Of a stretch of 64,000 nucleotides of DNA, positions 1 to 64,000 are shown piece after piece. Under the pieces are notes generated by a model, which was not told the origin of the DNA, ran no database searches, and saw only the letters and a list, made by a program, of their open reading frames with translations. The stretch comes from Stenotrophomonas sp. NA06056. GTDB lineage: Bacteria > Pseudomonadota > Gammaproteobacteria > Xanthomonadales > Xanthomonadaceae. The DNA lies in the NCBI RefSeq assembly GCF_013364355.1, contig NZ_CP054931.1:1364001-1428000 (forward strand), in the 5' to 3' direction. How positions within the stretch are numbered: position 1 is the first letter of the stretch; every line of letters starts with the position of its first letter. A program made the position numbers and the translations under genes.

Positions 1-1
1 T

Positions 2-526
2 GGGGGCAAGGGCCAGCTCAGCCTGATCCGTCGTGGCCCGCGCGATGCGCTGCGGGTCAAGCACGCCGATGCACCCGCACGCCGCGATTTCGCCGGCCTG
101 CAGTACTGGCCCGGTGGCCCGCAATGGCAGGTGCAGGCGCGTTTCATCGCGTATCCGCCAGGCAAGACCCTGCCGATCGTGGACATCACCGGGCTGACCA
201 CCGAGATGCCCAACGCCGGCGCGGTGGAATTCGATCGCGACGGCCGCAGTTGGCGGCTGGAAGCGATCGGCGAGCCGGGGCAGCCGCTGTTCCTGATTTT
301 CGCCGACCGCACCAGTGGCCACGGCAGCTATCCTGCTGGCCGCTACCTGGATACCGATGCGCCCACGGCCGACGGCCACGTGACGCTCGACTTCAACCAT
401 GCCCACAACCCGCCGTGCGCGTTCACCGCCTACGCGACCTGCCCGTTGGCGCCGCCGGAAAACCGCTTGGACCTGCGCGTGGAAGCGGGTGAGAAGGCAT
501 ATCACCTGCCTGAAGGAGAGGGCTGA
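2..526 (+). CDS. DUF1684 family protein, 3' part
   Basis: The gene enters from outside the window; 174 codons of its C-terminal part are visible, read from base 2. The stretch DFNHAHNPPCAFTAYATCP followed by PPENRL is the signature end of DUF1684 proteins, small proteins of unknown biochemical role. The start and any signal peptide lie upstream and cannot be judged. The stop is two bases before the next ATG, so the two genes are probably cotranscribed and translationally coupled. Confidence 0.8.
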   Translation, partial: GGKGQLSLIRRGPRDALRVKHADAPARRDFAGLQYWPGGPQWQVQARFIAYPPGKTLPIVDITGLTTEMPNAGAVEFDRDGRSWRLEAIGEPGQPLFLIFADRTSGHGSYPAGRYLDTDAPTADGHVTLDFNHAHNPPCAFTAYATCPLAPPENRLDLRVEAGEKAYHLPEGEG

Positions 527-528
527 AC

Positions 529-1476
529 ATGTTGATGAAGCTGCTGTTGCGCAGTGCTGTATTTCTGGTTGCCTGCGCCGCCGGCCCGTTGGCCATCGCG
601 CGCGATGCACCCGCCGAAACTGCGGCTGGCAAGCCGCCGGTGCCGCTGCTGTGGAAGGTCACCGGACAGGGAGACGCACGCCTGTACCTGCTGGGCTCCT
701 TCCATCTGCTGAAGCCGCAGGACTACCCGCTGTCGAGCGATGTCGAGCAGGCATTTGAAGCCTCGCAGCGCGTGCTGTTTGAAGTGACGCCAGAGGAACT
801 GCAGTCGCCGCAGATGGCCAGCCAGATGGTGCAGGTCGCCACCCGCAAGGACGGCAGCGAACTCAAGCGTGACCTGGACGCAGCGACCTGGCAGAAGCTG
901 CAGGCCTATGCGACGCAGAACAAGCTGCCACTGGCGCAGTTGCAGGGCATGAAAGCATGGTTCGTCGGCCTGACGATCACCGTGGGGCAGATGCAGAAGC
1001 TGGGCCTGGACCCGGAGCTGGGGCTGGACCGCCACTTCATGCAGCGGGCGCAGAAGGCCGGCAAGAAGACCGCAGGCCTGGAAGACATGTCCAGCCAGAT
1101 CAACCTGCTTGATGGCATGAGCGTGCAGGAGCAGCGGCAGATGCTGTCCGAGGCCCTGGACGAAGCAGGCAAGGGCGATGCCCAGGCGCAGATGCTGCAT
1201 GAGGCGTGGCGCCGTGGCGACGATCGCCTGTTGTGGAACCGCATGGGCGTGGAGATGCGCCAGAAGTACCCGCAGCTCTACCAGCGCATCAACACCGATC
1301 GCAACGATGCGTGGGTGCCCAAGCTGCAGCCGTACCTGCAGGCCGGGCAGGGCGGCACGCTGGTGGTGGTGGGTGGCCTGCACCTGCTGGGCAACGATGG
1401 CGTGGTGGAGAAACTGCGTGCGAAGGGCTACAAGGTCGAGCGGGTGTGCTCGGCATGCAAGACGAAACGTCCGTAG
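529..1476 (+). CDS. TraB/GumN family secreted protein
   Basis: A 315-residue protein with an N-terminal signal peptide (about residues 1-25, MLMKLLLRSAVFLVACAAG). The mature part carries the TraB/GumN features: the GSFHLL motif near residue 62, following LLWKVTGQG, and a C-terminal LVVVGGLHLLGNDGV segment, the second conserved G-x-x-H-like block. The family resembles the TIKI metalloprotease fold, and the paired histidine motifs may bind metal. In xanthomonads such genes occur both inside gum loci and alone; no gum genes are seen here. GGAG lies 11 bases before the chosen ATG. The specific substrate is unknown. Confidence 0.85.
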   Translation: MLMKLLLRSAVFLVACAAGPLAIARDAPAETAAGKPPVPLLWKVTGQGDARLYLLGSFHLLKPQDYPLSSDVEQAFEASQRVLFEVTPEELQSPQMASQMVQVATRKDGSELKRDLDAATWQKLQAYATQNKLPLAQLQGMKAWFVGLTITVGQMQKLGLDPELGLDRHFMQRAQKAGKKTAGLEDMSSQINLLDGMSVQEQRQMLSEALDEAGKGDAQAQMLHEAWRRGDDRLLWNRMGVEMRQKYPQLYQRINTDRNDAWVPKLQPYLQAGQGGTLVVVGGLHLLGNDGVVEKLRAKGYKVERVCSACKTKRP

Positions 1477-1508
1477 ATTCACGCCACGCAGGGTGGCGTT
1501 GAAAACAG

Positions 1509-1537
1509 AACGGCGCGCCCATGGCGCGCCGTTTTCG
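1509..1537. terminator. bidirectional intrinsic terminator
   Basis: An 11-bp perfect stem (1509-1519 with 1523-1533) with a 3-base loop, followed by TTTT on the plus strand and a T-rich stretch on the minus strand. It sits between the converging TraB/GumN gene and phaR and can serve both. Confidence 0.85.
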
Positions 1538-1557
1538 TATCAACCGGGGCGGTTGCC

Positions 1558-2103
1558 TCAGCGGCGGGTCTTGCCGCCGGTACCCGTGCCGCTGGTCGGT
1601 TCGTTCGGCTTGCCGGCGGTACCGGTGCCGGTGCCCGTTCCGGTGCCGCCGGGACGCGGACCACCGAAACCACTTCCCATGTTGCGCTGGAATTCCTGCC
1701 ACAGCTCCAGGTTGCGCTCGGTCAGCTGATTCATCATCGCCCACGGCGTCTGCCCCAGCAGGTTGCCCATCTGCTGGCGGAACTGCTGCTGTTGGTCGAG
1801 GAAGACCTGCATGCTGCGCTCCAGGTAGTTGCCCATGAAGCCCTGCAGGGAATCGCCGTAGAAGCGGATCAGCTGGCTCAGCAGCTGGGTGGAGAGCATC
1901 GGTTCACCGTCCTGCTCCTGGTCGGCGATGATCTGCAGCAGGACCGATCGGGTCAGGTCGTCGCCGCTCTTGGCGTCGCGGACTTCGAAGTCTTCGCCGT
2001 CGAGGATCAGCTGACGCACGTCCTCGATGGTGATGTAGCTGGAGATCTCGGTGTCGTACAGACGGCGGTTCGGATACTTCTTGATGATGCGGGTCGCAGC
2101 CAT
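1558..2103 (-). CDS. phaR: Polyhydroxyalkanoate synthesis repressor PhaR
   Basis: A 181-residue protein. Residues 5-70 are the PhaR DNA-binding N-domain (RIIKKYPNRRLYDTE, then YITIEDVRQLI), followed by a PHB-accumulation regulatory domain (LLSQLIRFYGDSLQGFMGNYLE). In polymer-forming bacteria PhaR represses phasin genes and binds both DNA and nascent PHB granules. The C-terminus is a low-complexity Gly-Thr run (about residues 150-181). An upstream in-frame ATG exists, but homology begins at this methionine. It lies downstream of phbB on the same strand; no phaC or phaA is in the window, so its targets must be elsewhere. Confidence 0.92.
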   Translation of the reverse strand: MAATRIIKKYPNRRLYDTEISSYITIEDVRQLILDGEDFEVRDAKSGDDLTRSVLLQIIADQEQDGEPMLSTQLLSQLIRFYGDSLQGFMGNYLERSMQVFLDQQQQFRQQMGNLLGQTPWAMMNQLTERNLELWQEFQRNMGSGFGGPRPGGTGTGTGTGTAGKPNEPTSGTGTGGKTRR

Positions 2104-2129
2104 GAAGCGGTACTCGTCACAGTAGACGC

Positions 2130-2213
2130 GCAGCATGGCGCAGTGCAGCAGCGGTTGCAACCGCCCCAGCCCCCGCCAGGCTTGGCTTTCCGTGGCCGGA
2201 TTGTTGCGCAACA
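2130..2213 (-). promoter_or_regulatory. TGC-rich region and 14-bp palindrome upstream of phaR
   Basis: Bases 2130-2159 carry five GCA/TGC triplets within 30 bases, and 2200-2213 is the perfect palindrome TTGTTGCGCAACAA. PhaR proteins in other bacteria recognise TGC/GCA-rich sites and repress their own gene, so an autoregulatory operator is possible. This is inference from base composition and position only. Confidence 0.3.
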
Positions 2214-2283
2214 AGGCTTTGCGTGCTGCGCAGCATGACCAACGGCAGGGTGCAGTACCGGTTCCCCCAGGCGCCGGCGCCGT

Positions 2284-3024
2284 TTACCAGCCCATGTGGT
2301 GGCCGCCGTTGATGTCCAGGTTGCTGCCGGTGATCCACGAGGCCTCTTCGGCCACCAGGAAGGACACGCCATAGGCGATCTCCTCAGGCTTGCCCAGGCG
2401 TCCGGTCGGGATGTCGGCGATGATCTTGGCGCGCACTTCCTCGGGCACCGCCATCACCATGTCGGTGGCCACGTAGCCGGGCGAGATCGTGTTCACGGTG
2501 ATGCCGAAGCCTGCATTCTCGCGCGCCAGCGAGATGGTGAAGCCGTGCATGCCGGCCTTGGCGGCGGCGTAGTTGGCCTGGCCGTACTGGCCTTTCAGGC
2601 CGTTGATCGAGCTGATCTGGATGACCCGGCCCCAGCCGCGTCGACGCATGCCTTCGATGACCGGGCGGGTGACGTTGAACACCGAATTGAGGTTGGTATT
2701 GATCACGTCGTGCCACTGCTCCGCGCGCATGCGGTGGAACGTGGTATCGCGGGTGATGCCGGCGTTGTTGACCAGGATCTCGACCGGACCCAGCTCGGCC
2801 TCGACCGCGCGGATCAGCGCTTCGGCGCTGGCGGAGTCGGAGACATCGCCCGGGAAGATCGACACCTGATAGCCACGTTCGGTCATCGCCTGCTGCCAGG
2901 CGCGGGCCTTGGCTTCATCGCGGTAGTTGGTGGCGACGCGGTGGCCCTGGTCGGCCAGGCGTTGGCAGATGGCGGTACCGATGCCGCCGGTTCCGCCGGT
3001 GACCAGTGCGACGCGAGATGTCAT
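2284..3024 (-). CDS. phbB: Acetoacetyl-CoA reductase
   Basis: A 246-residue short-chain dehydrogenase reducing acetoacetyl-CoA to (R)-3-hydroxybutyryl-CoA with NADPH for PHB synthesis. Visible are the Rossmann motif TGGTGGIG (residues 9-16), NNAGITRD, the catalytic Ser in QISSINGLKGQ, and YAAAK (Tyr-x3-Lys). The C-terminal GSNLDINGGHHM matches PhbB enzymes closely. The length is typical of PhbB, and adjacency to phaR argues for PhbB rather than FabG. It follows gluQ by 17 bases on the minus strand, so gluQ-phbB-phaR may be one transcription unit. The thiolase and synthase are not nearby. Confidence 0.93.
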   Translation of the reverse strand: MTSRVALVTGGTGGIGTAICQRLADQGHRVATNYRDEAKARAWQQAMTERGYQVSIFPGDVSDSASAEALIRAVEAELGPVEILVNNAGITRDTTFHRMRAEQWHDVINTNLNSVFNVTRPVIEGMRRRGWGRVIQISSINGLKGQYGQANYAAAKAGMHGFTISLARENAGFGITVNTISPGYVATDMVMAVPEEVRAKIIADIPTGRLGKPEEIAYGVSFLVAEEASWITGSNLDINGGHHMGW

Positions 3025-3041
3025 GGAAGGCTGTCCGGATA

Positions 3042-3962
3042 TCAGGTGGGGGAAGGGGGATTCTGCAACATCGGCGCGGAAAGTGCGCCCGCCGCCAGCA
3101 GGATGTCGGCGTGCGGCAGCAGGCGGGGGGTGAAGCTGTGCTGGGCGGCGGCCAAAAGGGTGTCGCGGTCGTTGATGCCTTCCAGGGCGCTGGTCGGCTG
3201 GCCCAACAGTTCCCACAGCCGGCGCAGCACCGGTACCGGCTCGCGGGCCTCCACCGGCAGCGCGGCCAGTGACTTGGACAGTTTGTGGCCCGGTGCATCC
3301 AGCAGCAGTGGCAGGTGCCAGTAGCGCGGTGTCGGCAGGTCCAGCGCCCGCTGCAGCAGGATCTGGCGGGCGGTGGAGTCGAGCAGGTCGGCGCCGCGCA
3401 CGACTTCGTTCACGCCCTGCGCGGCATCGTCGACCACCACCGCCAACTGGTAGGCCCAGCAGCCGTCGGCGCGGCGCAGGACGAAGTCGCCGACTTCGGC
3501 ATGGACATCCTGTTGTTGCCGGCTGCGCAGGCCGTCCTCGAAATGCACCACGCTGTCCGCAGGTACCCGGAAGCGGACGGCCGGGTCGGCTCGTGCCTGC
3601 CGCGCGACGCAGCGATGGTGGATGCCGCCGGTGGCGGCCAGGTCGCTGCGGCTGCAGTGGCACACGAACGCGTGGCCATCGGCCAGCAAGCGGTCCAACG
3701 CAGCCTGGTAGGCGTCGCCACGTGCGCTTTGCCAGATCACTGGTCCGTCATGGGCAAGGCCGAACGCGGCCAGGGTCTGCAGTTGCGCCTGCGCCGCACC
3801 GGCAACCGTGCGCGGTGGGTCGACGTCTTCGATGCGCAATCGCCACAAGCCGCCATGGTGGCGGGCGAGCAGCCAGCTGCCGAAGGCGGCGAGCAGGGAG
3901 CCGGCGTGGAGCAGGCCGGTCGGCGAGGGCGCGAAACGGCCGCAGGGAATGGGGGAGGTCAT
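3042..3962 (-). CDS. gluQ: Glutamyl-Q tRNA(Asp) synthetase
   Basis: A 306-residue truncated GluRS-like enzyme that attaches glutamate to queuosine in the wobble position of tRNA(Asp). It has the HIGH-type motif in FAPSPTGLLHAGSLL (about residues 10-24), Zn ligands CHC...HHRC, and the KMSKS-type motif HKLSKSLA, and lacks an anticodon-binding domain, which fits the family length. The chosen ATG starts MTSPIPCGRFAPSPTG, the usual beginning; an ATG 48 bases upstream would add an atypical leader. It is divergent from htpX, with a 14-bp palindrome between them. Confidence 0.93.
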   Translation of the reverse strand: MTSPIPCGRFAPSPTGLLHAGSLLAAFGSWLLARHHGGLWRLRIEDVDPPRTVAGAAQAQLQTLAAFGLAHDGPVIWQSARGDAYQAALDRLLADGHAFVCHCSRSDLAATGGIHHRCVARQARADPAVRFRVPADSVVHFEDGLRSRQQQDVHAEVGDFVLRRADGCWAYQLAVVVDDAAQGVNEVVRGADLLDSTARQILLQRALDLPTPRYWHLPLLLDAPGHKLSKSLAALPVEAREPVPVLRRLWELLGQPTSALEGINDRDTLLAAAQHSFTPRLLPHADILLAAGALSAPMLQNPPSPT

Positions 3963-3989
3963 GCTGGCTGAATCGTCGGTCAGGTTGGT

Positions 3990-4003
3990 GCTTGAATTCA
4001 AGC
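3990..4003. promoter_or_regulatory. 14-bp palindrome between gluQ and htpX
   Basis: GCTTGAATTCAAGC is a perfect palindrome in the 93-base divergent region. It contains CTTGAA, which matches the -35 element of sigma-32 heat-shock promoters; 14 bases further on the sequence is ACCGCAAAT, a weak match to the sigma-32 -10 element. Either a heat-shock promoter for htpX or an operator is possible. Confidence 0.35.
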
Positions 4004-4055
4004 TGACCACACCGCAAATTGACCGGTATCGACCCCTTCCGAGCCGGATTTTCCC

Positions 4056-4922
4056 ATGTTTACCCGCATTGCCCTGTTCCTGGCGACCAACTTCGCGGTG
4101 CTGATTCTGGCCAGCATCGTGATGTCACTCCTGGGCGTGGACTCCCGTTCGATGAGTGGCCTGCTGATCGTGGCCGGCTTGCTCGGTTTCGGTGGTTCCC
4201 TCGTCTCCCTGCTGCTGTCCAAGTGGATGGCCAAGCGCTCCACCGGCGCGGTGGTGATCACCGAGCCGCGCAACCAGACCGAGCGCTGGCTGCTGGCCAC
4301 CGTCGAGCGACAGGCCAAGGCGGCCGGTATCGGCATGCCGGAAGTGGCGGTGTATGACGGCCCCGAGATCAACGCGTTCGCCACCGGCGCCAACCGCAAC
4401 AACGCGCTGGTGGCGGTGTCCACCGGCCTGCTGCACAACATGAGCGAGGACGAAGCCGAGGCCGTGCTCGGCCATGAGATCGCACACGTCGCCAACGGTG
4501 ACATGATCACCATGGCGCTGCTGCAGGGCGTGCTGAACACCTTCGTGATCGTGTTGGCCCGCGTGGTCGGCGGCATCATCGACAGCGCGCTGTCCGGCAA
4601 CCGCGAAGGGGGTGGTCGTGGCTTCGCCTACTTCATCATCGTGTTCGTGCTGGAGATGGTGTTCGGCCTGTTCGCCACGATGATCTCGATGTGGTTCTCG
4701 CGCCACCGCGAGTTCCGCGCCGATGCCGGCGGTGCCTCGCTGGCGGGGCGTCAGAAGATGATTTCGGCGCTGGAGCGGCTGCAGTTGAACCACGGCCAGA
4801 GCACGCTGCCGACCCAGATCGCCGCGTTCGGTATTGCCGGTTCGACCGCGAAGAAGCTGTTCATGAGCCACCCGCCGCTGGAAGAGCGCATCGCCGCGCT
4901 GCGGGCGTCGACGGTGGCGTAA
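4056..4922 (+). CDS. htpX: Membrane zinc metalloprotease HtpX
   Basis: A 288-residue M48B protease of the inner membrane that degrades misfolded membrane proteins. Two N-terminal membrane helices (about residues 5-22 and 35-55) are followed by the zinc motif HEIAH in [13 protein letters not shown] (near residue 140), two more hydrophobic segments (about 157-180 and 195-215), and the third-ligand region [13 protein letters not shown]. Length and layout match E. coli HtpX (293 aa). It stands alone, ends in its own terminator, and has a possible heat-shock-type element upstream. Confidence 0.96.
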
Positions 4923-4948
4923 GCTTCGGCCCCCGATGGAGATGCAGG

Positions 4949-4976
4949 AACGCCTGGCTTCGCGCCGGGCGTTTTT
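4949..4976 (+). terminator. htpX intrinsic terminator
   Basis: A 10-bp stem with one G-T wobble (4949-4958 with 4964-4973 approximately) around a TTCGC loop, ending in a T5 run, 27 bases after the htpX stop. Confidence 0.8.
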
Positions 4977-5043
4977 GTTTGCGGAGATGTGTTGCTGGCG
5001 CCGGGCTCGCCCGGCGGCTCGTTTCCGCGACCGCGGAGGGGTG

Positions 5044-5234
5044 TCACTTTCTTTGCTCGTGCAAAGAAAGTAACCAAAGAAACACGCCGCCGGCCGCGAG
5101 CCGTCGTGCTTCGCACGTCGGTTCCCTGCGCTCCTCGGTCCGTCGAGGGACGGTGCGGGAACTCGCTGCGCTCAGACACCCGCACCTCTTCGCCCTCGCC
5201 GGACCTGCGGTGCTCGGCTCGCTATAAGGCGGAC
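5044..5234 (+). repeat. ~190-bp dispersed repeat, copy A
   Basis: One of three related copies (others 5311-5498 and 19663-19848, both inverted relative to this one). It begins with a hairpin (CTTTCTTTGC, loop TCGT, complement) followed by TAACCAAAGAAAC, and ends near TATAAGGCGGAC. With copy B it forms a large inverted repeat around a SMAG palindrome. Open frames inside it translate to arginine-rich peptides that look like accidental reading of a repeat. No gene is seen in 4977-5570. Confidence 0.75.
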
Positions 5235-5261
5235 TGGAAGATCAAGATCAATGGCAAGAGC

Positions 5262-5284
5262 ATCCACGCATGGCGTGGATCTAC
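5262..5284. repeat. SMAG-type palindrome
   Basis: ATCCACGCATGGCGTGGAT followed by CTAC (GTAG on the other strand): the 8-bp-stem short palindrome typical of S. maltophilia GTAG repeats. It lies in the 76 bases between the two inverted 190-bp repeats. Confidence 0.8.
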
Positions 5285-5310
5285 TGGGTGCAGCTGTGGC
5301 CTTTGACGTT

Positions 5311-5498
5311 GGGTCCGCCTTGTAGCAAGCCGAGCATCGCAGGGAAATCAGGGGCGCAGAGGCGCCGATGTCTGAGCGCAGCGAGTTCGGCGCCGTCCCC
5401 TGATTCCCCGAGAAGCGCAGGGCACCGGTGCGCAGCACCGGCTCGCGGATGGCGGCGTGTTTCTTTGGTTACTTTCTTTGCACGAGCAAAGAAAGTGA
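5311..5498 (-). repeat. ~190-bp dispersed repeat, copy B (inverted)
   Basis: Inverted partner of copy A. It starts GGTCCGCCTTGTAGC, contains GCACCGGTGCGCAGCACCGG and ends with the same CTTTCTTTGC hairpin. It lies 3' of suhB, just beyond the suhB terminator. Confidence 0.75.
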
Positions 5499-5515
5499 CA
5501 AGCACGATCACCGCG

Positions 5516-5546
5516 CAAACGAAAACGGCACCTTCGCAGGTGCCGT
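5516..5546 (-). terminator. suhB intrinsic terminator
   Basis: A 9-bp stem (5525-5533 with 5538-5546) with a 4-base loop, followed on the minus strand by TTTTCGTTT, 27 bases after the suhB stop. Confidence 0.8.
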
Positions 5547-5572
5547 CCCCATGAACCGCGTTACGCAGAAAA

Positions 5573-6400
5573 TCAGAACTTCGCGTCGAACTCGGCAGCG
5601 TAGCCGGTGTTCACCAGCACCTTCTGCAGCGACTCGGCCACCTTCAGGTTGCCGGCCACGATCTGCTGGGTGTCCGGGCCGCGGTTGTCCATGCGTGCCG
5701 GGGTCGCGCCCTTGAAGTCGCAGACCTTGCCACCGGCTTCGCGCACCAGCAGCACGCCGGCGGCGATGTCCCAGGCCTTCACGCCGGCTTCGAAGTAGGC
5801 GTCGGCGCGGCCACAGGCCACGTAGGCCAGGTCCAGCGCGGCCGAGCCCGAGCGGCGGATGTCTTCGGCGTGCACCAGCAGGGCGTCCAGCGACTTCAGC
5901 TGTGCACTGGCGCGCGCACGTTCGCGCGGGGCGAAGCCGGTGTGGATCATGGTGCCTTCCAGATCCTTGCGGTCGGCCACGCGGATGCGGCGGTCGTTGA
6001 GCACGGCGCCTGCACCACGGCTGGCGGTGAACAGTTCATTGCGCAGGGGGTCGAAGATCACCGCGTCGGTCGGCTCGCCGTTCTCGACCAGGGCGATCGA
6101 CACGCAGTAGTGCGGCACGCCGCGCAGGTAGTTGCTGGTGCCGTCCAGCGGGTCGATGACCCACATGTGGCGACGCTCGCCCTGCACGCCACCTTCTTCA
6201 CCGAAGATGCCGTACTCGGGGTAGGCGCGCTTGAGTTCCTTGACGATCACCTTTTCCGCGTCCGCATCGACTTCGCTGGCGTAGTCCATGCGGCCCTTCT
6301 GGACTACATTCAGTGCCTCGAGCTTGTTGATGTTGCGCAAGAGGACGTTGCCGGCGAGGCGGGCGGCCTTGACCATGACGGTTACGGCGGGTTTCTGCAT
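5573..6400 (-). CDS. suhB: Inositol-1-monophosphatase family protein SuhB
   Basis: A 275-residue Mg-dependent phosphatase. It shows the family motifs GEEGG (metal-binding Glu), [15 protein letters not shown] (metal-binding D-x-L-D-G-T) and [16 protein letters not shown] (C-terminal WD motif). In E. coli SuhB also joins the rRNA antitermination complex; that role is plausible here but not shown by sequence. The start [17 protein letters not shown] matches homologues; the longer upstream frame is not conserved-looking. It is divergent from trmJ. Confidence 0.94.
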
Positions 6401-6520
6401 GGCATGGGCTCCCGGAAGGGCAGAAGAGAAGGGCTGGCGGGGGAAAAGAGCGGGTCCGGCGCAGTGGCCGGCCGCACAGTTTACCATTGGTCTTCGTCCA
6501 GCTCGACATTTTCCCTGTTC

Positions 6521-7282
6521 ATGTCCCAGTTTCCTGCCGCCACCCGCCTCCGATTCGTCCTGGTCGGGACCCAACACCCCGGCAACATGGGCGCTGCCGC
6601 CCGTGCCCTGAAGACCATGGGCCTGGCCCGCCTGGTCCTGGTTGCGCCGGAGAAGCCGCTTGATGAAGAGGCCTTCCGGCGCTCAGCCGGCGCCGAGGAC
6701 GTGCTCGGCGACGCACCGGTGGTGGCCAGCTTGGCCGAAGCCGTGGCCGACTGCCGGTTCGTGCTGGGCTGCACCGCCCGTGCGCGTCGGGTCCAGCTGG
6801 AGGAGTTCCTGCCCGCAGATGCCGCCGCCCGCGCCGTGGCCAAGGCCGACGAAGGCGCCGAGGTGGCGCTGGTGTTCGGCCGCGAGCGCACTGGTCTGAC
6901 CAACGAGGAGCTGCAGCTGTGCCACGCTGCAGTGCACATTCCGTCCGATCCTGAGTTCAGCTCGCTCAACCTGGCTGCTGCGGTGCAGGTGCTGGCCTAT
7001 GAAGTGCGCATGCAGCTGCTGGATGCACAGCCGGTGGCCGGGACCGAGCCGGACAGTCGCGAGCAGACGGCCAGCCACGAGCAGATGGAGAGTTTCTTCG
7101 CCCAGCTGGCTGACACCCTGGACGAGATCGATTTCCACAAGGGGCGCGCGCCCGATTCGGCGATGCGCAAACTGCGCCGTCTGTTCCTGCGCAGCGAGCC
7201 AAGCGAGCAGGAAGTGCGCCTGCTGCGCGGCATCCTGGCCGACACCCAGCGCATGGCGCGCCTGGCACAGAAGAACAGCTGA
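6521..7282 (+). CDS. trmJ: tRNA (cytidine/uridine-32)-2'-O-methyltransferase TrmJ
   Basis: A 253-residue SPOUT-class enzyme that methylates the 2'-OH of position 32 in several tRNAs using SAM. Motifs are [19 protein letters not shown] (motif 1), [14 protein letters not shown] (motif 2) and [16 protein letters not shown] (motif 3, forming the trefoil-knot SAM pocket). The last ~80 residues are the TrmJ C-terminal extension. The ATG at 6521 gives the normal short N-terminus. Divergent from suhB with 120 bases between. Confidence 0.94.
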
Positions 7283-7328
7283 CGACGGTCTCATTTTTTC
7301 GGGTAGTCTGTCTGGATACCCTGGGGGG

Positions 7329-7469
7329 ATGATGCTTGTGTCGGGTCTGCGTAGGGCAATGCAGGGGGAGCTGCTGAGCCTGGTATTGGCCCTGCTGGCC
7401 GGGACGGTGCATGCCGCGCCGGGCCGACAGCGGGGGCGTTGGGCAGCGATGGGGGGCGATTGGCGATGA
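7329..7469 (+). CDS. Small signal-peptide-like ORF ahead of GGDEF-EAL gene
   Basis: A 46-codon frame whose first ~31 residues look like a signal peptide (LLSLVLALLAGTVHAA, an AxA-type cleavage site), leaving a very short basic tail. A G6 run precedes the ATG but is close to it; ATGs at 7332 or 7359 are alternative starts. Its stop overlaps the next start as ATGA. Not recognised as a known family. It could be a truncated remnant of a periplasmic protein, a translated leader, or a real small exported protein. Confidence 0.4.
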   Translation: MMLVSGLRRAMQGELLSLVLALLAGTVHAAPGRQRGRWAAMGGDWR

Positions 7470-7699
7470 CGCAGGATCATGTGCTTGGCTGGGTGGACCG
7501 GCAGGCTGCCGGTCCGGCGCCGAGGATGTCCGGCCGCGCGTCCGGCCTGCTGCCGCGTGTCGCCCGTCGTTGGCGGGTGCACAGTGCGTTGAAGAAGGTG
7601 TTGGGGGCTTCCGGTCTGCGCCGCGTCGATGCGCGTGCGCGGCCGTGGTTGGATGAATTGGAACAAGGGTCGACGCGCGTGCGGATGGAAGTGGAATGA
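7466..7699 (+). CDS. Hypothetical 77-residue protein
   Basis: A 77-residue, arginine-rich cytoplasmic-type protein without membrane segments (centre LLPRVARRWRVHSALKKVLG). Its ATGA overlap with the ORF before (7466-7469) and with the GGDEF-EAL gene after (7696-7699) gives an unbroken coupled series, which is the main evidence that it is translated. No family recognised. It may tune translation or activity of the downstream c-di-GMP enzyme; that is inference only. Confidence 0.45.
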   Translation: MTQDHVLGWVDRQAAGPAPRMSGRASGLLPRVARRWRVHSALKKVLGASGLRRVDARARPWLDELEQGSTRVRMEVE

Positions 7700-9822
7700 A
7701 GTTGCTCGGCTCCGGGATGCAGGCCCGATTCCTGCTTGCGATGGGCGGGGCGATGCTGGTGGTGGTGGCGATCCTGGCCGTGCTGCTGGGACGGCAGGCG
7801 GCGATGCAGGGCGAGGTGAGGTCGCTCAGCAACGGCGTCATCCACGAACTGTTCGACCGCAGCGTGCGCAGCCGTGGCGAGGCCATGGTGCGCGAACTGT
7901 CCGATGCGCTTGCCGGTCCGCTTCATGGCAACGACGTGGACCAGGTCGGGGTCCTGGTGCGCAGCATTTCGCGGCAGCCGGTGGTGCGCTACGTACTGGT
8001 GTTCGACGACCGCGGGCGGCTGGTGCATGACGGCTCGACCGGGGTGCCCGATGCCGGACGACCGATGAGCGATCCGCTGGCGGCCGGGGCGGTTGCCGCG
8101 CAATCGCTGGTGGTGCAGCAGTCGCCCACAGTGCTCGACAGCACGATGCCGATCAGGATGGGCAATCAGCGCATCGGTGGTGTCCGTGTCGGCATGGCGC
8201 TGGATCAAGTGCTGCAGCGCGAGCAGGCGGCCAACGCGACCCTCGATGAGCGGCTGCAGCAGATGGGAAGCCGACATCTGGGCTGGTTGCTGCTGATGCT
8301 GGGCCTGCTGGTGGTGATCGGCGTGGTGGTGATCCTGTACGTGCAGCGCACGCTGGTGGCGCCCATCCGCGACCTGGCCGCAGCCGCCCGGCGCATCGAA
8401 GCTGGCGACTATCAGGCGCCACTGCGGGAAAACACCCGTGATGACGAGGTGGGTGAACTGGTTCGCGGCTTTGCCCGCATGCGTGATGCGATTGCCCGCC
8501 ACGACCGCGAAGTGCGGCGCATGGCCTACACCGACGGGTTGACCGGGTTGACCAACCGGCTGGCGTTCCGCGAGGCGTTGGACCACCGGTTGATGGCGGC
8601 ACGTGCGTCCAATCACCGGTTGGGCCTGCTGTTCGCCGATATCGATGATTTCAAGCGGGTCAATGACACCCTGGGCCATGAGGCCGGCGACGAGGCGCTT
8701 CTGCAGTTCGCGCAGCGCATCGGCCGTGCCGTGACCGAGGCCGGCGGCGACGATGCTTTGCTGGCGCGGTTCGGCGGCGACGAATTCGTGATCCTGGTCG
8801 GTGATGGCGATGTCGCAGCCAATGCGCGGTTGCTGGCCGAAGTGCTGGTACGCGAGCTGGGTAAGCCGCTGGTGGTGCAGGGCAGGGAACTGTTCCTGGG
8901 CACTTCGATCGGTGTGACCCTGTTCCCCGACGATGCCGCGGATGCGACGACGCTGCTGAAGAACGGCGACATTGCGATGTACCAGGCGAAGATGGCCGGC
9001 AAGAACTGCTACCGCTACTACAGCCGGGCCATGGATCACGCTGTCGAGCGCCGCGTGCACATGGAGCAGGAGCTGCGCGGCGCCTGGGAGCGCGGCGAGC
9101 TGCGGCTGGCCTACCAGCCGATCTTCCGCATGCGCGACCGCCGCATGGTCGGTGTGGAGGTGCTGCTGCGCTGGCAGCACCCGACGCTGGGCACGATCCC
9201 ACCATCGGTGTTCATCGAGGTGGCCGAGCAGAGTGGCCTGATCGAGATCATCGGCCCGAAGGTGCTGCGTGCCGCCTGCATGGAAGCGGTGCAGTGGCCG
9301 CGGGGCGTGGCCGGCGACGAACTGTTCGTCTCGGTCAATGTGTCGCCACGGCAGTTGCGCGGGGGGGAGCTGCCGGCGTTGGTCGCGCAGTGCCTGCAGG
9401 AATCGGGCCTGCCGGCCTCGCGCCTGCACCTGGAGCTGACCGAGACGGCGGTGATCGGCGATGAAATGCTGGCCGCGCAGTTGCTGGACCGGTTGCACCG
9501 GGCGGGGGTGAAGGTGTGGCTGGACGACTTCGGTACCGGTTTCTCCGGTCTCAGCCACCTGCGGCAGGTGCCGGTGGACGGGGTCAAGATCGACAAGAGC
9601 TTCGTCGCCGACATGCAGCGCGACCCGGACGATCTGGCCCTGACCACGGCGATCATCGCCATGGCCCATGCGCTGGGCATCACGGTGGTGGCCGAGGGTA
9701 TCGAGCAGGAAGCGCAGTTCGAGCTGCTTGCCCAGCGTGGCTGCGACCTGGGCCAGGGCTACCGGTTGAGCCATCCGGTCACGGCCACCGAAGTGGTGCG
9801 GATGATCGAATCGGGCGTGTAA
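7696..9822 (+). CDS. Membrane GGDEF-EAL c-di-GMP turnover protein
   Basis: A 708-residue protein: TM1 (about residues 11-31), a periplasmic sensor region (about 35-190), TM2 (about 193-215), HAMP, GGDEF (about 275-435) and EAL (about 460-700). The cyclase motif RFGGDEF near residue 360 is intact; the RxxD inhibitory site before it is absent. In the EAL domain the signature reads EVLLRW, a tolerated variant; NVSPRQL, ELTET, LDDFGTGFSGL, KIDKSF and VAEGIE are present, so phosphodiesterase activity is likely. Both activities look possible; which dominates cannot be read from sequence. It ends the coupled three-ORF unit. Confidence 0.93.
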   Translation: MKLLGSGMQARFLLAMGGAMLVVVAILAVLLGRQAAMQGEVRSLSNGVIHELFDRSVRSRGEAMVRELSDALAGPLHGNDVDQVGVLVRSISRQPVVRYVLVFDDRGRLVHDGSTGVPDAGRPMSDPLAAGAVAAQSLVVQQSPTVLDSTMPIRMGNQRIGGVRVGMALDQVLQREQAANATLDERLQQMGSRHLGWLLLMLGLLVVIGVVVILYVQRTLVAPIRDLAAAARRIEAGDYQAPLRENTRDDEVGELVRGFARMRDAIARHDREVRRMAYTDGLTGLTNRLAFREALDHRLMAARASNHRLGLLFADIDDFKRVNDTLGHEAGDEALLQFAQRIGRAVTEAGGDDALLARFGGDEFVILVGDGDVAANARLLAEVLVRELGKPLVVQGRELFLGTSIGVTLFPDDAADATTLLKNGDIAMYQAKMAGKNCYRYYSRAMDHAVERRVHMEQELRGAWERGELRLAYQPIFRMRDRRMVGVEVLLRWQHPTLGTIPPSVFIEVAEQSGLIEIIGPKVLRAACMEAVQWPRGVAGDELFVSVNVSPRQLRGGELPALVAQCLQESGLPASRLHLELTETAVIGDEMLAAQLLDRLHRAGVKVWLDDFGTGFSGLSHLRQVPVDGVKIDKSFVADMQRDPDDLALTTAIIAMAHALGITVVAEGIEQEAQFELLAQRGCDLGQGYRLSHPVTATEVVRMIESGV

Positions 9823-9824
9823 CA

Positions 9825-9847
9825 GTAGATCCACGCCATGCGTGGAT
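9825..9847 (+). repeat. SMAG-type palindrome
   Basis: GTAG followed by ATCCACGCCATGCGTGGAT, directly between the stops of the converging GGDEF-EAL gene and epmB, where it may act as a stem-loop barrier for both transcripts. Confidence 0.8.
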
Positions 9848-9850
9848 ACG

Positions 9851-10867
9851 TTACACCGGGCGCTTGCTCGGGTCGCCGGGTAGCTCGCGGACCAGCTTGG
9901 GCACCAGGTAGCCGGACAGCCGGGCAGTGAGGCCGGCGATCAGGGCCTTGGCCTGAACGTCGTCCACTTCGAAATGGGCGACGCCTTCGACCCGATCCAG
10001 CTGATGCAGGTAATAGGGCAGCACGCCGGCGGCGAAACTGCGCTCGCTCAGGTCCTGCAGCGCCTGCACGCTGTCGTTGACCCCGCGCAGCAGCACCGCC
10101 TGGTTCAGCAGTTGCGCGCCGATGCCACGCAGGTGGGCCATCGCCGTATCGACGCTGGCATCGAATTCATTGGCGTGGTTGGCGTGGACCACGATCGCCA
10201 GCGGCCATGGCAGGCTGCCCAGCCAGGCCAGCAGCTCATCATCCACCCGCTCGGGCAGCACGATCGGCAGGCGCGTGTGGATGCGCAGCCGGCGGATATG
10301 CGCGATGCCACGGAGTGCATCGGTCAGCTCGGCCAGCTTGTGGGTGGCCAGCGACAGCGGGTCGCCACCGGACAGGATCACCTCATCGATGTCCGGGTCT
10401 GCGGCGATGGCCTCCACCGCCTCCTGCCATCCCCCCTTGGCGGCGTTCTCGGCGCCATAGTCGAAATGCCGGCGGAAGCAGTAGCGGCAGTTGATCGCGC
10501 AGCTGCCGGTGGCCACCAGCAGGGCCCGGCCGCGGTACTTCTGGATGACTCCGGTGGCTTTCTTCGCTGCGCCGTCGCCCACCGCGTCGAAGCTGAACCC
10601 GGGGGCAGGACGCATCTCGGCGTCGATCGGGAGCACCTGACGCAGCAATGGGTCGTGGGCATCGCCACGACGCATGCGCGCGACGAACCCCTCCGGCACG
10701 CGCAGTGCGAACTGGGCGATGGCGGCCTCGGATACGCCCAGCGCCGCAGCATCCAGATCCAGCCGGGCCAGCAGTGCCTGTGGGTCACGCAGGGCCTGCC
10801 GCCACAGTTGCTGCCAGCGCGCGGGCGCACCTGGCGACTGGGTCCGGGGGAAGGCGGAAAGCTGCAT
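9851..10867 (-). CDS. epmB: EF-P beta-lysylation protein EpmB
   Basis: A 338-residue radical-SAM enzyme of the lysine 2,3-aminomutase family that converts (S)-alpha-lysine to (R)-beta-lysine for modification of EF-P. The radical-SAM cluster motif C-x3-C-x2-C is seen as [12 protein letters not shown] near residue 110, with ILSGGDPL and the PLP-lysine region after it. The enzyme is shorter than catabolic KamA, matching EpmB. It is divergent from efp, its expected substrate gene. The start at [10 protein letters not shown] is chosen; an ATG 24 bases further upstream is possible. The ligase EpmA is not in the window. Confidence 0.94.
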
Positions 10868-10908
10868 GGAGAGGGGGCCTGCGGTTATCATGGGGGCATA
10901 AACAGTTG

Positions 10909-10934
10909 CCCACCGGGGTTCCGGTGGGTTTTCC
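10909..10934 (+). terminator. Terminator-like hairpin in the efp leader
   Basis: A perfect 8-bp stem CCCACCGG / CCGGTGGG with loop GGTT, followed by TTTTCC, placed 54 bases before the efp ATG with no plus-strand gene upstream to terminate. It would lie in the efp 5' UTR if the promoter is upstream of it. Confidence 0.5.
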
Positions 10935-10987
10935 ATTCTACCGGCTCGCCGCACGCGCGGCGGTTTCGCCATTTGAGGAGCTTGAGC

Positions 10988-11554
10988 ATGGCCACTGCGG
11001 GCATGAACGATGTCAAGAACGGGATGAAGATCCTGGTCAACAATGAACCGGCCGTCATCTCCGAGACCGAGTTCATCAAGCCGGGCAAGGGCCAGGCGTT
11101 CACGCGCGTGCGCTACCGCTTCATCAAGTCGGGCCGCACCGTGGAAATGACCATGAAGGCGACCGACGACGTGGAAGTGGCCGATGTGGTCGATACCAAC
11201 ATGGACTACATGTACAGCGACGGCGAGTACTGGCACTTCATGGACCCGGAAACCTTCGAGCAGGTGCAGGCCGACAAGGCCGGCATGGGCGGCGCCGAGA
11301 AGTGGCTGAAGGGCGAGGAGTCCTGCATCGTGACGCTGTTCAACGGTTCGCCGATCTTCGTGCAGCCGCCGAATTTCGTCGAGCTGAAGATCGTGGAAAC
11401 CGATCCGGGCGTCCGTGGCGACACCTCGGGCGGTGGCGGCAAGCCGGCCACCCTGGAAACCGGCGCGGTGGTCCGCGTGCCGCTGTTCGTCAACCAGGAT
11501 GAAATCGTCAAGGTCGACACCCGTTCGGGCGAATACTCCGCACGCGTCAAGTAA
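10988..11554 (+). CDS. efp: Translation elongation factor P
   Basis: A 188-residue, three-domain tRNA-mimic that rescues ribosomes stalled at polyproline. The modifiable lysine is Lys34 in [10 protein letters not shown], the EpmA/EpmB-type acceptor loop, in keeping with epmB being divergently encoded. The C-terminus ends [13 protein letters not shown], the conserved domain III end. SD GAGGAG lies before the ATG. A 9-bp hairpin (11551-11573) covers the stop codon. Confidence 0.98.
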
Positions 11555-11575
11555 TCCGGCGCAACCGGATTACCT

Positions 11576-11657
11576 GTAGAGCCGAGCCCACGCTCGGCTT
11601 TGCTTCCGGCCCCGCTGGCGCCGGAACGAACAGCAGCCGAGCATGGCTCGGCGCTAC
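11576..11657. repeat. SMAG head-to-head pair
   Basis: Two GTAG palindromes in opposite orientation: GTAG at 11576 with stem AGCCGAGC, and an inverted copy ending CTAC at 11657. A further 10-bp-stem hairpin without a GTAG head follows at 11663-11685. Together they fill the efp-deaminase intergenic region. Confidence 0.8.
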
Positions 11658-11713
11658 ATGGCCACGATCCACCCGGTGGATCGTGGGCCCACCGCCCCAG
11701 CCAGTGAGCCCGC

Positions 11714-13057
11714 ATGAGCGATAGCCCGCACCTCCCCGAAGCCTGCGACCTGCTGATCGAAGCCGGTTATGTCGTCCCGATCGAGCCGCATGCGGTGGTG
11801 CTGGAAGACCATGCCGTCGCCGTGCGTGGCAGTGAGATCGTGGCCATCCTGCCGCGTGCCGAAGCGCGTGCGCGCTTCCGCGCCACCCAGGTGGTCAGTC
11901 GTCCCGAGGCCGCGCTGATGCCGGGCCTGGTCAACGCACATACGCACAACCCGATGACCCTGCTGCGCGGCGTCGCCGACGACCTGCCGCTGATGACCTG
12001 GCTGCAGCAGCACATCTGGCCGGTGGAAGCGGCGGTGATCGGGCCGGAATTCGTCGCCGACGGCACCACCCTGGCCATCGCCGAGATGCTGCGTGGCGGC
12101 ACCACCTGCGCCAACGAGAACTATTTCTTCGGAGACGTGCAGGCCGCCGTCTACAAGAAGCACGGCTTCCGCGCGCTGGTCGGCGCGGTGATCATCGATT
12201 TCCCCACCGCCTGGGCCAAGACCGACGACGAGTATTTCGCCAAGGCCGGTGAACTGCACGACCAGTGGCGCACCGACCCGCTGATCGGCACCGCGTTCGC
12301 GCCGCATGCGCCGTACACCGTCAACGATGCCAATTTCGAGCGCGTGCGCATGCTGTCCGACCAGCTCGACATGCAGGTGCATCTGCACACCCACGAGACC
12401 GCGCAGGAAATCACCGATTCGATCAAGCTGCACGGCCAGCGCCCGTTGGCGCGGCTGGACCGCCTCGGCCTGGTCAACGACCGCCTGATCGCGGTGCACA
12501 TGACCCAGCTGACCGAGGCCGAGATCCACCTGTGCGCCGAGCGTGGCGTCAGCGTGGTGCATTGCCCGGAATCGAACCTGAAGCTGGCGTCGGGCTTCTG
12601 CCCGGCCTGCGCCCTGCAGCGCGCCGGCGTGAACCTGGCCATCGGTACCGATGGCTGCGCCAGCAACAACGATCTGGACATGTTCAGCGAAAACCGCACT
12701 GCGGCGATCCTGGCCAAGGCCGTGGCCGACGATGCCACCGCGCTGGATGCAGCCACTACCTTGCGTGCCTCCACGTTGGGCGGCGCCCGCGCGCTGGGTT
12801 TCGGTGACCGCATCGGCTCGATCGAAGTCGGCAAGCAGGCCGATCTGGTCTGCGTCGACCTGTCGGCGCTGGAGACCCAGCCGCTGCACAACGTGCTGTC
12901 GCAGCTGGTGTACGCCACCGGCCGCCAGCAGGTCAGCGATGTCTGGATTGCCGGCAAGCCGAAGCTGGTGCAGCGTGAGCTGGTCGGCATGGACCTGCCG
13001 GGCATCATCGCCAACGCGCGCCAGTGGCGCGAGCGCATCCGTCATATCCGCGCCTGA
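11714..13057 (+). CDS. mtaD: 5-methylthioadenosine/S-adenosylhomocysteine deaminase family
   Basis: A 447-residue TRZ/ATZ-type amidohydrolase. Metal and substrate motifs are visible: [14 protein letters not shown] (first His pair), [21 protein letters not shown] and [14 protein letters not shown] (metal-binding Asp). The family deaminates methylthioadenosine and/or S-adenosylhomocysteine to inosine derivatives, the first step in an alternative route of methylthioadenosine disposal. It heads a run of co-oriented genes with ubiG 25 bases downstream. Exact nucleoside preference is not decided by the sequence. Confidence 0.88.
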
Positions 13058-13082
13058 TTCCCGGCGCCGCAAGGACCCCACC

Positions 13083-13799
13083 ATGACTGCCCCCCACGCT
13101 TCTTCCAATTTCGATCAGGCCGAGCTGGACAAGTTCGCCGCGCTGGCCAACCGCTGGTGGGACGCCGATGGCCCGCAGAAGCCGCTGCACGCACTGAATC
13201 CGGTGCGCCTGCAGTACGTGGCCGACCGCGCGCCGCTGCGTGGTGCGCGCGTGCTCGACATCGGTTGCGGTGGCGGGCTGCTGAGTGAAGCGCTGGCCCA
13301 GGCCGGTGCCGAGGTGACCGCCATCGATCTGGCGCCTGAGCTGGTCAAGGTTGCACGCCTGCACGCGCTGGAAAGTGGTGTCACCGTCGACTACCGGGTG
13401 CAGGCCGCCGAAGACCTTGCCGCCGAACAGCCGGGCAGCTTCGACGTGGTGACCTGCATGGAGATGCTCGAGCACGTGCCCGATCCGGGCGCGATCATCG
13501 AGGCCTGCAAGCGCCTGCTGAAGCCGGGCGGCCACCTGTTCCTGTCCACCATCAACCGTACCGCTGCGGCGTTTGCAGTGGCCATCGTCGGTGCCGAGTA
13601 CGTGGCACGGCTGTTGCCCAAGGGTACGCACCACTACCAGGAGTTCATCAAGCCGGCCGAGCTGGCGCGTTGGCTGCGCGAGGCCGACCTGCAGCTGGCC
13701 GATGTCAGTGGCATGGCCTACGAGCCGTGGCGCAACCGCGCCCGCCTGAGCAGCCGCACCGACATCAACTACCTGGCCTACGTGGTCAAGGCGCCGTGA
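13083..13799 (+). CDS. ubiG: Ubiquinone O-methyltransferase UbiG
   Basis: A 238-residue class I SAM methyltransferase performing both O-methylations of ubiquinone synthesis. The SAM motif is [16 protein letters not shown] (about residues 58-73), followed by [11 protein letters not shown], the post-I motif [16 protein letters not shown], and the UbiG-typical insert [20 protein letters not shown]. Length matches E. coli UbiG (240). The stop overlaps the GTG start of gph (GTGA), so the two are coupled. Confidence 0.96.
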
Positions 13800-14491
13800 C
13801 CGCCGCCGCATTCCCGCGTGCAGTGCTGTTCGACCTGGACGGCACTTTGCTGGACAGCGCACCGGATTTCGTCGCCACCCTCGATGCGATGCTGGCCGAG
13901 CGCGGTCGCGCGCCGATTGATCCGGCGCAGTTGCGGCCGGTGGTGTCGAAGGGCTCGCGGGCGATGGTGTCGGCCGCGTTTCCAGAGCTGGAGACGGCCG
14001 AGCGCGATGCACTGATTCCCGAGTTCCTGCAGCGCTACGAAGCCTTGATCGGCCAGCACGCGGTGCTGTTCGACGGGGTTATCGGCATGCTCGATGCGCT
14101 GGACGCGGCGGGTACGGTGTGGGGCATCGTCACCAACAAGCCGGAGTACCTGGCGCGGCTGATCGTGCCGCAGCAGCAGTGGCAACAGCGCTGCGCCGTG
14201 CTGGTCGGCGGTGACACCCTGGCCGAACGCAAGCCGCATCCGTTGCCGCTGCTGCACGCCGCGCAGGCCATCGGTATTGCACCCGAAGAGTGTGTGTATG
14301 TCGGCGACGATGAGCGCGACATCATCGCCGCGCGTGCCGCCGGCATGCCGTCGGTGGCAGCGCTGTGGGGCTACCGCCTGCACAGTGACGATCCGCTGGC
14401 CTGGCAGGCCGACGTGCTGGTCGAGAACGCCGAACTCCTGCAACTGGCCAGTCTCTGGCCGATCCGGCCGGCGACCCCGGCCCAGCCGTAA
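13796..14491 (+). CDS. gph: Phosphoglycolate phosphatase family HAD hydrolase
   Basis: A 231-residue HAD hydrolase that removes phosphate from 2-phosphoglycolate or a similar small substrate. Nucleophile motif [13 protein letters not shown] (residues 11-23), motif II in GIVTNKP, and motif [20 protein letters not shown]. It starts with GTG overlapping the ubiG stop. In Pseudomonas and xanthomonads this ubiG neighbour is also linked to N-acetylmuramate-6-phosphate removal (MupP), a real alternative to Gph that the sequence alone does not exclude. Confidence 0.85.
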
Positions 14492-14502
14492 GGAACACCG
14501 TA

Positions 14503-15207
14503 GTGAGCAGTACCGCGCTGGATAGTTTCCTCGACAAGTGGCGCAGCCGTTGGCCGGAATGGTCGGTGGCTGAGCCGTTCGTGGCCGAGCCGCAGCGCCA
14601 TGTCGCGCTGGCGTGGTTCGCGCTGCTGCAGGAATTCGACGACATGCTCAACACCGGTGGCGATCCGCTGCCGGCGGACGCCAAGCTGGCCTGGTGGGGC
14701 GAGGAGCTGCGCAGCTGGGCCGCGCAGCGTTCGCGGCATCCGCTGGGACGCGTGCTGGAGCCGGTGCGGGCGCCGTGGGCGCAGCTGGCCGAGGCGCTGC
14801 CGGACCTGGTCGAGGCGCGCACCGTAGCGCTGGACGCTGCCGGCGCCGAACGCGGGCTGGGCAACTATGCTGAAGCGGTAGCTGCGGTGGAAGCCGTGGT
14901 GTTTGCTGACACGCCGCGCAAGGGCGCCGGCCCTGCCGTGCTGCTGCAGACCCTGGCCCAGCGGCTGCAGGACGCTGGCGTGGCCGGCATTCCCCGCAGC
15001 CTGCTGGACGAGGATGCAGGCAACGCCGCGCAGCGTTGGGCGCAGCAGTTGCTGAAAGGGTGGGGCACCCGTGTGCCCGGTCCGCGCGCGCGCCGCGTGT
15101 GGTCCAGCCTGGCGCGTGCCCGTCTGGCCGCGCAGGCCGCAGGCAAGCCGATCGAAGCGACGCCCGTGCGCACGTTGCTGCGTGTGTGGTGGGCCGCGCG
15201 CGGCTGA
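14503..15207 (+). CDS. Squalene/phytoene synthase-like protein, no classical Asp motifs
   Basis: A 234-residue protein with GTG start. The stretch FDDMLNTGGDPLPADAKLAW with WWGEELR resembles the first helical segment of squalene/phytoene synthase superfamily proteins, but the two Asp-rich D-x3-D prenyl-diphosphate motifs are not apparent. It is thus probably a divergent, possibly non-catalytic member. It is the last gene of the mtaD-ubiG-gph run, 11 bases after gph, so a link to quinone or isoprenoid metabolism is conceivable. Function unknown. Confidence 0.6.
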   Translation: MSSTALDSFLDKWRSRWPEWSVAEPFVAEPQRHVALAWFALLQEFDDMLNTGGDPLPADAKLAWWGEELRSWAAQRSRHPLGRVLEPVRAPWAQLAEALPDLVEARTVALDAAGAERGLGNYAEAVAAVEAVVFADTPRKGAGPAVLLQTLAQRLQDAGVAGIPRSLLDEDAGNAAQRWAQQLLKGWGTRVPGPRARRVWSSLARARLAAQAAGKPIEATPVRTLLRVWWAARG

Positions 15208-15263
15208 ACCCTCGGCCTGCTGACTGCTTCTGGTGGGTGCGGACCTTGGTCCGCTCGCTGTCT

Positions 15264-15331
15264 GTAGAGCCGAGCCCATGCTCGGCTCACCACGCACGCG
15301 CGACAGCAGCCGAGCGTGGGCTCGGCTCTAC
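15264..15331. repeat. SMAG head-to-head pair
   Basis: GTAG palindrome at 15264-15287 and inverted copy at 15308-15331 (stem AGCCGAGC). Just before them, 15233-15256 holds a related hairpin (CGGACC/GGTCCG). The group lies between converging genes. Confidence 0.82.
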
Positions 15332-15365
15332 AGAAGCAGGATGCCACGCCAGCGGGTGACGCGCG

Positions 15366-16214
15366 CTACTTGCGTTCCAGCACCAGCAGCGGGTCGATAC
15401 GGGTATCGAACCAGTTCATGCCCCAGTGCAGGTGCGGCCCGGTCGCTCGACCGGTCGCGCCGACGGCGGCAATCACCTGCCCCTGTTCGACGCGATCACC
15501 GACTTTCACGTCAATGCGCGACAGGTGCAGGAAGTTCGAACTGACGCCGAAGCCATGGTCGAGCAGCAGGGTGCCACCGGTCAGGTACAGATCCGGGCCC
15601 GCGAACGTCACCACACCGGCAGCCGGTGCTTTCACCGGGGTGCCGGTCGGCACCGCGATGTCCATGCCGGAGTGGCCGGCACCGGGCTGGCCGTTGTACA
15701 CGCGCGCATTGCCGAAGCGACCGCTGATGCGGCCCTGCACCGGCCAGATGAAGGTCTGGGTGAAATCGGTGCGGTTATCGTCGCGTGCGCGTGCCGCGGT
15801 GACCTGCGCCTGTTCGCGCTTGATCCGTTCGGCGATGGCCGGCGGCGGATTGACCGTCTTCGGCGGCACGCCGTTGACCCGCTCGGTCGGCCAGTCGCGC
15901 GGGGTCACGGCGATGGCGGCCGTCTCGCTGCTGCCATCCGGTCGACGGATCTGCACCTGCAGCGGTCCTTTCTCATCGCGACCGATACCGAACACCACGC
16001 TGCCATAGCTGCTCACGCGCAGGTCGCGGCCTGCGTAGCGAACGCTGCTGCCGGCGGGAACCTTGCCGATCACCAGCGCGCCCTGCGACGCGCTGGCCGG
16101 GAACACCACGCGGCTATCGATCAGGTCGCCGATGCCGTCCTGCGCCTGTGCCGCCGGTGCGGTGAACAGGGGCGCCGCCAGCAGCAGCGCCCCGAACATG
16201 AGTGCCGAACGCAT
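15366..16214 (-). CDS. Secreted M23 (LytM) peptidoglycan peptidase
   Basis: A 282-residue exported protein: signal peptide (residues 1-26, ending PAAQAQ), an N-terminal beta-rich peptidase-associated region, then an M23 domain (about residues 160-280). The catalytic zinc residues are present: H-x3-D in GHSGMDIAVP and H-x-H in GPHLHWGMNW, so it should be an active endopeptidase. TGATG overlap with the dihydroorotase stop shows translational coupling to pyrC. Likely role is cell-wall remodelling in the periplasm. Confidence 0.9.
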   Translation of the reverse strand: MRSALMFGALLLAAPLFTAPAAQAQDGIGDLIDSRVVFPASASQGALVIGKVPAGSSVRYAGRDLRVSSYGSVVFGIGRDEKGPLQVQIRRPDGSSETAAIAVTPRDWPTERVNGVPPKTVNPPPAIAERIKREQAQVTAARARDDNRTDFTQTFIWPVQGRISGRFGNARVYNGQPGAGHSGMDIAVPTGTPVKAPAAGVVTFAGPDLYLTGGTLLLDHGFGVSSNFLHLSRIDVKVGDRVEQGQVIAAVGATGRATGPHLHWGMNWFDTRIDPLLVLERK

Positions 16215-17560
16215 CAGCGGTCGTAGGTCATGCGCTGGCCGGCGGGCTGACCCACCAGCGTGCTGCCGTCCCACACCAGCTGGCCGTTGACCCAGGTGGA
16301 GGCCACGCGCGAACGGAAGGTGGTGCCTTCGAACGGCGACCAGCCGCACTTGGACAGCACGTCCTCGCGCTTGACCGTGAACGGCACATCTTCCACCAGC
16401 ACCAGATCGGCGAAGTAGCCTTCGCGCAGGAAACCACGCTCTTCCACGTCGAACAGCTGGGCGGGCGCATGGGCGAACTTCTGCACCACCTGCTCGCGGG
16501 TCAGCTTGCCTTCGTGCACGCGCTCCAGCGCGGCCACCAGGGCGTACTGCACCAGCGGCAGACCCGACGGCGCCTGTGCGTAGGGCTTCTGCTTCTCTTC
16601 CCAGGTATGCGGAGCGTGGTCGGTGGCCAGCACATCCAGAACGTCGTCAGCCAGCGCGGCGGTGATCGCCTCGCGGTCGGACACGTCCTTGATGGCCGGG
16701 TTGCACTTGATCAGATTGCCCTTGGTCGCATAGTCCGGGCGGGCGAAGTGCAGGAAGTGCACGCAGGTCTCGGCGGTGATCTGCTTGCGGCTGCCATCGG
16801 CGCGGATCAGCGGGCCCTTCTCGAACAGCGCCAGCTCGTCGGCGGTGGAAATGTGCAGCACGTGCAGGCGGGTGCCGTGCTTGCGCGCCAGTGACATGGC
16901 CAGCCGCGTCGACTTGATGCAGGCTTCGCGCGAGCGGATGTCCGGGTGCATCTCCGGGGTCAGCGCGTCGCCGTACTTTTCCTGGAAGGCCTTCAGGTTG
17001 GCATCGATCATGGGCGTGTCTTCGCAGTGCGTGATGATCGGGGTCGGGCACTCGCGGAAGATCGCGTCCAGCGTTTCCGGGTTGTCCACCAGCATGTTGC
17101 CGGTGGAGGCGCCCATGAACACCTTCACGCCCGGCGCCTTCTTCGGGTCGAGGGCGCGGATGGCGTCCAGGTTGTCGTTGCTGGCACCGTGGTAGAAACC
17201 GTAGTTGGCCCAGGCACGGCCGCGCGCCAGTTCGTACTTGGCTTCCAGAATGGTCGAGTCGAGCGTCGGCGGGTTGGTGTTGGGCATGTCCATGAAGCTG
17301 GTCAGGCCACCGGCCACGGCCGCGGCCGACTCGCTGGCGATGTCGCCCTTGTGGGTCAGGCCCGGTTCGCGGAAGTGCACCTGGTCGTCGATCATCCCGG
17401 GCAGCAGCCAGCGCCCGGCCGCATCCACCACCTGTTCGCCATCACGCGGGGTCAACCCTTTGCCGATCTGCGCGATGCGGTCGTTCTCGATGCGCAGGTC
17501 GCCGTCGAAGGTGCGGCCTTCGTTGACCAGGCGGGCATTGGTGATGAGCGTGGAGGACAT
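16214..17560 (-). CDS. pyrC: Dihydroorotase (long, class I type)
   Basis: A 448-residue amidohydrolase of the dihydroorotase family (reversible cyclisation of carbamoyl aspartate in pyrimidine synthesis). Metal-site motifs are MIDDQVHFREPGLTHKGD (HxH-type region) and LATDHAPHTWEEK (metal Asp and substrate histidine), with MDMPNTNPP between. At ~450 residues it is the long class I type, unlike the ~345-residue E. coli PyrC. Allantoinase is the main alternative, but no purine-degradation genes are nearby. It lies one base after the yidD stop. Confidence 0.9.
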   Translation of the reverse strand: MSSTLITNARLVNEGRTFDGDLRIENDRIAQIGKGLTPRDGEQVVDAAGRWLLPGMIDDQVHFREPGLTHKGDIASESAAAVAGGLTSFMDMPNTNPPTLDSTILEAKYELARGRAWANYGFYHGASNDNLDAIRALDPKKAPGVKVFMGASTGNMLVDNPETLDAIFRECPTPIITHCEDTPMIDANLKAFQEKYGDALTPEMHPDIRSREACIKSTRLAMSLARKHGTRLHVLHISTADELALFEKGPLIRADGSRKQITAETCVHFLHFARPDYATKGNLIKCNPAIKDVSDREAITAALADDVLDVLATDHAPHTWEEKQKPYAQAPSGLPLVQYALVAALERVHEGKLTREQVVQKFAHAPAQLFDVEERGFLREGYFADLVLVEDVPFTVKREDVLSKCGWSPFEGTTFRSRVASTWVNGQLVWDGSTLVGQPAGQRMTYDR

Positions 17561-17561
17561 G

Positions 17562-17816
17562 TCAGTGTTTTCCTGTGCAACGGCAAGAAGGGGCGTTGGG
17601 AGATTCGGGCACTGGATCGAAGCCGCCGGGATGGAACGGATGGCAGCGGCCCAACCGTCGCGCCGCCAGCCAGCTTCCGCGCAGCGGGCCGTGCCGGGAG
17701 ATGGCGTCCATGGCGTATTCAGAGCAGCTCGGCACAAAACGGCAGCGAGGCCCCAGCAGCGGGCTGATGAAGCGCTTGTAGAAGCGCAGCAGGGCGATGA
17801 GCAGGCGCGAGATCAC
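17562..17816 (-). CDS. yidD: Membrane protein insertion efficiency factor YidD
   Basis: An 84-residue YidD protein with the family core: N-terminal amphipathic/hydrophobic segment [20 protein letters not shown], then [15 protein letters not shown] and a Pro/Cys-rich tail with [13 protein letters not shown]. YidD helps YidC-dependent insertion of inner-membrane proteins. Its usual neighbours rnpA/rpmH/yidC are absent; here it is linked to pyrC and a cell-wall peptidase. Confidence 0.95.
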
Positions 17817-18015
17817 CCAGTCATCTTAAGCCAGTTGGCATGAAGGCCGCATTTGTGCAGGATGGGCCGTTGGTCGCATGTCGTAGATGGCCTGCGACCG
17901 CTATCGGCACCCCTCCAGGTGCCGGACAGGTTCCGTACCGCGCAGGGCGGTCCGTGCTCGTCGGACCGCGCCTTGGCCCCATTGCTCCTGGACTGAATGG
18001 AGCGGGCCACCGAGG

Positions 18016-18044
18016 TTGCTGCTGCGGGTCGGGTAGGCTATAAA
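18016..18044 (+). promoter_or_regulatory. sigma-70-type promoter of the dksA-like gene
   Basis: -35 TTGCTG at 18016-18021, a 17-base spacer, -10 TATAAA at 18039-18044. The following GGCCCGC is a GC-rich discriminator of the type sensitive to DksA/ppGpp, so negative autoregulation is plausible. SD AAGGAAGAG lies six bases before the GTG. Confidence 0.6.
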
Positions 18045-18088
18045 GGCCCGCTTTCCCGGGCCCCGGGGAATCCAAGGAAGAGCGTTTC

Positions 18089-19309
18089 GTGGCTGCTAAA
18101 AAAACTGCAAAGAAGGCCGTCAAGGCCGCCAAGAAAACCGCCAAGCCTGTTGTGAAGAAGTTGGCGGCCAAGCCCGTTGCCAAGAAGCCGGCCAGCAAGC
18201 CGGCGACCAAGGCGGCATCCTCACAACCGGCGGCCAGGAAGGCCACCGCAAAGAAAACGCCGGCCAAGTCCGGCAAGCCGGCAGTGGCGAAGAAGCCCGC
18301 TGCGCCGGTCAAGGCCAAACCTGTCGTTGCCAGCAAGAAGGCACCGGCGGTGAAGAAGGTTGCCAGCAAGGCTGCGCCGGTGAAGAAGGCCGCTGCCAAG
18401 CCGGCACCGAAGAAGGCAGCAGCCAAGCCGGCGCCGAAGGCCGCGGTGAAGAAGGTTGCCGCCGCGCCCGCTGCGAAGCCGGCCGCAAAGAAGGTGTCGC
18501 CCGCCAAGTCGGCACCTGCCGCCAAGGCTGCCAAGAATGTCGCCCCGCCGGCTGCCAAGCCGACGCCGGCCCCTGTAGTGAAGTCCGCACCGAAGCCAGC
18601 TGCGAAGCCGGCCCCGGCCAAGTCTGTCCCGGCCAAGACCGCGGCAGTGGCAGCAGCCAAACCGGCCCCCAAGCCGGCCCCGGCCGCCGCTTCTGCAGCA
18701 TCGACCGCCCCGCAATCCAAGAATCCCGTGCCCGTTTCGAAATCGCCTGCTAAAACCGCCGTGAAATCCGATTCCGCTCCGAAGACCGTGACCCGCCCAG
18801 TGGGCAAGGTTGCCGTGGCCGTCGCCGCCCGTTCGGCGGCACCTGCGCCGCGCAGCAAGTACAAGGTCGTCGAATACAAGACCGACGAGGCCACTGGCCG
18901 CCCGATCCTGCCCGCAGGCTACAAGCCGGCCTCGGACGAGGAGTACATGAGCTCGCTGCAGCAGGAGTACTTCCGCCAGCGCCTGCAGAACTGGCGCGCC
19001 GACCTGGTGGAAGAGTCCAAGCAGACCATCGAGAACCTGCGCGAGGAAGTGCGTGACATCGGCGATGAAGCCGAGCGCGCGACCCGCGAAACCGAGAACT
19101 CGCTGGAACTGCGCACCCGTGACCGTTACCGCAAGCTGATCGGCAAGATCGACAGCACCCTCAAGCGCCTGGAAGCAGGTGATTACGGCTACTGCGTGGA
19201 CACCGGTGAAGAAATCGGCCTGGAGCGCCTCGAAGCGCGCCTGACCGCCGAGCGCACCATCGACGCGCAGGAGCGTTGGGAGCACCTGCAGAAGCAGCAG
19301 GGCGACTGA
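18089..19309 (+). CDS. dksA: DksA-like RNA polymerase-binding protein with histone-H1-like N-terminal half
   Basis: A 406-residue protein of two parts. Residues 1 to ~255 are a Lys/Ala/Pro-rich, low-complexity tail of AAKKPA-type repeats like histone H1 or Pseudomonas AlgP. Residues ~265-406 are a DksA domain: coiled coil, tip motif DIGDEAERA (D-x2-D-x-A conserved), then a zinc-finger region YCVDTGEEIGLERLEARLTA and RTIDAQERWE. Only the first of the four zinc cysteines remains; the others are Thr, Thr and Ala, as in zinc-independent DksA paralogues such as P. aeruginosa DksA2. It starts with GTG behind a good SD. The tail may bind nucleic acid. Confidence 0.88.
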   Translation: MAAKKTAKKAVKAAKKTAKPVVKKLAAKPVAKKPASKPATKAASSQPAARKATAKKTPAKSGKPAVAKKPAAPVKAKPVVASKKAPAVKKVASKAAPVKKAAAKPAPKKAAAKPAPKAAVKKVAAAPAAKPAAKKVSPAKSAPAAKAAKNVAPPAAKPTPAPVVKSAPKPAAKPAPAKSVPAKTAAVAAAKPAPKPAPAAASAASTAPQSKNPVPVSKSPAKTAVKSDSAPKTVTRPVGKVAVAVAARSAAPAPRSKYKVVEYKTDEATGRPILPAGYKPASDEEYMSSLQQEYFRQRLQNWRADLVEESKQTIENLREEVRDIGDEAERATRETENSLELRTRDRYRKLIGKIDSTLKRLEAGDYGYCVDTGEEIGLERLEARLTAERTIDAQERWEHLQKQQGD

Positions 19310-19336
19310 TTCCGGTTCGTTGTGATGTCATGCGAA

Positions 19337-19361
19337 AAGCCCGGCTTCGGCCGGGTTTTTT
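19337..19361 (+). terminator. Terminator of the dksA-like gene
   Basis: CCCGGC stem, TTCG loop, GCCGGG, then T6, 27 bases after the stop. Confidence 0.85.
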
Positions 19362-19411
19362 GTTGGGTGGCGGTTGGCAGCGTAGAGCGGCGCCTTGGTT
19401 GTTCCGTGAGC

Positions 19412-19517
19412 GAGCGGGCGGGTCACCCGGGCCAGGACACGCCGTAAACCCATCCCTGGGGGCTCGGTCGCGGCATCCATGCCGCGAACGGTCCTGGCCC
19501 GGGTGACCCGCCCGCTC
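19412..19517 (+). repeat. Branched palindrome (three-way-junction repeat), copy 3
   Basis: A 27-bp perfectly complementary outer stem (19412-19438 with 19491-19517) encloses two small hairpins: 19449-19460 (CCCA-TCCC-TGGG) and 19469-19486 (CGCGGCA-TCCA-TGCCGCG). The core GCCGTAAACCCATCC is shared with the copies at 36185-36282 and the split copy at 34677/35999, whereas the outer arms differ in sequence. It lies downstream of a gene in the same orientation. Confidence 0.8.
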
Positions 19518-19542
19518 CAGACGGTTCCCGAGTGCGGCCGCT

Positions 19543-19630
19543 GTAGAGCCGAGCCCACGCTCGGCTCAGGCCGAAGCCGGAGGGCAAGGAAGAGCAAAAG
19601 CAAAAGCAGCCAAGCATGGCTTGGCTCTAC
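19543..19630. repeat. SMAG head-to-head pair
   Basis: GTAG palindrome 19543-19566 and inverted copy 19608-19630 (stem AGCCAAGC/GCTTGGCT). With the branched palindrome before it and the 190-bp repeat after it, the whole 612-base gap 19310-19921 is repeat sequence without a recognisable gene. Confidence 0.8.
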
Positions 19631-19662
19631 CAGGAGCGGTTATGCGTGCGCTCGCGGCTGTT

Positions 19663-19848
19663 GGGTCCGCCTTGTAGCGAGCCGAGCACCGCAGGGGAAT
19701 CAGGGGCGAAGAGGCGCGGGTGTCCGAGCGAAGCGAGTTCCGCGCCGTCCCCTGATTCGCGGAGGAGCGCAGGGCACCGGTGCGCAGCACCGGCTCGCGG
19801 ATGGCGGAGCGTTTCTTTGGTTACTTTCTTTTCGCGAAAAGAAAGTGA
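19663..19848 (-). repeat. ~190-bp dispersed repeat, copy C
   Basis: Same orientation as copy B (5311-5498): GGTCCGCCTTGTAGCGAGCC at one end and the hairpin CTTTCTTTTC/GAAAAGAAAG at the other. The hairpin differs from copies A and B by paired changes (TTTGC/GCAAA to TTTTC/GAAAA), so pairing is kept. Confidence 0.78.
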
Positions 19849-19921
19849 CAAGCCCAATCATCGAGGGAGAGCAACGGCCCCAGCCAAACGCCCGGCGCCG
19901 CCGAATCCGCTGTTCGCAGCG

Positions 19922-21169
19922 TCACTGCAGGTCGCGAAGATTCAGTTTCCGCAATGTCGGGTTCTTCCACGCGGTGATCCCGGCCACGCTCAGCACCGCG
20001 AACCCGCCCAGCACCACCGCCGGTACCAGCCCCAGCACCTTGGCCATCGTGCCGGCATAGAACGCGCCCAGTTCGTTGGACGAGCTGATGAAGATGCCGT
20101 TGATGGACGAGACCCGACCGCGCATCTCTTCTGGCGTGGCCAGCTGCAGGATGGTGGAGCGGATCACCACCGACACGCCGTCGAAGGCGCCGTAGAACAG
20201 CAGGATCAACGCCGACAGCCAGAAGTGCTGGGACAGGCCGAAGCCGATCACGCAGAGGCCGAAGCCGGCCACCGCGAACAGCAGCACGCGGCCGGCATTA
20301 CGGTGCAGCGGGTGGCGTGCCAGCCACAGGCCCACGCACACCGAACCCAGCGCCGGCATGGCGCGCAGGATGCCCAGGCCCTCGGGGCCGTGATGCAGGA
20401 TCTCGTGCAGGAACGCTGGCAGCATCGCCACCACGCCGCCCAGCAGCACCGAGAACATGTCCAGCGCCATGGCGCCGACCATGATCCGGTTGCCGACCAC
20501 GAAGCGCGCGCCTTCAGCGATGCTTTTGAAGATCGGGGCGGCTGGGCCGGCATGCACCGGCTCTTCCACCTTCAGTGTGGCCAGGCAGCCCATCGCCACC
20601 AGCGCGAAGACCGTGGCCACCGCATAGGCCAGGCCCTTGCCACCGAAGCCGACCAGTACGCCACCCAGTGCCGGGCCGGCGATCATGCCGGTCTGGAACA
20701 CCACGGCGCCGAGGCCGGCGCCACGGGCGAAATGCTCACGCGGCAACACGCGGGCGAACAGTGCGTTGTAGATCGGTGACAGGAAGGCGCGGACCATGCC
20801 GGTCAGGGCGATGGCTGCATAGATCGGCCACACGCCTTCAACCGGCAGCCAGCCCTTGGCGACGCTGGTCAGCACCAGCGCGGTGGCGATCAGTCCGGAA
20901 CAGGCGACCATGCCCAGTCGGCGGCGCGGCAGGTGATCCACCAGGTAACCGGCGAACGGTGCCACGCAGAAGAACGGCAGTACCTCGGCCAGACCGATCA
21001 GGCCCAGCGAGAACGGATTGCGGGTGACTTCGTAGATATGCCAACCGACGGTGACCGCAACCACCTGGTAGGACAGCATCGCGAAGATGCGGTACGCCAG
21101 CAGCCGGGCGAAACCGGGCCGGGACAGCAGGCCCAGCGCCGTGTCTTCGGCCGTGGCAGGTTCGCTCAC
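19922..21169 (-). CDS. MFS transporter, EntS-like
   Basis: A 415-residue major facilitator with about 10-12 hydrophobic segments. The first loop motif reads DHLPRRRLGM, and the region SPIYNALFARVLPREHFARG resembles EntS/enterobactin-exporter-type MFS_3 proteins. The substrate cannot be inferred; no siderophore genes are present. The ATG overlaps the sufE stop by 4 bases, so it is translated with sufE. Confidence 0.8.
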   Translation of the reverse strand: MSEPATAEDTALGLLSRPGFARLLAYRIFAMLSYQVVAVTVGWHIYEVTRNPFSLGLIGLAEVLPFFCVAPFAGYLVDHLPRRRLGMVACSGLIATALVLTSVAKGWLPVEGVWPIYAAIALTGMVRAFLSPIYNALFARVLPREHFARGAGLGAVVFQTGMIAGPALGGVLVGFGGKGLAYAVATVFALVAMGCLATLKVEEPVHAGPAAPIFKSIAEGARFVVGNRIMVGAMALDMFSVLLGGVVAMLPAFLHEILHHGPEGLGILRAMPALGSVCVGLWLARHPLHRNAGRVLLFAVAGFGLCVIGFGLSQHFWLSALILLFYGAFDGVSVVIRSTILQLATPEEMRGRVSSINGIFISSSNELGAFYAGTMAKVLGLVPAVVLGGFAVLSVAGITAWKNPTLRKLNLRDLQ

Positions 21170-21618
21170 GACGGATCGCGCTGCAGCTGCGCCTGCGCGG
21201 TCTCACGGATGAAGGCCAGCATCGCCGCCACGCCGTTGCTGCGGGTCGGCGACAGGTGGCGGGCCAGGCCGATATCCTGGATGTAGCTGGGTTCGGTGGC
21301 CAGGATCTCCTGCGCGGTGCGCCCGGAGTACACGCGCAGCGCCAGGAAGATCAGGCCGGAGACGATGGCCGAATCGCTGATGGCGTGGAAGCGCAGCGAC
21401 TGCGCATTGCCTTCCGGCACGATCCAGACCATCGACTGGCAACCGAGCAGACGATGTTCTTCGGTCTTCCACTCTTCCGGAAACGCCGGCAGCTTGCGGC
21501 CGAGGTCGATCAGGTACTGGTAGCGCTCGGACCAGTCGCCGAAGAAACCGAATTCCTCGGCGATGGCCGTCTGTGCCTCGGTGGCGGTGGGTTCAAGCGG
21601 GAACGGGGAGTCGATCAC
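21166..21618 (-). CDS. sufE: SufE family sulfur-transfer protein
   Basis: A 150-residue SufE/CsdE protein that accepts persulfide sulfur from a cysteine desulfurase. The active cysteine lies in HRLLGCQSMVWIVPE (about residue 60), and SDSAIVSGLIFLALRVYSG is the following family motif. No sufBCDS is present in the window, so it may act with a desulfurase encoded elsewhere. Overlaps the downstream MFS gene by ATGA. Confidence 0.92.
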   Translation of the reverse strand: MIDSPFPLEPTATEAQTAIAEEFGFFGDWSERYQYLIDLGRKLPAFPEEWKTEEHRLLGCQSMVWIVPEGNAQSLRFHAISDSAIVSGLIFLALRVYSGRTAQEILATEPSYIQDIGLARHLSPTRSNGVAAMLAFIRETAQAQLQRDPS

Positions 21619-21672
21619 AACAGTCTCTACAGTGGGGGCGTGGCCGGCGGACCGGCCACGGGGCAGGGTGGG

Positions 21673-23049
21673 TCAGCCGCGCTTGCGCGACCAGCGGACG
21701 CCCTGCGGGGTGTCTTCCAGCACGATGCCCTCGGCGGCCAGCTGGTCGCGGATGGCGTCGGAACGGGCGAAGTCGCGCGACTGCTTCGCCGCTGCGCGTT
21801 CGTCGATCAAGCCCTGGATGCGTGCATCGTCGCTTTCATCGCCGGCTGCGGTTCCGAACCATTGCGCCGGATCGGCCTGCAGCAGGCCCAGCGCCAGGCC
21901 GGCGCCGAGCAGCTCGCCCTTCAAGCGTGCGCGTTCGGCCGGATCGGTGGCGCGGCGCGCTTCACCGGCGATACGGGCGACTTCAGCCAGCGCCTGCGGA
22001 GTGTTGAGATCGTCGTCCAGCGTCGCCTCGACGGCAGCCGGAATCGCTACGCTGGCCTCGATCGACGCCAGCTCGCGCAGGGTGCCGTACAGGCGGTCCA
22101 GCGTGCGCACCGATTGCTCGATCAGGCCATCGGACCAGTCCAGCGGCTGCCGGTAGTGGGCCGACAGCAGGGCCAGGCGCAGTGCCTCCGGGGGGTGCTG
22201 GCGCACCAGATCGTGCACGCGCTCGATGTTGCCCAGCGACTTGCTCATCTTGGCACCGCCGAAGTTGAGCATGCCGTTGTGCAGCCAGAAGCGGGCGAAG
22301 ATCTTGCCGCCATGGGCGCATTCGCTCTGCGCCAACTCGTTCTCGTGATGCGGGAACTGCAGGTCGACGCCACCGGCATGGATGTCGATGGTCTCGCCCA
22401 GGTGCGCGGCGGCCATTGCCGAGCATTCGATATGCCAGCCCGGACGGCCGCGGCCCCAAGGCGATTCCCAGCCGGGCAGGTCATCGCTGGACGGCTTCCA
22501 CAGCACGAAATCGCCCGGATCGCGCTTGTAGGGGGCCACATCGACACGGGCACCGGCCAGCATTTCCTCGGGATCGCGGCGCGACAGCTTGCCGTAGCCC
22601 TCGAAGCTGCTGACCGAGAACAGCACGTGGCCCTCGGCCGGGTAGGCGTGGCCACCGGCAATCAGCTGTTCGATCATGGTGACGATCTGTGGAATGTGCG
22701 CGGTCACTTCCGGTTCGATATCCGGCGGCACCACGCCCAGCGCGGCCATGTCTTCACGGTAGGCAGCGGCGAAACGGTCGGTGATGGTGCTGATCGGCAC
22801 CCCCTGCTCGCGCGCGGCGGTGTTGATCTTGTCGTCCACGTCGGTGATGTTGCGGGCGTAGCGCAGGGCGCCGAAGCGTCGCCGCAGCAGGTCGGCCAGC
22901 ACCCCGAACACCACCGGCCCACGGGCGTTGCCGATGTGCACGTAGTTGTAGACCGTCGGGCCGCACACATACAGGGTCGGACAGGCCGGGTCGAGCGGGG
23001 TGAACGGTTCGAGCTGGCGAGTCAGGTTGTTGTGCAGGCGCAGGGTCAT
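21673..23049 (-). CDS. cysS: Cysteinyl-tRNA synthetase
   Basis: A 458-residue class I aminoacyl-tRNA synthetase. Zn ligand Cys in [20 protein letters not shown], which also holds the HIGH motif; [10 protein letters not shown] is the zinc histidine region; AKMSKSLGN is the KMSKS loop. Length matches E. coli CysRS (461). The start [10 protein letters not shown] is the normal family beginning. sufE begins 54 bases downstream, a plausible cysteine-themed operon. Confidence 0.97.
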
Positions 23050-23235
23050 GGGTCTGTGACTGGGGGACAAGCCTGTGATTTTAGAACGTGTCGGCCCCTT
23101 TGGGGGGGCCGTTGCCACCGGTGGACGTCACCGGCCGCCGGGGTGGGGTGGGCAGGAACGACGCGGACGGGTAATGTTCAGCCCCTTGCGGTCACCACTG
23201 CCTACACTATTGCCGTGTCCCTGCTCCCATCGCCA

Positions 23236-23799
23236 ATGAAAACCACCGCGTTGCTGACCCTGGCCTGCCTGTCGGCGCTGCCCGCCGTGGTCCTGGCCCA
23301 GGAGGCCGAGCCCCGCAACCGGGTGGTGATCGTGGAGAACGTGAAGTTCGACTACGCCCAGGTGCTCAACGTGGAGCCGGTGTTCCAGACCCTGCGCGCA
23401 ACCCGTACCGAGGAGCATTGCGAGCCGGTCTCGACCCGCACCCTGGCCCCGGTCAACGTCACCGGCGAAGAGCCGGTCGAGGACAAGGGCCGCATCGGCC
23501 GCCTGTGGGATTCGGTACGCTCGATGTTCAAGCGCAGCGACGAGGAAGGGCTGGAGGAGGTTCCGGCGGAAACGCCGGCCCCGGCGCCGGCTAACACGGG
23601 CCCGATGCTGACCCGGGACTGTCGCATCGTGCCTGTCGGGCGCGAGTTCCGCCGTCCCATCGCCTATGACGTGGACTATGTCTACAAGGGCACCAAGTAC
23701 CGCTCACGGTTGCCGGAAGACCCCGGCAACCGGCTGAAGATCCGGGTTTCGATCACCCCTTGGGTGGGCCCCGAGCAGGCTGCCGCTGGCACCCCCTGA
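23236..23799 (+). CDS. Secreted protein of unknown function
   Basis: A 187-residue protein with a clear signal peptide (MKTTALLTLACLSALPAVVLAQ), a Pro/Glu-rich linker near residues 110-130, two mature cysteines that might pair (EEHCEP and RDCRIV), and a C-terminal beta-type motif YDVDYVYKGTKYRSRLPEDP. That motif resembles the end domain of glycine-zipper envelope proteins in xanthomonads, but the glycine zipper itself is missing here. Likely periplasmic or outer-membrane associated. Divergent from cysS. Confidence 0.75.
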   Translation: MKTTALLTLACLSALPAVVLAQEAEPRNRVVIVENVKFDYAQVLNVEPVFQTLRATRTEEHCEPVSTRTLAPVNVTGEEPVEDKGRIGRLWDSVRSMFKRSDEEGLEEVPAETPAPAPANTGPMLTRDCRIVPVGREFRRPIAYDVDYVYKGTKYRSRLPEDPGNRLKIRVSITPWVGPEQAAAGTP

Positions 23800-23817
23800 T
23801 TCTGAGACGCCGGCCCC

Positions 23818-23845
23818 TTGCGCCGGCCCCGGCTGCATGTAAAGA
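23818..23845 (+). promoter_or_regulatory. Candidate promoter of the arg leader
   Basis: TTGCGC at 23818-23823 and TAAAGA at 23840-23845, separated by 16 bases. The expected start site near 23852 would put the leader ATG (23856) almost at the 5' end of the RNA. Confidence 0.4.
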
Positions 23846-23855
23846 TTGCCGACCA

Positions 23856-23957
23856 ATGAAGCTCACCGACTTCCAGCACGACAGCAGCGCCGCCCGCCAG
23901 GCCACTGGCATGACGTCGCGTGCCCGTCGACCGGAACCCCACATCCTCGCTGGGTAA
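23856..23957 (+). CDS. Putative arginine leader peptide
   Basis: A 33-codon frame ending 30 bases before a strong intrinsic terminator. Arg codons cluster at residues 14, 22, 24 and 25 (TSRARRP). Its last two codons and stop, GCT GGG T(AA) at 23949-23955, match the 3' arm of the terminator and can pair with its 5' arm ACCCAGC (23989-23995). That is the arrangement of a ribosome-mediated attenuator. The frame has no strong SD, and the Arg count is only modestly above the GC-rich background, so this remains a hypothesis. Confidence 0.45.
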   Translation: MKLTDFQHDSSAARQATGMTSRARRPEPHILAG

Positions 23958-23982
23958 TCCGGAGCTTTCTGCTGTTCGTCCG

Positions 23983-24013
23983 AAAAAAACCCAGCCCGCC
24001 GGCTGGGTTTTTT
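23983..24013 (+). terminator. Terminator/attenuator upstream of argF'
   Basis: A 10-bp stem (23987-23996 with 24001-24010) with loop CGCC and flanking A and T runs. It may be the terminator of the secreted-protein gene ~190 bases upstream, or the attenuator of the arg operon; the competing pairing described for the leader peptide favours the latter. The 115 bases from here to argF' show nothing else but the SD. Confidence 0.85.
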
Positions 24014-24128
24014 CGTTTCCGCGTTCTGAAAGCTTCATCTGCAACCTTTTCGTACCACCCTGGTTCCCGGTTTTCCCTTCCACCTTCCACCGCGTCGGCC
24101 ACCGGCGCCGCTCAAGCAAGGAATGATG

Positions 24129-25139
24129 ATGTCCCCCAAGCACTTCCTGAACACCCAGGACTGGAGCCGCAGCGAACTTGACGCGCTGCTGACCCAGGCG
24201 GCGCTGTTCAAGCGCAACAAGCTCGGCGACCAGCTCAAGGGCAAGTCGATCGCGCTGGTGTTCTTCAATCCGTCCATGCGTACCCGCACCAGTTTCGAAC
24301 TGGGCGCGTTCCAGCTCGGTGCCCACGCGGTGGTGCTGCAGCCGGGCAAGGATGCCTGGCCGATCGAGTTCAACCTCGGCACGGTGATGGACGGCGATAC
24401 CGAAGAGCACATCGCTGAAGTGGCCAAGGTGCTTGGCCGTTACTGCGACATCATCGCCGTACGCGCATTCCCGAAGTTCGTCGACTGGGCCTACGACCGC
24501 CAGGATGTCGTGCTCGAGAGTTTCGCCAGGTACTCGCCAGTGCCGGTGATCAACATGGAAACCATCACCCATCCGTGCCAGGAGCTGGCGCACGTGATGG
24601 CGCTGCAGGAGCATTTCGGTACCCAGGACCTGCGCGGCAAGAAGTACGTGCTGACCTGGACCTACCACCCCAAGCCGCTGAACACCGCCGTGGCCAACTC
24701 GGCGCTGACCATCGCCACCCGCATGGGCATGGATGTGACCCTGCTGTGCCCGACCGCCGACTACATCCTCGACGAGCGCTACATGGGCTGGGCCGAGCAG
24801 AACGTCGCCGAGAGCGGCGGTTCGCTGAAGATCAGCCATGACATCGACAGCGCCTATGCCGGTGCCGACGTGGTCTATGCCAAGAGCTGGGGCGCGCTGC
24901 CGTTCTTCGGCAACTGGGAGCCGGAAAAGCCGATCCGCGACCAGTTCAAGCACTTCATCGTCGACGAGCGGAAGATGGCGCTGACCAACAACGGTGTGTT
25001 TAGCCACTGCCTGCCGCTGCGCCGCAACGTAAAGGCGACCGACGGCGTGATGGATTCGCCGCAGTGCATCGCCATCAACGAGGCCGAGAATCGCCTGCAT
25101 GTGCAGAAGGCGATCATGGCCGCTGTTGCCGGGCGCTGA
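24129..25139 (+). CDS. argF': N-acetylornithine carbamoyltransferase
   Basis: A 336-residue transcarbamylase of the xanthomonad type, making N-acetylcitrulline from N-acetylornithine and carbamoyl phosphate. The carbamoyl-phosphate motif is SMRTRTSFE, not the S-T-R-T of classical OTCase; HPCQE is present; the C-terminal HCLPLRRNVKATD contains the lysine that is carboxylated in the X. campestris enzyme (Lys302). Of three consecutive ATGs, the third is chosen: it puts that lysine at 302 and leaves AAGGA six bases upstream. It opens the arginine gene run. Confidence 0.95.
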   Translation: MSPKHFLNTQDWSRSELDALLTQAALFKRNKLGDQLKGKSIALVFFNPSMRTRTSFELGAFQLGAHAVVLQPGKDAWPIEFNLGTVMDGDTEEHIAEVAKVLGRYCDIIAVRAFPKFVDWAYDRQDVVLESFARYSPVPVINMETITHPCQELAHVMALQEHFGTQDLRGKKYVLTWTYHPKPLNTAVANSALTIATRMGMDVTLLCPTADYILDERYMGWAEQNVAESGGSLKISHDIDSAYAGADVVYAKSWGALPFFGNWEPEKPIRDQFKHFIVDERKMALTNNGVFSHCLPLRRNVKATDGVMDSPQCIAINEAENRLHVQKAIMAAVAGR

Positions 25140-25161
25140 CTCTTTTCGATTCGAACATTTC

Positions 25162-25184
25162 CGCCGGGCATGGCCCGGCGCTAC
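25162..25184 (-). repeat. SMAG-type palindrome in the argF'-argG gap
   Basis: CGCCGGGC-AT-GGCCCGGCG-type stem ending CTAC, 16 bases before the argG ATG. As an intercistronic hairpin it could affect mRNA stability between the two genes. Confidence 0.78.
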
Positions 25185-25199
25185 CAGGACATATCCCCC

Positions 25200-26393
25200 A
25201 TGAGCAACAAAGACGTCGTTCTCGCCTTCTCCGGCGGCCTTGATACCAGCTTCTGCGTGCCGTACCTGCAGGAGCGCGGCTACAACGTGCATACCGTGTT
25301 CGCTGATACCGGCGGCGTGGATGACGAAGAACGCGATTTCATCGAGAAGCGTGCTGCCGAGCTGGGTGTCACCAGCCACCAGACCGTCGATGGCGGTCCG
25401 GCCATCTGGTCGGGCTTCGTCAAGCCGTTCGTGTGGGCCGGTGAAGGCTACCAGGGCCAGTACCCGCTGCTGGTGTCGGACCGTTACCTGATCGTCGATG
25501 CCGCGCTCAAGCGCGCCGCCGAACTGGGCACCAACATCATCGCCCACGGCTGCACCGGCATGGGCAACGACCAGGTGCGTTTCGACCTGGCAGTGAAGGC
25601 CCTGGGTGACTACCAGATCATCGCGCCGATCCGCGAGATCCAGAAGGAACACACCCAGACCCGCGCCTACGAGCAGAAGTACCTGGAAGAGCGTGGCTTC
25701 GGCGTGCGCGCCAAGCAGCAGGCCTACACGATCAACGAGAACCTGCTGGGCCTGACCATGTCCGGCGGCGAGATCGATCGCTGGGAAGCACCGGGCGAGG
25801 GCGCGCGTGGCTGGTGCGCGCCACGCGCCGAGTGGCCGGAAGCACCGCTGACCGTCACCTTGAAGTTCGTCGAAGGCGAAGCCGTCGAGCTCAACGGCAA
25901 GGCGCTGCCGGGCGAGCAGATCCTGGCCCAGCTCAACAAGCTGTTCGCTCCGTACGGCGTCGGCCGTGGCGTGTACACCGGCGACACCGTGATCGGCCTG
26001 AAGGGTCGCATCGTGTTCGAGGCACCGGGCCTGGTCTCGCTGCTGGCCGCGCACCGCGCGCTGGAAGATGCGGTGCTGACCAAGCAGCAGAACCGCTTCA
26101 AGCCGGACGTGGCGCGCAAGTGGGTGGAGCTGGTGTACGAAGGCTTCTACCACGACCCGCTGAAGACCGACATCGAAGCGTTCCTGAAGTCCTCGCAGGC
26201 CAAGGTCAACGGTGAAGTGGTGCTGGAAACCCGTGGTGGCCGCGTCGACGCGGTGGCGGTGAAGTCGCCGCACCTGCTCAACACCAAGGGTGCCACCTAC
26301 GCGCAGTCGGCCGACTGGGGCGTGGAGGAGGCTGAAGGCTTCATCAAGCTGTTCGGCATGAGCTCAACGCTCTTTGCTCAAGTCAACCGCTGA
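25200..26393 (+). CDS. argG: Argininosuccinate synthase
   Basis: A 397-residue enzyme ligating citrulline and aspartate with ATP. The PP-loop [15 protein letters not shown] sits at residues 9-23, and [15 protein letters not shown] is the citrulline/aspartate site. In xanthomonads deacetylation of acetylcitrulline by ArgE precedes this step. Length and motifs fit the type I family. It ends 133 bases before argE. Confidence 0.97.
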
Positions 26394-26436
26394 GCGGTTG
26401 ACCACGCATTCCACCTCAACCCTGCGCCGTTGGCGC

Positions 26437-26502
26437 GCCCCCTTCAACAAGAAGGGGGCTCTCCACCAGACGCATTCCGGTAGCGCCGGGCCATGCCCGG
26501 CG
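26437..26502 (+). repeat. Intercistronic hairpin and SMAG palindrome (argG-argE)
   Basis: A 9-bp stem GCCCCCTTC-AACAA-GAAGGGGGC at 26437-26459 without a T-run, followed by a GTAG palindrome at 26480-26502 (stem CGCCGGGC). No terminator is evident, so transcription may continue into argE. Confidence 0.75.
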
Positions 26503-26526
26503 GAATTCCACAGGAACTGTTGATTC

Positions 26527-27615
26527 ATGCTTGAACAGACGCTCGATCACCTGCAGGCGCTGGTGTCCTTCGACACCCGCAACCCGCCGCGTGCGATCAC
26601 CACCGGTGGCATCTTCGATTACCTGCGCGACAACCTGCCCGGGTTCAATGTCGAGGTGATCGACCACGGTGCCGGTGCGGTCAGCCTGTATGCCGTGCGC
26701 GGTACGCCGAAGTACCTGTTCAACGTGCACCTGGATACCGTGCCGGATTCGCCGCACTGGAGTGCCGACCCGCACGTGATGCGCCGCCTGGACGACCGCG
26801 TGGTCGGCCTCGGTGTATGTGACATCAAGGGCGCGGCCGCAGCACTGGTGGCGGCCGCCAACGCCAGTGATGGTGATGCCGCGTTCCTGTTCTCCAGCGA
26901 CGAGGAAGCCAACGATCCGCGCTGCATCGCCGCGTTCCTGGCCCGGGGTATCAAGTACGAAGCCGTGCTGGTGGCCGAACCGACCATGAGCGAGGCAGTG
27001 CTGGCGCATCGAGGCATCAGCTCGGTGCTGATGCAGTTCGCCGGCCGCGCCGGCCATGCCTCGGGCAAGCAGGATGCCGCCGCCAGTGCGCTGCACCAGG
27101 CGATGCGCTGGGGCAACCGTGCGCTGGACCATGTGGAATCGCTGGCCTCGGCCCGCTTCGGTGGACTGACCGGCCTGCGCTTCAACATCGGGCGCGTTGA
27201 AGGTGGCATCAAGGCCAACATGATCGCGCCGGCGGCGGAAGTGCGCTTTGGTTTCCGGCCGCTGCCGTCGATGGATATCGATGCGCTGCTGGCGACCTTT
27301 GCCGGCTTCGCTGAACCCGCAGCGGCAGTGTTCACCGAAACCTTCCGTGGCCCGAGCCTGCCTGCCGGCGATATCGCCGAAGCTGAGAACCGCCGCCTGC
27401 TGGCGCGCGACGTGGCCGACGCGCTGGATATTCCGATCGGCAACGCGGTGGACTTCTGGACCGAGGCGTCGCTGTTCTCGGCCGCTGGCTACACCACGAT
27501 GGTGTTCGGACCGGGTGACATCGCCCAGGCCCATACCGCCGACGAGTTCGTGACGCTGGAGCAGCTGCAGCGCTACGCCGACGCCGTACATCGGATCATC
27601 GCCGCCGGCGCCTGA
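26527..27615 (+). CDS. argE: N-acetylcitrulline/acetylornithine deacetylase
   Basis: A 362-residue M20-family zinc hydrolase. Metal-site motifs: [11 protein letters not shown] (His and Asp), [12 protein letters not shown] (bridging Asp), SSDEEANDP (catalytic Glu pair) and AHTADEFV near the end. In xanthomonads the enzyme in this position removes the acetyl group from N-acetylcitrulline, and the order argF'-argG-argE supports that reading over classical acetylornithine deacetylase. Confidence 0.92.
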
Positions 27616-27689
27616 TCGACCCACAACGCCGCTGCGCACCTGCGCGTCGGAACTGCAACGCGGCGACCGCCGCCTGTGACGAAACCGAA

Positions 27690-29018
27690 ATGTCTCCTGC
27701 CCTCCAGCCCCACCGCCAGACCCGTCAGACCATCGTGCGCCTGCTTTCGAGCATGGCCAGCGCGAAGGAGATCAGCCAGTACCTCAAGCGCTTTTCGCAG
27801 CTGGACGCCAAGCGCTTCGCCGTGGTCAAGGTCGGCGGCGCGGTGCTGCGCGACGATCTCGACGCGCTGACCTCCTCGCTGTCGTTCCTGCAGGAAGTCG
27901 GCCTGACCCCGATCGTGCTGCATGGCGCCGGTCCGCAGCTGGATGCGGAACTGTCGGCCGCCGGCATTGAAAAGCAGACGGTCAATGGCCTGCGGGTGAC
28001 GTCGCCGGAAGCGCTGGCGATCGTGCGCCGGGTGTTCCAGCAGTCCAACCTGCGCTTGGTCGAAGCCCTGCAGCAGAACGGCGCGCGCGCCACCTCCATT
28101 ACGGGCGGCGTGTTCGAGGCCGAGTACCTGGGCCTGGATACCTACGGCCTGGTCGGCGAAGTAAAGAAGGTCAACCTGGCGCCGATCGAAGCCAGCCTGC
28201 GTGCAGGCTCCATTCCGGTCATCACCAGCCTGGGCGAGACGGCGGGTGGCCAGATTCTCAACGTCAATGCCGACTTCGCCGCCAACGAACTGGTGCAGGA
28301 ACTGCAGCCGTACAAGATCATCTTCCTGACCGGCACCGGTGGCCTGCTGGACGAAGAGGGCAGCGTGATCGATTCGATCAACCTGTCCACCGAGTACGAC
28401 CACCTGATCGAGCAGCCGTGGATTCACGGCGGCATGAAGGTGAAGATCGAACAGATCAAGTCCCTGCTGGACCGGCTGCCGCTGGAATCGTCGGTGTCGA
28501 TCACTCGGCCCGCCGACCTGGCCAAGGAACTGTTCACCCACAAGGGCTCGGGTACGCTGGTACGCAAGGGCGAGAAGGTGCTGCGTGCAACCGCCTGGAG
28601 CGAGTTGGACCTGCCGCGCCTGAAGGGCCTGATCGAATCCAGTTTCGGCCGCACGCTGGTGCCGGACTATTTCGAGAAGACCACGTTGCTGCGCGCTTAC
28701 GTCAGTGAGAACTACCGCACGGCGGTGATCCTCACCGATGAGGCCGAGGGCGTGTACCTGGACAAGTTCGCCGTGCTCGACGACGCGCAGGGTGAAGGCC
28801 TGGGGCGCGCCGTCTGGAACGTGATGCGCGAAGAAACCCCGCAGCTGTTCTGGCGCTCGCGCAACGGCAACCCGATCAATCATTTCTACTACGCCGAGTC
28901 CGACGGCTGTTATAAGCAGGGCCATTGGAAGGTGTTCTGGTACGGCGCCGATGGCATCGACCGGATCAGGACGTATGTCGATCATTGCGCCGTGCGTGCG
29001 CCGAGCCTGGAGGGCTGA
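27690..29018 (+). CDS. argB: Bifunctional N-acetylglutamate synthase/kinase
   Basis: A 442-residue fusion. Residues ~20-285 form an amino-acid-kinase domain ([35 protein letters not shown]); residues ~290-442 form a GNAT-like NAGS domain (KLDKF-type core as [22 protein letters not shown], then HWKVFWYG). This matches the ~447-residue NAGS-K of X. campestris, which carries out the first two steps of arginine synthesis and is arginine-inhibited. Whether synthase and kinase are both inhibited by Arg here cannot be seen. Confidence 0.95.
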
Positions 29019-29023
29019 TCGCG

Positions 29024-29623
29024 ATGAACCACGCAGACTGGACCCGGGTACCCACGCTGACCGGCACGCATGCGCGGCTGGAGCCGCTGCAGATGAGCCA
29101 TATCGATGGCCTGCGCGGTGCGTTGGGCGACGGCGCGCTGTCCCGGCTCTGGTACACCCAGGTACCCGATGCGAAGACCATGACCGGCTATGTGCAGGCC
29201 GCCCTGCAGGCGCAGGCCGAGGGCAAGGTGCTGCCGTTCGTGGTGTTCGATGCCCACGGCCAGATCGTTGGCACCACCCGCTACTACGATCTGCAAGCGG
29301 ACGTGCCGCGGCTGAGCATCGGCTACACCTGGTATGACGAGTCGGTGCAGCGCACCGGGGTCAACACCGAAACCAAGCTGATGCTGCTCAGCCATGCCTT
29401 CGAGCGGCTGGAATGCCTGAGCGTGGTGTTTGAAACCAGCTGGTTCAACTTCACCTCGCGCACCGCGATCGCGCGCCTGGGCGCCAAGCAGGATGGCGTG
29501 CTGCGCAATCACAAGCGGCATGCCGACGGCACGCCGCGCGACACCGTCATCTTCTCCATCATCGACGCGGAATGGCAGGGCGTGAAACGCCACCTGCAGC
29601 ACCGCCTGGACAGTCACGCATGA
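29024..29623 (+). CDS. GNAT acetyltransferase (RimJ/RimL type) in arg operon
   Basis: A 199-residue GNAT protein of the Acetyltransf_3 (RimJ/RimL-like) type: [17 protein letters not shown] start, VGTTRYYDL, the acceptor-loop region [20 protein letters not shown], and a C-terminal [19 protein letters not shown] segment. It starts 5 bases after NAGS/K and overlaps argC by ATGA, so it is firmly part of the operon. The NAGS activity is already fused to the kinase, so its substrate is not obvious; protein N-terminal acetylation is the family default. Confidence 0.85.
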
Positions 29624-30573
29624 ACGATTCGACTTTCACCCTGGGCATCGTCGGTGCCCGCGGCCATACCGGCGCCGAGCTGATCAAGCTGGTGGCCGCC
29701 CATCCGCGGCTGAAACTGGCCTTCGTCTCTTCGCGTGAGCGCGCCGGGCAGCGCCTGTCCGATCACCATCCGGAATTCCAGGGTGACCTGCAGTACGAGA
29801 ACCTGGACGCCGACGCAGTGGCCGCCAAGGGCGTGGATGCGGTGATCCTGGCCCTGCCCAATGGCCTGGCCGCACCGTTCGTGGCCGCGCTTGAAACCGC
29901 GAAACCGGACACTGTCATCGTCGACCTCTCGGCCGACTACCGTTTCGACAGCAGCTGGTACTACGGCCTGCCGGAACTGACCCGTGGCCGCTACAACGGC
30001 CAGAAGCACATCAGCAACCCGGGCTGCTATGCCACCGCGATGCAGCTGGCGGTGCATCCGCTGCAGGACCTGCTGGCCGGTCCGCCGCAGTGCTTCGGCG
30101 TGTCCGGCTACTCCGGTGCCGGCACCTCGCCGTCGGACAAGAACAACGTCGAGCTGCTGGCCGACAACCTGATGCCGTACGCGCTGACCAACCACGTGCA
30201 CGAACGCGAGGTGTCCGTACAGCTGGGCGTGGCGGTTGAATTCATGCCGCACGTCGCGCCGCATTTCCGTGGCATTACGCTCACCGCCAACCTGTGGCTG
30301 AACCGCGTGCAGACCCGCGAGCAGATCGTCGAGCGTTTCCAGCAGGCCTATGCCGGTGAAGCGCTCATCGAGGTCGTGGACGACGCGCCGTGGGTAAGCC
30401 GTATCGCCGGCCGCCATGGCGCCCAGGTCGGTGGCTTCACGCTGGCCCCGGGCGGCAAGCGGGTGGTGGTGGTGGCGACCCTGGACAACCTGCTCAAGGG
30501 CGCGGCCACCCAGGCCATGCAGAACCTCAATCTCGCGCTGGGTATCGACGAACTGACGTCGATCCCGCACTGA
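29620..30573 (+). CDS. argC: N-acetyl-gamma-glutamyl-phosphate reductase
   Basis: A 317-residue NADP-dependent reductase. Dinucleotide motif [16 protein letters not shown] (residues 9-24); catalytic Cys in [14 protein letters not shown] (about residue 132); [16 protein letters not shown] follows. The protein belongs to the type 1 ArgC group. Overlaps the GNAT gene by 4 bases and is followed by argH after 20 bases. The step following it, acetylornithine aminotransferase, is not encoded in this run. Confidence 0.96.
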
Positions 30574-30593
30574 ACCCGCATTCCGGAGCCCCC

Positions 30594-31889
30594 ATGGCAG
30601 ACCTTCTTTGGCAGAAGCCCGGCGTCGCTGTCGACGCCAAGATCCAGACCTTCCTCGCCGGCGACGACGTGATCCTCGATCGCGAGTTCTTCCTGCACGA
30701 CATCGCTGCCAGCGCCGCGCATGCGCAGGGCCTGCAGCACATCGGCATCCTCAGCGCCGATGAACTGGCTGGCCTGCTGCGCGAACTGGACGTGCTGGCG
30801 CAGGACTTCCGCGAAGGCCGTTTCGTGCTCGATACGCAGTATGAGGATGGCCATTCGGCGATCGAAGCGCGCCTGACCGAACGCCTCGGTGATGCCGGCC
30901 GCAAGATCCACACCGGCCGTAGCCGCAACGACCAGATCCTGGTCGCCACCCGGTTGTGGTTGAAGGAAAAGCTGCAGCACGTGGCGCAGGTCAGTGCCGA
31001 AGTGGCCAAGGTCGCGCTTGACCGCGCGCAGGCCGAGCAGCACCTGCCTATTCCGGGTTACACCCACATCCAGCGTGCGGTGGTGTCCTCGGCCGGCATG
31101 TGGTGGGCCGGTTGGGCCGAAGCCTTCATCGACAACGCCGTGCGTGCCCGCGATACCCATGCGCTGGTCGATGCCAATCCGCTCGGCACCGCCGCCGGTT
31201 ACGGCGTGAACCTGCCGCTGGACCGCGAGCATACGACCAGCGCGCTCGGCTTTGCGCGCATGCAGATTTCACCGATCTATGCGCAGCTGTCGCGTGGCAA
31301 GTTCGAGCTGGCTGCATTGGAAGCGCTGGGCGGCGCGACCCTGGACCTGCGCCGCATCGCCTGGGACCTGTCGCTGTTCACCAGCGCCGAATTCGGTTTC
31401 GTCGCGCTACCGGCGCAGTACACCACCGGTAGTTCGATCATGCCCAACAAGCGCAATCCGGACGTGATCGAACTGATGCGGGCCACCCACGCCAGCGTCG
31501 CTGCCGCGCGTACCGAGATCGAACAGCTGCTGTCGCTGCCGTCGGGCTACCACCGTGACCTGCAGTCGTCCAAGGGCGCGATCTTCCACGGCTTCGGTCG
31601 TGGCCTGGCCGCGCTGGAGCTGCTGCCGGCACTGCTGGCCAACCTGGAATGGCGCGATGACAAGCTGCGTTCGGCGATCGATTCGGGCATGTACGCCACC
31701 GACGTAGCGGTGGAGGCCGCGGTAGCGGGTGTGCCGTTCCGCGAGGCCTACAAGGCCGCTGCTGTCGGGGCCGACAGTGCGGGGCAGGGGCGTACGCCGG
31801 AAGGCAGCCTGGCGGCGCGCGTATCGCCGGGTTCGGCGTCGGACCTGCGCCTGGATGAACTGCGCGCGCGCTGGCAGGCGCTGTCCTGA
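30594..31889 (+). CDS. argH: Argininosuccinate lyase
   Basis: A 431-residue member of the fumarase/aspartase superfamily splitting argininosuccinate to arginine and fumarate. Signature [12 protein letters not shown] (near residue 280), HTGRSRNDQ (substrate loop) and GYTHIQRAV. It is a little shorter than E. coli ArgH (457), as in xanthomonads. The stop overlaps the next ATG as TGATG, linking it to the YciI-like gene. Confidence 0.96.
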
Positions 31890-32152
31890 TGGCCGGCACC
31901 GTCTACCTGGTGCTGGCGATGCGCCAGCCGGGCTTCACCGATGCCGTGGTGCAACCGCACCGCGACTTCCTTGATGCGTTGCAGGCCGAAGGCAAGCTGC
32001 AGCTGACCGGCGGCTTCGCCGATGGCAGTGGTGGCGCCTACGTGCTGTGCAACATCGACAGCCTTGCGCAGGCACAGGCCATCGTCGCCACCGATCCGCT
32101 GGTGACGATGCAGGCATCGGCACTGACCGTCCATGAATGGAATACGCGCTGA
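31889..32152 (+). CDS. YciI-like protein
   Basis: An 87-residue protein of the YciI-like (YCII) family, small ferredoxin-fold proteins with a conserved His-Asp pair; here His26 in QPHRDFLDAL is a candidate. Family members are dimeric and mostly unassigned, some being dehalogenase/dehydrochlorinase-like. It sits between argH (1-base overlap) and proB (10-base gap) and so is cotranscribed with Arg/Pro synthesis genes; its role there is unknown. Confidence 0.85.
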   Translation: MAGTVYLVLAMRQPGFTDAVVQPHRDFLDALQAEGKLQLTGGFADGSGGAYVLCNIDSLAQAQAIVATDPLVTMQASALTVHEWNTR

Positions 32153-32162
32153 GGCGCCTCTG

Positions 32163-33320
32163 ATGACCGTCCACGCTGCCACCGTTGCATCGCCGTTCCC
32201 CGAACAAGCGCTGCCGTCGTGGCGGCGTGCCGTGCTCAAGGTCGGCAGCAGCCTGCTCGCTGCCGATGGTGGCGGCCTGTCGCCGCGTCACGCGCTGGGC
32301 CTGGCCCAGTTTGTCTCGGCCAATGTGCTGGCCGGTCGCGAGGTCGTCATTGTCTCCTCCGGTGCAGTGGCTGCCGGCCGCGCGATCCTGCCCCGGGCCG
32401 ATGAGCCCGGCGCGGCGATGGCTGCACGACAGGCGTTGGCGGCACTTGGCCAGGCACAGCTGATCGGTCTGTGGCAGCGCTTCTTCGAACGCCCGGTGGC
32501 GCAGGTGCTGCTGACCCATGACGATCTGCGCAACCGCCGTCGCTACCTCAACGCGCGGGCAACCCTCAACGAATTGCTGCGGCTGGGCGCACTGCCGGTG
32601 GTGAACGAGAACGATACCGTCTCGGTGGACGAGCTCAAGCTCGGTGACAACGACAACCTGGCCGCGACGGTGGCAGCGCTGGTCGATGCCGATGCACTGT
32701 TCATCGCCACCGACATCGATGGTCTGTTCAGTGCCGACCCGCGCACGCATGCCGATGCACGACCGCTGCACGAGGTGTCTGAGTTGAATGATGCAGTGCT
32801 TGCGATGGCCGGTGGTGCCGGTTCAGTCGCCGGTACCGGTGGCATGCGCACCAAGCTGGAGGCCGCGGCCAAGGCCGGCCGGGTCGGCATCGAAACCTAC
32901 TTGTTCAACGGCCGCAGCGGCGAGGTGGTGCGCGCGCTGGCGCAGGATCGCCTGTTCGGTACCCGCATCCACCCTGCGCGCAGCCGCGAGGCGGCCCGCA
33001 AGCACTGGCTGCGGCACGCACCGCTGGCCGAGGGTGCGATCCTGATCGATGCCGGTGCAGCCCAGGCGATGCGCGAGAAAGGCGCCTCATTGCTGCCCGG
33101 TGGCATCACCGGCGCCGACGGCGCGTTCCGCCGTGGTGACATGGTGCAGGTGTGCTGGAACACCGAAGCCGGCAAGGTCTGCGTGGCCCGTGGCGTCAGC
33201 CAGTACGCTGCCGATGATGTGCGCCGCATTGCCGGCCGCCACAGCCGGGATATCCAGGCCGTGCTCGGCTACAACTACGGCGGTACCGTCGTCCATCGCG
33301 ACGATCTGGTGCTGCCATGA
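32163..33320 (+). CDS. proB: Glutamate 5-kinase with PUA domain
   Basis: A 385-residue kinase for the first step of proline synthesis. Kinase domain at residues ~20-270 ([39 protein letters not shown]), then a C-terminal PUA domain (about residues 290-370, [20 protein letters not shown]). The first ~20 residues are a short extension, with ATG at 32163. Stop overlaps a possible proA start by ATGA. Feedback inhibition by proline is the family rule. Confidence 0.96.
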
Positions 33321-33340
33321 CCGGACTGCAGGAGGTCCCG

Positions 33341-34588
33341 ATGAGTGAGATCGAATCGCAGGCCCGCGCCTGCCGCGACGCAGCCCAGGTGGTCGCTGGC
33401 CTCGACAGCGATGCGCGCAGGGCGCTGCTGCAGGCGATGGCGCAGGCGCTGGAGGTCAATGCCGGGCAGATTCTTGCGGGTAATGCGCGCGACCTGGCCG
33501 CCGCCCGCGACAAGGGTGTCGGCAGCGCGATGCTTGACCGCCTGGCGTTGGACCCGGCGCGCCTGTTCGCGATGGCCGAGGCCGTGCGCGAAGTGGCCGC
33601 GTTGCCGGACCCGATCGGGCAGGTGACCCGCGACGACGTGCGTCCGAACGGCATCCGCGTGCAGAAGGTGCGCGTGCCGCTGGGGGTGATCGCGATGATC
33701 TACGAAGCACGCCCGAACGTGACTGCCGAAGCCGCCGCGCTGTGCCTGAAGGCAGGCAACGGTGTGATTCTGCGTGGAGGTTCGGAGGCGATCCATTCCA
33801 ATACCGCCATCGCCCAGGCGTTGGCTGGTGCATTGAAGGCCAACGGCGTGCCGCCTGCCGCAGTGACGGTGCTGACCGACCTGCGCCGCGAAGCCATGCT
33901 GGAACTGCTGCAGCTGCATGAACTGATCGACCTGGCCATCCCGCGCGGTGGCGAAGGCCTGATCCGTTTCGTTGCCGAACATGCGCGGGTTCCGGTGATC
34001 AAGCACTACAAGGGTGTCTGCCACCTGTTCGTGGATGCCACCGCCGATCTCGCCAAAGCAGTCGATCTGCTGGTGGATGGCAAGTGCAGCCGCCCGTCTG
34101 CATGCAATTCACTGGAAACCCTGCTGGTGCACCAGGACATTGCCGCAGCGTTCCTGCCGCGTGCCGGACAGGCACTGGCCGAACGTGGCGTGGAGTTGCG
34201 TGCCGACGAGCGCGCGCAGCCGTTGCTGCCGGGAAGCATCGCGGCCAACGAAGATGACTATGCCGCCGAATTTCTTGATCTGGTGCTGGCGGTACGCGTG
34301 GTCGATGATCTTGACGGAGCTGTCGCGCACATCCGTACCTACACCTCCGACCATACCGAAGTGATCGCTACCGAAGACGCGGCCAGTGCCGAGCGTTTCG
34401 TCAACGCGTTGCGCTCGGCAGTGGTGATGGTCAATGCGTCATCGCGCTTTTCCGATGGCGGCCAGCTTGGCCTTGGCAGCGAGATCGGCATCTCCACCAC
34501 GCGCCTGCACGCCTATGGCCCGATGGGATTGGAAGCGCTCACCGTCGAACGTTTCGTGGTGCGCGGCGAAGGCCAGGTCCGGAGTTAG
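33341..34588 (+). CDS. proA: Gamma-glutamyl phosphate reductase
   Basis: A 415-residue aldehyde-dehydrogenase-fold enzyme making glutamate semialdehyde. The catalytic Cys is in [18 protein letters not shown]. Start at [10 protein letters not shown] is preferred because GGAGGT sits 4 bases upstream; an ATG at 33317, overlapping proB by 4 bases, would add eight residues and is the alternative. It closes the Arg-Pro gene run; its 3' flank is the start of a repeat region containing an IS110 element. Confidence 0.95.
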
Positions 34589-34676
34589 GTTCACGGCCGG
34601 GCTGCGCCCGGCACCCGCAGAGGCAACTGCAACCGCAACGGCCGAAGCAACGGCAACAGCTGGGTTCCTGTGGGAT

Positions 34677-34723
34677 GGCGGGGTGGGTCCGGTTGCGGGG
34701 GACGCCGTAAATCCATCCATGGA
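34677..34723 (+). repeat. Branched palindrome copy 1, left half
   Basis: A 25-base arm (34677-34701) followed by GACGCCGTAAATCCATCC and the small hairpin TCCA-TCCA-TGGA (34712-34723). The matching right half is at 35950-35999, about 1.2 kb away; the arm 35975-35999 is its exact reverse complement. The sequence upstream (34599-34676) also matches, inverted, the flank at 36290-36361. Confidence 0.75.
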
Positions 34724-34771
34724 GCAACTGTGTTGAGAGAGGGGCCTCGGCCCCTCCGACAGTCACGCACG

Positions 34772-34794
34772 GTAGTGCCGGCCGCTGGCCGGCA
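34772..34794 (+). repeat. SMAG-type palindrome
   Basis: GTAG followed by TGCCGGCC-GCT-GGCCGGCA. It lies 3' of the transposase gene, either inside the element or next to it. Confidence 0.7.
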
Positions 34795-34821
34795 GCCTTT
34801 TGGGGCACGCGCAGACTGGCT

Positions 34822-35736
34822 TCAGGCGGGGATCGATCCGCCTTGAGCGTCACGCACGCGGGCGTTGAGAATCACCAGCATCTTCCGCATCACCGCCACG
34901 ATGGCTACTTTTCCTTCTTTGCCTCGGGCTCGCAGCGACTGGTAGAAATCGCGCAGTCGAGGTTCATGCCGCATGGCCGACATGCTGGCCATGTAAAGCA
35001 CCTGACGGATCTCGGCCCTGCCGCCATGGATGCTTCGTTTGCCGCGCATGGTTCCACTGTCGTGGGACATGGGTGCTACACCGACCAGACTGGCGATGGC
35101 CTTGCCGCTGATCTTGCCCAGCTCCGGCAGATAGCTGGCCAATACCGCCTGCAGGACAGGGCCCACGCCTTTCATCGACTTCAGTACCGCCAGCTGGGGT
35201 TGCTGGGCAACCTGCTCGGCAATCTGCTGTCCCAAACGCCCAACCATCCTCTGCAGGCGGCTGATGCTGGCTTGCAGCAGTCGGCGCAACTCACGATCGG
35301 TCACCATCTCCTGCTGCTGGCGCGCTACGGTCAGGGCTTCCATCGTCTGTCGACGCGCCCGCACAAATTCCCGCAGCTTTTGCTGCCAGGGCTCCAGTGG
35401 CTGATAGGCGGGCAGTTTCACCAAGGCCGCCATCTGCGCCAATGCATAGGCATCCAGACGGTCGGTCTTGGCCACCTGGCCCATTCCCTGGGCCAGCCTG
35501 CGAGCCCGCAGCGCGTTGGCACGAACCACCGCATGACCGGCGTTGTGCAGAAAGTTCAGTACTGACTGTTCGTAGCCCCCAGTGGCCTCCAGCACGATCT
35601 GGCTCACCGGATGTTTCCTCAACCAGAGATCCAATTCAGCGAAACCCGAAGCGCTATTGCTAACCTGCAGCACCTCTCCGTCCGTCGTGCCGACATCCAG
35701 TTGGCGCTTGCTGACATCAATCCCGATCCCGTTCAT
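34822..35736 (-). CDS. IS110-family transposase (DEDD, serine-type C-domain)
   Basis: A 304-residue recombinase. N-terminal RuvC-like DEDD domain: GIDVSKRQLDVG (first Asp), VLEATGGYEQS (Glu), KTDRLDAYALAQMA (Asp pair); a central coiled region (about residues 105-185); and a Tnp_20 C-terminal domain (SMKGVGPVLQAVL, VGVAPMSHDSGTMRGKRSIH) holding the catalytic serine candidate. It appears intact. IS110 recombinases work with a bridge RNA from the noncoding end of the element to choose target and donor. Upstream frame extension runs through noncoding DNA and is not used. Confidence 0.93.
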   Translation of the reverse strand: MNGIGIDVSKRQLDVGTTDGEVLQVSNSASGFAELDLWLRKHPVSQIVLEATGGYEQSVLNFLHNAGHAVVRANALRARRLAQGMGQVAKTDRLDAYALAQMAALVKLPAYQPLEPWQQKLREFVRARRQTMEALTVARQQQEMVTDRELRRLLQASISRLQRMVGRLGQQIAEQVAQQPQLAVLKSMKGVGPVLQAVLASYLPELGKISGKAIASLVGVAPMSHDSGTMRGKRSIHGGRAEIRQVLYMASMSAMRHEPRLRDFYQSLRARGKEGKVAIVAVMRKMLVILNARVRDAQGGSIPA

Positions 35737-35946
35737 CACCGGACTCCGTATAGTCTGGAAGGGTCGAGAGCTCCCCCGCTTGCCCAGTCTTATTACTGCG
35801 AGTGTCAGCTCCAGCAACTGTTCGGGCGGATCAAGGGAGATTCCGGCGTGGGCGCCAAGCTCCAAGGCGATCGTCGAGATCCAGGCTTGCACGGCGGCCC
35901 ACGCCGGCTCTCGGCACCTACGCTGCCAGATTCCGATCAGATAAGG
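35737..35946 (-). ncRNA. Candidate IS110 bridge-RNA region
   Basis: The ~210-base noncoding segment just upstream of the transposase, where IS110-group elements encode their bridge RNA. Two short matches to the insertion flanks lie inside: AGCAACTGT at 35813-35821 equals 34723-34731 across the left junction, and TGGGCGC at 35849-35855 equals 35949-35955 just outside the right junction. The sequence between them can form a small stem. In the established IS621 model the two target guides pair with opposite strands; these two matches fall on the same strand, so at most one may be a true guide. Prediction only. Confidence 0.4.
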
Positions 35947-35949
35947 CTT

Positions 35950-35999
35950 GGGCGCGCCATCCATGGCGCTTACACCCCCGCAACCGGACCCACCCCGCC
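35950..35999 (+). repeat. Branched palindrome copy 1, right half
   Basis: Small hairpin GCGCCA-TCCA-TGGCGC (35954-35969) followed by the 25-base arm 35975-35999, exact complement of 34677-34701. It continues into TCGACAGATCTCCGCAATCT, also found (diverged, inverted) beside copy 2 near 36164-36183. Bases 36000-36070 hold no gene. Confidence 0.75.
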
Positions 36000-36070
36000 T
36001 TCGACAGATCTCCGCAATCTGTCGGGATGGCATGGCCTGCTCTTGGTGGGTGCCGACCTTGGTCGACACA

Positions 36071-36160
36071 TAGATCCACGCCATGCGTGGATGCTTTTCA
36101 TTCCTAATTCGAAATATTCGATTCCGATGGAGATTCATCCACGCATGGCGTGGATCCACC
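36071..36160. repeat. SMAG-like pair
   Basis: TAGATCCACG-CCATG-CGTGGAT at 36071-36092 and an inverted partner at 36138-36160, with an unusually AT-rich 45 bases between them (CTAATTCGAAATATTCG). A related hairpin with CCGACC/GGTCG stem precedes at 36047-36070. Confidence 0.7.
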
Positions 36161-36184
36161 AGATTGCGGAAATCTGTCAGAGGT

Positions 36185-36282
36185 GGGGCGGTATGGGCAG
36201 GCAGGACCGTTGGCGCCATGGATGGCGCCATCGAGCCCCCATGGATGGGTTTACGGCGTGTCCTGCCTGCCCATACCGCCCC
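36185..36282 (-). repeat. Branched palindrome copy 2 (intact)
   Basis: A 23-bp perfect outer stem (36185-36207 with 36260-36282), with hairpins TGGCGCCA-TGGA-TGGCGCCA at 36211-36230 and CCCA-TGGA-TGGG at 36238-36249. Same core as copies 1 and 3 but different outer arms. Together with flank 36283-36361 it repeats, inverted, the sequence following proA. It lies directly 3' of pgaD in the same orientation as that gene. Confidence 0.8.
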
Positions 36283-36370
36283 GCCATCCCACGGAATGCC
36301 AGCCGTTGCTGTTGCTTCGGCCGTTGCCGTTGCCTCTGCGGGTGCCGGGCGCCGCCCGGCCGAACCCCCG

Positions 36371-36862
36371 TTACCGCAGCAGCTGTGCCGTCATGCCCAG
36401 CGGCCGCGCATGCTCATCCATGTGCAGGGTGATGGCCTTCGCATTGAACATCTGTTCGGCAAGCTGGTCGCTGGCACCCAGCGAATGGGCGATCTCCGAG
36501 CGGCTGGCATCCTCGCGCGGATGGCGCCGTTCCTTGCCGGCGAAGCGGTAGCGGTTGTACTCGGCCCAGGCGATCAGCAGCAGCGCACAGCCGGCCAGGA
36601 TCACCGGCAGGGCGATGATCACGAACGGGTCGAGATGCTGCTTGCGCTCATACAGCTGCAACCAGGCCAGCTGGCCACCGAGCAGCCAGGACACCAGCGT
36701 GACCAGCGGCGCCCAGAGGTAGAAGTAGAACCCCCAGAACGCCAGGGTCACAAACCCCCAGGCAGTGCGCTGCAGGCGGGGCTGTTGGCGCGGCTTCTGG
36801 ATCAGGCGCGAGTCGAAGCGGTTGGACGGCTTGCTGGCCGCCGTCTGGCGATGTGCGTTCAT
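36371..36862 (-). CDS. pgaD: PgaD/HmsS-like subunit of PNAG synthase
   Basis: A 163-residue inner-membrane protein with two membrane helices (TAWGFVTLAFWGFYFYLWAP region and FVIIALPVILAGCALLLIAW) and the WAEYNRYRFAGKERR motif of PgaD proteins. PgaD partners the glycosyltransferase PgaC, and in E. coli c-di-GMP binding across the pair activates it. ATGA overlap with pgaC. It ends the pgaABCD operon. Confidence 0.93.
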   Translation of the reverse strand: MNAHRQTAASKPSNRFDSRLIQKPRQQPRLQRTAWGFVTLAFWGFYFYLWAPLVTLVSWLLGGQLAWLQLYERKQHLDPFVIIALPVILAGCALLLIAWAEYNRYRFAGKERRHPREDASRSEIAHSLGASDQLAEQMFNAKAITLHMDEHARPLGMTAQLLR

Positions 36863-38106
36863 CGGATACCTCTGTCTGGACTGACCCAGGTGGCGCGCTT
36901 GCCACGCCGCCTGAGCAGCGTCTTCGGCAGTGCCACCAGCGTGGTGAACAGGCTGATCAACCAGTACGCCATCGGGTACCAGATGACCCAGAAATAGTTG
37001 CGGCCGATATGCGTTTCGTAACGCCTGTCGATGATCAGGCTGCTGGCGAACTGCAGCAGGCAGACCAGCGCCAGGATCACGCCATGCCATTGCGGCAGCA
37101 ACGTGTCGATGTACAACTGCGGCGGCAGCGGGATGAACTTGCCCGCTGCCCACAGCAGAATGATCGCGAGCATGGTGTAGGCCCACAGCACGCTGAGGAT
37201 GTATTCCATCAGCACGCCCCACATGCGCCGCTTGCGCCAACTGAACAACGAAGTGCCGTGACGCAGCAGCACTTCCACACCGCCCTGTGCCCAGCGCAGG
37301 CGCTGCCGCCACAGACCCTTCAGGGTTTCCGGCATCAGGATGAAGCACAGCGCATTGGGCTCGTAACGGATGTCCCAATGATCCAGCTGCAGTCGCCAAC
37401 TGATGTCGATGTCCTCGGTGACCATGTCATCGGCCCAGTAGCCGATGCGGTGCAGGGCCGTGCGACGGAATGCGGCGATGACGCCGGACACGGTGAAGAT
37501 GCGGCCGTAGACGCGCTGGGCGCGCTTGATCATGCCGATGATCGAGGAGAACTCCGCCACCTGCAGGCGGCCAAGCAGGGTGGAGCGGTTGCGGATGCGC
37601 GGGTTGCCGGTCACCGCACCCACGCGCGGGCCGCTGGTCAGGTGCCAGACCATCCAGTGCATGGCGAACTCTTCCAGCATGGCATCGCCGTCGATGCACA
37701 CCAGGTATTCCGAGCGCGCGGCCAGGGCGCCCATGCGCAGTGCGTTGGCCTTGCCCAGGTTGCGGTCCAGATGGACCACGCGCAGGCGTGGGTGCAGGGC
37801 CGCAAGTGCATCCAGGCGGGCGCCGGTGTCGTCGCTGCTGCCATCGTTGATGGCGATCACTTCGAAGTCCGGATAGCGTTGGGCCAACGCAGCGCCGAGG
37901 GTGTCGTCCAGGTTCGCCGATTCGTTGTGGCACGGAATCAGCAGGCTGGCGAACGGATACTCCGCCATGGGCGGTGGGTCGTTGCGCGGCCGTGACTTCC
38001 GCTCACGGCGGAAGAAGTAGTACAGGCCACCGGACATCCAGAAGAACGCCATCACCATGGGGTAGAAGAAGGCGAACTGGAACATGGCGTTGAGCCACGG
38101 GTTCAT
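36859..38106 (-). CDS. pgaC: Poly-beta-1,6-N-acetylglucosamine synthase PgaC
   Basis: A 415-residue GT2 glycosyltransferase of the inner membrane polymerising UDP-GlcNAc. N-terminal hydrophobic segment (about residues 5-28), catalytic core with LLIPCHNESANLDDTL, INDGSSDDT, VCIDGDAML, TEDIDISWRL and the processivity motif QRLRWAQGG, then C-terminal membrane helices. Length equals typical PgaC/HmsR. The start MNPWLNAMFQFAFFYP is used. Confidence 0.96.
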   Translation of the reverse strand: MNPWLNAMFQFAFFYPMVMAFFWMSGGLYYFFRRERKSRPRNDPPPMAEYPFASLLIPCHNESANLDDTLGAALAQRYPDFEVIAINDGSSDDTGARLDALAALHPRLRVVHLDRNLGKANALRMGALAARSEYLVCIDGDAMLEEFAMHWMVWHLTSGPRVGAVTGNPRIRNRSTLLGRLQVAEFSSIIGMIKRAQRVYGRIFTVSGVIAAFRRTALHRIGYWADDMVTEDIDISWRLQLDHWDIRYEPNALCFILMPETLKGLWRQRLRWAQGGVEVLLRHGTSLFSWRKRRMWGVLMEYILSVLWAYTMLAIILLWAAGKFIPLPPQLYIDTLLPQWHGVILALVCLLQFASSLIIDRRYETHIGRNYFWVIWYPMAYWLISLFTTLVALPKTLLRRRGKRATWVSPDRGIR

Positions 38107-38113
38107 GTCCACG

Positions 38114-40021
38114 TCACTTCTCCGGATACGGGAAGTTGCGCGCGGACATCGCCGCGCGTGCATCCTGCGTCGACGGCTTGTCGGCAATGAAATCGTCCGG
38201 GTACCACGCAAAATGGCGCACGCCCTGCGCCTGCAGGCGGCGGATCTGCGCGCGCAGCTGTTCGCCGCTGATCGGCGTCTGCGTGCGCCAGTCCACGGTC
38301 TGCAGCTCGAACATCGTGTGTTTCAGCTCTGGATCGTGTTCGCGCACAGCCACCACCAGGCGGTCCATCCAGCGCTGGGGACGGCGGCTGCCCTCCATCC
38401 ACGGCATCGCCATCAGTGCGGTGCGGTCGTAGGCCTGGTTGAACAGGTCCAGGCGCTGGGCGAACCATGCCGCGCTCTGCGGTTCCAGCACCGGCTGCGC
38501 GTACAGGTTGCGCACGGTGCCCAGCTTGGGGCGCCAGCGCTGTGCGCTGTCACGCAGTTCCAGGGTGAAATCGATCAGCGCCTGGGTGCGGCCGCCGTCG
38601 CTGCCTTCCTGTGGCAGCTGGGTCAGTTCGGTATCGCGGACGTAGCCGTCATCGTGGAACAGCAGGCCTTCGAAGTACGAGTTGATCGCCAGGTCTTCGT
38701 AGATGTCCTTGATGATCTGCCGCGCCTGCGGCTTGGTGAAATCCAGGCGGTACATGCCATCGCGTTCCGGGCTCTGGATGCCCAGCGCCGCACGCTGCGC
38801 AGCGTCGGGCAGTTCATAGCCCAGCACCGGCAGCCATGCGTAGACCTTTACCCCGGCCCGGGTTTTCAGCTGCCAGGCGACGCGGTTGAACAGGTCCGCG
38901 CGCACCGGCAGGTGCCGGTTCGGGAAGTACAGCGCATCGGCGGTGTTGTTGCCGTCCGGATCGGCGAACGCCTGCAGGTAGACGTGGGTCGGGCTGATCC
39001 GCTTCACGCGTTCAATCAAGGCATCCAGGTTGCGTGCCTGCTGCGCAGGATCACTGTCGTAGACCGAATCCAGGTCGATCTGCAGCGCACGGGTGCCGTC
39101 CAGGTTGACGTTGCGACGAAGTTCGAAGGCCAGCGAGGTGACGTTCGGATTGCTGGTCACCAGCAGGCGTGCCAAGCCGTGCAGGTCGGCCGTCACCGGC
39201 GTGCTGCGCCCTTCCAGATCGAAGGACACCGGCATGCCCAGCTGCTCGGCGATGTCGTTGCTCAACTGGTTGTAGGCAGCATATGGCCAGACGATCGCTT
39301 TCGGGCGTACCCCCAGTTCCTTCTCGATGCGCTGCACGCTGCGGCCGAGATCGTCGCGCAGGCGCTTCTCGTACTCCTGCGCGCTTTCATAGCGCTGCGC
39401 CTTGGGGTCGTAGATGCGGGTGATCACCGCCGGGGTCTGGTTGCCCTGCGGGTTGGACTGCACGCCATGGTGCAGGTTGTCGGTGTGGCTGGCCAGCTCG
39501 ATCAGGCCGCTGGCCTGCATCTCGCGCAGCTGGTCCCAGGTCAGGAAATCGTCATGGCCGAAGGGACGGTAGCCGTAGTCGATGGTGCGGCCCGGTGCCA
39601 TGTCCACGTAGTCGGTGATCACCGCCACCAGCGCCGGATAGTTGTACGCACGCAGCAGCGGATAGACACGGCTGTACACGCTGCGCAGGCCGTCGTCGAA
39701 GGTCAGCAGCACCGGCCGCGGCGGCAGCTTTGCTTCTCCACGCGAGGCCTTGATCAGCTGCGACAGCGAGACCGGGTGATAGCCATGGGCGGACAGCCAG
39801 TCCAGGTGTGCGGCGAAGTTCTGGGTGCTGACCGCGTAGGCGTCGGCATCGGATTTTTCCAGCACATCATCGCGCACGTCGTGGTAGCTGAGGACCAGCA
39901 GGCCGTTGTCGGCCGCGTCCAGTTCAGCGGCCGCGCGGGCGCGTTGGGCTGCGGCAGGCAGGGCGATGAACAGCAGCGCCAGCAGCAGTACGGTCGTCAG
40001 GTTGCGAAGCATCCGTTCCAT
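38114..40021 (-). CDS. pgaB: PNAG N-deacetylase PgaB
   Basis: A 635-residue periplasmic/outer-membrane enzyme. Signal sequence at residues 1-26; no lipobox cysteine is evident, unlike E. coli PgaB. N-terminal polysaccharide deacetylase domain (LLVLSYHDVRDD, LLTFDDGLRSVYSRVYP, SHTDNLHH region holding the His metal ligands), then a C-terminal glycoside-hydrolase-like domain (from about residue 320: VYLQAFADPDGN, GLLFHDDGYVRD). Deacetylation is needed for export through PgaA. One base separates it from the pgaA stop. Confidence 0.94.
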   Translation of the reverse strand: MERMLRNLTTVLLLALLFIALPAAAQRARAAAELDAADNGLLVLSYHDVRDDVLEKSDADAYAVSTQNFAAHLDWLSAHGYHPVSLSQLIKASRGEAKLPPRPVLLTFDDGLRSVYSRVYPLLRAYNYPALVAVITDYVDMAPGRTIDYGYRPFGHDDFLTWDQLREMQASGLIELASHTDNLHHGVQSNPQGNQTPAVITRIYDPKAQRYESAQEYEKRLRDDLGRSVQRIEKELGVRPKAIVWPYAAYNQLSNDIAEQLGMPVSFDLEGRSTPVTADLHGLARLLVTSNPNVTSLAFELRRNVNLDGTRALQIDLDSVYDSDPAQQARNLDALIERVKRISPTHVYLQAFADPDGNNTADALYFPNRHLPVRADLFNRVAWQLKTRAGVKVYAWLPVLGYELPDAAQRAALGIQSPERDGMYRLDFTKPQARQIIKDIYEDLAINSYFEGLLFHDDGYVRDTELTQLPQEGSDGGRTQALIDFTLELRDSAQRWRPKLGTVRNLYAQPVLEPQSAAWFAQRLDLFNQAYDRTALMAMPWMEGSRRPQRWMDRLVVAVREHDPELKHTMFELQTVDWRTQTPISGEQLRAQIRRLQAQGVRHFAWYPDDFIADKPSTQDARAAMSARNFPYPEK

Positions 40022-40022
40022 C

Positions 40023-42062
40023 TCATTCTCCCCAGCGCAGCGCGGCATCGAAGCCGATATGTCGTTCACGTTGGCCGTCGTAGACCGGCCGCGACCAACT
40101 CACGCCGTACTCGAGGATCCGCCCTTGATCGAACTGCCATTCGTGGCGGTAGGCCACGGTCGGAATGATTGAACTGCCAAAGCCTTCCTGCCAGTAGTTG
40201 CCGACGGACACGGTCAGGCGATGGCGGAAGTGGCGCTCGTAATGGCGCCACAACTGCTGGTCGATGCGCAGGCCCACTTCCACCGAGCGGTCCCGGGAAG
40301 GATTGAAGTAGGGCGCGTCGTCGCGGCTGCCACGACTGGTGTAGACACTGCCCAGGCCATCGATCAACAGGCGGGGGCGGGTCAACAGCCGCTGTTCGAT
40401 GGCACTGTTCAACGTATCGCGGCGATTGCCATCGTCATAACGGAACTGGCTGCCACCGATGCTCCAGTGCGTGCGTTCGTTGCGCGTGTAATCCACGGCT
40501 ACTGCAACGCTGTCGGCGGTGATGCCGGCCACGCGCGCCTGCATCGAGGCTTCCGGATCATTGCGGGCGGCCGTTACGCCGGCGTGCCAGCGGTCGTTGA
40601 ACTGCCAGCCGACGCTGCCACGCAGGCCGGTGTCGCCGATGCTGTCGTTGGGGCGCATCACCGCCGCCTCGGCATCCAGGCGGTCGAAGCGGTAGCGCAC
40701 GCCCGCACCGATCCACAGCGGATCGATATCCTGATCCTGGAACGTGACCGAACGGCGGTCGGCGAAGGCGAACAGGCGCCAGCGGTCGTTGAGAACCGGT
40801 GAGGCGACTTCCATGCCGTAGTGCAGGTCGTCGTTGCCCAGCGGCGAGGTGCCGCCACCGCCGGAACTGCGACCACCCTCGACCTTGGCCAGCAGCTGCC
40901 AGCCGCGATGTGCGCGCCAATCGCGGTCCATGCGCTGCACCGACGGCTGGCTTGGATAGCGGGCCAGCAGGTCGTCATGCAGGGGGCGCGCCAGATCGTC
41001 GCGTTGCAGCTGGACGTAGGATTCGTACATGCCCAACCGCGGCGCGATGTCACGCGGGTCCAGGGTGTAGGCCATCTGGTGGCGTTCCAGTGCGCGCCGT
41101 GGCCAGCCACGCATCTGGTAGACGCTGCCCAGCGAGGTCTGCAGGCTGCCATTGCCCGGGCCGACGTCCACCAGTGCTTCCAGCTCGCGCTGGGCGGTGG
41201 GCAGGTCGCCGCTGTAGGCCCGCACCATTGCCAGGTTCAGGTCGGCTTCGTAGCGCGCCCAGTTCTGGAACGGTGTCTTGCCACCGCCCCAGCGCCATGC
41301 CGGTTCATCCTTCTGCCACGCCTGCAGGTAACCCACCGCTTTCTCGGCCTGCTCGGTTTCCAGATAGGCATAGGCCAGCTCCGAGCGTGACTGGAAGCGC
41401 GAGGGATCGTTCTTCGCGGCGGCCTCCAGCAACGGGATGGCTTCCTCCGGGTTCCGGGTGGACATCAGCGAGTCGCCGACCGCCGGCAGCACGTAATCGG
41501 GCAGGGCATGACCCTCGCGCTGCAGCGCCCGGGCCTCGTCGCGCACCTGGGTGTGGCGGGCCAGGCGGTTGAGCAGGATCAGCCGGTCCATGCGGATCCG
41601 CAGCGGCGCCTGCGCTGGTGTCGTGCCATCGCGCTCGACGTACTGCTCCATTTCCGCCAGCGAGGCTTCGGCCTCGTCCAGCCGGGTGTCTTCGGTTTCG
41701 CCGTAGGCCAGGCTCCAGTTGACCAGCTTGGCCACGTAATTGGCTTCCAGCCGCGCCTTCTGGTCCTGGTCGAACAGGTTGGGCCGGGCCTGGTAGAGCC
41801 GCCAGGCGCGATGGGCATTGCCGATGTCGCCCAAGGTCAGTACCTGCAGCTTGTACAGCAGGTCGTCGCCAGGTTCCCGCAGTTGCGCCCGCTCGATCGC
41901 CGCCAGGGCATCGACCCAGCGCGCCTGGTCACGGTAGTGGCCGATTTCGGCCAGCCGGTCGCCGCGCGTGGTCGCGGTGGGCGGCGAGGCCGCGTGGGCC
42001 CCGTACGCCAGGGAGGCGCAGGCCAGGCCGACGCAAAGCGCCAGCGGACGGTAGACAACCAT
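40023..42062 (-). CDS. pgaA: PNAG outer-membrane export porin PgaA
   Basis: A 679-residue protein: signal peptide (residues 1-24), a TPR-rich periplasmic half (about residues 35-370; helical repeats such as ANYVAKLVNWSLAYGETED and RSELAYAYLETEQAEKAVGY), and a C-terminal beta-barrel half ending in strands with aromatic residues (EWQFDQGRILEYGVSW, HIGFDAALRWGE). It exports partially deacetylated PNAG. First gene of pgaABCD, with a CRP/Clp site 43 bases upstream of the ATG. Confidence 0.94.
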   Translation of the reverse strand: MVVYRPLALCVGLACASLAYGAHAASPPTATTRGDRLAEIGHYRDQARWVDALAAIERAQLREPGDDLLYKLQVLTLGDIGNAHRAWRLYQARPNLFDQDQKARLEANYVAKLVNWSLAYGETEDTRLDEAEASLAEMEQYVERDGTTPAQAPLRIRMDRLILLNRLARHTQVRDEARALQREGHALPDYVLPAVGDSLMSTRNPEEAIPLLEAAAKNDPSRFQSRSELAYAYLETEQAEKAVGYLQAWQKDEPAWRWGGGKTPFQNWARYEADLNLAMVRAYSGDLPTAQRELEALVDVGPGNGSLQTSLGSVYQMRGWPRRALERHQMAYTLDPRDIAPRLGMYESYVQLQRDDLARPLHDDLLARYPSQPSVQRMDRDWRAHRGWQLLAKVEGGRSSGGGGTSPLGNDDLHYGMEVASPVLNDRWRLFAFADRRSVTFQDQDIDPLWIGAGVRYRFDRLDAEAAVMRPNDSIGDTGLRGSVGWQFNDRWHAGVTAARNDPEASMQARVAGITADSVAVAVDYTRNERTHWSIGGSQFRYDDGNRRDTLNSAIEQRLLTRPRLLIDGLGSVYTSRGSRDDAPYFNPSRDRSVEVGLRIDQQLWRHYERHFRHRLTVSVGNYWQEGFGSSIIPTVAYRHEWQFDQGRILEYGVSWSRPVYDGQRERHIGFDAALRWGE

Positions 42063-42078
42063 GTGATCCCCCTAAGCA

Positions 42079-42120
42079 TCCATACCTGAACGATGTGCTG
42101 AAAGTGTGACGCACATCACA
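42079..42120 (-). promoter_or_regulatory. CRP/Clp site and candidate promoter of pgaABCD
   Basis: TGTGA-CGCACA-TCACA at 42105-42120 is a perfect-half-site CRP-family operator. TATGGA (minus strand, 42084-42079) fits a -10 element; its start site near 42072 would put the operator centre about 40 bases upstream, the class II activator position. In Xanthomonas the CRP homologue Clp uses such sites and is inhibited by c-di-GMP. Confidence 0.65.
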
Positions 42121-42434
42121 TGCCAACTATAACCGACGCAGTGCCAATGCGCCTGGTTCCGGTCCGTACCTGATTGACGGAGCATCCTTGGCGGACCGGC
42201 CAGCCTTGTCGCAACTCGTTGTCCCGAATGTGCTTTTCCGCGAATCCCCACGCCCACCAGCGCCAACCTGGCGCCGTTCGCCCGCCTGTGCGGCGCGCCG
42301 CAGGGCGGGTTCTGGACACGAAGCGGGTCAGCTTTGGACACGCTACGTCACCCGCTGCGGTGGCGGTGTGTAGACGGTGGCAGTGGGGGCGGGGTGGTCG
42401 GCTGCGAGACGGGGGCGTCAGGCAGCCGGACCGG
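42121..42434. other. Intergenic region upstream of pgaA without a recognised feature
   Basis: 314 bases between the pga control region and the end of the MFS gene. Open frames are GC-rich artefacts without plausible start signals. No hairpin repeat or tRNA was found; more distal pga control elements could lie here. Confidence 0.5.
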
Positions 42435-43640
42435 TCACCACAGATCTTCCAGCTTGCGCGGCTTGCAGGCCACCCACGAGGCGCACAGCATCAGCACCGC
42501 GCACCCAAACAGGAAGGCGAAGGGCAGCGTCCAGCCCTCGCTGACGGTGTGCAGCCAGCCGACCAGGAACGGGCCCAGGCAGCTGAAGCTGTAACCCACG
42601 CCCTGCATGAAGCCGGACAAGGCCGCTGAGCCCGTGGGGGTGCGCGTGCGCAGATTGATCAGGGTCAGCGCCAGGGGGAAGGTGGACGGCCCGACACCCA
42701 GCAGGCAGGCCCACAGCAACGGCGCCTTCATCGGCGCGAACAGCAGGCCGGCGAAGGCGATGACGAAGGCGGAAAAACCGATCAGCACCAGCGGGAAGGG
42801 ATTCTGCAGGCGTACCGCCAGCGATGGGATCACCAGCGATGGCAGCAGGCCCAGGGCCGAAAACACCGCCACCATCACCCCACCGAAGGCGGGCGTGGCA
42901 CCGGCTTCGACCACGATGCGCGGCAGCCAGGTGAACATCGAATAGGTCATCAGCGAGGTCATGCCGAACATCAGCGTCATGCTCCAGCCCAATGACGTAC
43001 GCCAGACCTTGCCGTGCGGCTGCACGGTGGGATCGTTGCTGTCCAGCACCGGTTTCGGTGCGCGGCGCGCCAGCAACAGCCAGGGCAGGGTGGCGGCCAG
43101 CGCCAACAGCGCCCACATGCCCAACGACACCCGCCAGCCTGCGGCGTTGGCCACCGGCACCGCCAGCAGCGCCGGCATCATCGTGCCCAGCTGCAGCACG
43201 CTGATGTACAGCGTGCTCATGGTGCCGACCTTGTTGGCGAAGTAGCGCTTCACCAACGGCGGCACCACCACATTGCCGATGCCCATGCCCGCCAGTGCGA
43301 TCACCGAGCCCAGCAGCAGGGTGCCGACATTGCCGGCGCTGGAGCGCAGCAGCAGGCCGGCGGCGGCCATCAGCATCGCCAGCAGGGTGGTGCGCTCAAG
43401 GCCGAGGCGTCGTGCCAGCGCCGGGGTGGCGACGCCGAACAGTGCGAACGATGCGGTGGGCAGCATGCCCAGCACGCCGGTCATGGTGGTACCGAAGCCG
43501 AACTGCTGGCCCAGCACGTCCAGCAGCGGGGTGATCGACGTGACCGCGGTACGCAGGTTGACCGCTGCCAGCAGGATTGCGGCGAACGCCAGCAGGCGAC
43601 CTTGCAGCAACGATGGCGAAGGGGAAGTGGGTGATGTCAT
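42435..43640 (-). CDS. MFS transporter, CynX/NimT family
   Basis: A 401-residue transporter with about 12 membrane helices. NLRTAVTSITPLLDVLG is the hallmark first helix of CynX/NimT-type MFS proteins, and SGFMQGVGYSFSCLGPFLVG near the C-terminus is also typical. Members move cyanate, 2-nitroimidazole or unknown anions; no cyanase gene is nearby, so the substrate is open. Monocistronic, with the tRNA genes upstream on the same strand. Confidence 0.87.
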   Translation of the reverse strand: MTSPTSPSPSLLQGRLLAFAAILLAAVNLRTAVTSITPLLDVLGQQFGFGTTMTGVLGMLPTASFALFGVATPALARRLGLERTTLLAMLMAAAGLLLRSSAGNVGTLLLGSVIALAGMGIGNVVVPPLVKRYFANKVGTMSTLYISVLQLGTMMPALLAVPVANAAGWRVSLGMWALLALAATLPWLLLARRAPKPVLDSNDPTVQPHGKVWRTSLGWSMTLMFGMTSLMTYSMFTWLPRIVVEAGATPAFGGVMVAVFSALGLLPSLVIPSLAVRLQNPFPLVLIGFSAFVIAFAGLLFAPMKAPLLWACLLGVGPSTFPLALTLINLRTRTPTGSAALSGFMQGVGYSFSCLGPFLVGWLHTVSEGWTLPFAFLFGCAVLMLCASWVACKPRKLEDLW

Positions 43641-43821
43641 GCGGTGTTCCTTGCAGGTGGCGCACGCCACGCAGGTGACGTGCAGCGCCCGCACCGGGCG
43701 TGGCCGGTGTGGCAGGTGGGGGAGTGGCGGCCATTGTACGTTGACGCCCGCGTCAGGTCCCCGGCGCCGGTGCGGCACGTGGCCGATGGCGGCGGAGTCG
43801 GGTGTCCTGGATTCCAGGCAC

Positions 43822-43851
43822 AAAAAAACCCGGAGGACAGTGATGTCTTCC
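43822..43851 (-). terminator. Terminator of first tRNA-Pro copy
   Basis: 8-bp stem (one G-U pair) around a 4-base loop, then CCGGG and a T7 run on the minus strand, just 3' of the tRNA. Confidence 0.75.
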
Positions 43852-43874
43852 AGGCTTCTTGGTGACCACCGGAG

Positions 43875-43951
<77 letters not shown>

Positions 43952-44043
43952 AAGGGAGCCGCCTATTCTAGCCATTTCCCCCGATGGCGGCAAGGGGGAA
44001 GGCCGTTCTGCTTCGCTGCCGTGACAGCGACTCCTGCGGGAAC

Positions 44044-44072
44044 AAAAAAGCCTGGAAGACTTCACCAGGCTT
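44044..44072 (-). terminator. Terminator of second tRNA-Pro copy
   Basis: Perfect 8-bp stem AAGCCTGG/CCAGGCTT with a 9-base loop and T6 on the minus strand. Confidence 0.82.
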
Positions 44073-44089
44073 CAATGCGACCACCAAAG

Positions 44090-44166
<77 letters not shown>

Positions 44167-44222
44167 AAGGAGCCGCCAAGAATACGGTGTGAAGGCCGTA
44201 TCGGCAACCCTTTTTTACAGTT

Positions 44223-44336
44223 TCAACGCACTTCCTTGTCGGCGCGGGCGCTTTCGCGCGCTTCGAACCACATCCCGTTGAGGATGGCCACGACCGAAGC
44301 GAGGCCAGCGCCGAGAATCCAGGCGAAATACCACAT
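44223..44336 (-). CDS. cydX: Cytochrome bd oxidase small subunit CydX
   Basis: A 37-residue single-pass membrane protein, MWYFAWILGAGLASVVAILN followed by GMWFEARE. The W-Y-F-A-W-I-L-G start and the W-F-E end of the helix are diagnostic of CydX/YbgT, which binds CydA and stabilises the haem b595/d site. It follows cydB by 54 bases on the same strand. Confidence 0.93.
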   Translation of the reverse strand: MWYFAWILGAGLASVVAILNGMWFEARESARADKEVR

Positions 44337-44390
44337 GGTCAATCTCCTATCTGCGAGGGGTGTGCCGACCCTCGGCCGGCACACGGGCAA

Positions 44391-45545
44391 TCAGTACGCG
44401 TTGGGGTTGTCGTCCATGTCTTCGACCGTCGTCTTGCCCTTCAGTACGCGGTACACCCAGGTGGTGTAGGCAAGGATGATCGGCAGGAAGATGGCCGTGG
44501 CCAGCAGCATGACCCACAGCGTGAGATGGCTGGACGAACTGTCCCAGACGGTCAGGCTGGAGGTGGGCTGGCTGGAGGACGGCAGCAGGAAGGGGAAGAT
44601 CGCAAAGCCGACGGTGAGGATGATGCCGGCAATGGACGTGCCCGAAGCGATGAAGGCCAGGCCGCCACGACGCGCACGCAGCAGCACCGCACTGGCAAGC
44701 GCGCCCAGCAGGCCCAGCACCGGGAACACCAGCGTTGCCGGCATGCTGCTGTAGTTGCGCAGCCAGCCGCCCGCGGCGGTACCCAGTTCGGCGGTCTTCA
44801 ACAGCGGATTGGTCGGCCCGTCGGTCACCACCTGCGAAGTGATCTGGTAGCCCGGCAGGCCGAAGGCCACCCAGGCGCCGGCAACGGCGAACAACACGAA
44901 ACTGATGATGGCGGCGATGCTGCCGTAGCGCGCTGCACGTTCTGCCACCGGGCCGTCGGTCTTGAGCACCAGCATGGCCGCACCGTGCGACACCAGCATG
45001 GCGACGCTGATCAGGCCGGCGACGAGTGCGAACGGCGTGAGCAGGCCGAAGAACGAACCGGTGTAGGTCACGCGCAGCGTGTCATCGAAGTGGAACGGCA
45101 CACCCAGCAGCACGTTGCCCACCGCGACGCCGGCAATCAGGCCCGGCAGCAGGCCACCGACGAACAGCACGCGGTCCCAGTTGTCGCGCCAGCGCTTGGA
45201 CGGCAGCTTGCTGCGGTACTTGAAGCCGACCGGGCGCAGGATCAGCCCGAACAGCATCGCAAACACCGCCAGGTAGAAGCCGGAGAAGCTGACCGCATAC
45301 AGCGGCGGCCATGCGGCGAAGATCGCGCCGCCACCCAGCACCAACCAGACCTGGTTGCCTTCCCAGACCGGGCCGACGGTATTGATCACCAGCCGGCGTT
45401 CTTCGTCGGTCTTGGCCACGAACGGCAGCAGCGTGCCGACGCCCAGGTCGAAACCATCCATGACAGCCCAGCCGACCAGCAGGATGCCGAGCAGCAGCCA
45501 CCAGATCACGCGGAGCGTGGTGTAATCAAGTGCAATGAATTCCAT
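44391..45545 (-). CDS. cydB: Cytochrome bd ubiquinol oxidase subunit II
   Basis: A 384-residue membrane protein with about 9 hydrophobic helices. Motifs include WWLLLGILLVGWAVMDGFDL near the N-terminus, GPVWEGNQVWLVLGGGAIFA and a C-terminal WDSSSSHLTLWVMLLA. Length fits E. coli CydB (379). Cotranscribed with cydA (15-base gap) and cydX. Confidence 0.97.
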   Translation of the reverse strand: MEFIALDYTTLRVIWWLLLGILLVGWAVMDGFDLGVGTLLPFVAKTDEERRLVINTVGPVWEGNQVWLVLGGGAIFAAWPPLYAVSFSGFYLAVFAMLFGLILRPVGFKYRSKLPSKRWRDNWDRVLFVGGLLPGLIAGVAVGNVLLGVPFHFDDTLRVTYTGSFFGLLTPFALVAGLISVAMLVSHGAAMLVLKTDGPVAERAARYGSIAAIISFVLFAVAGAWVAFGLPGYQITSQVVTDGPTNPLLKTAELGTAAGGWLRNYSSMPATLVFPVLGLLGALASAVLLRARRGGLAFIASGTSIAGIILTVGFAIFPFLLPSSSQPTSSLTVWDSSSSHLTLWVMLLATAIFLPIILAYTTWVYRVLKGKTTVEDMDDNPNAY

Positions 45546-45560
45546 CTGGATTCTCCTGCC

Positions 45561-47144
45561 TCAGGCCTGGCCGGGGGCAACGGCATTGGGGGAAACAGGG
45601 CGGATGTCGGCCTGCAGCGTCGGCAGGATGTCATCAGGACCCTTGCGGACGGCCTTCAGCATCAGCTTGATTTCGATGATCAGCAGCACCGTGTACAGGC
45701 TGGTGAACACCGCAAGCGTGGTCAGGATTTCATGCAGTGCCAGGCCCGATGCCGCATAGAAGGTGGGCAGCACGCCGTCCACCGCCCACGGCTGGCGGCC
45801 GTACTCAGCCACGAACCAACCGCATTCGATCGCGATCCACGGCGCCGGCAGGCTCCACACGGCCAGCTTCAGGAACCAGCGCTTGTCCTGGAAGTTGTTG
45901 CGGCACGAGTAGTAGAAGGCCAGCGCGAAGAAGGCGATCAGGTAGAAGCCCAGCCCGGCCATGATGCGGAAGGTCCAGAACAGCGGCGCCACGCGCGGTA
46001 CGGTATCCATCGCGGCCTTGGAGATTTCTTCCGGCGTCGCGTTGAGGATGTCTTCGCGGTAACGCTTCAGCAGCAGGCCATGGCCGAGATCCTGCCAATG
46101 GCGGTCGAACATCTCACGCGCAGCAAGGTCGGTCTTGTCCTTCTTCACCCGTTCCAGTGCGCCATAGGCGATCTGGCCGCCGCGAATGCGGTGCTCGGCA
46201 CGCTCCACCAGTTCCAGGATGCCGGGAATCGGCTGGTCCAGCGAACGGGTGGCGATCAGGCCCATCAGGTACGGGATCTTGATCGCGTAGTCGTTGGTGT
46301 GGGTGTCCTGGTTGGGAATACCGAAGGCAGTGAAGTCGGCCGGCGCACGCTCGGTCTCCCACATCGCTTCGATCGCGGCCAGCTTCATCTTCTGGTGTTC
46401 GCTGGCGGCGTAACCACTTTCGTCACCCAGCACCACCACCGACAGCGAGGACAGCAGGCCGAAGGCCGCAGCCACCGCGAACGAACGGCGGGCCATGTCC
46501 CTGTGCTTGTTGCGCAGCAGGTACAGGGCGCTGATGGACATCACGAAGATCGCACCGGTCACGTAACCTGCACTGACGGTGTGCACGAACTTGGCCTGCG
46601 CCACCGGGTTCAGCAGCACGGCGGCGAAATCCACCACTTCCATGCGCATCGTTTCGGGGTTGAATACCGCACCGGTCGGGTTCTGCATCCAGCCGTTGGC
46701 GATCAGGATCCACACCGCCGACAGGTTGGTGCCCAGCGCCATCAGCCAGGTCACGGTGAGATGCTTGACCGGGCTCAGGCGCTTCCAGCCGAAGAAGAAC
46801 AGGCCGATGAAGGTGGCTTCCAGGAAGAACGCCATCAGGCCTTCGATCGCCAGCGGCGCACCGAAGATGTCACCCACGTAGTGACTGTAGTACGACCAGT
46901 TCATGCCGAACTGGAACTCCATCACCAGGCCGGTGGCCACGCCGATGGCGAAGTTGATGCCGAACAGGGTGCCCCAGAACAGGGTCATCTGCCGCCAGAC
47001 CTGTTTGCGGGTCATGACGTACACGCTTTCCATGATGGCCACCATGAAGGACAGGCCAAGCGTGAGCGGTACGAATAGGAAGTGGTACATCGCGGTCAGA
47101 GCGAATTGCAGCCGCGACAGTTCTACGACTGTCTGATCAATCAT
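45561..47144 (-). CDS. cydA: Cytochrome bd ubiquinol oxidase subunit I
   Basis: A 527-residue haem-bearing subunit of the oxygen-scavenging terminal oxidase. Haem-ligand histidine at residue 21 (TAMYHFLFVPLTLG, equivalent to E. coli His19), the second in AKFVHTVSAGYVTGA, and the methionine ligand in FRIMAGLGF. The long Q-loop region (about residues 220-380) makes it the L-type. GRQPWAVDGVLPT is the conserved C-terminal motif. An FNR/Anr box lies about 97 bases upstream of the ATG. Confidence 0.97.
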   Translation of the reverse strand: MIDQTVVELSRLQFALTAMYHFLFVPLTLGLSFMVAIMESVYVMTRKQVWRQMTLFWGTLFGINFAIGVATGLVMEFQFGMNWSYYSHYVGDIFGAPLAIEGLMAFFLEATFIGLFFFGWKRLSPVKHLTVTWLMALGTNLSAVWILIANGWMQNPTGAVFNPETMRMEVVDFAAVLLNPVAQAKFVHTVSAGYVTGAIFVMSISALYLLRNKHRDMARRSFAVAAAFGLLSSLSVVVLGDESGYAASEHQKMKLAAIEAMWETERAPADFTAFGIPNQDTHTNDYAIKIPYLMGLIATRSLDQPIPGILELVERAEHRIRGGQIAYGALERVKKDKTDLAAREMFDRHWQDLGHGLLLKRYREDILNATPEEISKAAMDTVPRVAPLFWTFRIMAGLGFYLIAFFALAFYYSCRNNFQDKRWFLKLAVWSLPAPWIAIECGWFVAEYGRQPWAVDGVLPTFYAASGLALHEILTTLAVFTSLYTVLLIIEIKLMLKAVRKGPDDILPTLQADIRPVSPNAVAPGQA

Positions 47145-47234
47145 GGCCTGGCTACCTCGTTGGATAGTGCCGTTGCAGGTGGCGGGAAGGGTGGTCTACG
47201 GGGTGAATGATGTGACCGACTACTTCAAACAGCC

Positions 47235-47248
47235 TTGATCCAGATCAA
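47235..47248. promoter_or_regulatory. FNR/Anr box between cydA and cydD
   Basis: TTGAT-CCAG-ATCAA is a perfect FNR/Anr consensus. Placed at -41.5 of a cydA start near 47200 it would have CATCAT (4 of 6) as -10. It lies about 130 bases from cydD, so it probably acts on cydABX, and could serve both directions. Confidence 0.75.
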
Positions 47249-47252
47249 TGTA

Positions 47253-47266
47253 TGAACACGTGTTCA
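47253..47266. promoter_or_regulatory. 14-bp palindrome next to the FNR box
   Basis: TGAACACGTGTTCA is a perfect palindrome four bases from the FNR site, with the size of a dimeric-repressor operator. No regulator gene adjoins it. Confidence 0.45.
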
Positions 47267-47372
47267 GGGGGATCGTATGCCAACCCGATGAAGACTGCGA
47301 CCGCCGGCCGCAGGGGAAGGCTGTTGCCTGCGCCTACAATGCCGTTCATCCCCTTGTTGCCTGTGAAGATCC

Positions 47373-49118
47373 TTGAGCGCTGCCGAACCGACCGCTGACG
47401 CCCCTGATCGGGTTGACGAATCGACCCGCTTGCGGCGTGTCCGCACCGCGTGGCTGGCCGATCTGGCCCGTGCCGCGAAGGGACGGCAGCGGCTGGCGGC
47501 GTTGTGCATCAGCGTGTCCGGCGCGCTGCTGATCGGCCAGGCCGCTGCCATCGCCTGGCTGGTGCAGCAGGTGCTGGTCGAGCGCGCGCCATTGGCCCAG
47601 GGCCTGCCGGTGCTGGCCGCGCTGGCGGTGATCCTGGTGCTGCGGACCCTGCTGGGCAGTGCCACCCAGGCTGCGGCCGGTGACGTTGCCGATGCCGCAC
47701 GCCTGTCCCTGCGCGAGCGCGTCTTCGCACGCCTGCTCGGGCACGGTCCGTTGTGGCTGCGGCAGCGCCGCACGGGTGAACTGGGTGAGCTGATGCTGCA
47801 TCACGGCGATGCGATCGAGAATTACTACAGTGGTTTCCTGCCGGTACGCACCGAAGTGGTGGTGGTGCCCTTGTTGATCCTGGCTGCTGTGGCCTGGGTG
47901 GATTGGGTGGTCGCACTGATCCTGCTGTTCACCGCGCCGCTGGTGCCGTTCTTCATGATGCTGGTGGGGTGGGGCGCTGAAGCGGCAGGGCGCGCGCAGT
48001 TGGGCGAACTGGCGCGGATGAGCGGGCACTTCGCCGATCGCATCAAGGGTCTGGGCCTGCTGCGCCTGTATGGCCGCGGGGACGCCGAACTGGCCGGCAT
48101 CGAGGCCGCGGCCGAAGGTGTTCGCGTGCGCACCATGAAGGTGCTGCGCATCGCTTTCCTGTCGTCCACCGTTCTTGAGTTCTTTGCATCGGTCAGCGTG
48201 GCGATGGTCGCGTTGTATCTGGGCCTGAGCTATCTGGGTCTGATGTCCCTGCATGCGACCGTGCCGACCTTGGGGGCGGGCCTGTTCTGCCTGCTGCTGG
48301 CACCGGAGTTCTACGCGCCGCTGCGGCGTCTGGCCGCGCACTACCACGACCGCGCCAATGCACTGGCCGCTGCCGCCGAGGTGGAGCGCCTGCTGCAGGT
48401 GCTGCCCGAAGAGGAGGCCACGATCGCCGAGGACGGCGTGCCGCTGGTACCGGAACCGGCCGAAGCTGCGTTGCCGCCGCTGCAGGCAAACGGATTGGTG
48501 TTGCGCCCGTTGGGCGCTGCCCACGACGTCCTGCAGGACCTGGACCTGCAGCTGGAACCGGGGCAGCGGCTGGCCCTGGTTGGCCCCAGTGGCAGCGGCA
48601 AGAGCACGTTGCTGGAAGCGCTGGCCGGTTGGCTGCCGCCGCGTGCGGGCCGTGTACAACTGCGGCCGGGGTTGCAGGTGGCCTATGCCAGTCAGCGTCC
48701 GTATCTGTTCCACGGCACCATTGCCGAGAACCTGCGTTTGGCCGATCCCGGCGCCAGCGACGCGCGTCTGCGCGCCGTTGCCGAAGCCGCACAGGTACTG
48801 CAGTTCACGCACCGCCTGCCGCAGGGTCTGGATACAGTGATCGGCGAGCGCGGCTTTGGCCTGTCCGGTGGCGAAGCACGTCGTATCGGCCTGGCGCGTC
48901 TGCTGCTGCGCGATCCGCAGGTGCTGCTGCTGGATGAACCGACCGCGTTCCTCGACGCCGAAACCGAAGCGGCGCTGTTGCGCAGCCTGGCCGCGTATGC
49001 GCGCGGACGCAGCGTGGTGGTGGCCACTCACAGCCCGGCGGTGATCGCCTGGGCCGACCGCTGCCTGCTGCTGCCGGAAGGACGCCTGGTCGAGCCGGCG
49101 CAGGCGGTACGCGCATGA
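47373..49118 (+). CDS. cydD: CydD, thiol reductant ABC exporter subunit
   Basis: A 581-residue fused permease-ATPase. Six membrane helices (about residues 30-320), then the nucleotide-binding domain: Walker A GPSGSGKST, signature LSGGEARRIGLARLL, Walker B VLLLDEPT. With CydC it exports cysteine/glutathione to the periplasm, needed for cytochrome bd assembly. The start is TTG at 47373, the only in-frame initiator near the conserved region; the SD is weak. Divergent from cydABX. Confidence 0.95.
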   Translation: MSAAEPTADAPDRVDESTRLRRVRTAWLADLARAAKGRQRLAALCISVSGALLIGQAAAIAWLVQQVLVERAPLAQGLPVLAALAVILVLRTLLGSATQAAAGDVADAARLSLRERVFARLLGHGPLWLRQRRTGELGELMLHHGDAIENYYSGFLPVRTEVVVVPLLILAAVAWVDWVVALILLFTAPLVPFFMMLVGWGAEAAGRAQLGELARMSGHFADRIKGLGLLRLYGRGDAELAGIEAAAEGVRVRTMKVLRIAFLSSTVLEFFASVSVAMVALYLGLSYLGLMSLHATVPTLGAGLFCLLLAPEFYAPLRRLAAHYHDRANALAAAAEVERLLQVLPEEEATIAEDGVPLVPEPAEAALPPLQANGLVLRPLGAAHDVLQDLDLQLEPGQRLALVGPSGSGKSTLLEALAGWLPPRAGRVQLRPGLQVAYASQRPYLFHGTIAENLRLADPGASDARLRAVAEAAQVLQFTHRLPQGLDTVIGERGFGLSGGEARRIGLARLLLRDPQVLLLDEPTAFLDAETEAALLRSLAAYARGRSVVVATHSPAVIAWADRCLLLPEGRLVEPAQAVRA

Positions 49119-50794
49119 GCCGGTCTTCCGATTCGCTGCGCACGGTGTTCCTGCGCCATCGCCCGCGCCTGCTGCTGGCTGTGCTGTTGTTGTGGACCAC
49201 GATGCTGGCCGGCACCGCACTGCTGGGCCTGTCCGGCGGCTTCCTGACCGCTGCAGCGCTGGCCGGTGCAGCGGGTCTTGGCCAGGGCTTCAACTTCTTC
49301 ACTCCGTCGGCCGGCATCCGTGGGCTGACCATGGCGCGCATCGCATCGCGCTACTTCGAAAAACTGGTGGGGCATGACGCCACCCTGCGCATTGCCCGCG
49401 ACCTGCGCGTGTGGTTCTTCCGCCGCGCGCTGCCGCTTGCCCCCGCACGGCTGGGGGCGACCCGCACTGGCGATCTGCTGGCGCGGCTGTTGGGCGACAT
49501 CGGCGAGATCGATGGCCTGTTTGTGCGTGCCATCGGCCCATTGCTGGCGCTGGCTGCGTTGACCCTGGTGGGTGTGGGCTCGGCGGCGTTGATCCTGCCA
49601 TCGGCAGCGGTGCTGCTGGCAGTGCTGGCACTGCTGATCGGCATGGGCGTGCCGTGGTTGGGCGTGAGGGGGCATGACAGCGAAGAGGCCGACCGCGCGG
49701 CGCATCGTGCAGCGCTGCGCACGGCGGCATTCGAAGGGCTGGAAGGGGCAGCGGATCTGGCTGCGCTGCATGCCGGCAATGCCTGGCAGTTGAAGGTGCG
49801 CGTGGCCGCCAAGCAGGTGGCCTCGCGTGATCGCCGCCGACGCCTGCACCTGATTGCCGCATCAACGCTGCATGGCGTGCTGGCCGGGCTCGGCCTGGTG
49901 GCGATGCTGGCGCTGGCGCTGCATGCGGCCGAACAACAGCGGATCGCGCCGGAAATGGCAGCCGGGCTGGTGTTCCTGACCGTGGCGATGATCGAGCTGT
50001 GGGCGGGCATGGGCCTGGCCTGGCAGTCGCTGCAATCGGGCCGCATTGCGGCCGCGCGTCTGCAGTCCATCGTCGAGCAGCCGCCGTCGGTGCAGGAACC
50101 GGCAGCGCCGCAGCCGTTGGCACAGGCCGCGACCGTGCACTGGGACGACGTGCATTTCCAGTGGCCGGGCGCCGCACGGCCGGTTCTGTGTGGCCTGCAG
50201 CTGACGCTGGCGCCGGGCGAGCGCATCGCCATCCGTGGTGACAGCGGCAGCGGCAAGACCACGTTGTCGAGTCTGCTGTTGCGCCTGTGGGACCCGCAGC
50301 AGGGACGGCTGACCTACGGTGGCCAGGACCTGCGCGATGTCGACCAGGCCGACTGGCACAAACACCTGGCGTGGTTGCCGCAGAACGCGCCGGTGTTTGC
50401 CGGCAGCGTGGCCGAGAACCTGCGTCTGGGCGACCCTGAGGCCAGCGACGAGGCGCTGTGGGCGGTGCTGCAGCGGGTACGGCTGGGCGAATGGGCCGAG
50501 CGCAATGGCGGCCTTCAGGCCTGGGTGGGCGAGAACGGCGCAACGATGTCGGCCGGCCAGGCGCGGCGCCTGGCGCTGGCCCGCGCGCTGCTGCGCAATG
50601 CGCCGATCCTGTTGGTGGATGAGCCCACCGAAGGCCTGGACGTGGATACCGCGCGCGCGCTGTTGCAGGACCTGCCGGCATTGCTGGAAGGGCGCAGCCT
50701 GTTGATGATCACCCACGATGACCTGCCCGCAGGTGTGGTGGATGTGCAGTACCGGTTGCGCGACGGGGTGTTGGTGCGCGAACCGCTTCGGTAG
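49115..50794 (+). CDS. cydC: CydC, thiol reductant ABC exporter subunit
   Basis: A 559-residue partner of CydD with the same layout: membrane domain (about residues 15-310) and ATPase domain with Walker A RGDSGSGKTT, signature MSAGQARRLALARAL and Walker B ILLVDEPTEGLD. The signature has MSAGQ in place of LSGGQ, suggesting unequal ATP sites as often seen in heterodimers. ATGA overlap with cydD. Confidence 0.95.
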   Translation: MSRSSDSLRTVFLRHRPRLLLAVLLLWTTMLAGTALLGLSGGFLTAAALAGAAGLGQGFNFFTPSAGIRGLTMARIASRYFEKLVGHDATLRIARDLRVWFFRRALPLAPARLGATRTGDLLARLLGDIGEIDGLFVRAIGPLLALAALTLVGVGSAALILPSAAVLLAVLALLIGMGVPWLGVRGHDSEEADRAAHRAALRTAAFEGLEGAADLAALHAGNAWQLKVRVAAKQVASRDRRRRLHLIAASTLHGVLAGLGLVAMLALALHAAEQQRIAPEMAAGLVFLTVAMIELWAGMGLAWQSLQSGRIAAARLQSIVEQPPSVQEPAAPQPLAQAATVHWDDVHFQWPGAARPVLCGLQLTLAPGERIAIRGDSGSGKTTLSSLLLRLWDPQQGRLTYGGQDLRDVDQADWHKHLAWLPQNAPVFAGSVAENLRLGDPEASDEALWAVLQRVRLGEWAERNGGLQAWVGENGATMSAGQARRLALARALLRNAPILLVDEPTEGLDVDTARALLQDLPALLEGRSLLMITHDDLPAGVVDVQYRLRDGVLVREPLR

Positions 50795-50900
50795 GCGCCG
50801 ACCTTGGTCGGCACATCCACGCGTGGCGTGGATCTACTGTAGAGCCGAGCCCATGCTCGGCTGCATTCCGACCGTGAGCCGAGCATGGGCTCGGCTCTAC
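50791..50900. repeat. SMAG cluster of four palindromes
   Basis: Four hairpins in tandem: 50791-50814 (GTAG head, GCCGACC/GGTCGGC), 50815-50837 (ATCCACGC/GCGTGGAT ending CTAC), 50839-50862 (GTAG head, AGCCGAGC) and inverted 50877-50900. They fill the gap between converging cydC and the DUF1294 gene. Confidence 0.82.
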
Positions 50901-50907
50901 AGGGCGT

Positions 50908-51252
50908 TCACCGCGAGAATTCGCGCAGCATCACCGCGATCGTGGCCACGTTGGCCAGCACGCACAACCAGAACACCCACTGGAACTGCATTTTGCGATG
51001 CTTGTGACGGAACACCGCCTGGCCGAGCAGGGCACCGGGCCAGCCGCCAGCAAAGGCCAGCAGCTGCAGCGTGCGTTCCGGTGTCCGCTGCTGTTTTCGC
51101 TGCGCGGCGCGCTTGTCATGTCCATACAGGCCGAACGACACCGCGCTGGCCAGCGCGCACCATGCGCCCAGCCAGAGTGGAAGCACGCCGGTCGCGGTCA
51201 AGCCGATCAACGCACCGCACGCGGCCAGTGCGAGATTGCGCCGCCACCCCAT
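50908..51252 (-). CDS. DUF1294 membrane protein
   Basis: A 114-residue protein with about four hydrophobic segments and the DUF1294 core: FGLYGHDKRAAQRKQQRTPE, LLAFAGGWPGALLGQAVFRH and KHRKMQFQWVFW. Function unknown. TAATG overlap with the end of the MetX-family gene, so it is translated after it. Confidence 0.85.
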   Translation of the reverse strand: MGWRRNLALAACGALIGLTATGVLPLWLGAWCALASAVSFGLYGHDKRAAQRKQQRTPERTLQLLAFAGGWPGALLGQAVFRHKHRKMQFQWVFWLCVLANVATIAVMLREFSR

Positions 51253-52364
51253 TACAGTTCGTCGAGAAAGCCGCGCACGGCCGGGCCGAAACGTTCGAAG
51301 TCGACCAGGAACGCGTCGTGGCCCTGCGGTGATTCCAGGCCGATGAAACGTGCATCCGCGCCGCCGGCGCGCAGGCCATCGGCAACCTGTTGCTGCTGCT
51401 GTACCGGGAACAGGATGTCGGTGTTGGCACCGATCGCCAGTGCCTTGCCGACGCGGATCCTGGCCAGTCCGGCCAGCACATCACCGTCGCCATACTCGGC
51501 CAGGTCGAACCAGTCCATCGAGCGGCTCAGGTACAGATAGCAGTTGGGATCGAAGAAGCGCACGAACCGGCGCGCATGGCCTTCCAGATAACTTTCGACC
51601 TGGAATTCGAGACCGAATGGATCATCGTCGGCCTGGTCTGAATCCAGCCGCACGCGACCGAAGCGGCCATCCCATTCCAGCGCCGAGCGGTAGGTGATCA
51701 CGCCCAGCTTGCGTGCCATGCGCATGCCCGATTCCGGGTAAGCGTCATTGTCGTAGTGGCCGCCGTTCCAGCGTGGATCCAGGCGGATCGCTTCGCGCTG
51801 CAGCGAACGGATGGCGATCGAGAAGGGCAGGGCCTGCGCGCTGCCGGAAATGTTGATATGGCTGCGGGCGATGCCCGGGTGCAGCATCAACACGGCCAGC
51901 GCGGTCATCCCGCCCATCGAATTGCCGATCACGCAGGCGAGCTGCTCGACGCCCAGTGCGCGTACTACATCGATCGCCGCGCGTGCACCGTCTTCGATGG
52001 ATAGTTCCGGGAAATCCAGGCGATACAGCTCGCCGCTGGCCGGGTTGATCGACGCAGGGCCGGTGGAGCCCTTGCAGCTGCCCAGCGAGTTCACGCAGAC
52101 CACGAACCAGCGGTCCGTATCGATCGGCTTGCCGGGGCCGATCATGGCTTCCCACCAGCCCGGTGCAGGATTGCCCTCGTTGGCCGCTGCATGCGCATCG
52201 GGCGACAGGCCCGTGACGATCAGGATCGCGTTACCGGCGTCTGCGTCCAGCGTGCCCCAGGTCTCGTAGGCCACGCGCGCACCGTGCAGGACGCCACCGC
52301 GTTTGCACTGAAAGGGCGAAGGCAGGGCATGGAAGCGGGTGCCGGGCGGAATGAATTCGGTCAT
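51252..52364 (-). CDS. metX: MetX-family acyltransferase, probably serine O-succinyltransferase
   Basis: A 370-residue alpha/beta-hydrolase-fold enzyme. Nucleophile Ser in the elbow GNSMGGMTAL (about residue 150), catalytic His in SPQGHDAFLVD near the C-terminus, and the acyl-donor motif NSLGSCKGSTGPASINP, which is of the succinyl-CoA rather than acetyl-CoA type. In xanthomonads and Stenotrophomonas members of this family have been assigned as serine O-succinyltransferases feeding cysteine synthesis; homoserine O-succinyltransferase is the alternative. No met genes adjoin it. Coupled to DUF1294. Confidence 0.85.
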   Translation of the reverse strand: MTEFIPPGTRFHALPSPFQCKRGGVLHGARVAYETWGTLDADAGNAILIVTGLSPDAHAAANEGNPAPGWWEAMIGPGKPIDTDRWFVVCVNSLGSCKGSTGPASINPASGELYRLDFPELSIEDGARAAIDVVRALGVEQLACVIGNSMGGMTALAVLMLHPGIARSHINISGSAQALPFSIAIRSLQREAIRLDPRWNGGHYDNDAYPESGMRMARKLGVITYRSALEWDGRFGRVRLDSDQADDDPFGLEFQVESYLEGHARRFVRFFDPNCYLYLSRSMDWFDLAEYGDGDVLAGLARIRVGKALAIGANTDILFPVQQQQQVADGLRAGGADARFIGLESPQGHDAFLVDFERFGPAVRGFLDEL

Positions 52365-52426
52365 GTGGGCATTCTAGCGGGACGGCATGTGCAGCTGGCG
52401 ACACGCTGGTTTCCATCGGCTGCCGT

Positions 52427-52474
52427 ATCCACGCATGGCGTGGATCCACTGTAGAGCCGAGCCCACGCTCGGCT
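52427..52474. repeat. SMAG pair
   Basis: ATCCACGCATGGCGTGGAT at 52427-52445 and a GTAG palindrome 52451-52474 (stem AGCCGAGC), between ccmI and metX. Confidence 0.8.
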
Positions 52475-52481
52475 GCGCATC

Positions 52482-53468
52482 TTAGGGGAACCGCAGCTCG
52501 ACCACGCCGTCGTGCGGCAGGGTGACCTTGACCGGCACGGTCTGCAGGTCGTCTTCGCTGCGGTTGGCGCTGCCGCTGCGCGAGATGCGCGCGAGTACTT
52601 CCACTTCGCGGTGCGCCGACAGCGGCGCAGTCGGCATCGGGCTGTCGCCGTCGCCGAGGCCGACCGTTGCAGGGAAGCCGGCCAGGGGCAGCTTGCGTGC
52701 GGCTACCGGCATTGGTGGACCACCCACTGCGCGGGCGAGCACGAAGACCTGGGTGCTGGCCGGCCAGTTACCCGTTTTCAACGATGCGGGCAGCTGCACC
52801 CGCACCTGCAGCAGCGCCGGAGCAGTTGCCGATGTGTCCGACGGCTGGCCTGCGGCCTCACGGGCGATGGCGATCTGCGCCTGCAGGGCCTGCGCCGCAC
52901 CCGGCTCGAGGCGAGGCAGCAGCGTGCTCCAGAGATCGGCGGCCTCGGCGTTGCGGCCGCGCTGGCGCAGCGCAATGCCAAGCAGCCAGCTTGCACGCTC
53001 GGCATCAGGCGACAGCGTACGCGCGCGCTGCAGCCATGCCAGCGCGGTGTCATCGAACTGCTTGCCTGGATCCGCCTGCGCGCGTGCCTGCGCGGCCTCG
53101 ACCAGCACACCCGGCTCGTCCGGTGCCAGTGCCGCAGCGCGGCTGAAGGCTTCGGCCGCAGCGGCGGCATTGCCGAGTTCGGCCTGCGAACGGCCCAGCA
53201 GCACCCAGCCATCAGCGCGTTGCGGGTCACGTTGCAATGCCTGCTGCAGTGCTTCCACGCCATCCCGCAGCGTAGCGACCGAAGGCGCGGCCTGCACCTG
53301 TGCGGCGCGGGGGTTGCCAACCAGCAGGTACAGGCAGGCACCGGCTACGCCCAGTGCAACCACCCCCAGCACGAAGCCGCGACGGCCCTGCTGGCGCAGC
53401 GGCCATAGCACTGCTGCCGCCAACAGTGCAGCGGCCACGGCGGCGACCATCGGCAACCAGAGCGTCAC
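52482..53468 (-). CDS. ccmI: Cytochrome c maturation protein CcmI
   Basis: A 328-residue haem-lyase component that chaperones apocytochrome c. Two N-terminal membrane helices (about residues 5-22 and 33-50), a TPR region (about 75-200, WVLLGRSQAELGNAAAAAEA and following repeats), and a beta-rich C-terminal part. Last gene of ccmABCDEFGHI; overlaps ccmH by 4 bases. Confidence 0.92.
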   Translation of the reverse strand: MTLWLPMVAAVAAALLAAAVLWPLRQQGRRGFVLGVVALGVAGACLYLLVGNPRAAQVQAAPSVATLRDGVEALQQALQRDPQRADGWVLLGRSQAELGNAAAAAEAFSRAAALAPDEPGVLVEAAQARAQADPGKQFDDTALAWLQRARTLSPDAERASWLLGIALRQRGRNAEAADLWSTLLPRLEPGAAQALQAQIAIAREAAGQPSDTSATAPALLQVRVQLPASLKTGNWPASTQVFVLARAVGGPPMPVAARKLPLAGFPATVGLGDGDSPMPTAPLSAHREVEVLARISRSGSANRSEDDLQTVPVKVTLPHDGVVELRFP

Positions 53469-53923
53469 CAGTCCTCTCCCTCGGTTGGGTTCACCGCAGC
53501 GGATTCATCCATCTGCCGGCTGCGACGACGGACGATGCCCATCACCACCAGCGCGCCCCCCCCCAGCACCAGCAGCGGACCGCCCCACAGCAGCCAGGTG
53601 CCCGGTTGCAGCGGCGGTTGATAGAGCACGAACTCGCCATAGCGGGCGACCAGGAACTGCTTGATGGCCGCATCGTCGAGGCCCTGCTGCATCAACTGCA
53701 GCACTTCACGGCGCAGGTCCTGCGCGATCTGTGCGTTGGAGTCGGCCAATGACTGGTTCTGGCACTGCACGCAGCGCAACTGCGCAGCCAGGTCGTGGAA
53801 GCGCGCTTCCTCGGCCGCATCGTGGAACACCAGCGGCCGCGCATCATGCACCGGTTGTTGGGCGAGGCCGGCATTCGGCTGCACCAGGGTCATCGCCAGC
53901 AGCAGGGGCAGCAGCCAGCGCAT
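53465..53923 (-). CDS. ccmH: Cytochrome c maturation protein CcmH
   Basis: A 152-residue thiol oxidoreductase: signal peptide (residues 1-22), the redox motif LRCVQCQNQSLADSNAQIA (C-x2-C) and a C-terminal membrane helix (WLLWGGPLLVLGGGALVVMG). It reduces apocytochrome cysteines before haem ligation. The ATG at 53923 (MRWLLPLLLAM) gives the proper signal peptide. Confidence 0.94.
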   Translation of the reverse strand: MRWLLPLLLAMTLVQPNAGLAQQPVHDARPLVFHDAAEEARFHDLAAQLRCVQCQNQSLADSNAQIAQDLRREVLQLMQQGLDDAAIKQFLVARYGEFVLYQPPLQPGTWLLWGGPLLVLGGGALVVMGIVRRRSRQMDESAAVNPTEGEDW

Positions 53924-53927
53924 GTGC

Positions 53928-54545
53928 TTACGGCGAGGCGTGCAGAGTGTTGCCGGCATCGCCCTGGGCCTTTTCGAGCTTCTCCAGCGCCGGAATCAAT
54001 TTCTGGTCGACCACCTGCTGGGTCATCGCGCCGCTGTACTTCCAGCGCACGATGCCGCTGCCATCGACCAGGAAGGTCTCCGGTGCCGCCGTCACGCCCC
54101 AGTCGATGGCGGTGCGGCCTTCGATATCGCTCAGCACGACCATGAACGGGTTGCCCAGCTGTTCCAGCCAGTGCAGCGCGTCGGTCGGTTCATCCTTCCA
54201 GTTGTAGCCGATCACGCGTACGCGCTTGCTTTCGGCGAAGCGGGTCAGCACCGGATGCTCTTCACGGCAGGCCGCGCACCAGCTGCCCCAGACGTTGAGC
54301 AGGTAGGGCGCACCACGCAGCTCTTCGCTGCGCACGATCATCTGCGGGTCATGCAGCACCGGTAGCGCGAACGCAGGCGCCGGTTTGTCGATCAGCGCCG
54401 AGGGCAGCACATCGCGCTGAGGATCGCCCGATTTCATCACCCCGTAGATCATCAGGCCAAGCAGGCCGAAGAAGAACAGGACGCCAATCACGATGGCTAC
54501 CGGCGGCAGCGGGCGGGACGGGCGTGGGGCGGGTGACTCGGACAT
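53928..54545 (-). CDS. ccmG: Periplasmic thioredoxin-like CcmG/DsbE
   Basis: A 205-residue membrane-anchored thioredoxin. Anchor helix at residues ~15-37, active site WGSWCAACREEHP (C-x2-C), GVTAAPETFLVD with the cis-proline. It passes electrons from CcdA/DsbD to CcmH or apocytochrome. Five bases separate its stop from the ccmH start. Confidence 0.94.
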   Translation of the reverse strand: MSESPAPRPSRPLPPVAIVIGVLFFFGLLGLMIYGVMKSGDPQRDVLPSALIDKPAPAFALPVLHDPQMIVRSEELRGAPYLLNVWGSWCAACREEHPVLTRFAESKRVRVIGYNWKDEPTDALHWLEQLGNPFMVVLSDIEGRTAIDWGVTAAPETFLVDGSGIVRWKYSGAMTQQVVDQKLIPALEKLEKAQGDAGNTLHASP

Positions 54546-54554
54546 GGGGAACTC

Positions 54555-56474
54555 CTACGGACGACGAAAGCGGCGATCGGCGGCGGTGATGAATCCGCCC
54601 AGGGCCATCAACAGCGCGCCCAGCCAGATCCAGCGCACGAAGGGTTTGATATGCACCCGTACCGCCCACGCATTGTTGCCCAGCGGCTCGCCCAATGCCA
54701 CGTAGACGTCACCGCTGAGGCGCGCATCGATGCCGGCTTCGGTCATCACCTGGCCACCGCTGGCGTACTGGCGCTTCTCCGGATGCAGCAGGGCCCGTTC
54801 GCGACCATCGCGCAGTACCCGCAGATGGCCGCGATCAGCGACGAAATTCGGGCCTTCGTGATGGTCCACGCCCTCGAAACGCACTTCATGGCCGGCGACC
54901 ACCACCTGCTGGCCCGGTGACAGCGCGACTTCGCGCTGCACGTTCAAGGCTTCCACCAGCAGCGCGCCGGCCAGGAACACCGCGACACCGGCATGGGCGA
55001 CGATCATGCCAAGCATCTCGGCGGTGAAGCGGCCATTGCCACGCAGGCGCTGCCAGACGAAACGGGCGGTACCCAGACCGACCCAGGCAGCAGCGGCGAC
55101 ACCGATACCGGCCTTCCATCCATTCTGTGGCGCCTGCCACCAGGCCCAGGCGCCGAGCAGCACGGCCAGGCCCGCCCATGGCAGCAGCAATGCCAGTGCG
55201 CGCGAGGGTTGGTCGCGCTGCCACTTCACCAGCGGTCCGAACGGCAGCAGCAACACCATCGGCGCCATCAACAGCAGGAACAGGCTGCCGAAGTAAGGTG
55301 GCCCCACCGAGATCTTGCCCAGCGACAGCGCATCGGCCAGCAGCGGGTAGAGGGTGCCGAGCAGGACCATCGCGCAGGCGCTGGCCAGCAGCAGGTTGTT
55401 GGCGAGCAGCAGGGTTTCACGCGAGGTCGCGGTGAAACCACGACGTGGATCGCCGGCATCCACCGCCAGCCGCGGCGCGCGCAGCGCATACAGCAGCAGG
55501 CTGCCACCCACCAGCAGCGACAGGAAGATCAGGATGAACAACCCGCGCGAAGGATCGGCCGCGAACGAATGCACGCTGGTCAGCACGCCGGAGCGGACCA
55601 GGAATGTGCCCAGCAGCGACAGCGCGAACGCCGCGATGGCCAGCAGCAGCGTCCAACTGCCGAAGGTGCCGCGCTTTTCGGTGACCGCCTGCGAATGGAT
55701 CAGCGCCGCGCCAACCAGCCACGGCATGAAGCTGGCGTTCTCGACCGGATCCCAGAACCACCAGCCGCCCCAGCCCAGCTCGTAATAGGCCCACCAGCTG
55801 CCCAGCGCGATGCCCAGCGTGAGGAAGCCCCAGGCGACATTGGTCCAGGGCCGCGTCCAGCGTTGCCAGCGCGCATCCACGCGACCTTCCAGCAGTGCAG
55901 CCACGGCGAAGGCGAACGGTACCGCAAAGCCGACATAGCCCAGGTACAGCATCGGTGGATGGATGATCAGCCCCGGGTCCTGCAGCAGCGGGTTGAGGTC
56001 ACGGCCTTCCAGCGGCACCGGGTTCAAACGCAGGAACGGATTGGAGGTGAAGATCAGGAAGGCGAGGAAGCCGACGCTGACCACGCCCATCACCGCCAGC
56101 ACGCGCGCCTGTACCGGTGCCGGCAGGTGGCGTGAGAACAGCGCCACAGCGCCGGTCCACAGCGCCAGCACCAGCGCCCACATCAGCAGCGAGCCTTCGT
56201 GCGCCCCCCACACCGCCGAATAGCGGTAGATCAGCGGCAGCAGCGAGTTGGAGTTCTCCGCCACGTAGCGCACCGAGAAGTCCTGCTGCACGAAGGCCGC
56301 CGTCAGTACGGCGAACGCACCGGCAAGCAGCACCAGCTGGGCAATCGCTGCCGGACGCGCAACGGACATCCATGCGTCGTTGCCGCGCTGCGCACCGACC
56401 AGCGGCAGCACTGCCTGCAGCAACGAGGCCAACAATGCGCAGAGGAGGAGGATCTGACCGAATTCGGGAAGCAC
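54555..56474 (-). CDS. ccmF: Haem lyase subunit CcmF
   Basis: A 639-residue polytopic membrane protein starting with GTG. The WWD signature is ELGWGGWWFWDPVENASFMP (near residue 240), and conserved histidines flank it. About 14 hydrophobic segments. It attaches haem to apocytochrome c with CcmH/CcmI. It directly follows ccmE. Confidence 0.96.
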   Translation of the reverse strand: MLPEFGQILLLCALLASLLQAVLPLVGAQRGNDAWMSVARPAAIAQLVLLAGAFAVLTAAFVQQDFSVRYVAENSNSLLPLIYRYSAVWGAHEGSLLMWALVLALWTGAVALFSRHLPAPVQARVLAVMGVVSVGFLAFLIFTSNPFLRLNPVPLEGRDLNPLLQDPGLIIHPPMLYLGYVGFAVPFAFAVAALLEGRVDARWQRWTRPWTNVAWGFLTLGIALGSWWAYYELGWGGWWFWDPVENASFMPWLVGAALIHSQAVTEKRGTFGSWTLLLAIAAFALSLLGTFLVRSGVLTSVHSFAADPSRGLFILIFLSLLVGGSLLLYALRAPRLAVDAGDPRRGFTATSRETLLLANNLLLASACAMVLLGTLYPLLADALSLGKISVGPPYFGSLFLLLMAPMVLLLPFGPLVKWQRDQPSRALALLLPWAGLAVLLGAWAWWQAPQNGWKAGIGVAAAAWVGLGTARFVWQRLRGNGRFTAEMLGMIVAHAGVAVFLAGALLVEALNVQREVALSPGQQVVVAGHEVRFEGVDHHEGPNFVADRGHLRVLRDGRERALLHPEKRQYASGGQVMTEAGIDARLSGDVYVALGEPLGNNAWAVRVHIKPFVRWIWLGALLMALGGFITAADRRFRRP

Positions 56475-56936
56475 TCAGCGCACCTCGGGCGCCGTGACCG
56501 GCACATCGTGCTTGCGATGTGCATCGCCCATCTTATCGGCCACTTCCTTGGGCACGTAGTTCTCATCGTGCTTGGCCAGCACCTCGTCGGCGACAAAGGT
56601 GCCGTCCTGCAGGCGACCGCTGGCGACCACGGCGGTGCCCTCGCGGAACATGTCCGGCAGGATGCGGTCGGTGCTGACCGGCAGCGTCGCATCGCCGTCG
56701 GTGACCACGAAGTGGGCCTGCAATGAGCCGCTGGGGCGATTGAAGGAACCCTTCACCACCATCCCGCCCAGACGGAAGCGTGACTGCGCCTCCACGTCCC
56801 CGCGCAGCACTTCCGAAGGGGTGTACAGGTAGGCGATGTTGCGCTGCAGGGCGAAGGCGACCAGCGTGGTCGCCAGCCCGGAGGCCAACAGCAGCAGGAG
56901 CACCCAGATCATGCGGCGTCGCTGTACCGGCGTCAT
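56475..56936 (-). CDS. ccmE: Haem chaperone CcmE
   Basis: A 153-residue periplasmic haem carrier anchored by one helix (residues ~9-28). Haem is bound covalently through the histidine in [12 protein letters not shown], equivalent to E. coli His130. The OB-fold core includes [11 protein letters not shown] and VAVxxG-type strands. Overlaps ccmD by ATGA. Confidence 0.96.
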
Positions 56937-57118
56937 CGGCTGAGCTCGGTGGTGAGCGGAGCCTGCGCCGACGCGTTGCCACGTGCCTGCAATCGCTGCT
57001 GGCGCCGTTGCGCCAGCTGTCGGGCGCTGCGCAGGCGCAGCCACGAGCCCAGTGCATCGCAGCCCAGCACCAGCAGGAACACCGCAAAGGCGGCGATGAT
57101 GTAGGGCAGGTGGGTCAT
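56933..57118 (-). CDS. ccmD: Haem exporter protein CcmD
   Basis: A 61-residue single-helix membrane protein ([20 protein letters not shown]...) with a basic cytoplasmic tail ([15 protein letters not shown]), as in CcmD, which stabilises the CcmC-CcmE haem complex. Both ends overlap neighbours by 4 bases. Confidence 0.92.
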
Positions 57119-57879
57119 TGCCGTGCCTCCCCATCCGCCGTGCCGAAGCGCTCGCCGATCCAGGCCTTGCCGGCCTCGCGTGCGATGTTGTCGGCACGCG
57201 CCTTGGCCAGCAGCGAGCCGACGAACCACAGTTTGGTGGCTACCACCATCCACCACAGCGGGGCGATCAGCTCCGGCCGTACCGCGTTCTCGCCGAACAC
57301 GTTGATCGACTGGCGCTGGTGCAGCGCGCCCCACCAGTCCACCGAGTAGCGGATGATCGGCAGCAGGCCCACACCCACGATGGCCAGCAGGCCAGCCGCG
57401 CGTGCGGCGCTGCGGCGGTCTTCGATGGCGTGGTACAGGCCGATCACACCCAGGTACAGGAACAGCAGGATCAGTTCGCTGGTCATGCGCGGGTCCCAGT
57501 CCCACCAGGTGCCCCAGGTGCCTTTGCCCCAGATGCTGCCGGTCAGCAGGGTGATCAGGGTGAAGCCGGCACCCATCGGCGCGCAGGCCATGGCCAGGAT
57601 CTCGCAGATCTTGATGCGCCAGATCAGTGCGATGGCGGAATAGGCAGCCATCAGCGCGAACACGAACAGGCTCATCCAGGCGCTGGGAACATGGATGTAG
57701 ATGATGCGGAACGCATCGTGCTGGTTCTGTTCCGGCGGTGCCACGAACAGGCCCTGCCACAGGCCGATCAGCAGTACTGGAACCGCTGCGGCGTAGAACA
57801 CGCGGGACCAGCGTGCAGCGAAACGATCGAAGGTCGGGGGCGAACCGAGTTGATGGAACCAGCGGACGATCGGATTCAT
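57115..57879 (-). CDS. ccmC: Haem transporter CcmC
   Basis: A 254-residue membrane protein with six helices and the WWD motif [18 protein letters not shown] (about residues 122-139), flanked by histidines in [10 protein letters not shown] and LYHAIEDRR. It loads haem onto CcmE. The ccmB stop lies 43 bases upstream. Confidence 0.96.
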
Positions 57880-57922
57880 GCGTGGCGGCTATCCAGCAGG
57901 GGTGGATTGGCTCTCAGCTCGG

Positions 57923-58618
57923 TCAACTCAGAGAAATACGGATCGCAGCAGCGGTGGCCAGCGGTGCCAGCACCAGGGCGATCACCAGCCCTGCGCCCAG
58001 CATCAGCAGCGCACCGACCGGATCCTGTCCGCGGCTGGCTGCCGCCAGGCTGCCAGCACCGAAGACAAGCACCGGTACATACAACGGCAACGACAGCAAC
58101 GCCACGAGAATACCAGAGCGCCGGATGCCCACGGTCAGTGCTGCGACCACGCCGCCGATCAGGCTCAATAACGGTGTTCCCAGCAGCAACGATGCCAGCA
58201 ACATCGGCAGCTGGTCATGCGGCAGATGCAGCATTTCCGCCAGCAGCGGGCTCAGCAGGATCAACGGCAGGGCAGTGGTCGCCCAATGCAGCAGCACGCG
58301 CACCAGCACCAGCCACGCCAGTGGTACCGGCGCCAGCAGCCACTGTTCGAGCGAGCCGTCTTCGGCATCGGAGCGGAACAGCGAATCCAGCGCCAGCTGC
58401 CCGGCCAAGAGCACCGCCAGCCACAACACCGCACCAGCGGTGGTGGCCAACGGCTGCGGGTCGCGGCCCTGGGCGAGGGCGAACAGCACCACCACCAGCA
58501 GAGCGAACAGCAGCGGCTGCAGCGCATCGCCACGGCGGCGCCAGAGCAGGCGCATATCGCGCGCCACCAGTGCGCGGGCGGTCTGCCACAGGCCCGGTTC
58601 GGTGCCCGGCGCGATCAT
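57923..58618 (-). CDS. ccmB: Haem exporter permease CcmB
   Basis: A 231-residue permease of the CcmAB ABC complex: six hydrophobic segments, [15 protein letters not shown] and [13 protein letters not shown], both typical of CcmB. With CcmA it releases holo-CcmE. ATGA overlap with ccmA. Confidence 0.95.
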
Positions 58619-59244
58619 GCGGCACCGCCGAGGTCGAGCTGGCGGGTGCGTACCGGCGGGGCGGCATAGGCGCCATGGGTGGTGACCAGGGCGGCGCCGC
58701 CGCTGCGCAGATGTGCGGAAATCATCCGGTTGACCAGGTTGATGCCTTCCAGGTCGAGGTTGGCATAGGGTTCGTCGAGCAGCCACAGCGGGGCCGGCGA
58801 CAGCCAGATGCGGGCCAGCGCCAGCCGCCGCTTCTGCCCGGCTGACAGGTGCCGCACCAGGGTGTCTTCGTAGCCGGCCAGGCCGACGATGGCCAGCGCA
58901 TTGCCCGGCATCTGCCGTGCGCGGCGGCCGTGCAGGCCACACAGGAAATTCAGGTTCTCCAGCGTATCCAGGTCCGGCTTCAGTGCCGGCAGGTGGCTGA
59001 GGTAGGCGACATAGCGCGCGCGCTCGGCGTTGCTGGCCGGCTTGCCGTCGATCAGCACCTGGCCCGCGCCCGGGCGCGCCAGGCCCGACAGCACGCGCAG
59101 CAGGGTGGTCTTGCCGGCACCGTTGCCGCCCTGCACCAGCAGCGCTTCGCCAGCATCCACGTGGAAGTCCAGCGGGCCGAACACCGGCTCGTCATTGCGG
59201 GAGAAGCTCAGGCCGCTGGCGGCCAGCAATGCAGGGGTGTTCAA
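58615..59244 (-). CDS. ccmA: Haem exporter ATPase CcmA
   Basis: A 209-residue ABC ATPase: Walker [12 protein letters not shown], signature [14 protein letters not shown], Walker [13 protein letters not shown]. The conserved sequence begins with [15 protein letters not shown], so a TTG at 59244 is taken as start; the nearest in-frame ATG is ~80 bases upstream, beyond a SMAG palindrome, and less likely. First gene of the ccm operon. Confidence 0.92.
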
Positions 59245-59301
59245 GGCGCAGGGGTCTTCATGCGGGAGTGCGGCGGCAATTGTAGCGGTGAATGTGGCCC
59301 G

Positions 59302-59324
59302 GTAGCGCCGGGCCATGCCCGGCG
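59302..59324 (+). repeat. SMAG-type palindrome
   Basis: GTAG followed by CGCCGGGC-CAT-GCCCGGCG in the divergent region between ccmA and the aminotransferase gene. Confidence 0.78.
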
Positions 59325-59460
59325 AACACGCAGCGCGGCTTGCCATCGGTGCGGCATGTGCAAAGAGCCGCCGGATATGAGCCGGCGCAACCGCTGGGCG
59401 CCGCAGGCCGGGTCCGGATTTCGTACACTTCCAGCCCTCGTTTCCCCACAGCCCAGGCCG

Positions 59461-60609
59461 ATGCAACCGAACACCAAGCTGCCCAAGGTCGGTACCACGA
59501 TCTTCACCGTGATGTCCCAGCTCGCCGCCGAACATGGCGCGGTCAACCTCGGCCAGGGGTTCCCGGATTTCTCCGCGCCGCAGCGTCTGATCGACGAAAC
59601 CACCAAGGCGATGGCTGCTGGCCTGAACCAGTATCCGCCGATGACCGGCGTGGCGCCGCTGCGCCAGGCCATCGCGCAGAAGTCGCTGGACCTGTACGGC
59701 GCGCAGATCGATCCGGATTCCGAGATCACCGTCACCAGCGGCGCCACCGAAGCGATCTTCAACGCCATCCACGCCGTGGTGCGTGCAGGTGAGGAAGTGA
59801 TCGTGCTCGACCCGGCCTACGACTGCTACGAACCGGCCATCGAGCTGGCTGGCGCCACGGCCGTGCATGTGCCGCTGGACCCGCAGACCTTCGCCGTCGA
59901 CTGGGACCGCGTGCGTGCGGCGATCACTCCGCGCACCCGCATGCTGATGGTCAACACCCCGCACAACCCGTCCGGCGCGATGCTGGACGAGGCCGACATG
60001 CAGGCGCTGGCCGACGTGCTGCGTGGCACGCAGATCTACCTGATCTCCGATGAGGTGTACGAGCACATCATTTACGACGGCCGCCGCCACGAATCGGCGC
60101 TGCGCTACCCGGAGCTGCGCGAGCGTACCTTCGTCATTTCCAGCTTCGGCAAGACCTACCACTGCACCGGCTGGAAGATCGGCTATGCGGTGGCGCCGCC
60201 GCTGCTGACCGCTGAATTCCGCAAGGTGCACCAGTACAACACCTTCACCAGCTTCGGCCCCGCGCAGTACGGCTTTGCTGCGATGATCCGCGACGAACCG
60301 CAGCATCATCTGGAACTGGGCGCGTTCTATGAAGCCAAGCGCGACCGCTTCCGCGAGCAGCTGGCCGGCACCCGCCTGAAGCCGCTGCCGGTGCCGGGCG
60401 GTTATTTCCAGCTGGTCGACTATTCGGCCATCAGTGACCTGCCGGACCACGAGTTCGTGAAGTGGCTGACCATCGAGAAGGGCGTCACTGCCATCCCGCT
60501 GTCGCCGTTCTACGAAACCGCGCCGGTCGGCCAGCGCCTGGTGCGCCTGTGCTTCGCCAAGAACGAGGCCACCCTGGACGCGGCGATTGAACGCCTGCGC
60601 CTGCTGTGA
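59461..60609 (+). CDS. PLP aminotransferase, methionine/glutamine aminotransferase-like (YbdL type)
   Basis: A 382-residue fold-type I aminotransferase. NLGQGFPDF at residues 32-40, [16 protein letters not shown], and the PLP lysine in [16 protein letters not shown]. The pattern matches YbdL/kynurenine-aminotransferase-like enzymes acting on methionine, glutamine or aromatic amino acids. The next gene is an omega-amidase, a pairing that fits a glutamine-transaminase role in closing methionine salvage. Confidence 0.88.
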
Positions 60610-60623
60610 GCGGAGTAGACAGC

Positions 60624-61430
60624 ATGCAGGACCTGCGCATTTCCCTCGTGCAAGGCGATACCCGCTGGCACGACCCCGCTGGCAACCGCGCCTACTACGG
60701 CGCGTTGCTGGCGCCGCTGGCCGGTAGCACCGACCTGGTGATCCTGCCTGAGACCTTTACCAGTGGCTTTTCCAACGAAGCCATTGCCCAGGCCGAAGGC
60801 ATGGACGGCCCGACCGTGGCCTGGGTGCGCGAACAGGCCAAGGTATTGGATGCAGCAGTGATCGGCAGTGTGCAGCTGCGCGATGGCGAGGGCGTCTACA
60901 ACCGCCTGCTGTTTGCCACGCCTGACGGAGGCCTGCAGTACTACGACAAGCGCCATCTTTTCCGCTACGGTGGCGAGCATGAGCGTTACGCCGCCGGCCG
61001 TGAGCGCCTGAGCGTGGAATGGAAGGGCTGGCGGATCAATCCACAGGTCTGCTACGACCTGCGTTTCCCGGTGTTCTGCCGCAACCGCTACAACGTCGAG
61101 CGTGCCGAACAGCTGGACTTCGACCTGCAGATCTTCGTCGCCAACTGGCCGTCGGCGCGCGCCTATGCGTGGAAGACCCTGCTGCGCGCACGGGCGATCG
61201 AGAACCTGTGCTTTGTCGCCGCGGTCAACCGCGTGGGTGTGGACGGCAACCAGCTGCATTACGCCGGCGACAGCGCGGTCATCGACTTCCTCGGCCAGCC
61301 GCAGGTGGAGATCCGCGAGCGCGAGCAGGTGGTGACCACCACCATCTCGGCCGAAGCGCTGGCCTCGCACCGTGCACGCTTCCCGGCGATGCTCGATGCC
61401 GATGCCTTCCATCTGGATGTACAGGCCTGA
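60624..61430 (+). CDS. Omega-amidase (YafV/Nit2-type nitrilase family)
   Basis: A 268-residue carbon-nitrogen hydrolase with the Glu-Lys-Cys triad visible: LPETFTSGF (Glu), [10 protein letters not shown] (Lys) and [13 protein letters not shown] (Cys). Such enzymes hydrolyse alpha-ketoglutaramate or related amides formed by glutamine transaminases. The ATG at 60624 ([11 protein letters not shown]) matches family starts and has GGAG 8 bases upstream; a GTG at 60606 overlapping the aminotransferase stop is an alternative. Confidence 0.9.
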
Positions 61431-61536
61431 TACCGCGCCTGAACGCCTTCTGCCTCACCACGCGCGCCTGCATCCAACGTGCACGCGCGCGCTGCTAGAT
61501 TCGCCCACATTACCGACCGATGTGGATGTTCTGCCG

Positions 61537-61974
61537 ATGAATACCAAGCCGTTTGCCCTGCTGCTGGCGCTGGCCGCCGCCTCCCTGGCCCCGGCCGCGC
61601 AGGCCGGTGGCAACCTCGATTGCCAGCTGCGCTACAACCTGTCGGGCTGGTCGCTGATCTACAAGACCGCCTCGGGCAATGGCACCATCCACTGCACCAA
61701 CGGCGCCAGCATGCCGGTGCGGATCCAGCTGAAGGGCGGCGGCCTGACCGTCGGCAAGTCGAAGATCACCGATGGTCGTGGCAGCTTCACCGGCGCCAGC
61801 AGCGTCGGCGAGCTGCTGGGCACCTACGCCTCGGTCGGTGCGCATGCCGGTGCAGTGAAGTCCAGCAATGCGCAGGTGATGACCAAGGGCGATATCTCGC
61901 TGGCGCTGTCCGGCACCGGCAAGGGCTGGGACGTGGGCGTCGACGGCGCGGCGTTCACCATCAGCCGGCGTTGA
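61537..61974 (+). CDS. Secreted protein of unknown function
   Basis: A 145-residue protein with a signal peptide (residues 1-23, ending PAAQAGG). The mature part has two cysteines (DCQLRYN and IHCTNG) that may form a disulfide, and a Gly/Ser-rich beta-type pattern (KGGGLTVGKSKITDGRGSF, SLALSGTGKGWDVGVDG). I do not recognise the family. It is alone, with converging genes downstream. Confidence 0.75.
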   Translation: MNTKPFALLLALAAASLAPAAQAGGNLDCQLRYNLSGWSLIYKTASGNGTIHCTNGASMPVRIQLKGGGLTVGKSKITDGRGSFTGASSVGELLGTYASVGAHAGAVKSSNAQVMTKGDISLALSGTGKGWDVGVDGAAFTISRR

Positions 61975-62009
61975 TCCCCTCCGTCCCGTTTTTCTTGCCG
62001 AAGGTGCCG

Positions 62010-62255
62010 TCACGCGCCTTCGGTATTGGTGCGCACGTTGAGCTTCCACCGGATCGCGCCCTGCTGGGGAGCGTGCTGGTGGTGCGATTGCGGCGGAAAC
62101 GGGTCGCGCTGATTGCTGGTGATTTCGCGCTTGCAGCCGAGGCATCGATAAATGCCCGAGACCTGCACGGTGTCACCGGGACCGTAGATGGTGTTCCACC
62201 AGGTATTGGTGTCGTTGACCTGCAGCAATACGGAAGTGGACGTGTGCCAAGCCAT
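62010..62255 (-). CDS. Small CxxC/His-rich protein (zinc-ribbon-like)
   Basis: An 81-residue protein. Its C-terminal half GIYRCLGCKREITSN, DPFPPQSHHQH combines a C-x2-C pair with a histidine cluster, a layout seen in small zinc-ribbon-like bacterial proteins. The N-terminal part is Trp/Thr-rich (NDTNTWWNTIYGPGDTV). The start at MAWHTSTSVLL is favoured over an ATG 57 bases upstream. No function assigned. Confidence 0.7.
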   Translation of the reverse strand: MAWHTSTSVLLQVNDTNTWWNTIYGPGDTVQVSGIYRCLGCKREITSNQRDPFPPQSHHQHAPQQGAIRWKLNVRTNTEGA

Positions 62256-62372
62256 CGTGACTCCTGAGTGTTGTGAATGGAGTGCTGACGATAGGAAGTC
62301 GATGGGTTTCATGCGGCGACGAATGACACAAACAGCGCGTTTTCAAAGAATTCCTAGTTCATGCTTTTCATT

Positions 62373-62393
62373 CGCGCGTGGCGTGGATCTACC
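62373..62393 (-). repeat. Partial SMAG palindrome
   Basis: GCGCGTGGCGTGGATCTAC: the GTAG-bearing half and loop of the ATCCACGC type, with the other arm degraded. Confidence 0.5.
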
Positions 62394-62416
62394 CACGGAT
62401 CGATCCGCCAGACAAA

Positions 62417-62446
62417 GAAAAACCCCGGCCGAAGCCGGGGTTTTTC
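62417..62446. terminator. Bidirectional terminator 3' of rluB
   Basis: AACCCCGGC-CGAA-GCCGGGGTT with flanking A and T runs, 22 bases after the rluB stop. Confidence 0.88.
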
Positions 62447-62467
62447 ATGTGTCAGCGATGCGCTCGA

Positions 62468-64000
62468 TCAGCCGCCGCGCGGGCCGCTGCGACGCGGGCC
62501 GCCCGGGCCACGGTTGCCACCCGGGCCGCCGGGACCACGATTGCCACCGGGACCACCCGGGCCACGATTGCCGCCGGGGCCGCCTGGGCCACGGTTGCCA
62601 CCTGGACGTGCATTCGCATTGCCACCCGGGCGACCGTTGCCGGCCGGACGCGAGTTGCCGTACGGATTGAAGCCCGGATTGGCGTGGTCGGACGGGAAGC
62701 TGGGGGCGTTGCCCGGATGGCCGTAAGGGTGCTTGTTGCCCTGGCCCTGCGAGCGGTTGCCCGCACCGGCCGGACGACCCTGGCCGCCCGCGCCACCACG
62801 ACCTTCACCGCCGTAGCCGCCGCGGCCTTCGCCACCGTAGCCGCCGCGACCCTGGCCGCCACCAGCGCCAGCGCCTGGGCCCTTCGGCTTGCCGTACGGA
62901 CGGCCCTGGCCGCCTGCACCTGCACCTGCGCCACGGGCACCCGGGCCACGAGCGCCCGGACCGGCGTTGCGATGGCCGCTCGGGCCGGTGCTGACGCCAT
63001 CCGGCACGTACCAGGTACGGAATGCGGCCGGGTTGCCTTCCGGCAGCGAGCGGTCGTTCTTCGGCGCGCGCTGCTTGAACGGGCGCTGCGACTGCTTGGC
63101 CGCGGCTTCACCGCTGACCGTCAGGCCGCCCTTGAAACCACCGCCACCCTTGCCACCGCGACCGCGGCCACGATCTTCGCGCACGTTGTCGAAGCGACGC
63201 AGTTCGCGACCTTCATCGGCGGTGTTGTGACCGTTGACGTAGGCATTGCCGCGGCCACCTTCGCGCACGCGCACGGTGGTCTTGGCGGCACGCCGCTGGC
63301 CGATCACCGGCTGCAGGGTGAGGGCCGACGGTGCACCTTCTTCCAGCTTCAGTTCAGCGCGCAGCGCTTCGACCTGGCTGCCCGGCAGTTCGACGGACTG
63401 GCCGCGGGCCAGTTCGCGCGGCAGGCTGACCTTGCCGTAGCGGGTGCGCTTGAGGCGGCTGACCTGGCAGCCCTGCGATTCCCACAGGCGGCGCACTTCG
63501 CGGTTGCGGCCTTCCTTCACCACGACGCGGAACCAGTCGTGCGAATCGGTGCCGCCGATGCGTTCGATCTCATCGAACTTGGCCGGGCCATCTTCCAGCG
63601 CCACGCCACGGGTAAGGCGGTCGATGACGGCATCGGGCACCTTGTCCTCGCCTTCCGGGGCGCGCACGCGCACCACGTACTCGCGCTCGACCTCGAACGA
63701 GGGGTGCATCATGGCGTTGGCCAGTTCACCGTCGGTGGTCGCCAGCAGCAGGCCGGTGGTGTTGATGTCCAGGCGGCCAACGGCGATCCAGCGGGCACCC
63801 TTCAGCGCCGGCAGCGATTCGAATACGGTCGGGCGGCCTTCCGGGTCTTCGCGGGTGGTTACTTCGCCTTCCGGCTTGTTGTAGACCAGCACACGCGACG
63901 GTTCGGCCAGCGCGGTGGCGACGAAGCCGCGACCGTCGAGCTCGATCTTGTCACCGCTCTTGACCGACATGCCGGTCTGCGCGACTTCACCGTTGACCTT
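62468..64000 (-). CDS. rluB: 23S rRNA pseudouridine synthase RluB with long Gly/Arg/Pro-rich tail, 5' end outside window
   Basis: 511 codons are visible; the frame continues past base 64000. The visible start ([20 protein letters not shown]) is the end of an S4 RNA-binding domain. The pseudouridine synthase domain follows with [19 protein letters not shown] (catalytic Asp), VYNKPEGE and [11 protein letters not shown]. The domain ends near visible residue 235. The remaining ~270 residues are disordered, first basic, then Gly-rich repeats ([14 protein letters not shown] units at 62480-62600). In E. coli RluB modifies U2605. Confidence 0.9.

What the first reader, a model, noticed from the sequence alone, without database searches (positions are those of the whole stretch)
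19412..36282. Branched palindromes with covarying long arms (three copies)
Copies at 19412-19517, 36185-36282 and a split one at 34677-34723 plus 35950-35999 share a core (GCCGTAAACCCATCC and two hairpins with TCCA/TCCC loops). Their outer arms of 27, 23 and 25 bases differ in sequence between copies, but in each copy the two arms are perfectly complementary. The small hairpins also covary (TCCA/TGGA against CCCA/TGGG; CGCGGCA/TGCCGCG against TGGCGCCA/TGGCGCCA). This indicates selection on, or a mechanism preserving, a three-way-junction shape rather than sequence. All three lie just 3' of a gene (dksA-like, proA, pgaD) and in its orientation. It is much larger than SMAG repeats and could be an mRNA 3'-end structure, a mobile or replicative hairpin, or an IS target.
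Basis: seen in the sequence. Interest (0 to 1): 0.78.

Follow-up and report, generated by a model that had tools for sequence, protein, structure and literature searches.

The report
Dispersed branched hairpin with free arms
Many Stenotrophomonas-like bacteria carry dozens to about 150 copies of a short repeat with a fixed three-branched tip on freely varying, self-matching arms; it looks like an RNA module that could bind the regulator CsrA/RsmA, but that has not been tested at the bench.

Summary
The three branched palindromes belong to a family of at least 150 copies in this genome (genus Stenotrophomonas, inferred), found in 46 of 274 genomes sampled across its class: a ~52-nt sequence-conserved tip (three-way junction, two hairpins) on arms of free sequence but near-perfect complementarity. 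Covariation is overwhelming, also at orthologous loci. Close copies often differ by one complete two-arm change (55 of 89 transversion-type), so arms are probably copied from each other in single events (template switching), not compensated slowly. Best reading: a dispersed structured RNA with a paired CsrA/RsmA site. Transcription and binding are untested; an ssDNA or purely structural role is not excluded. In Methylotuvimicrobium buryatense a 164-bp MITE spreads it; in Stenotrophomonas I saw probable losses, no clear insertion. An IS110-family element sits in the tip of the split copy. It is not in general an mRNA 3'-end signal: single copies in other genera show no gene-orientation preference.

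The parts
19412..19438 (+). copy 1, left arm (27 bp, perfect with right arm)
19439..19490 (-). copy 1, 52-nt conserved core; proposed functional sense is the minus strand; hairpin loops 19452-19457 (AGGGAU on minus) and 19475-19480 (AUGGAU on minus)
19491..19517 (+). copy 1, right arm
34677..34701 (+). copy 2, left arm (25 bp)
34702..34724 (-). copy 2, first part of core (hairpin 1 loop 34715-34720)
34725..35945 (-). IS110-family insertion (DEDD_Tnp_IS110 + Transposase_20, gene about 34822-35739 minus) inside hairpin 1 of copy 2; ends uncertain by one base
35763..35920 (+). Rfam sX15 match, lying in the noncoding region of the IS
35946..35974 (-). copy 2, second part of core (hairpin 2 loop 35959-35964)
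35975..35999 (+). copy 2, right arm
36185..36207 (+). copy 3, arm (23 bp, perfect)
36208..36259 (+). copy 3, core; proposed functional sense is the plus strand; ANGGAN loops 36218-36223 and 36241-36246, GGA motifs 36220-36222 and 36243-36245 (20 nt between)
36260..36282 (+). copy 3, arm

Best explanation
A dispersed structured-RNA element. Shown: a conserved 52-nt tip folds as a three-way junction with two small hairpins on a long stem; the stem's sequence is free but its pairing is kept; the family is class-wide, patchy and mostly intergenic. Well supported inference: both arms are renewed together by single template-switch (quasipalindrome-correction) events during DNA synthesis, so perfect arms need no slow compensation. 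Further inference: on that strand each hairpin carries an ANGGAN loop, so one RNA presents a paired site for a CsrA/RsmA dimer, making the copies CsrA/RsmA-binding sites (titration, or local control of the transcripts that carry them). The element spreads passively, e.g. inside a MITE in M. buryatense.
For: Structure and covariation. Positive control: 13 terminator-like hairpins of the same stretches have G.T 12, A.C 2 on the transcribed strand. Loops: hairpin 1 is ANGGAN in 99 of 99 own and 117 of 119 other-genus copies (GGA itself was in the search pattern, the first A was not for the own copies); hairpin 2, found by structure alone and not in the patterns, is ANGGAN in 98 of 99 own copies. 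Review passages give ANGGAN hexaloop for RsmE, SELEX consensus RUACARGGAUGU for CsrA, and bridging of sites 10-63 nt apart, best above 18 (PMC7652899). One-step arm copying: among near-identical arms 89 two-arm against 76 one-arm changes, 55 of 89 transversion-type; polarised subset 23 against 30; orthologous loci 336 two-arm against 67 other differences in 64 comparisons. CsrA family found in 45 of 49 genomes that carry the element.
Against: No transcript, promoter or binding was shown. Flanks outside the arms are not conserved in other genera and no T-run follows either strand. Single copies have no gene-orientation preference, so no fixed source of transcription in the proposed sense. Hairpin 2 found by structure alone keeps GGA in 86 and ANGGA in 70 of 119 other-genus copies (part of the misses are a wrong hairpin picked). 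One carrier genome rated 98% complete has no CsrA match (G235); three more lack it but are 67-88% complete; carriers were not compared with non-carriers. CsrA is said to prefer hairpins of few base pairs, and the stem here is very long. Folding energy does not favour either strand (-92.7 against -91.9 and -78.0 against -78.1 kcal/mol). Six of 25 genus genomes have no match, so it is dispensable.
Confidence: 0.42

Rival explanations
1. A DNA element whose one strand folds as single-stranded DNA (for copying, transposition or recombination, like T-shaped terminal hairpins); arm complementarity comes from self-templated synthesis and the strand bias from the ssDNA form.
For: One-step two-arm changes; G.T is also the mildest DNA mismatch (recalled); tail-to-tail pairs, 39 of 39 adjacent pairs under 700 bp in the own genome and 38 of 38 in G005; in the own genome 49 of 72 unpaired copies lie in one replication-linked orientation (origin assumed at contig start).
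Against: That orientation bias did not repeat in G005 (26 of 45) or M. buryatense (46 of 107) (same assumption); no conserved cleavage-like motif beside the arms in other genera; no target duplications around 24 Stenotrophomonas pairs; M. buryatense copies are nearly all unpaired; no dedicated enzyme found; REP-type transposase genes occur also in copy-free genomes and lie more than 5 kb from copies here.
Confidence: 0.2
2. A neutral or nucleoid-structural REP/BIME-like repeat: palindromes homogenised by template switching, kept in intergenic space by tolerance, core conserved by recent spread or by a DNA-binding protein.
For: 0 of 103 copies overlap called genes and 7 of 112 in other genera; mosaic with SMAG-like hairpins; patchy presence; probable deletions between short direct repeats at two loci; template switching is documented for bacterial quasipalindromes (PMC7202029, passages; PMC8794818, abstract and outline).
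Confidence: 0.27
3. An mRNA 3'-end structure (stabiliser or terminator) read in the orientation of the upstream gene.
For: All three window copies, and 67 of 103 copies in the own genome, have the 3' end of a gene on their 5' side, often 40-110 nt away.
Against: The mismatch skew points to the other strand; no T-run; single copies in other genera show no preference; a terminator-like hairpin precedes copy 1.
Confidence: 0.08

Closest known systems
CsrA/RsmA-sequestering RNAs (CsrB/C, RsmX/Y/Z; RsmU of Xanthomonas, PMC7694677)
   Same: Hairpin loops with ANGGA(N), two sites within bridging distance; RsmU is a 3'-UTR-derived RsmA binder in a relative.
   Different: Dispersed in many copies, each with only two sites on a very long variable stem; RsmU comes from one gene's 3'-UTR (passages seen) and its sequence was not compared here; expression and binding unknown.
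REP / BIME / SMAG repeats (PMC3733652, PMC3686654)
   Same: Intergenic, palindromic, many copies, often in inverted pairs, targets of insertion sequences.
   Different: About 104 bp and branched instead of 20-40 bp; no GTAG/CGTC-type tag found beside the arms; arms differ between copies; no nearby REP-type transposase gene.
MITEs
   Same: In M. buryatense the palindrome lies inside a 164-bp element with terminal inverted repeats and about 9-bp target duplications.
   Different: In Stenotrophomonas no terminal repeats or target duplications were found.
Quasipalindrome correction by template switching (PMC8794818, PMC7202029)
   Same: Two arms of an inverted repeat made identical in one mutational event.
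   Different: Here it would maintain a natural family of ~26-bp arms across a bacterial class; strand skew is extra.

Membership tests
REP/SMAG | 20-40 bp palindrome | tested here: not met
   Copies span about 104 bp; size definition from PMC3733652 abstract.
REP/SMAG | conserved tetranucleotide tag (GTAG or CGTC) at one end | tested here: not met
   No conserved position beyond 0.2 bit beside the arms in other genera; in Stenotrophomonas a tail GACAG is found within 20 nt of the right arm in 82 of 103 copies, which is neither tag.
REP/SMAG | linked REP-type (RAYT) transposase | tested here: not met
   Three PF01797 places in the own genome, none within 5 kb of a listed copy; also present in copy-free G004 and G007.
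MITE | terminal inverted repeats and target-site duplications | tested here: inconclusive
   Met in M. buryatense: 16 of 20 fetched regions show the TIR pair, 15 of 16 with 8-10 shared flanking bases. Not met for 24 Stenotrophomonas pairs.
CsrA/RsmA-binding RNA | ANGGAN hairpin hexaloops on one strand | tested here: met
   (own genome 98-99 of 99; other genera weaker for hairpin 2).
CsrA/RsmA-binding RNA | host encodes CsrA/RsmA | tested here: inconclusive
   45 of 49 carriers; G235, 98% complete, without match; no non-carrier comparison.
CsrA/RsmA-binding RNA | transcribed, and bound by the protein | not testable with these tools
   No expression or binding data available.
Known Rfam RNA family | match above gathering score | tested here: not met
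   Window scan: no match over the palindromes; region 19300-19700 scanned at E up to 1: only sub-threshold matches.
Integron attC site | conserved outer core sites around a variable middle | not tested
   Recalled only; here the middle is conserved and the outer arms vary, the opposite layout.
Intrinsic terminator | T-run after the stem | tested here: not met
   No T-run enrichment on either strand in 111 and 109 flanks of other genera.

The most novel reading that the evidence does not exclude
A class-wide, partly transposon-spread RNA family gives gammaproteobacterial chromosomes many scattered paired CsrA/RsmA sites, a distributed sponge whose stems keep themselves perfect by template switching, so that shape is inherited by copying rather than by selection on sequence.
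Probability: 0.33. Interest if true: 0.9.

Novelty: new variant of a known kind. Interest (0 to 1): 0.7.

Why it matters
If the RNA reading holds, the amount of free CsrA/RsmA in these bacteria would depend on a scattered repeat that annotation ignores. Independently, the family is a large natural data set for how hairpins keep perfect stems: two-arm changes appear as single steps, in a system where conserved tip and free stem can be compared copy by copy. It also warns that covariation alone is not proof of selection on an RNA.

Tried and rejected
Replication-strand orientation as evidence for an ssDNA life: seen in the own genome (49 of 72 unpaired copies), not in G005 or M. buryatense; dropped. 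Target-derived arms (insertion with inverted copying of the flank): considered because arms of copies in one genome are unrelated, but at the empty orthologous sites that I read by eye the remnants fit deletions between short direct repeats better; no clear pre-insertion site found. Pair as the unit of transposition: partners within a pair are no more alike than shuffled pairs and share no flanking repeat. REP-type transposase as mobiliser. Presence in plasmids, phages or E. coli: only short partial matches in 3 plasmid and 5 phage records, none in E. coli genomes. Strand-biased deamination as cause of the mismatch skew: one search shows other mutation types retained too, but on small numbers, so not excluded as a contributor. 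Literature for the sequence: none of the 15-base core strings occurs in the library; the 7 papers found hold only 12-base strings and are on other subjects by title; searches gave no description either. This covers only the open-licence library.

Rows dropped before counts: 15 of 118 core matches with arm score under 15, among them the IS-split copies; 4 of the remaining 103 with another core length before the mismatch count. Copies of relatives were kept only with up to 3 core mismatches and arm score 10 or more. About 100 of the 163 pattern matches were listed and fetched. The 5 IS copies come from stretches chosen around palindromes plus the window, so their common site is partly by choice.
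Full report
What is there. The window holds three copies of a branched palindrome at the places given. Each has two outer arms with perfect complementarity (27, 25, 23 bp) around a 52-nt core that folds into a three-way junction with two small hairpins. The second copy is interrupted by an IS110-family element (PF01548 and PF02371). The genome is taken to be a Stenotrophomonas: congener contigs have the same lengths as named S. maltophilia and S. pavanii records; this is an inference.

How many and where. The core pattern has 163 matches against 19 for the reversed pattern. A covariance model built from 50 chosen copies gives 150 matches in the genome, all candidates that were scored. Of 41 relatives 22 have matches, in the genus 19 of 25 including the own genome; six congeners have none. 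In an even draw from the class 46 of 274 genomes have matches, 41 of 221 genera, with strict filters and few candidates scored, so counts per genome are lower bounds. The core was not found in plasmids, phages or E. coli beyond short partial matches. It is not an Rfam family.

Anatomy. The core length is 52 in 99 of 103 parsed copies; arms are mostly 22-28 bp here and up to 48 bp elsewhere. Of 2504 arm pairs in 99 copies 84 are mismatched, and 42 copies have perfect arms. In several other genomes the tip is nearly constant while the arms of the copies are unrelated to each other. Adjacent copies within 700 bp are always tail to tail in the own genome (39 of 39) and in G005 (38 of 38); in other genera 12 of 19 adjacent copies within 1 kb. 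M. buryatense has 111 matches and only two adjacent cases. None of 103 own copies overlaps a called gene; in other genera 7 of 112 do. The gene calls are from a simple script of mine.

Arms are copied in one step. Between near-identical arms (tree edges of up to 4 changed pairs, 123 distinct arms) there are 89 complete two-arm changes and 76 one-arm changes; 55 of the 89 are transversion-type, which cannot pass through G.U. In a polarised subset it is 23 against 30. At 12 own loci compared with 9 congeners, 57 of 102 orthologous intervals hold at least one copy, and 64 comparisons of copies at matching positions show 336 two-arm against 67 other differences over 22 pairs each. At the window's copy 1 the orthologue in G021 has eight changes in 27 arm positions, all matched on both sides, with the neighbouring gene 92% identical (counted by eye). 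Gene conversion between copies may add to this and was not separated. Template switching that homogenises inverted-repeat arms is documented (PMC8794818, abstract and outline; PMC7202029, passages).

One strand matters. If both strands counted alike, mismatches A.C and G.T should be equal. The excess has the same sign in both strands and both halves of the chromosome. On the other strand these are G.U pairs. Terminator-like hairpins, which do act as RNA, show the same kind of skew (12 G.T, 2 A.C in 13 hairpins). Against this: the folding energies of the two strands do not differ, and ssDNA would also tolerate G.T best.

The loops. On that strand hairpin 1 ends in ANGGAN in 99 of 99 own and 117 of 119 other copies, though GGA was part of the search pattern. 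Hairpin 2 was not: there it is ANGGAN in 98 of 99 own copies by structure alone, but GGA in 86 and ANGGA in 70 of 119 other-genus copies (if TCC is sought, 95 of 119 are ANGGAN). A review gives the ANGGAN hexaloop for RsmE, RUACARGGAUGU for CsrA, and bridging of sites 10-63 nt apart with more than 18 best (PMC7652899, passages). In window copy 3 the two GGA are 20 nt apart. CsrA is found in 45 of 49 carrier genomes; one carrier of 98% completeness has none. The same review says that very stable hairpins may bind less well.

Spread and loss. In M. buryatense the palindrome is inside a 164-bp element with inverted ends CAGCAATTCCC...GGGAATTGCTG; 16 of 20 regions show it, 15 of them with 8-10 shared flanking bases. 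Other inverted-repeat elements in that genome carry the same core with other arms (L355, L356, L372; read by eye). In Stenotrophomonas there is no such border, and the empty sites I read look like deletions between short direct repeats (L321, L464, L467).

Insertion target. Five copies of the IS, all in stretches fetched around palindromes or in the window, sit at the same base of the core. Rfam's sX15 match lies in its noncoding region, whose minus strand holds TGGAGCTTGG, one base short of the intact target TGGAGGCTTGG; this fits a target-guiding bridge RNA as described for IS110 elements (PMC11208160, passages), but was not tested further.

Verdict. The shape, its class-wide spread and the linked change of both arms are firm. 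That the reverse strand acts as RNA is likely; that it binds CsrA/RsmA is the best specific guess and untested.

Noticed in passing
window 34725-35945; sX15 at 35763-35920: Rfam 'sRNA' sX15 lies in the noncoding region of an IS110-family element and may be its bridge RNA: the minus strand of this region holds a 10-nt near-match to the insertion site.
   Followed up: partly
L169, L247, L291, L295, L421, L425, L427, L474, L498, L504: A conserved hairpin-rich insert of roughly 85 nt sits at the tip of hairpin 1 in ten loci of Stenotrophomonas relatives.
   Followed up: no
L357-L374 (M. buryatense): A 164-bp MITE with about 9-bp target duplications carries the palindrome; a 213-bp variant (L372-L374) has an extra hairpin insert in hairpin 2.
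   Followed up: partly
L155 (Saccharophagus MAG): Four copies in tandem, same orientation, about 180 bp apart.
   Followed up: no
own genome, unpaired copies: Orientation linked to chromosome half (49 of 72) and three times more A.C mismatches per copy in that orientation (39 in 64 against 7 in 35); orientation bias not repeated in two other genomes.
   Followed up: partly
window 23854-23978: Match to Rfam Xoo5 (Xanthomonadaceae sRNA).
   Followed up: no
window 43878-43951 and 44093-44166: Two tRNA matches with equal scores, about 215 bp apart.
   Followed up: no
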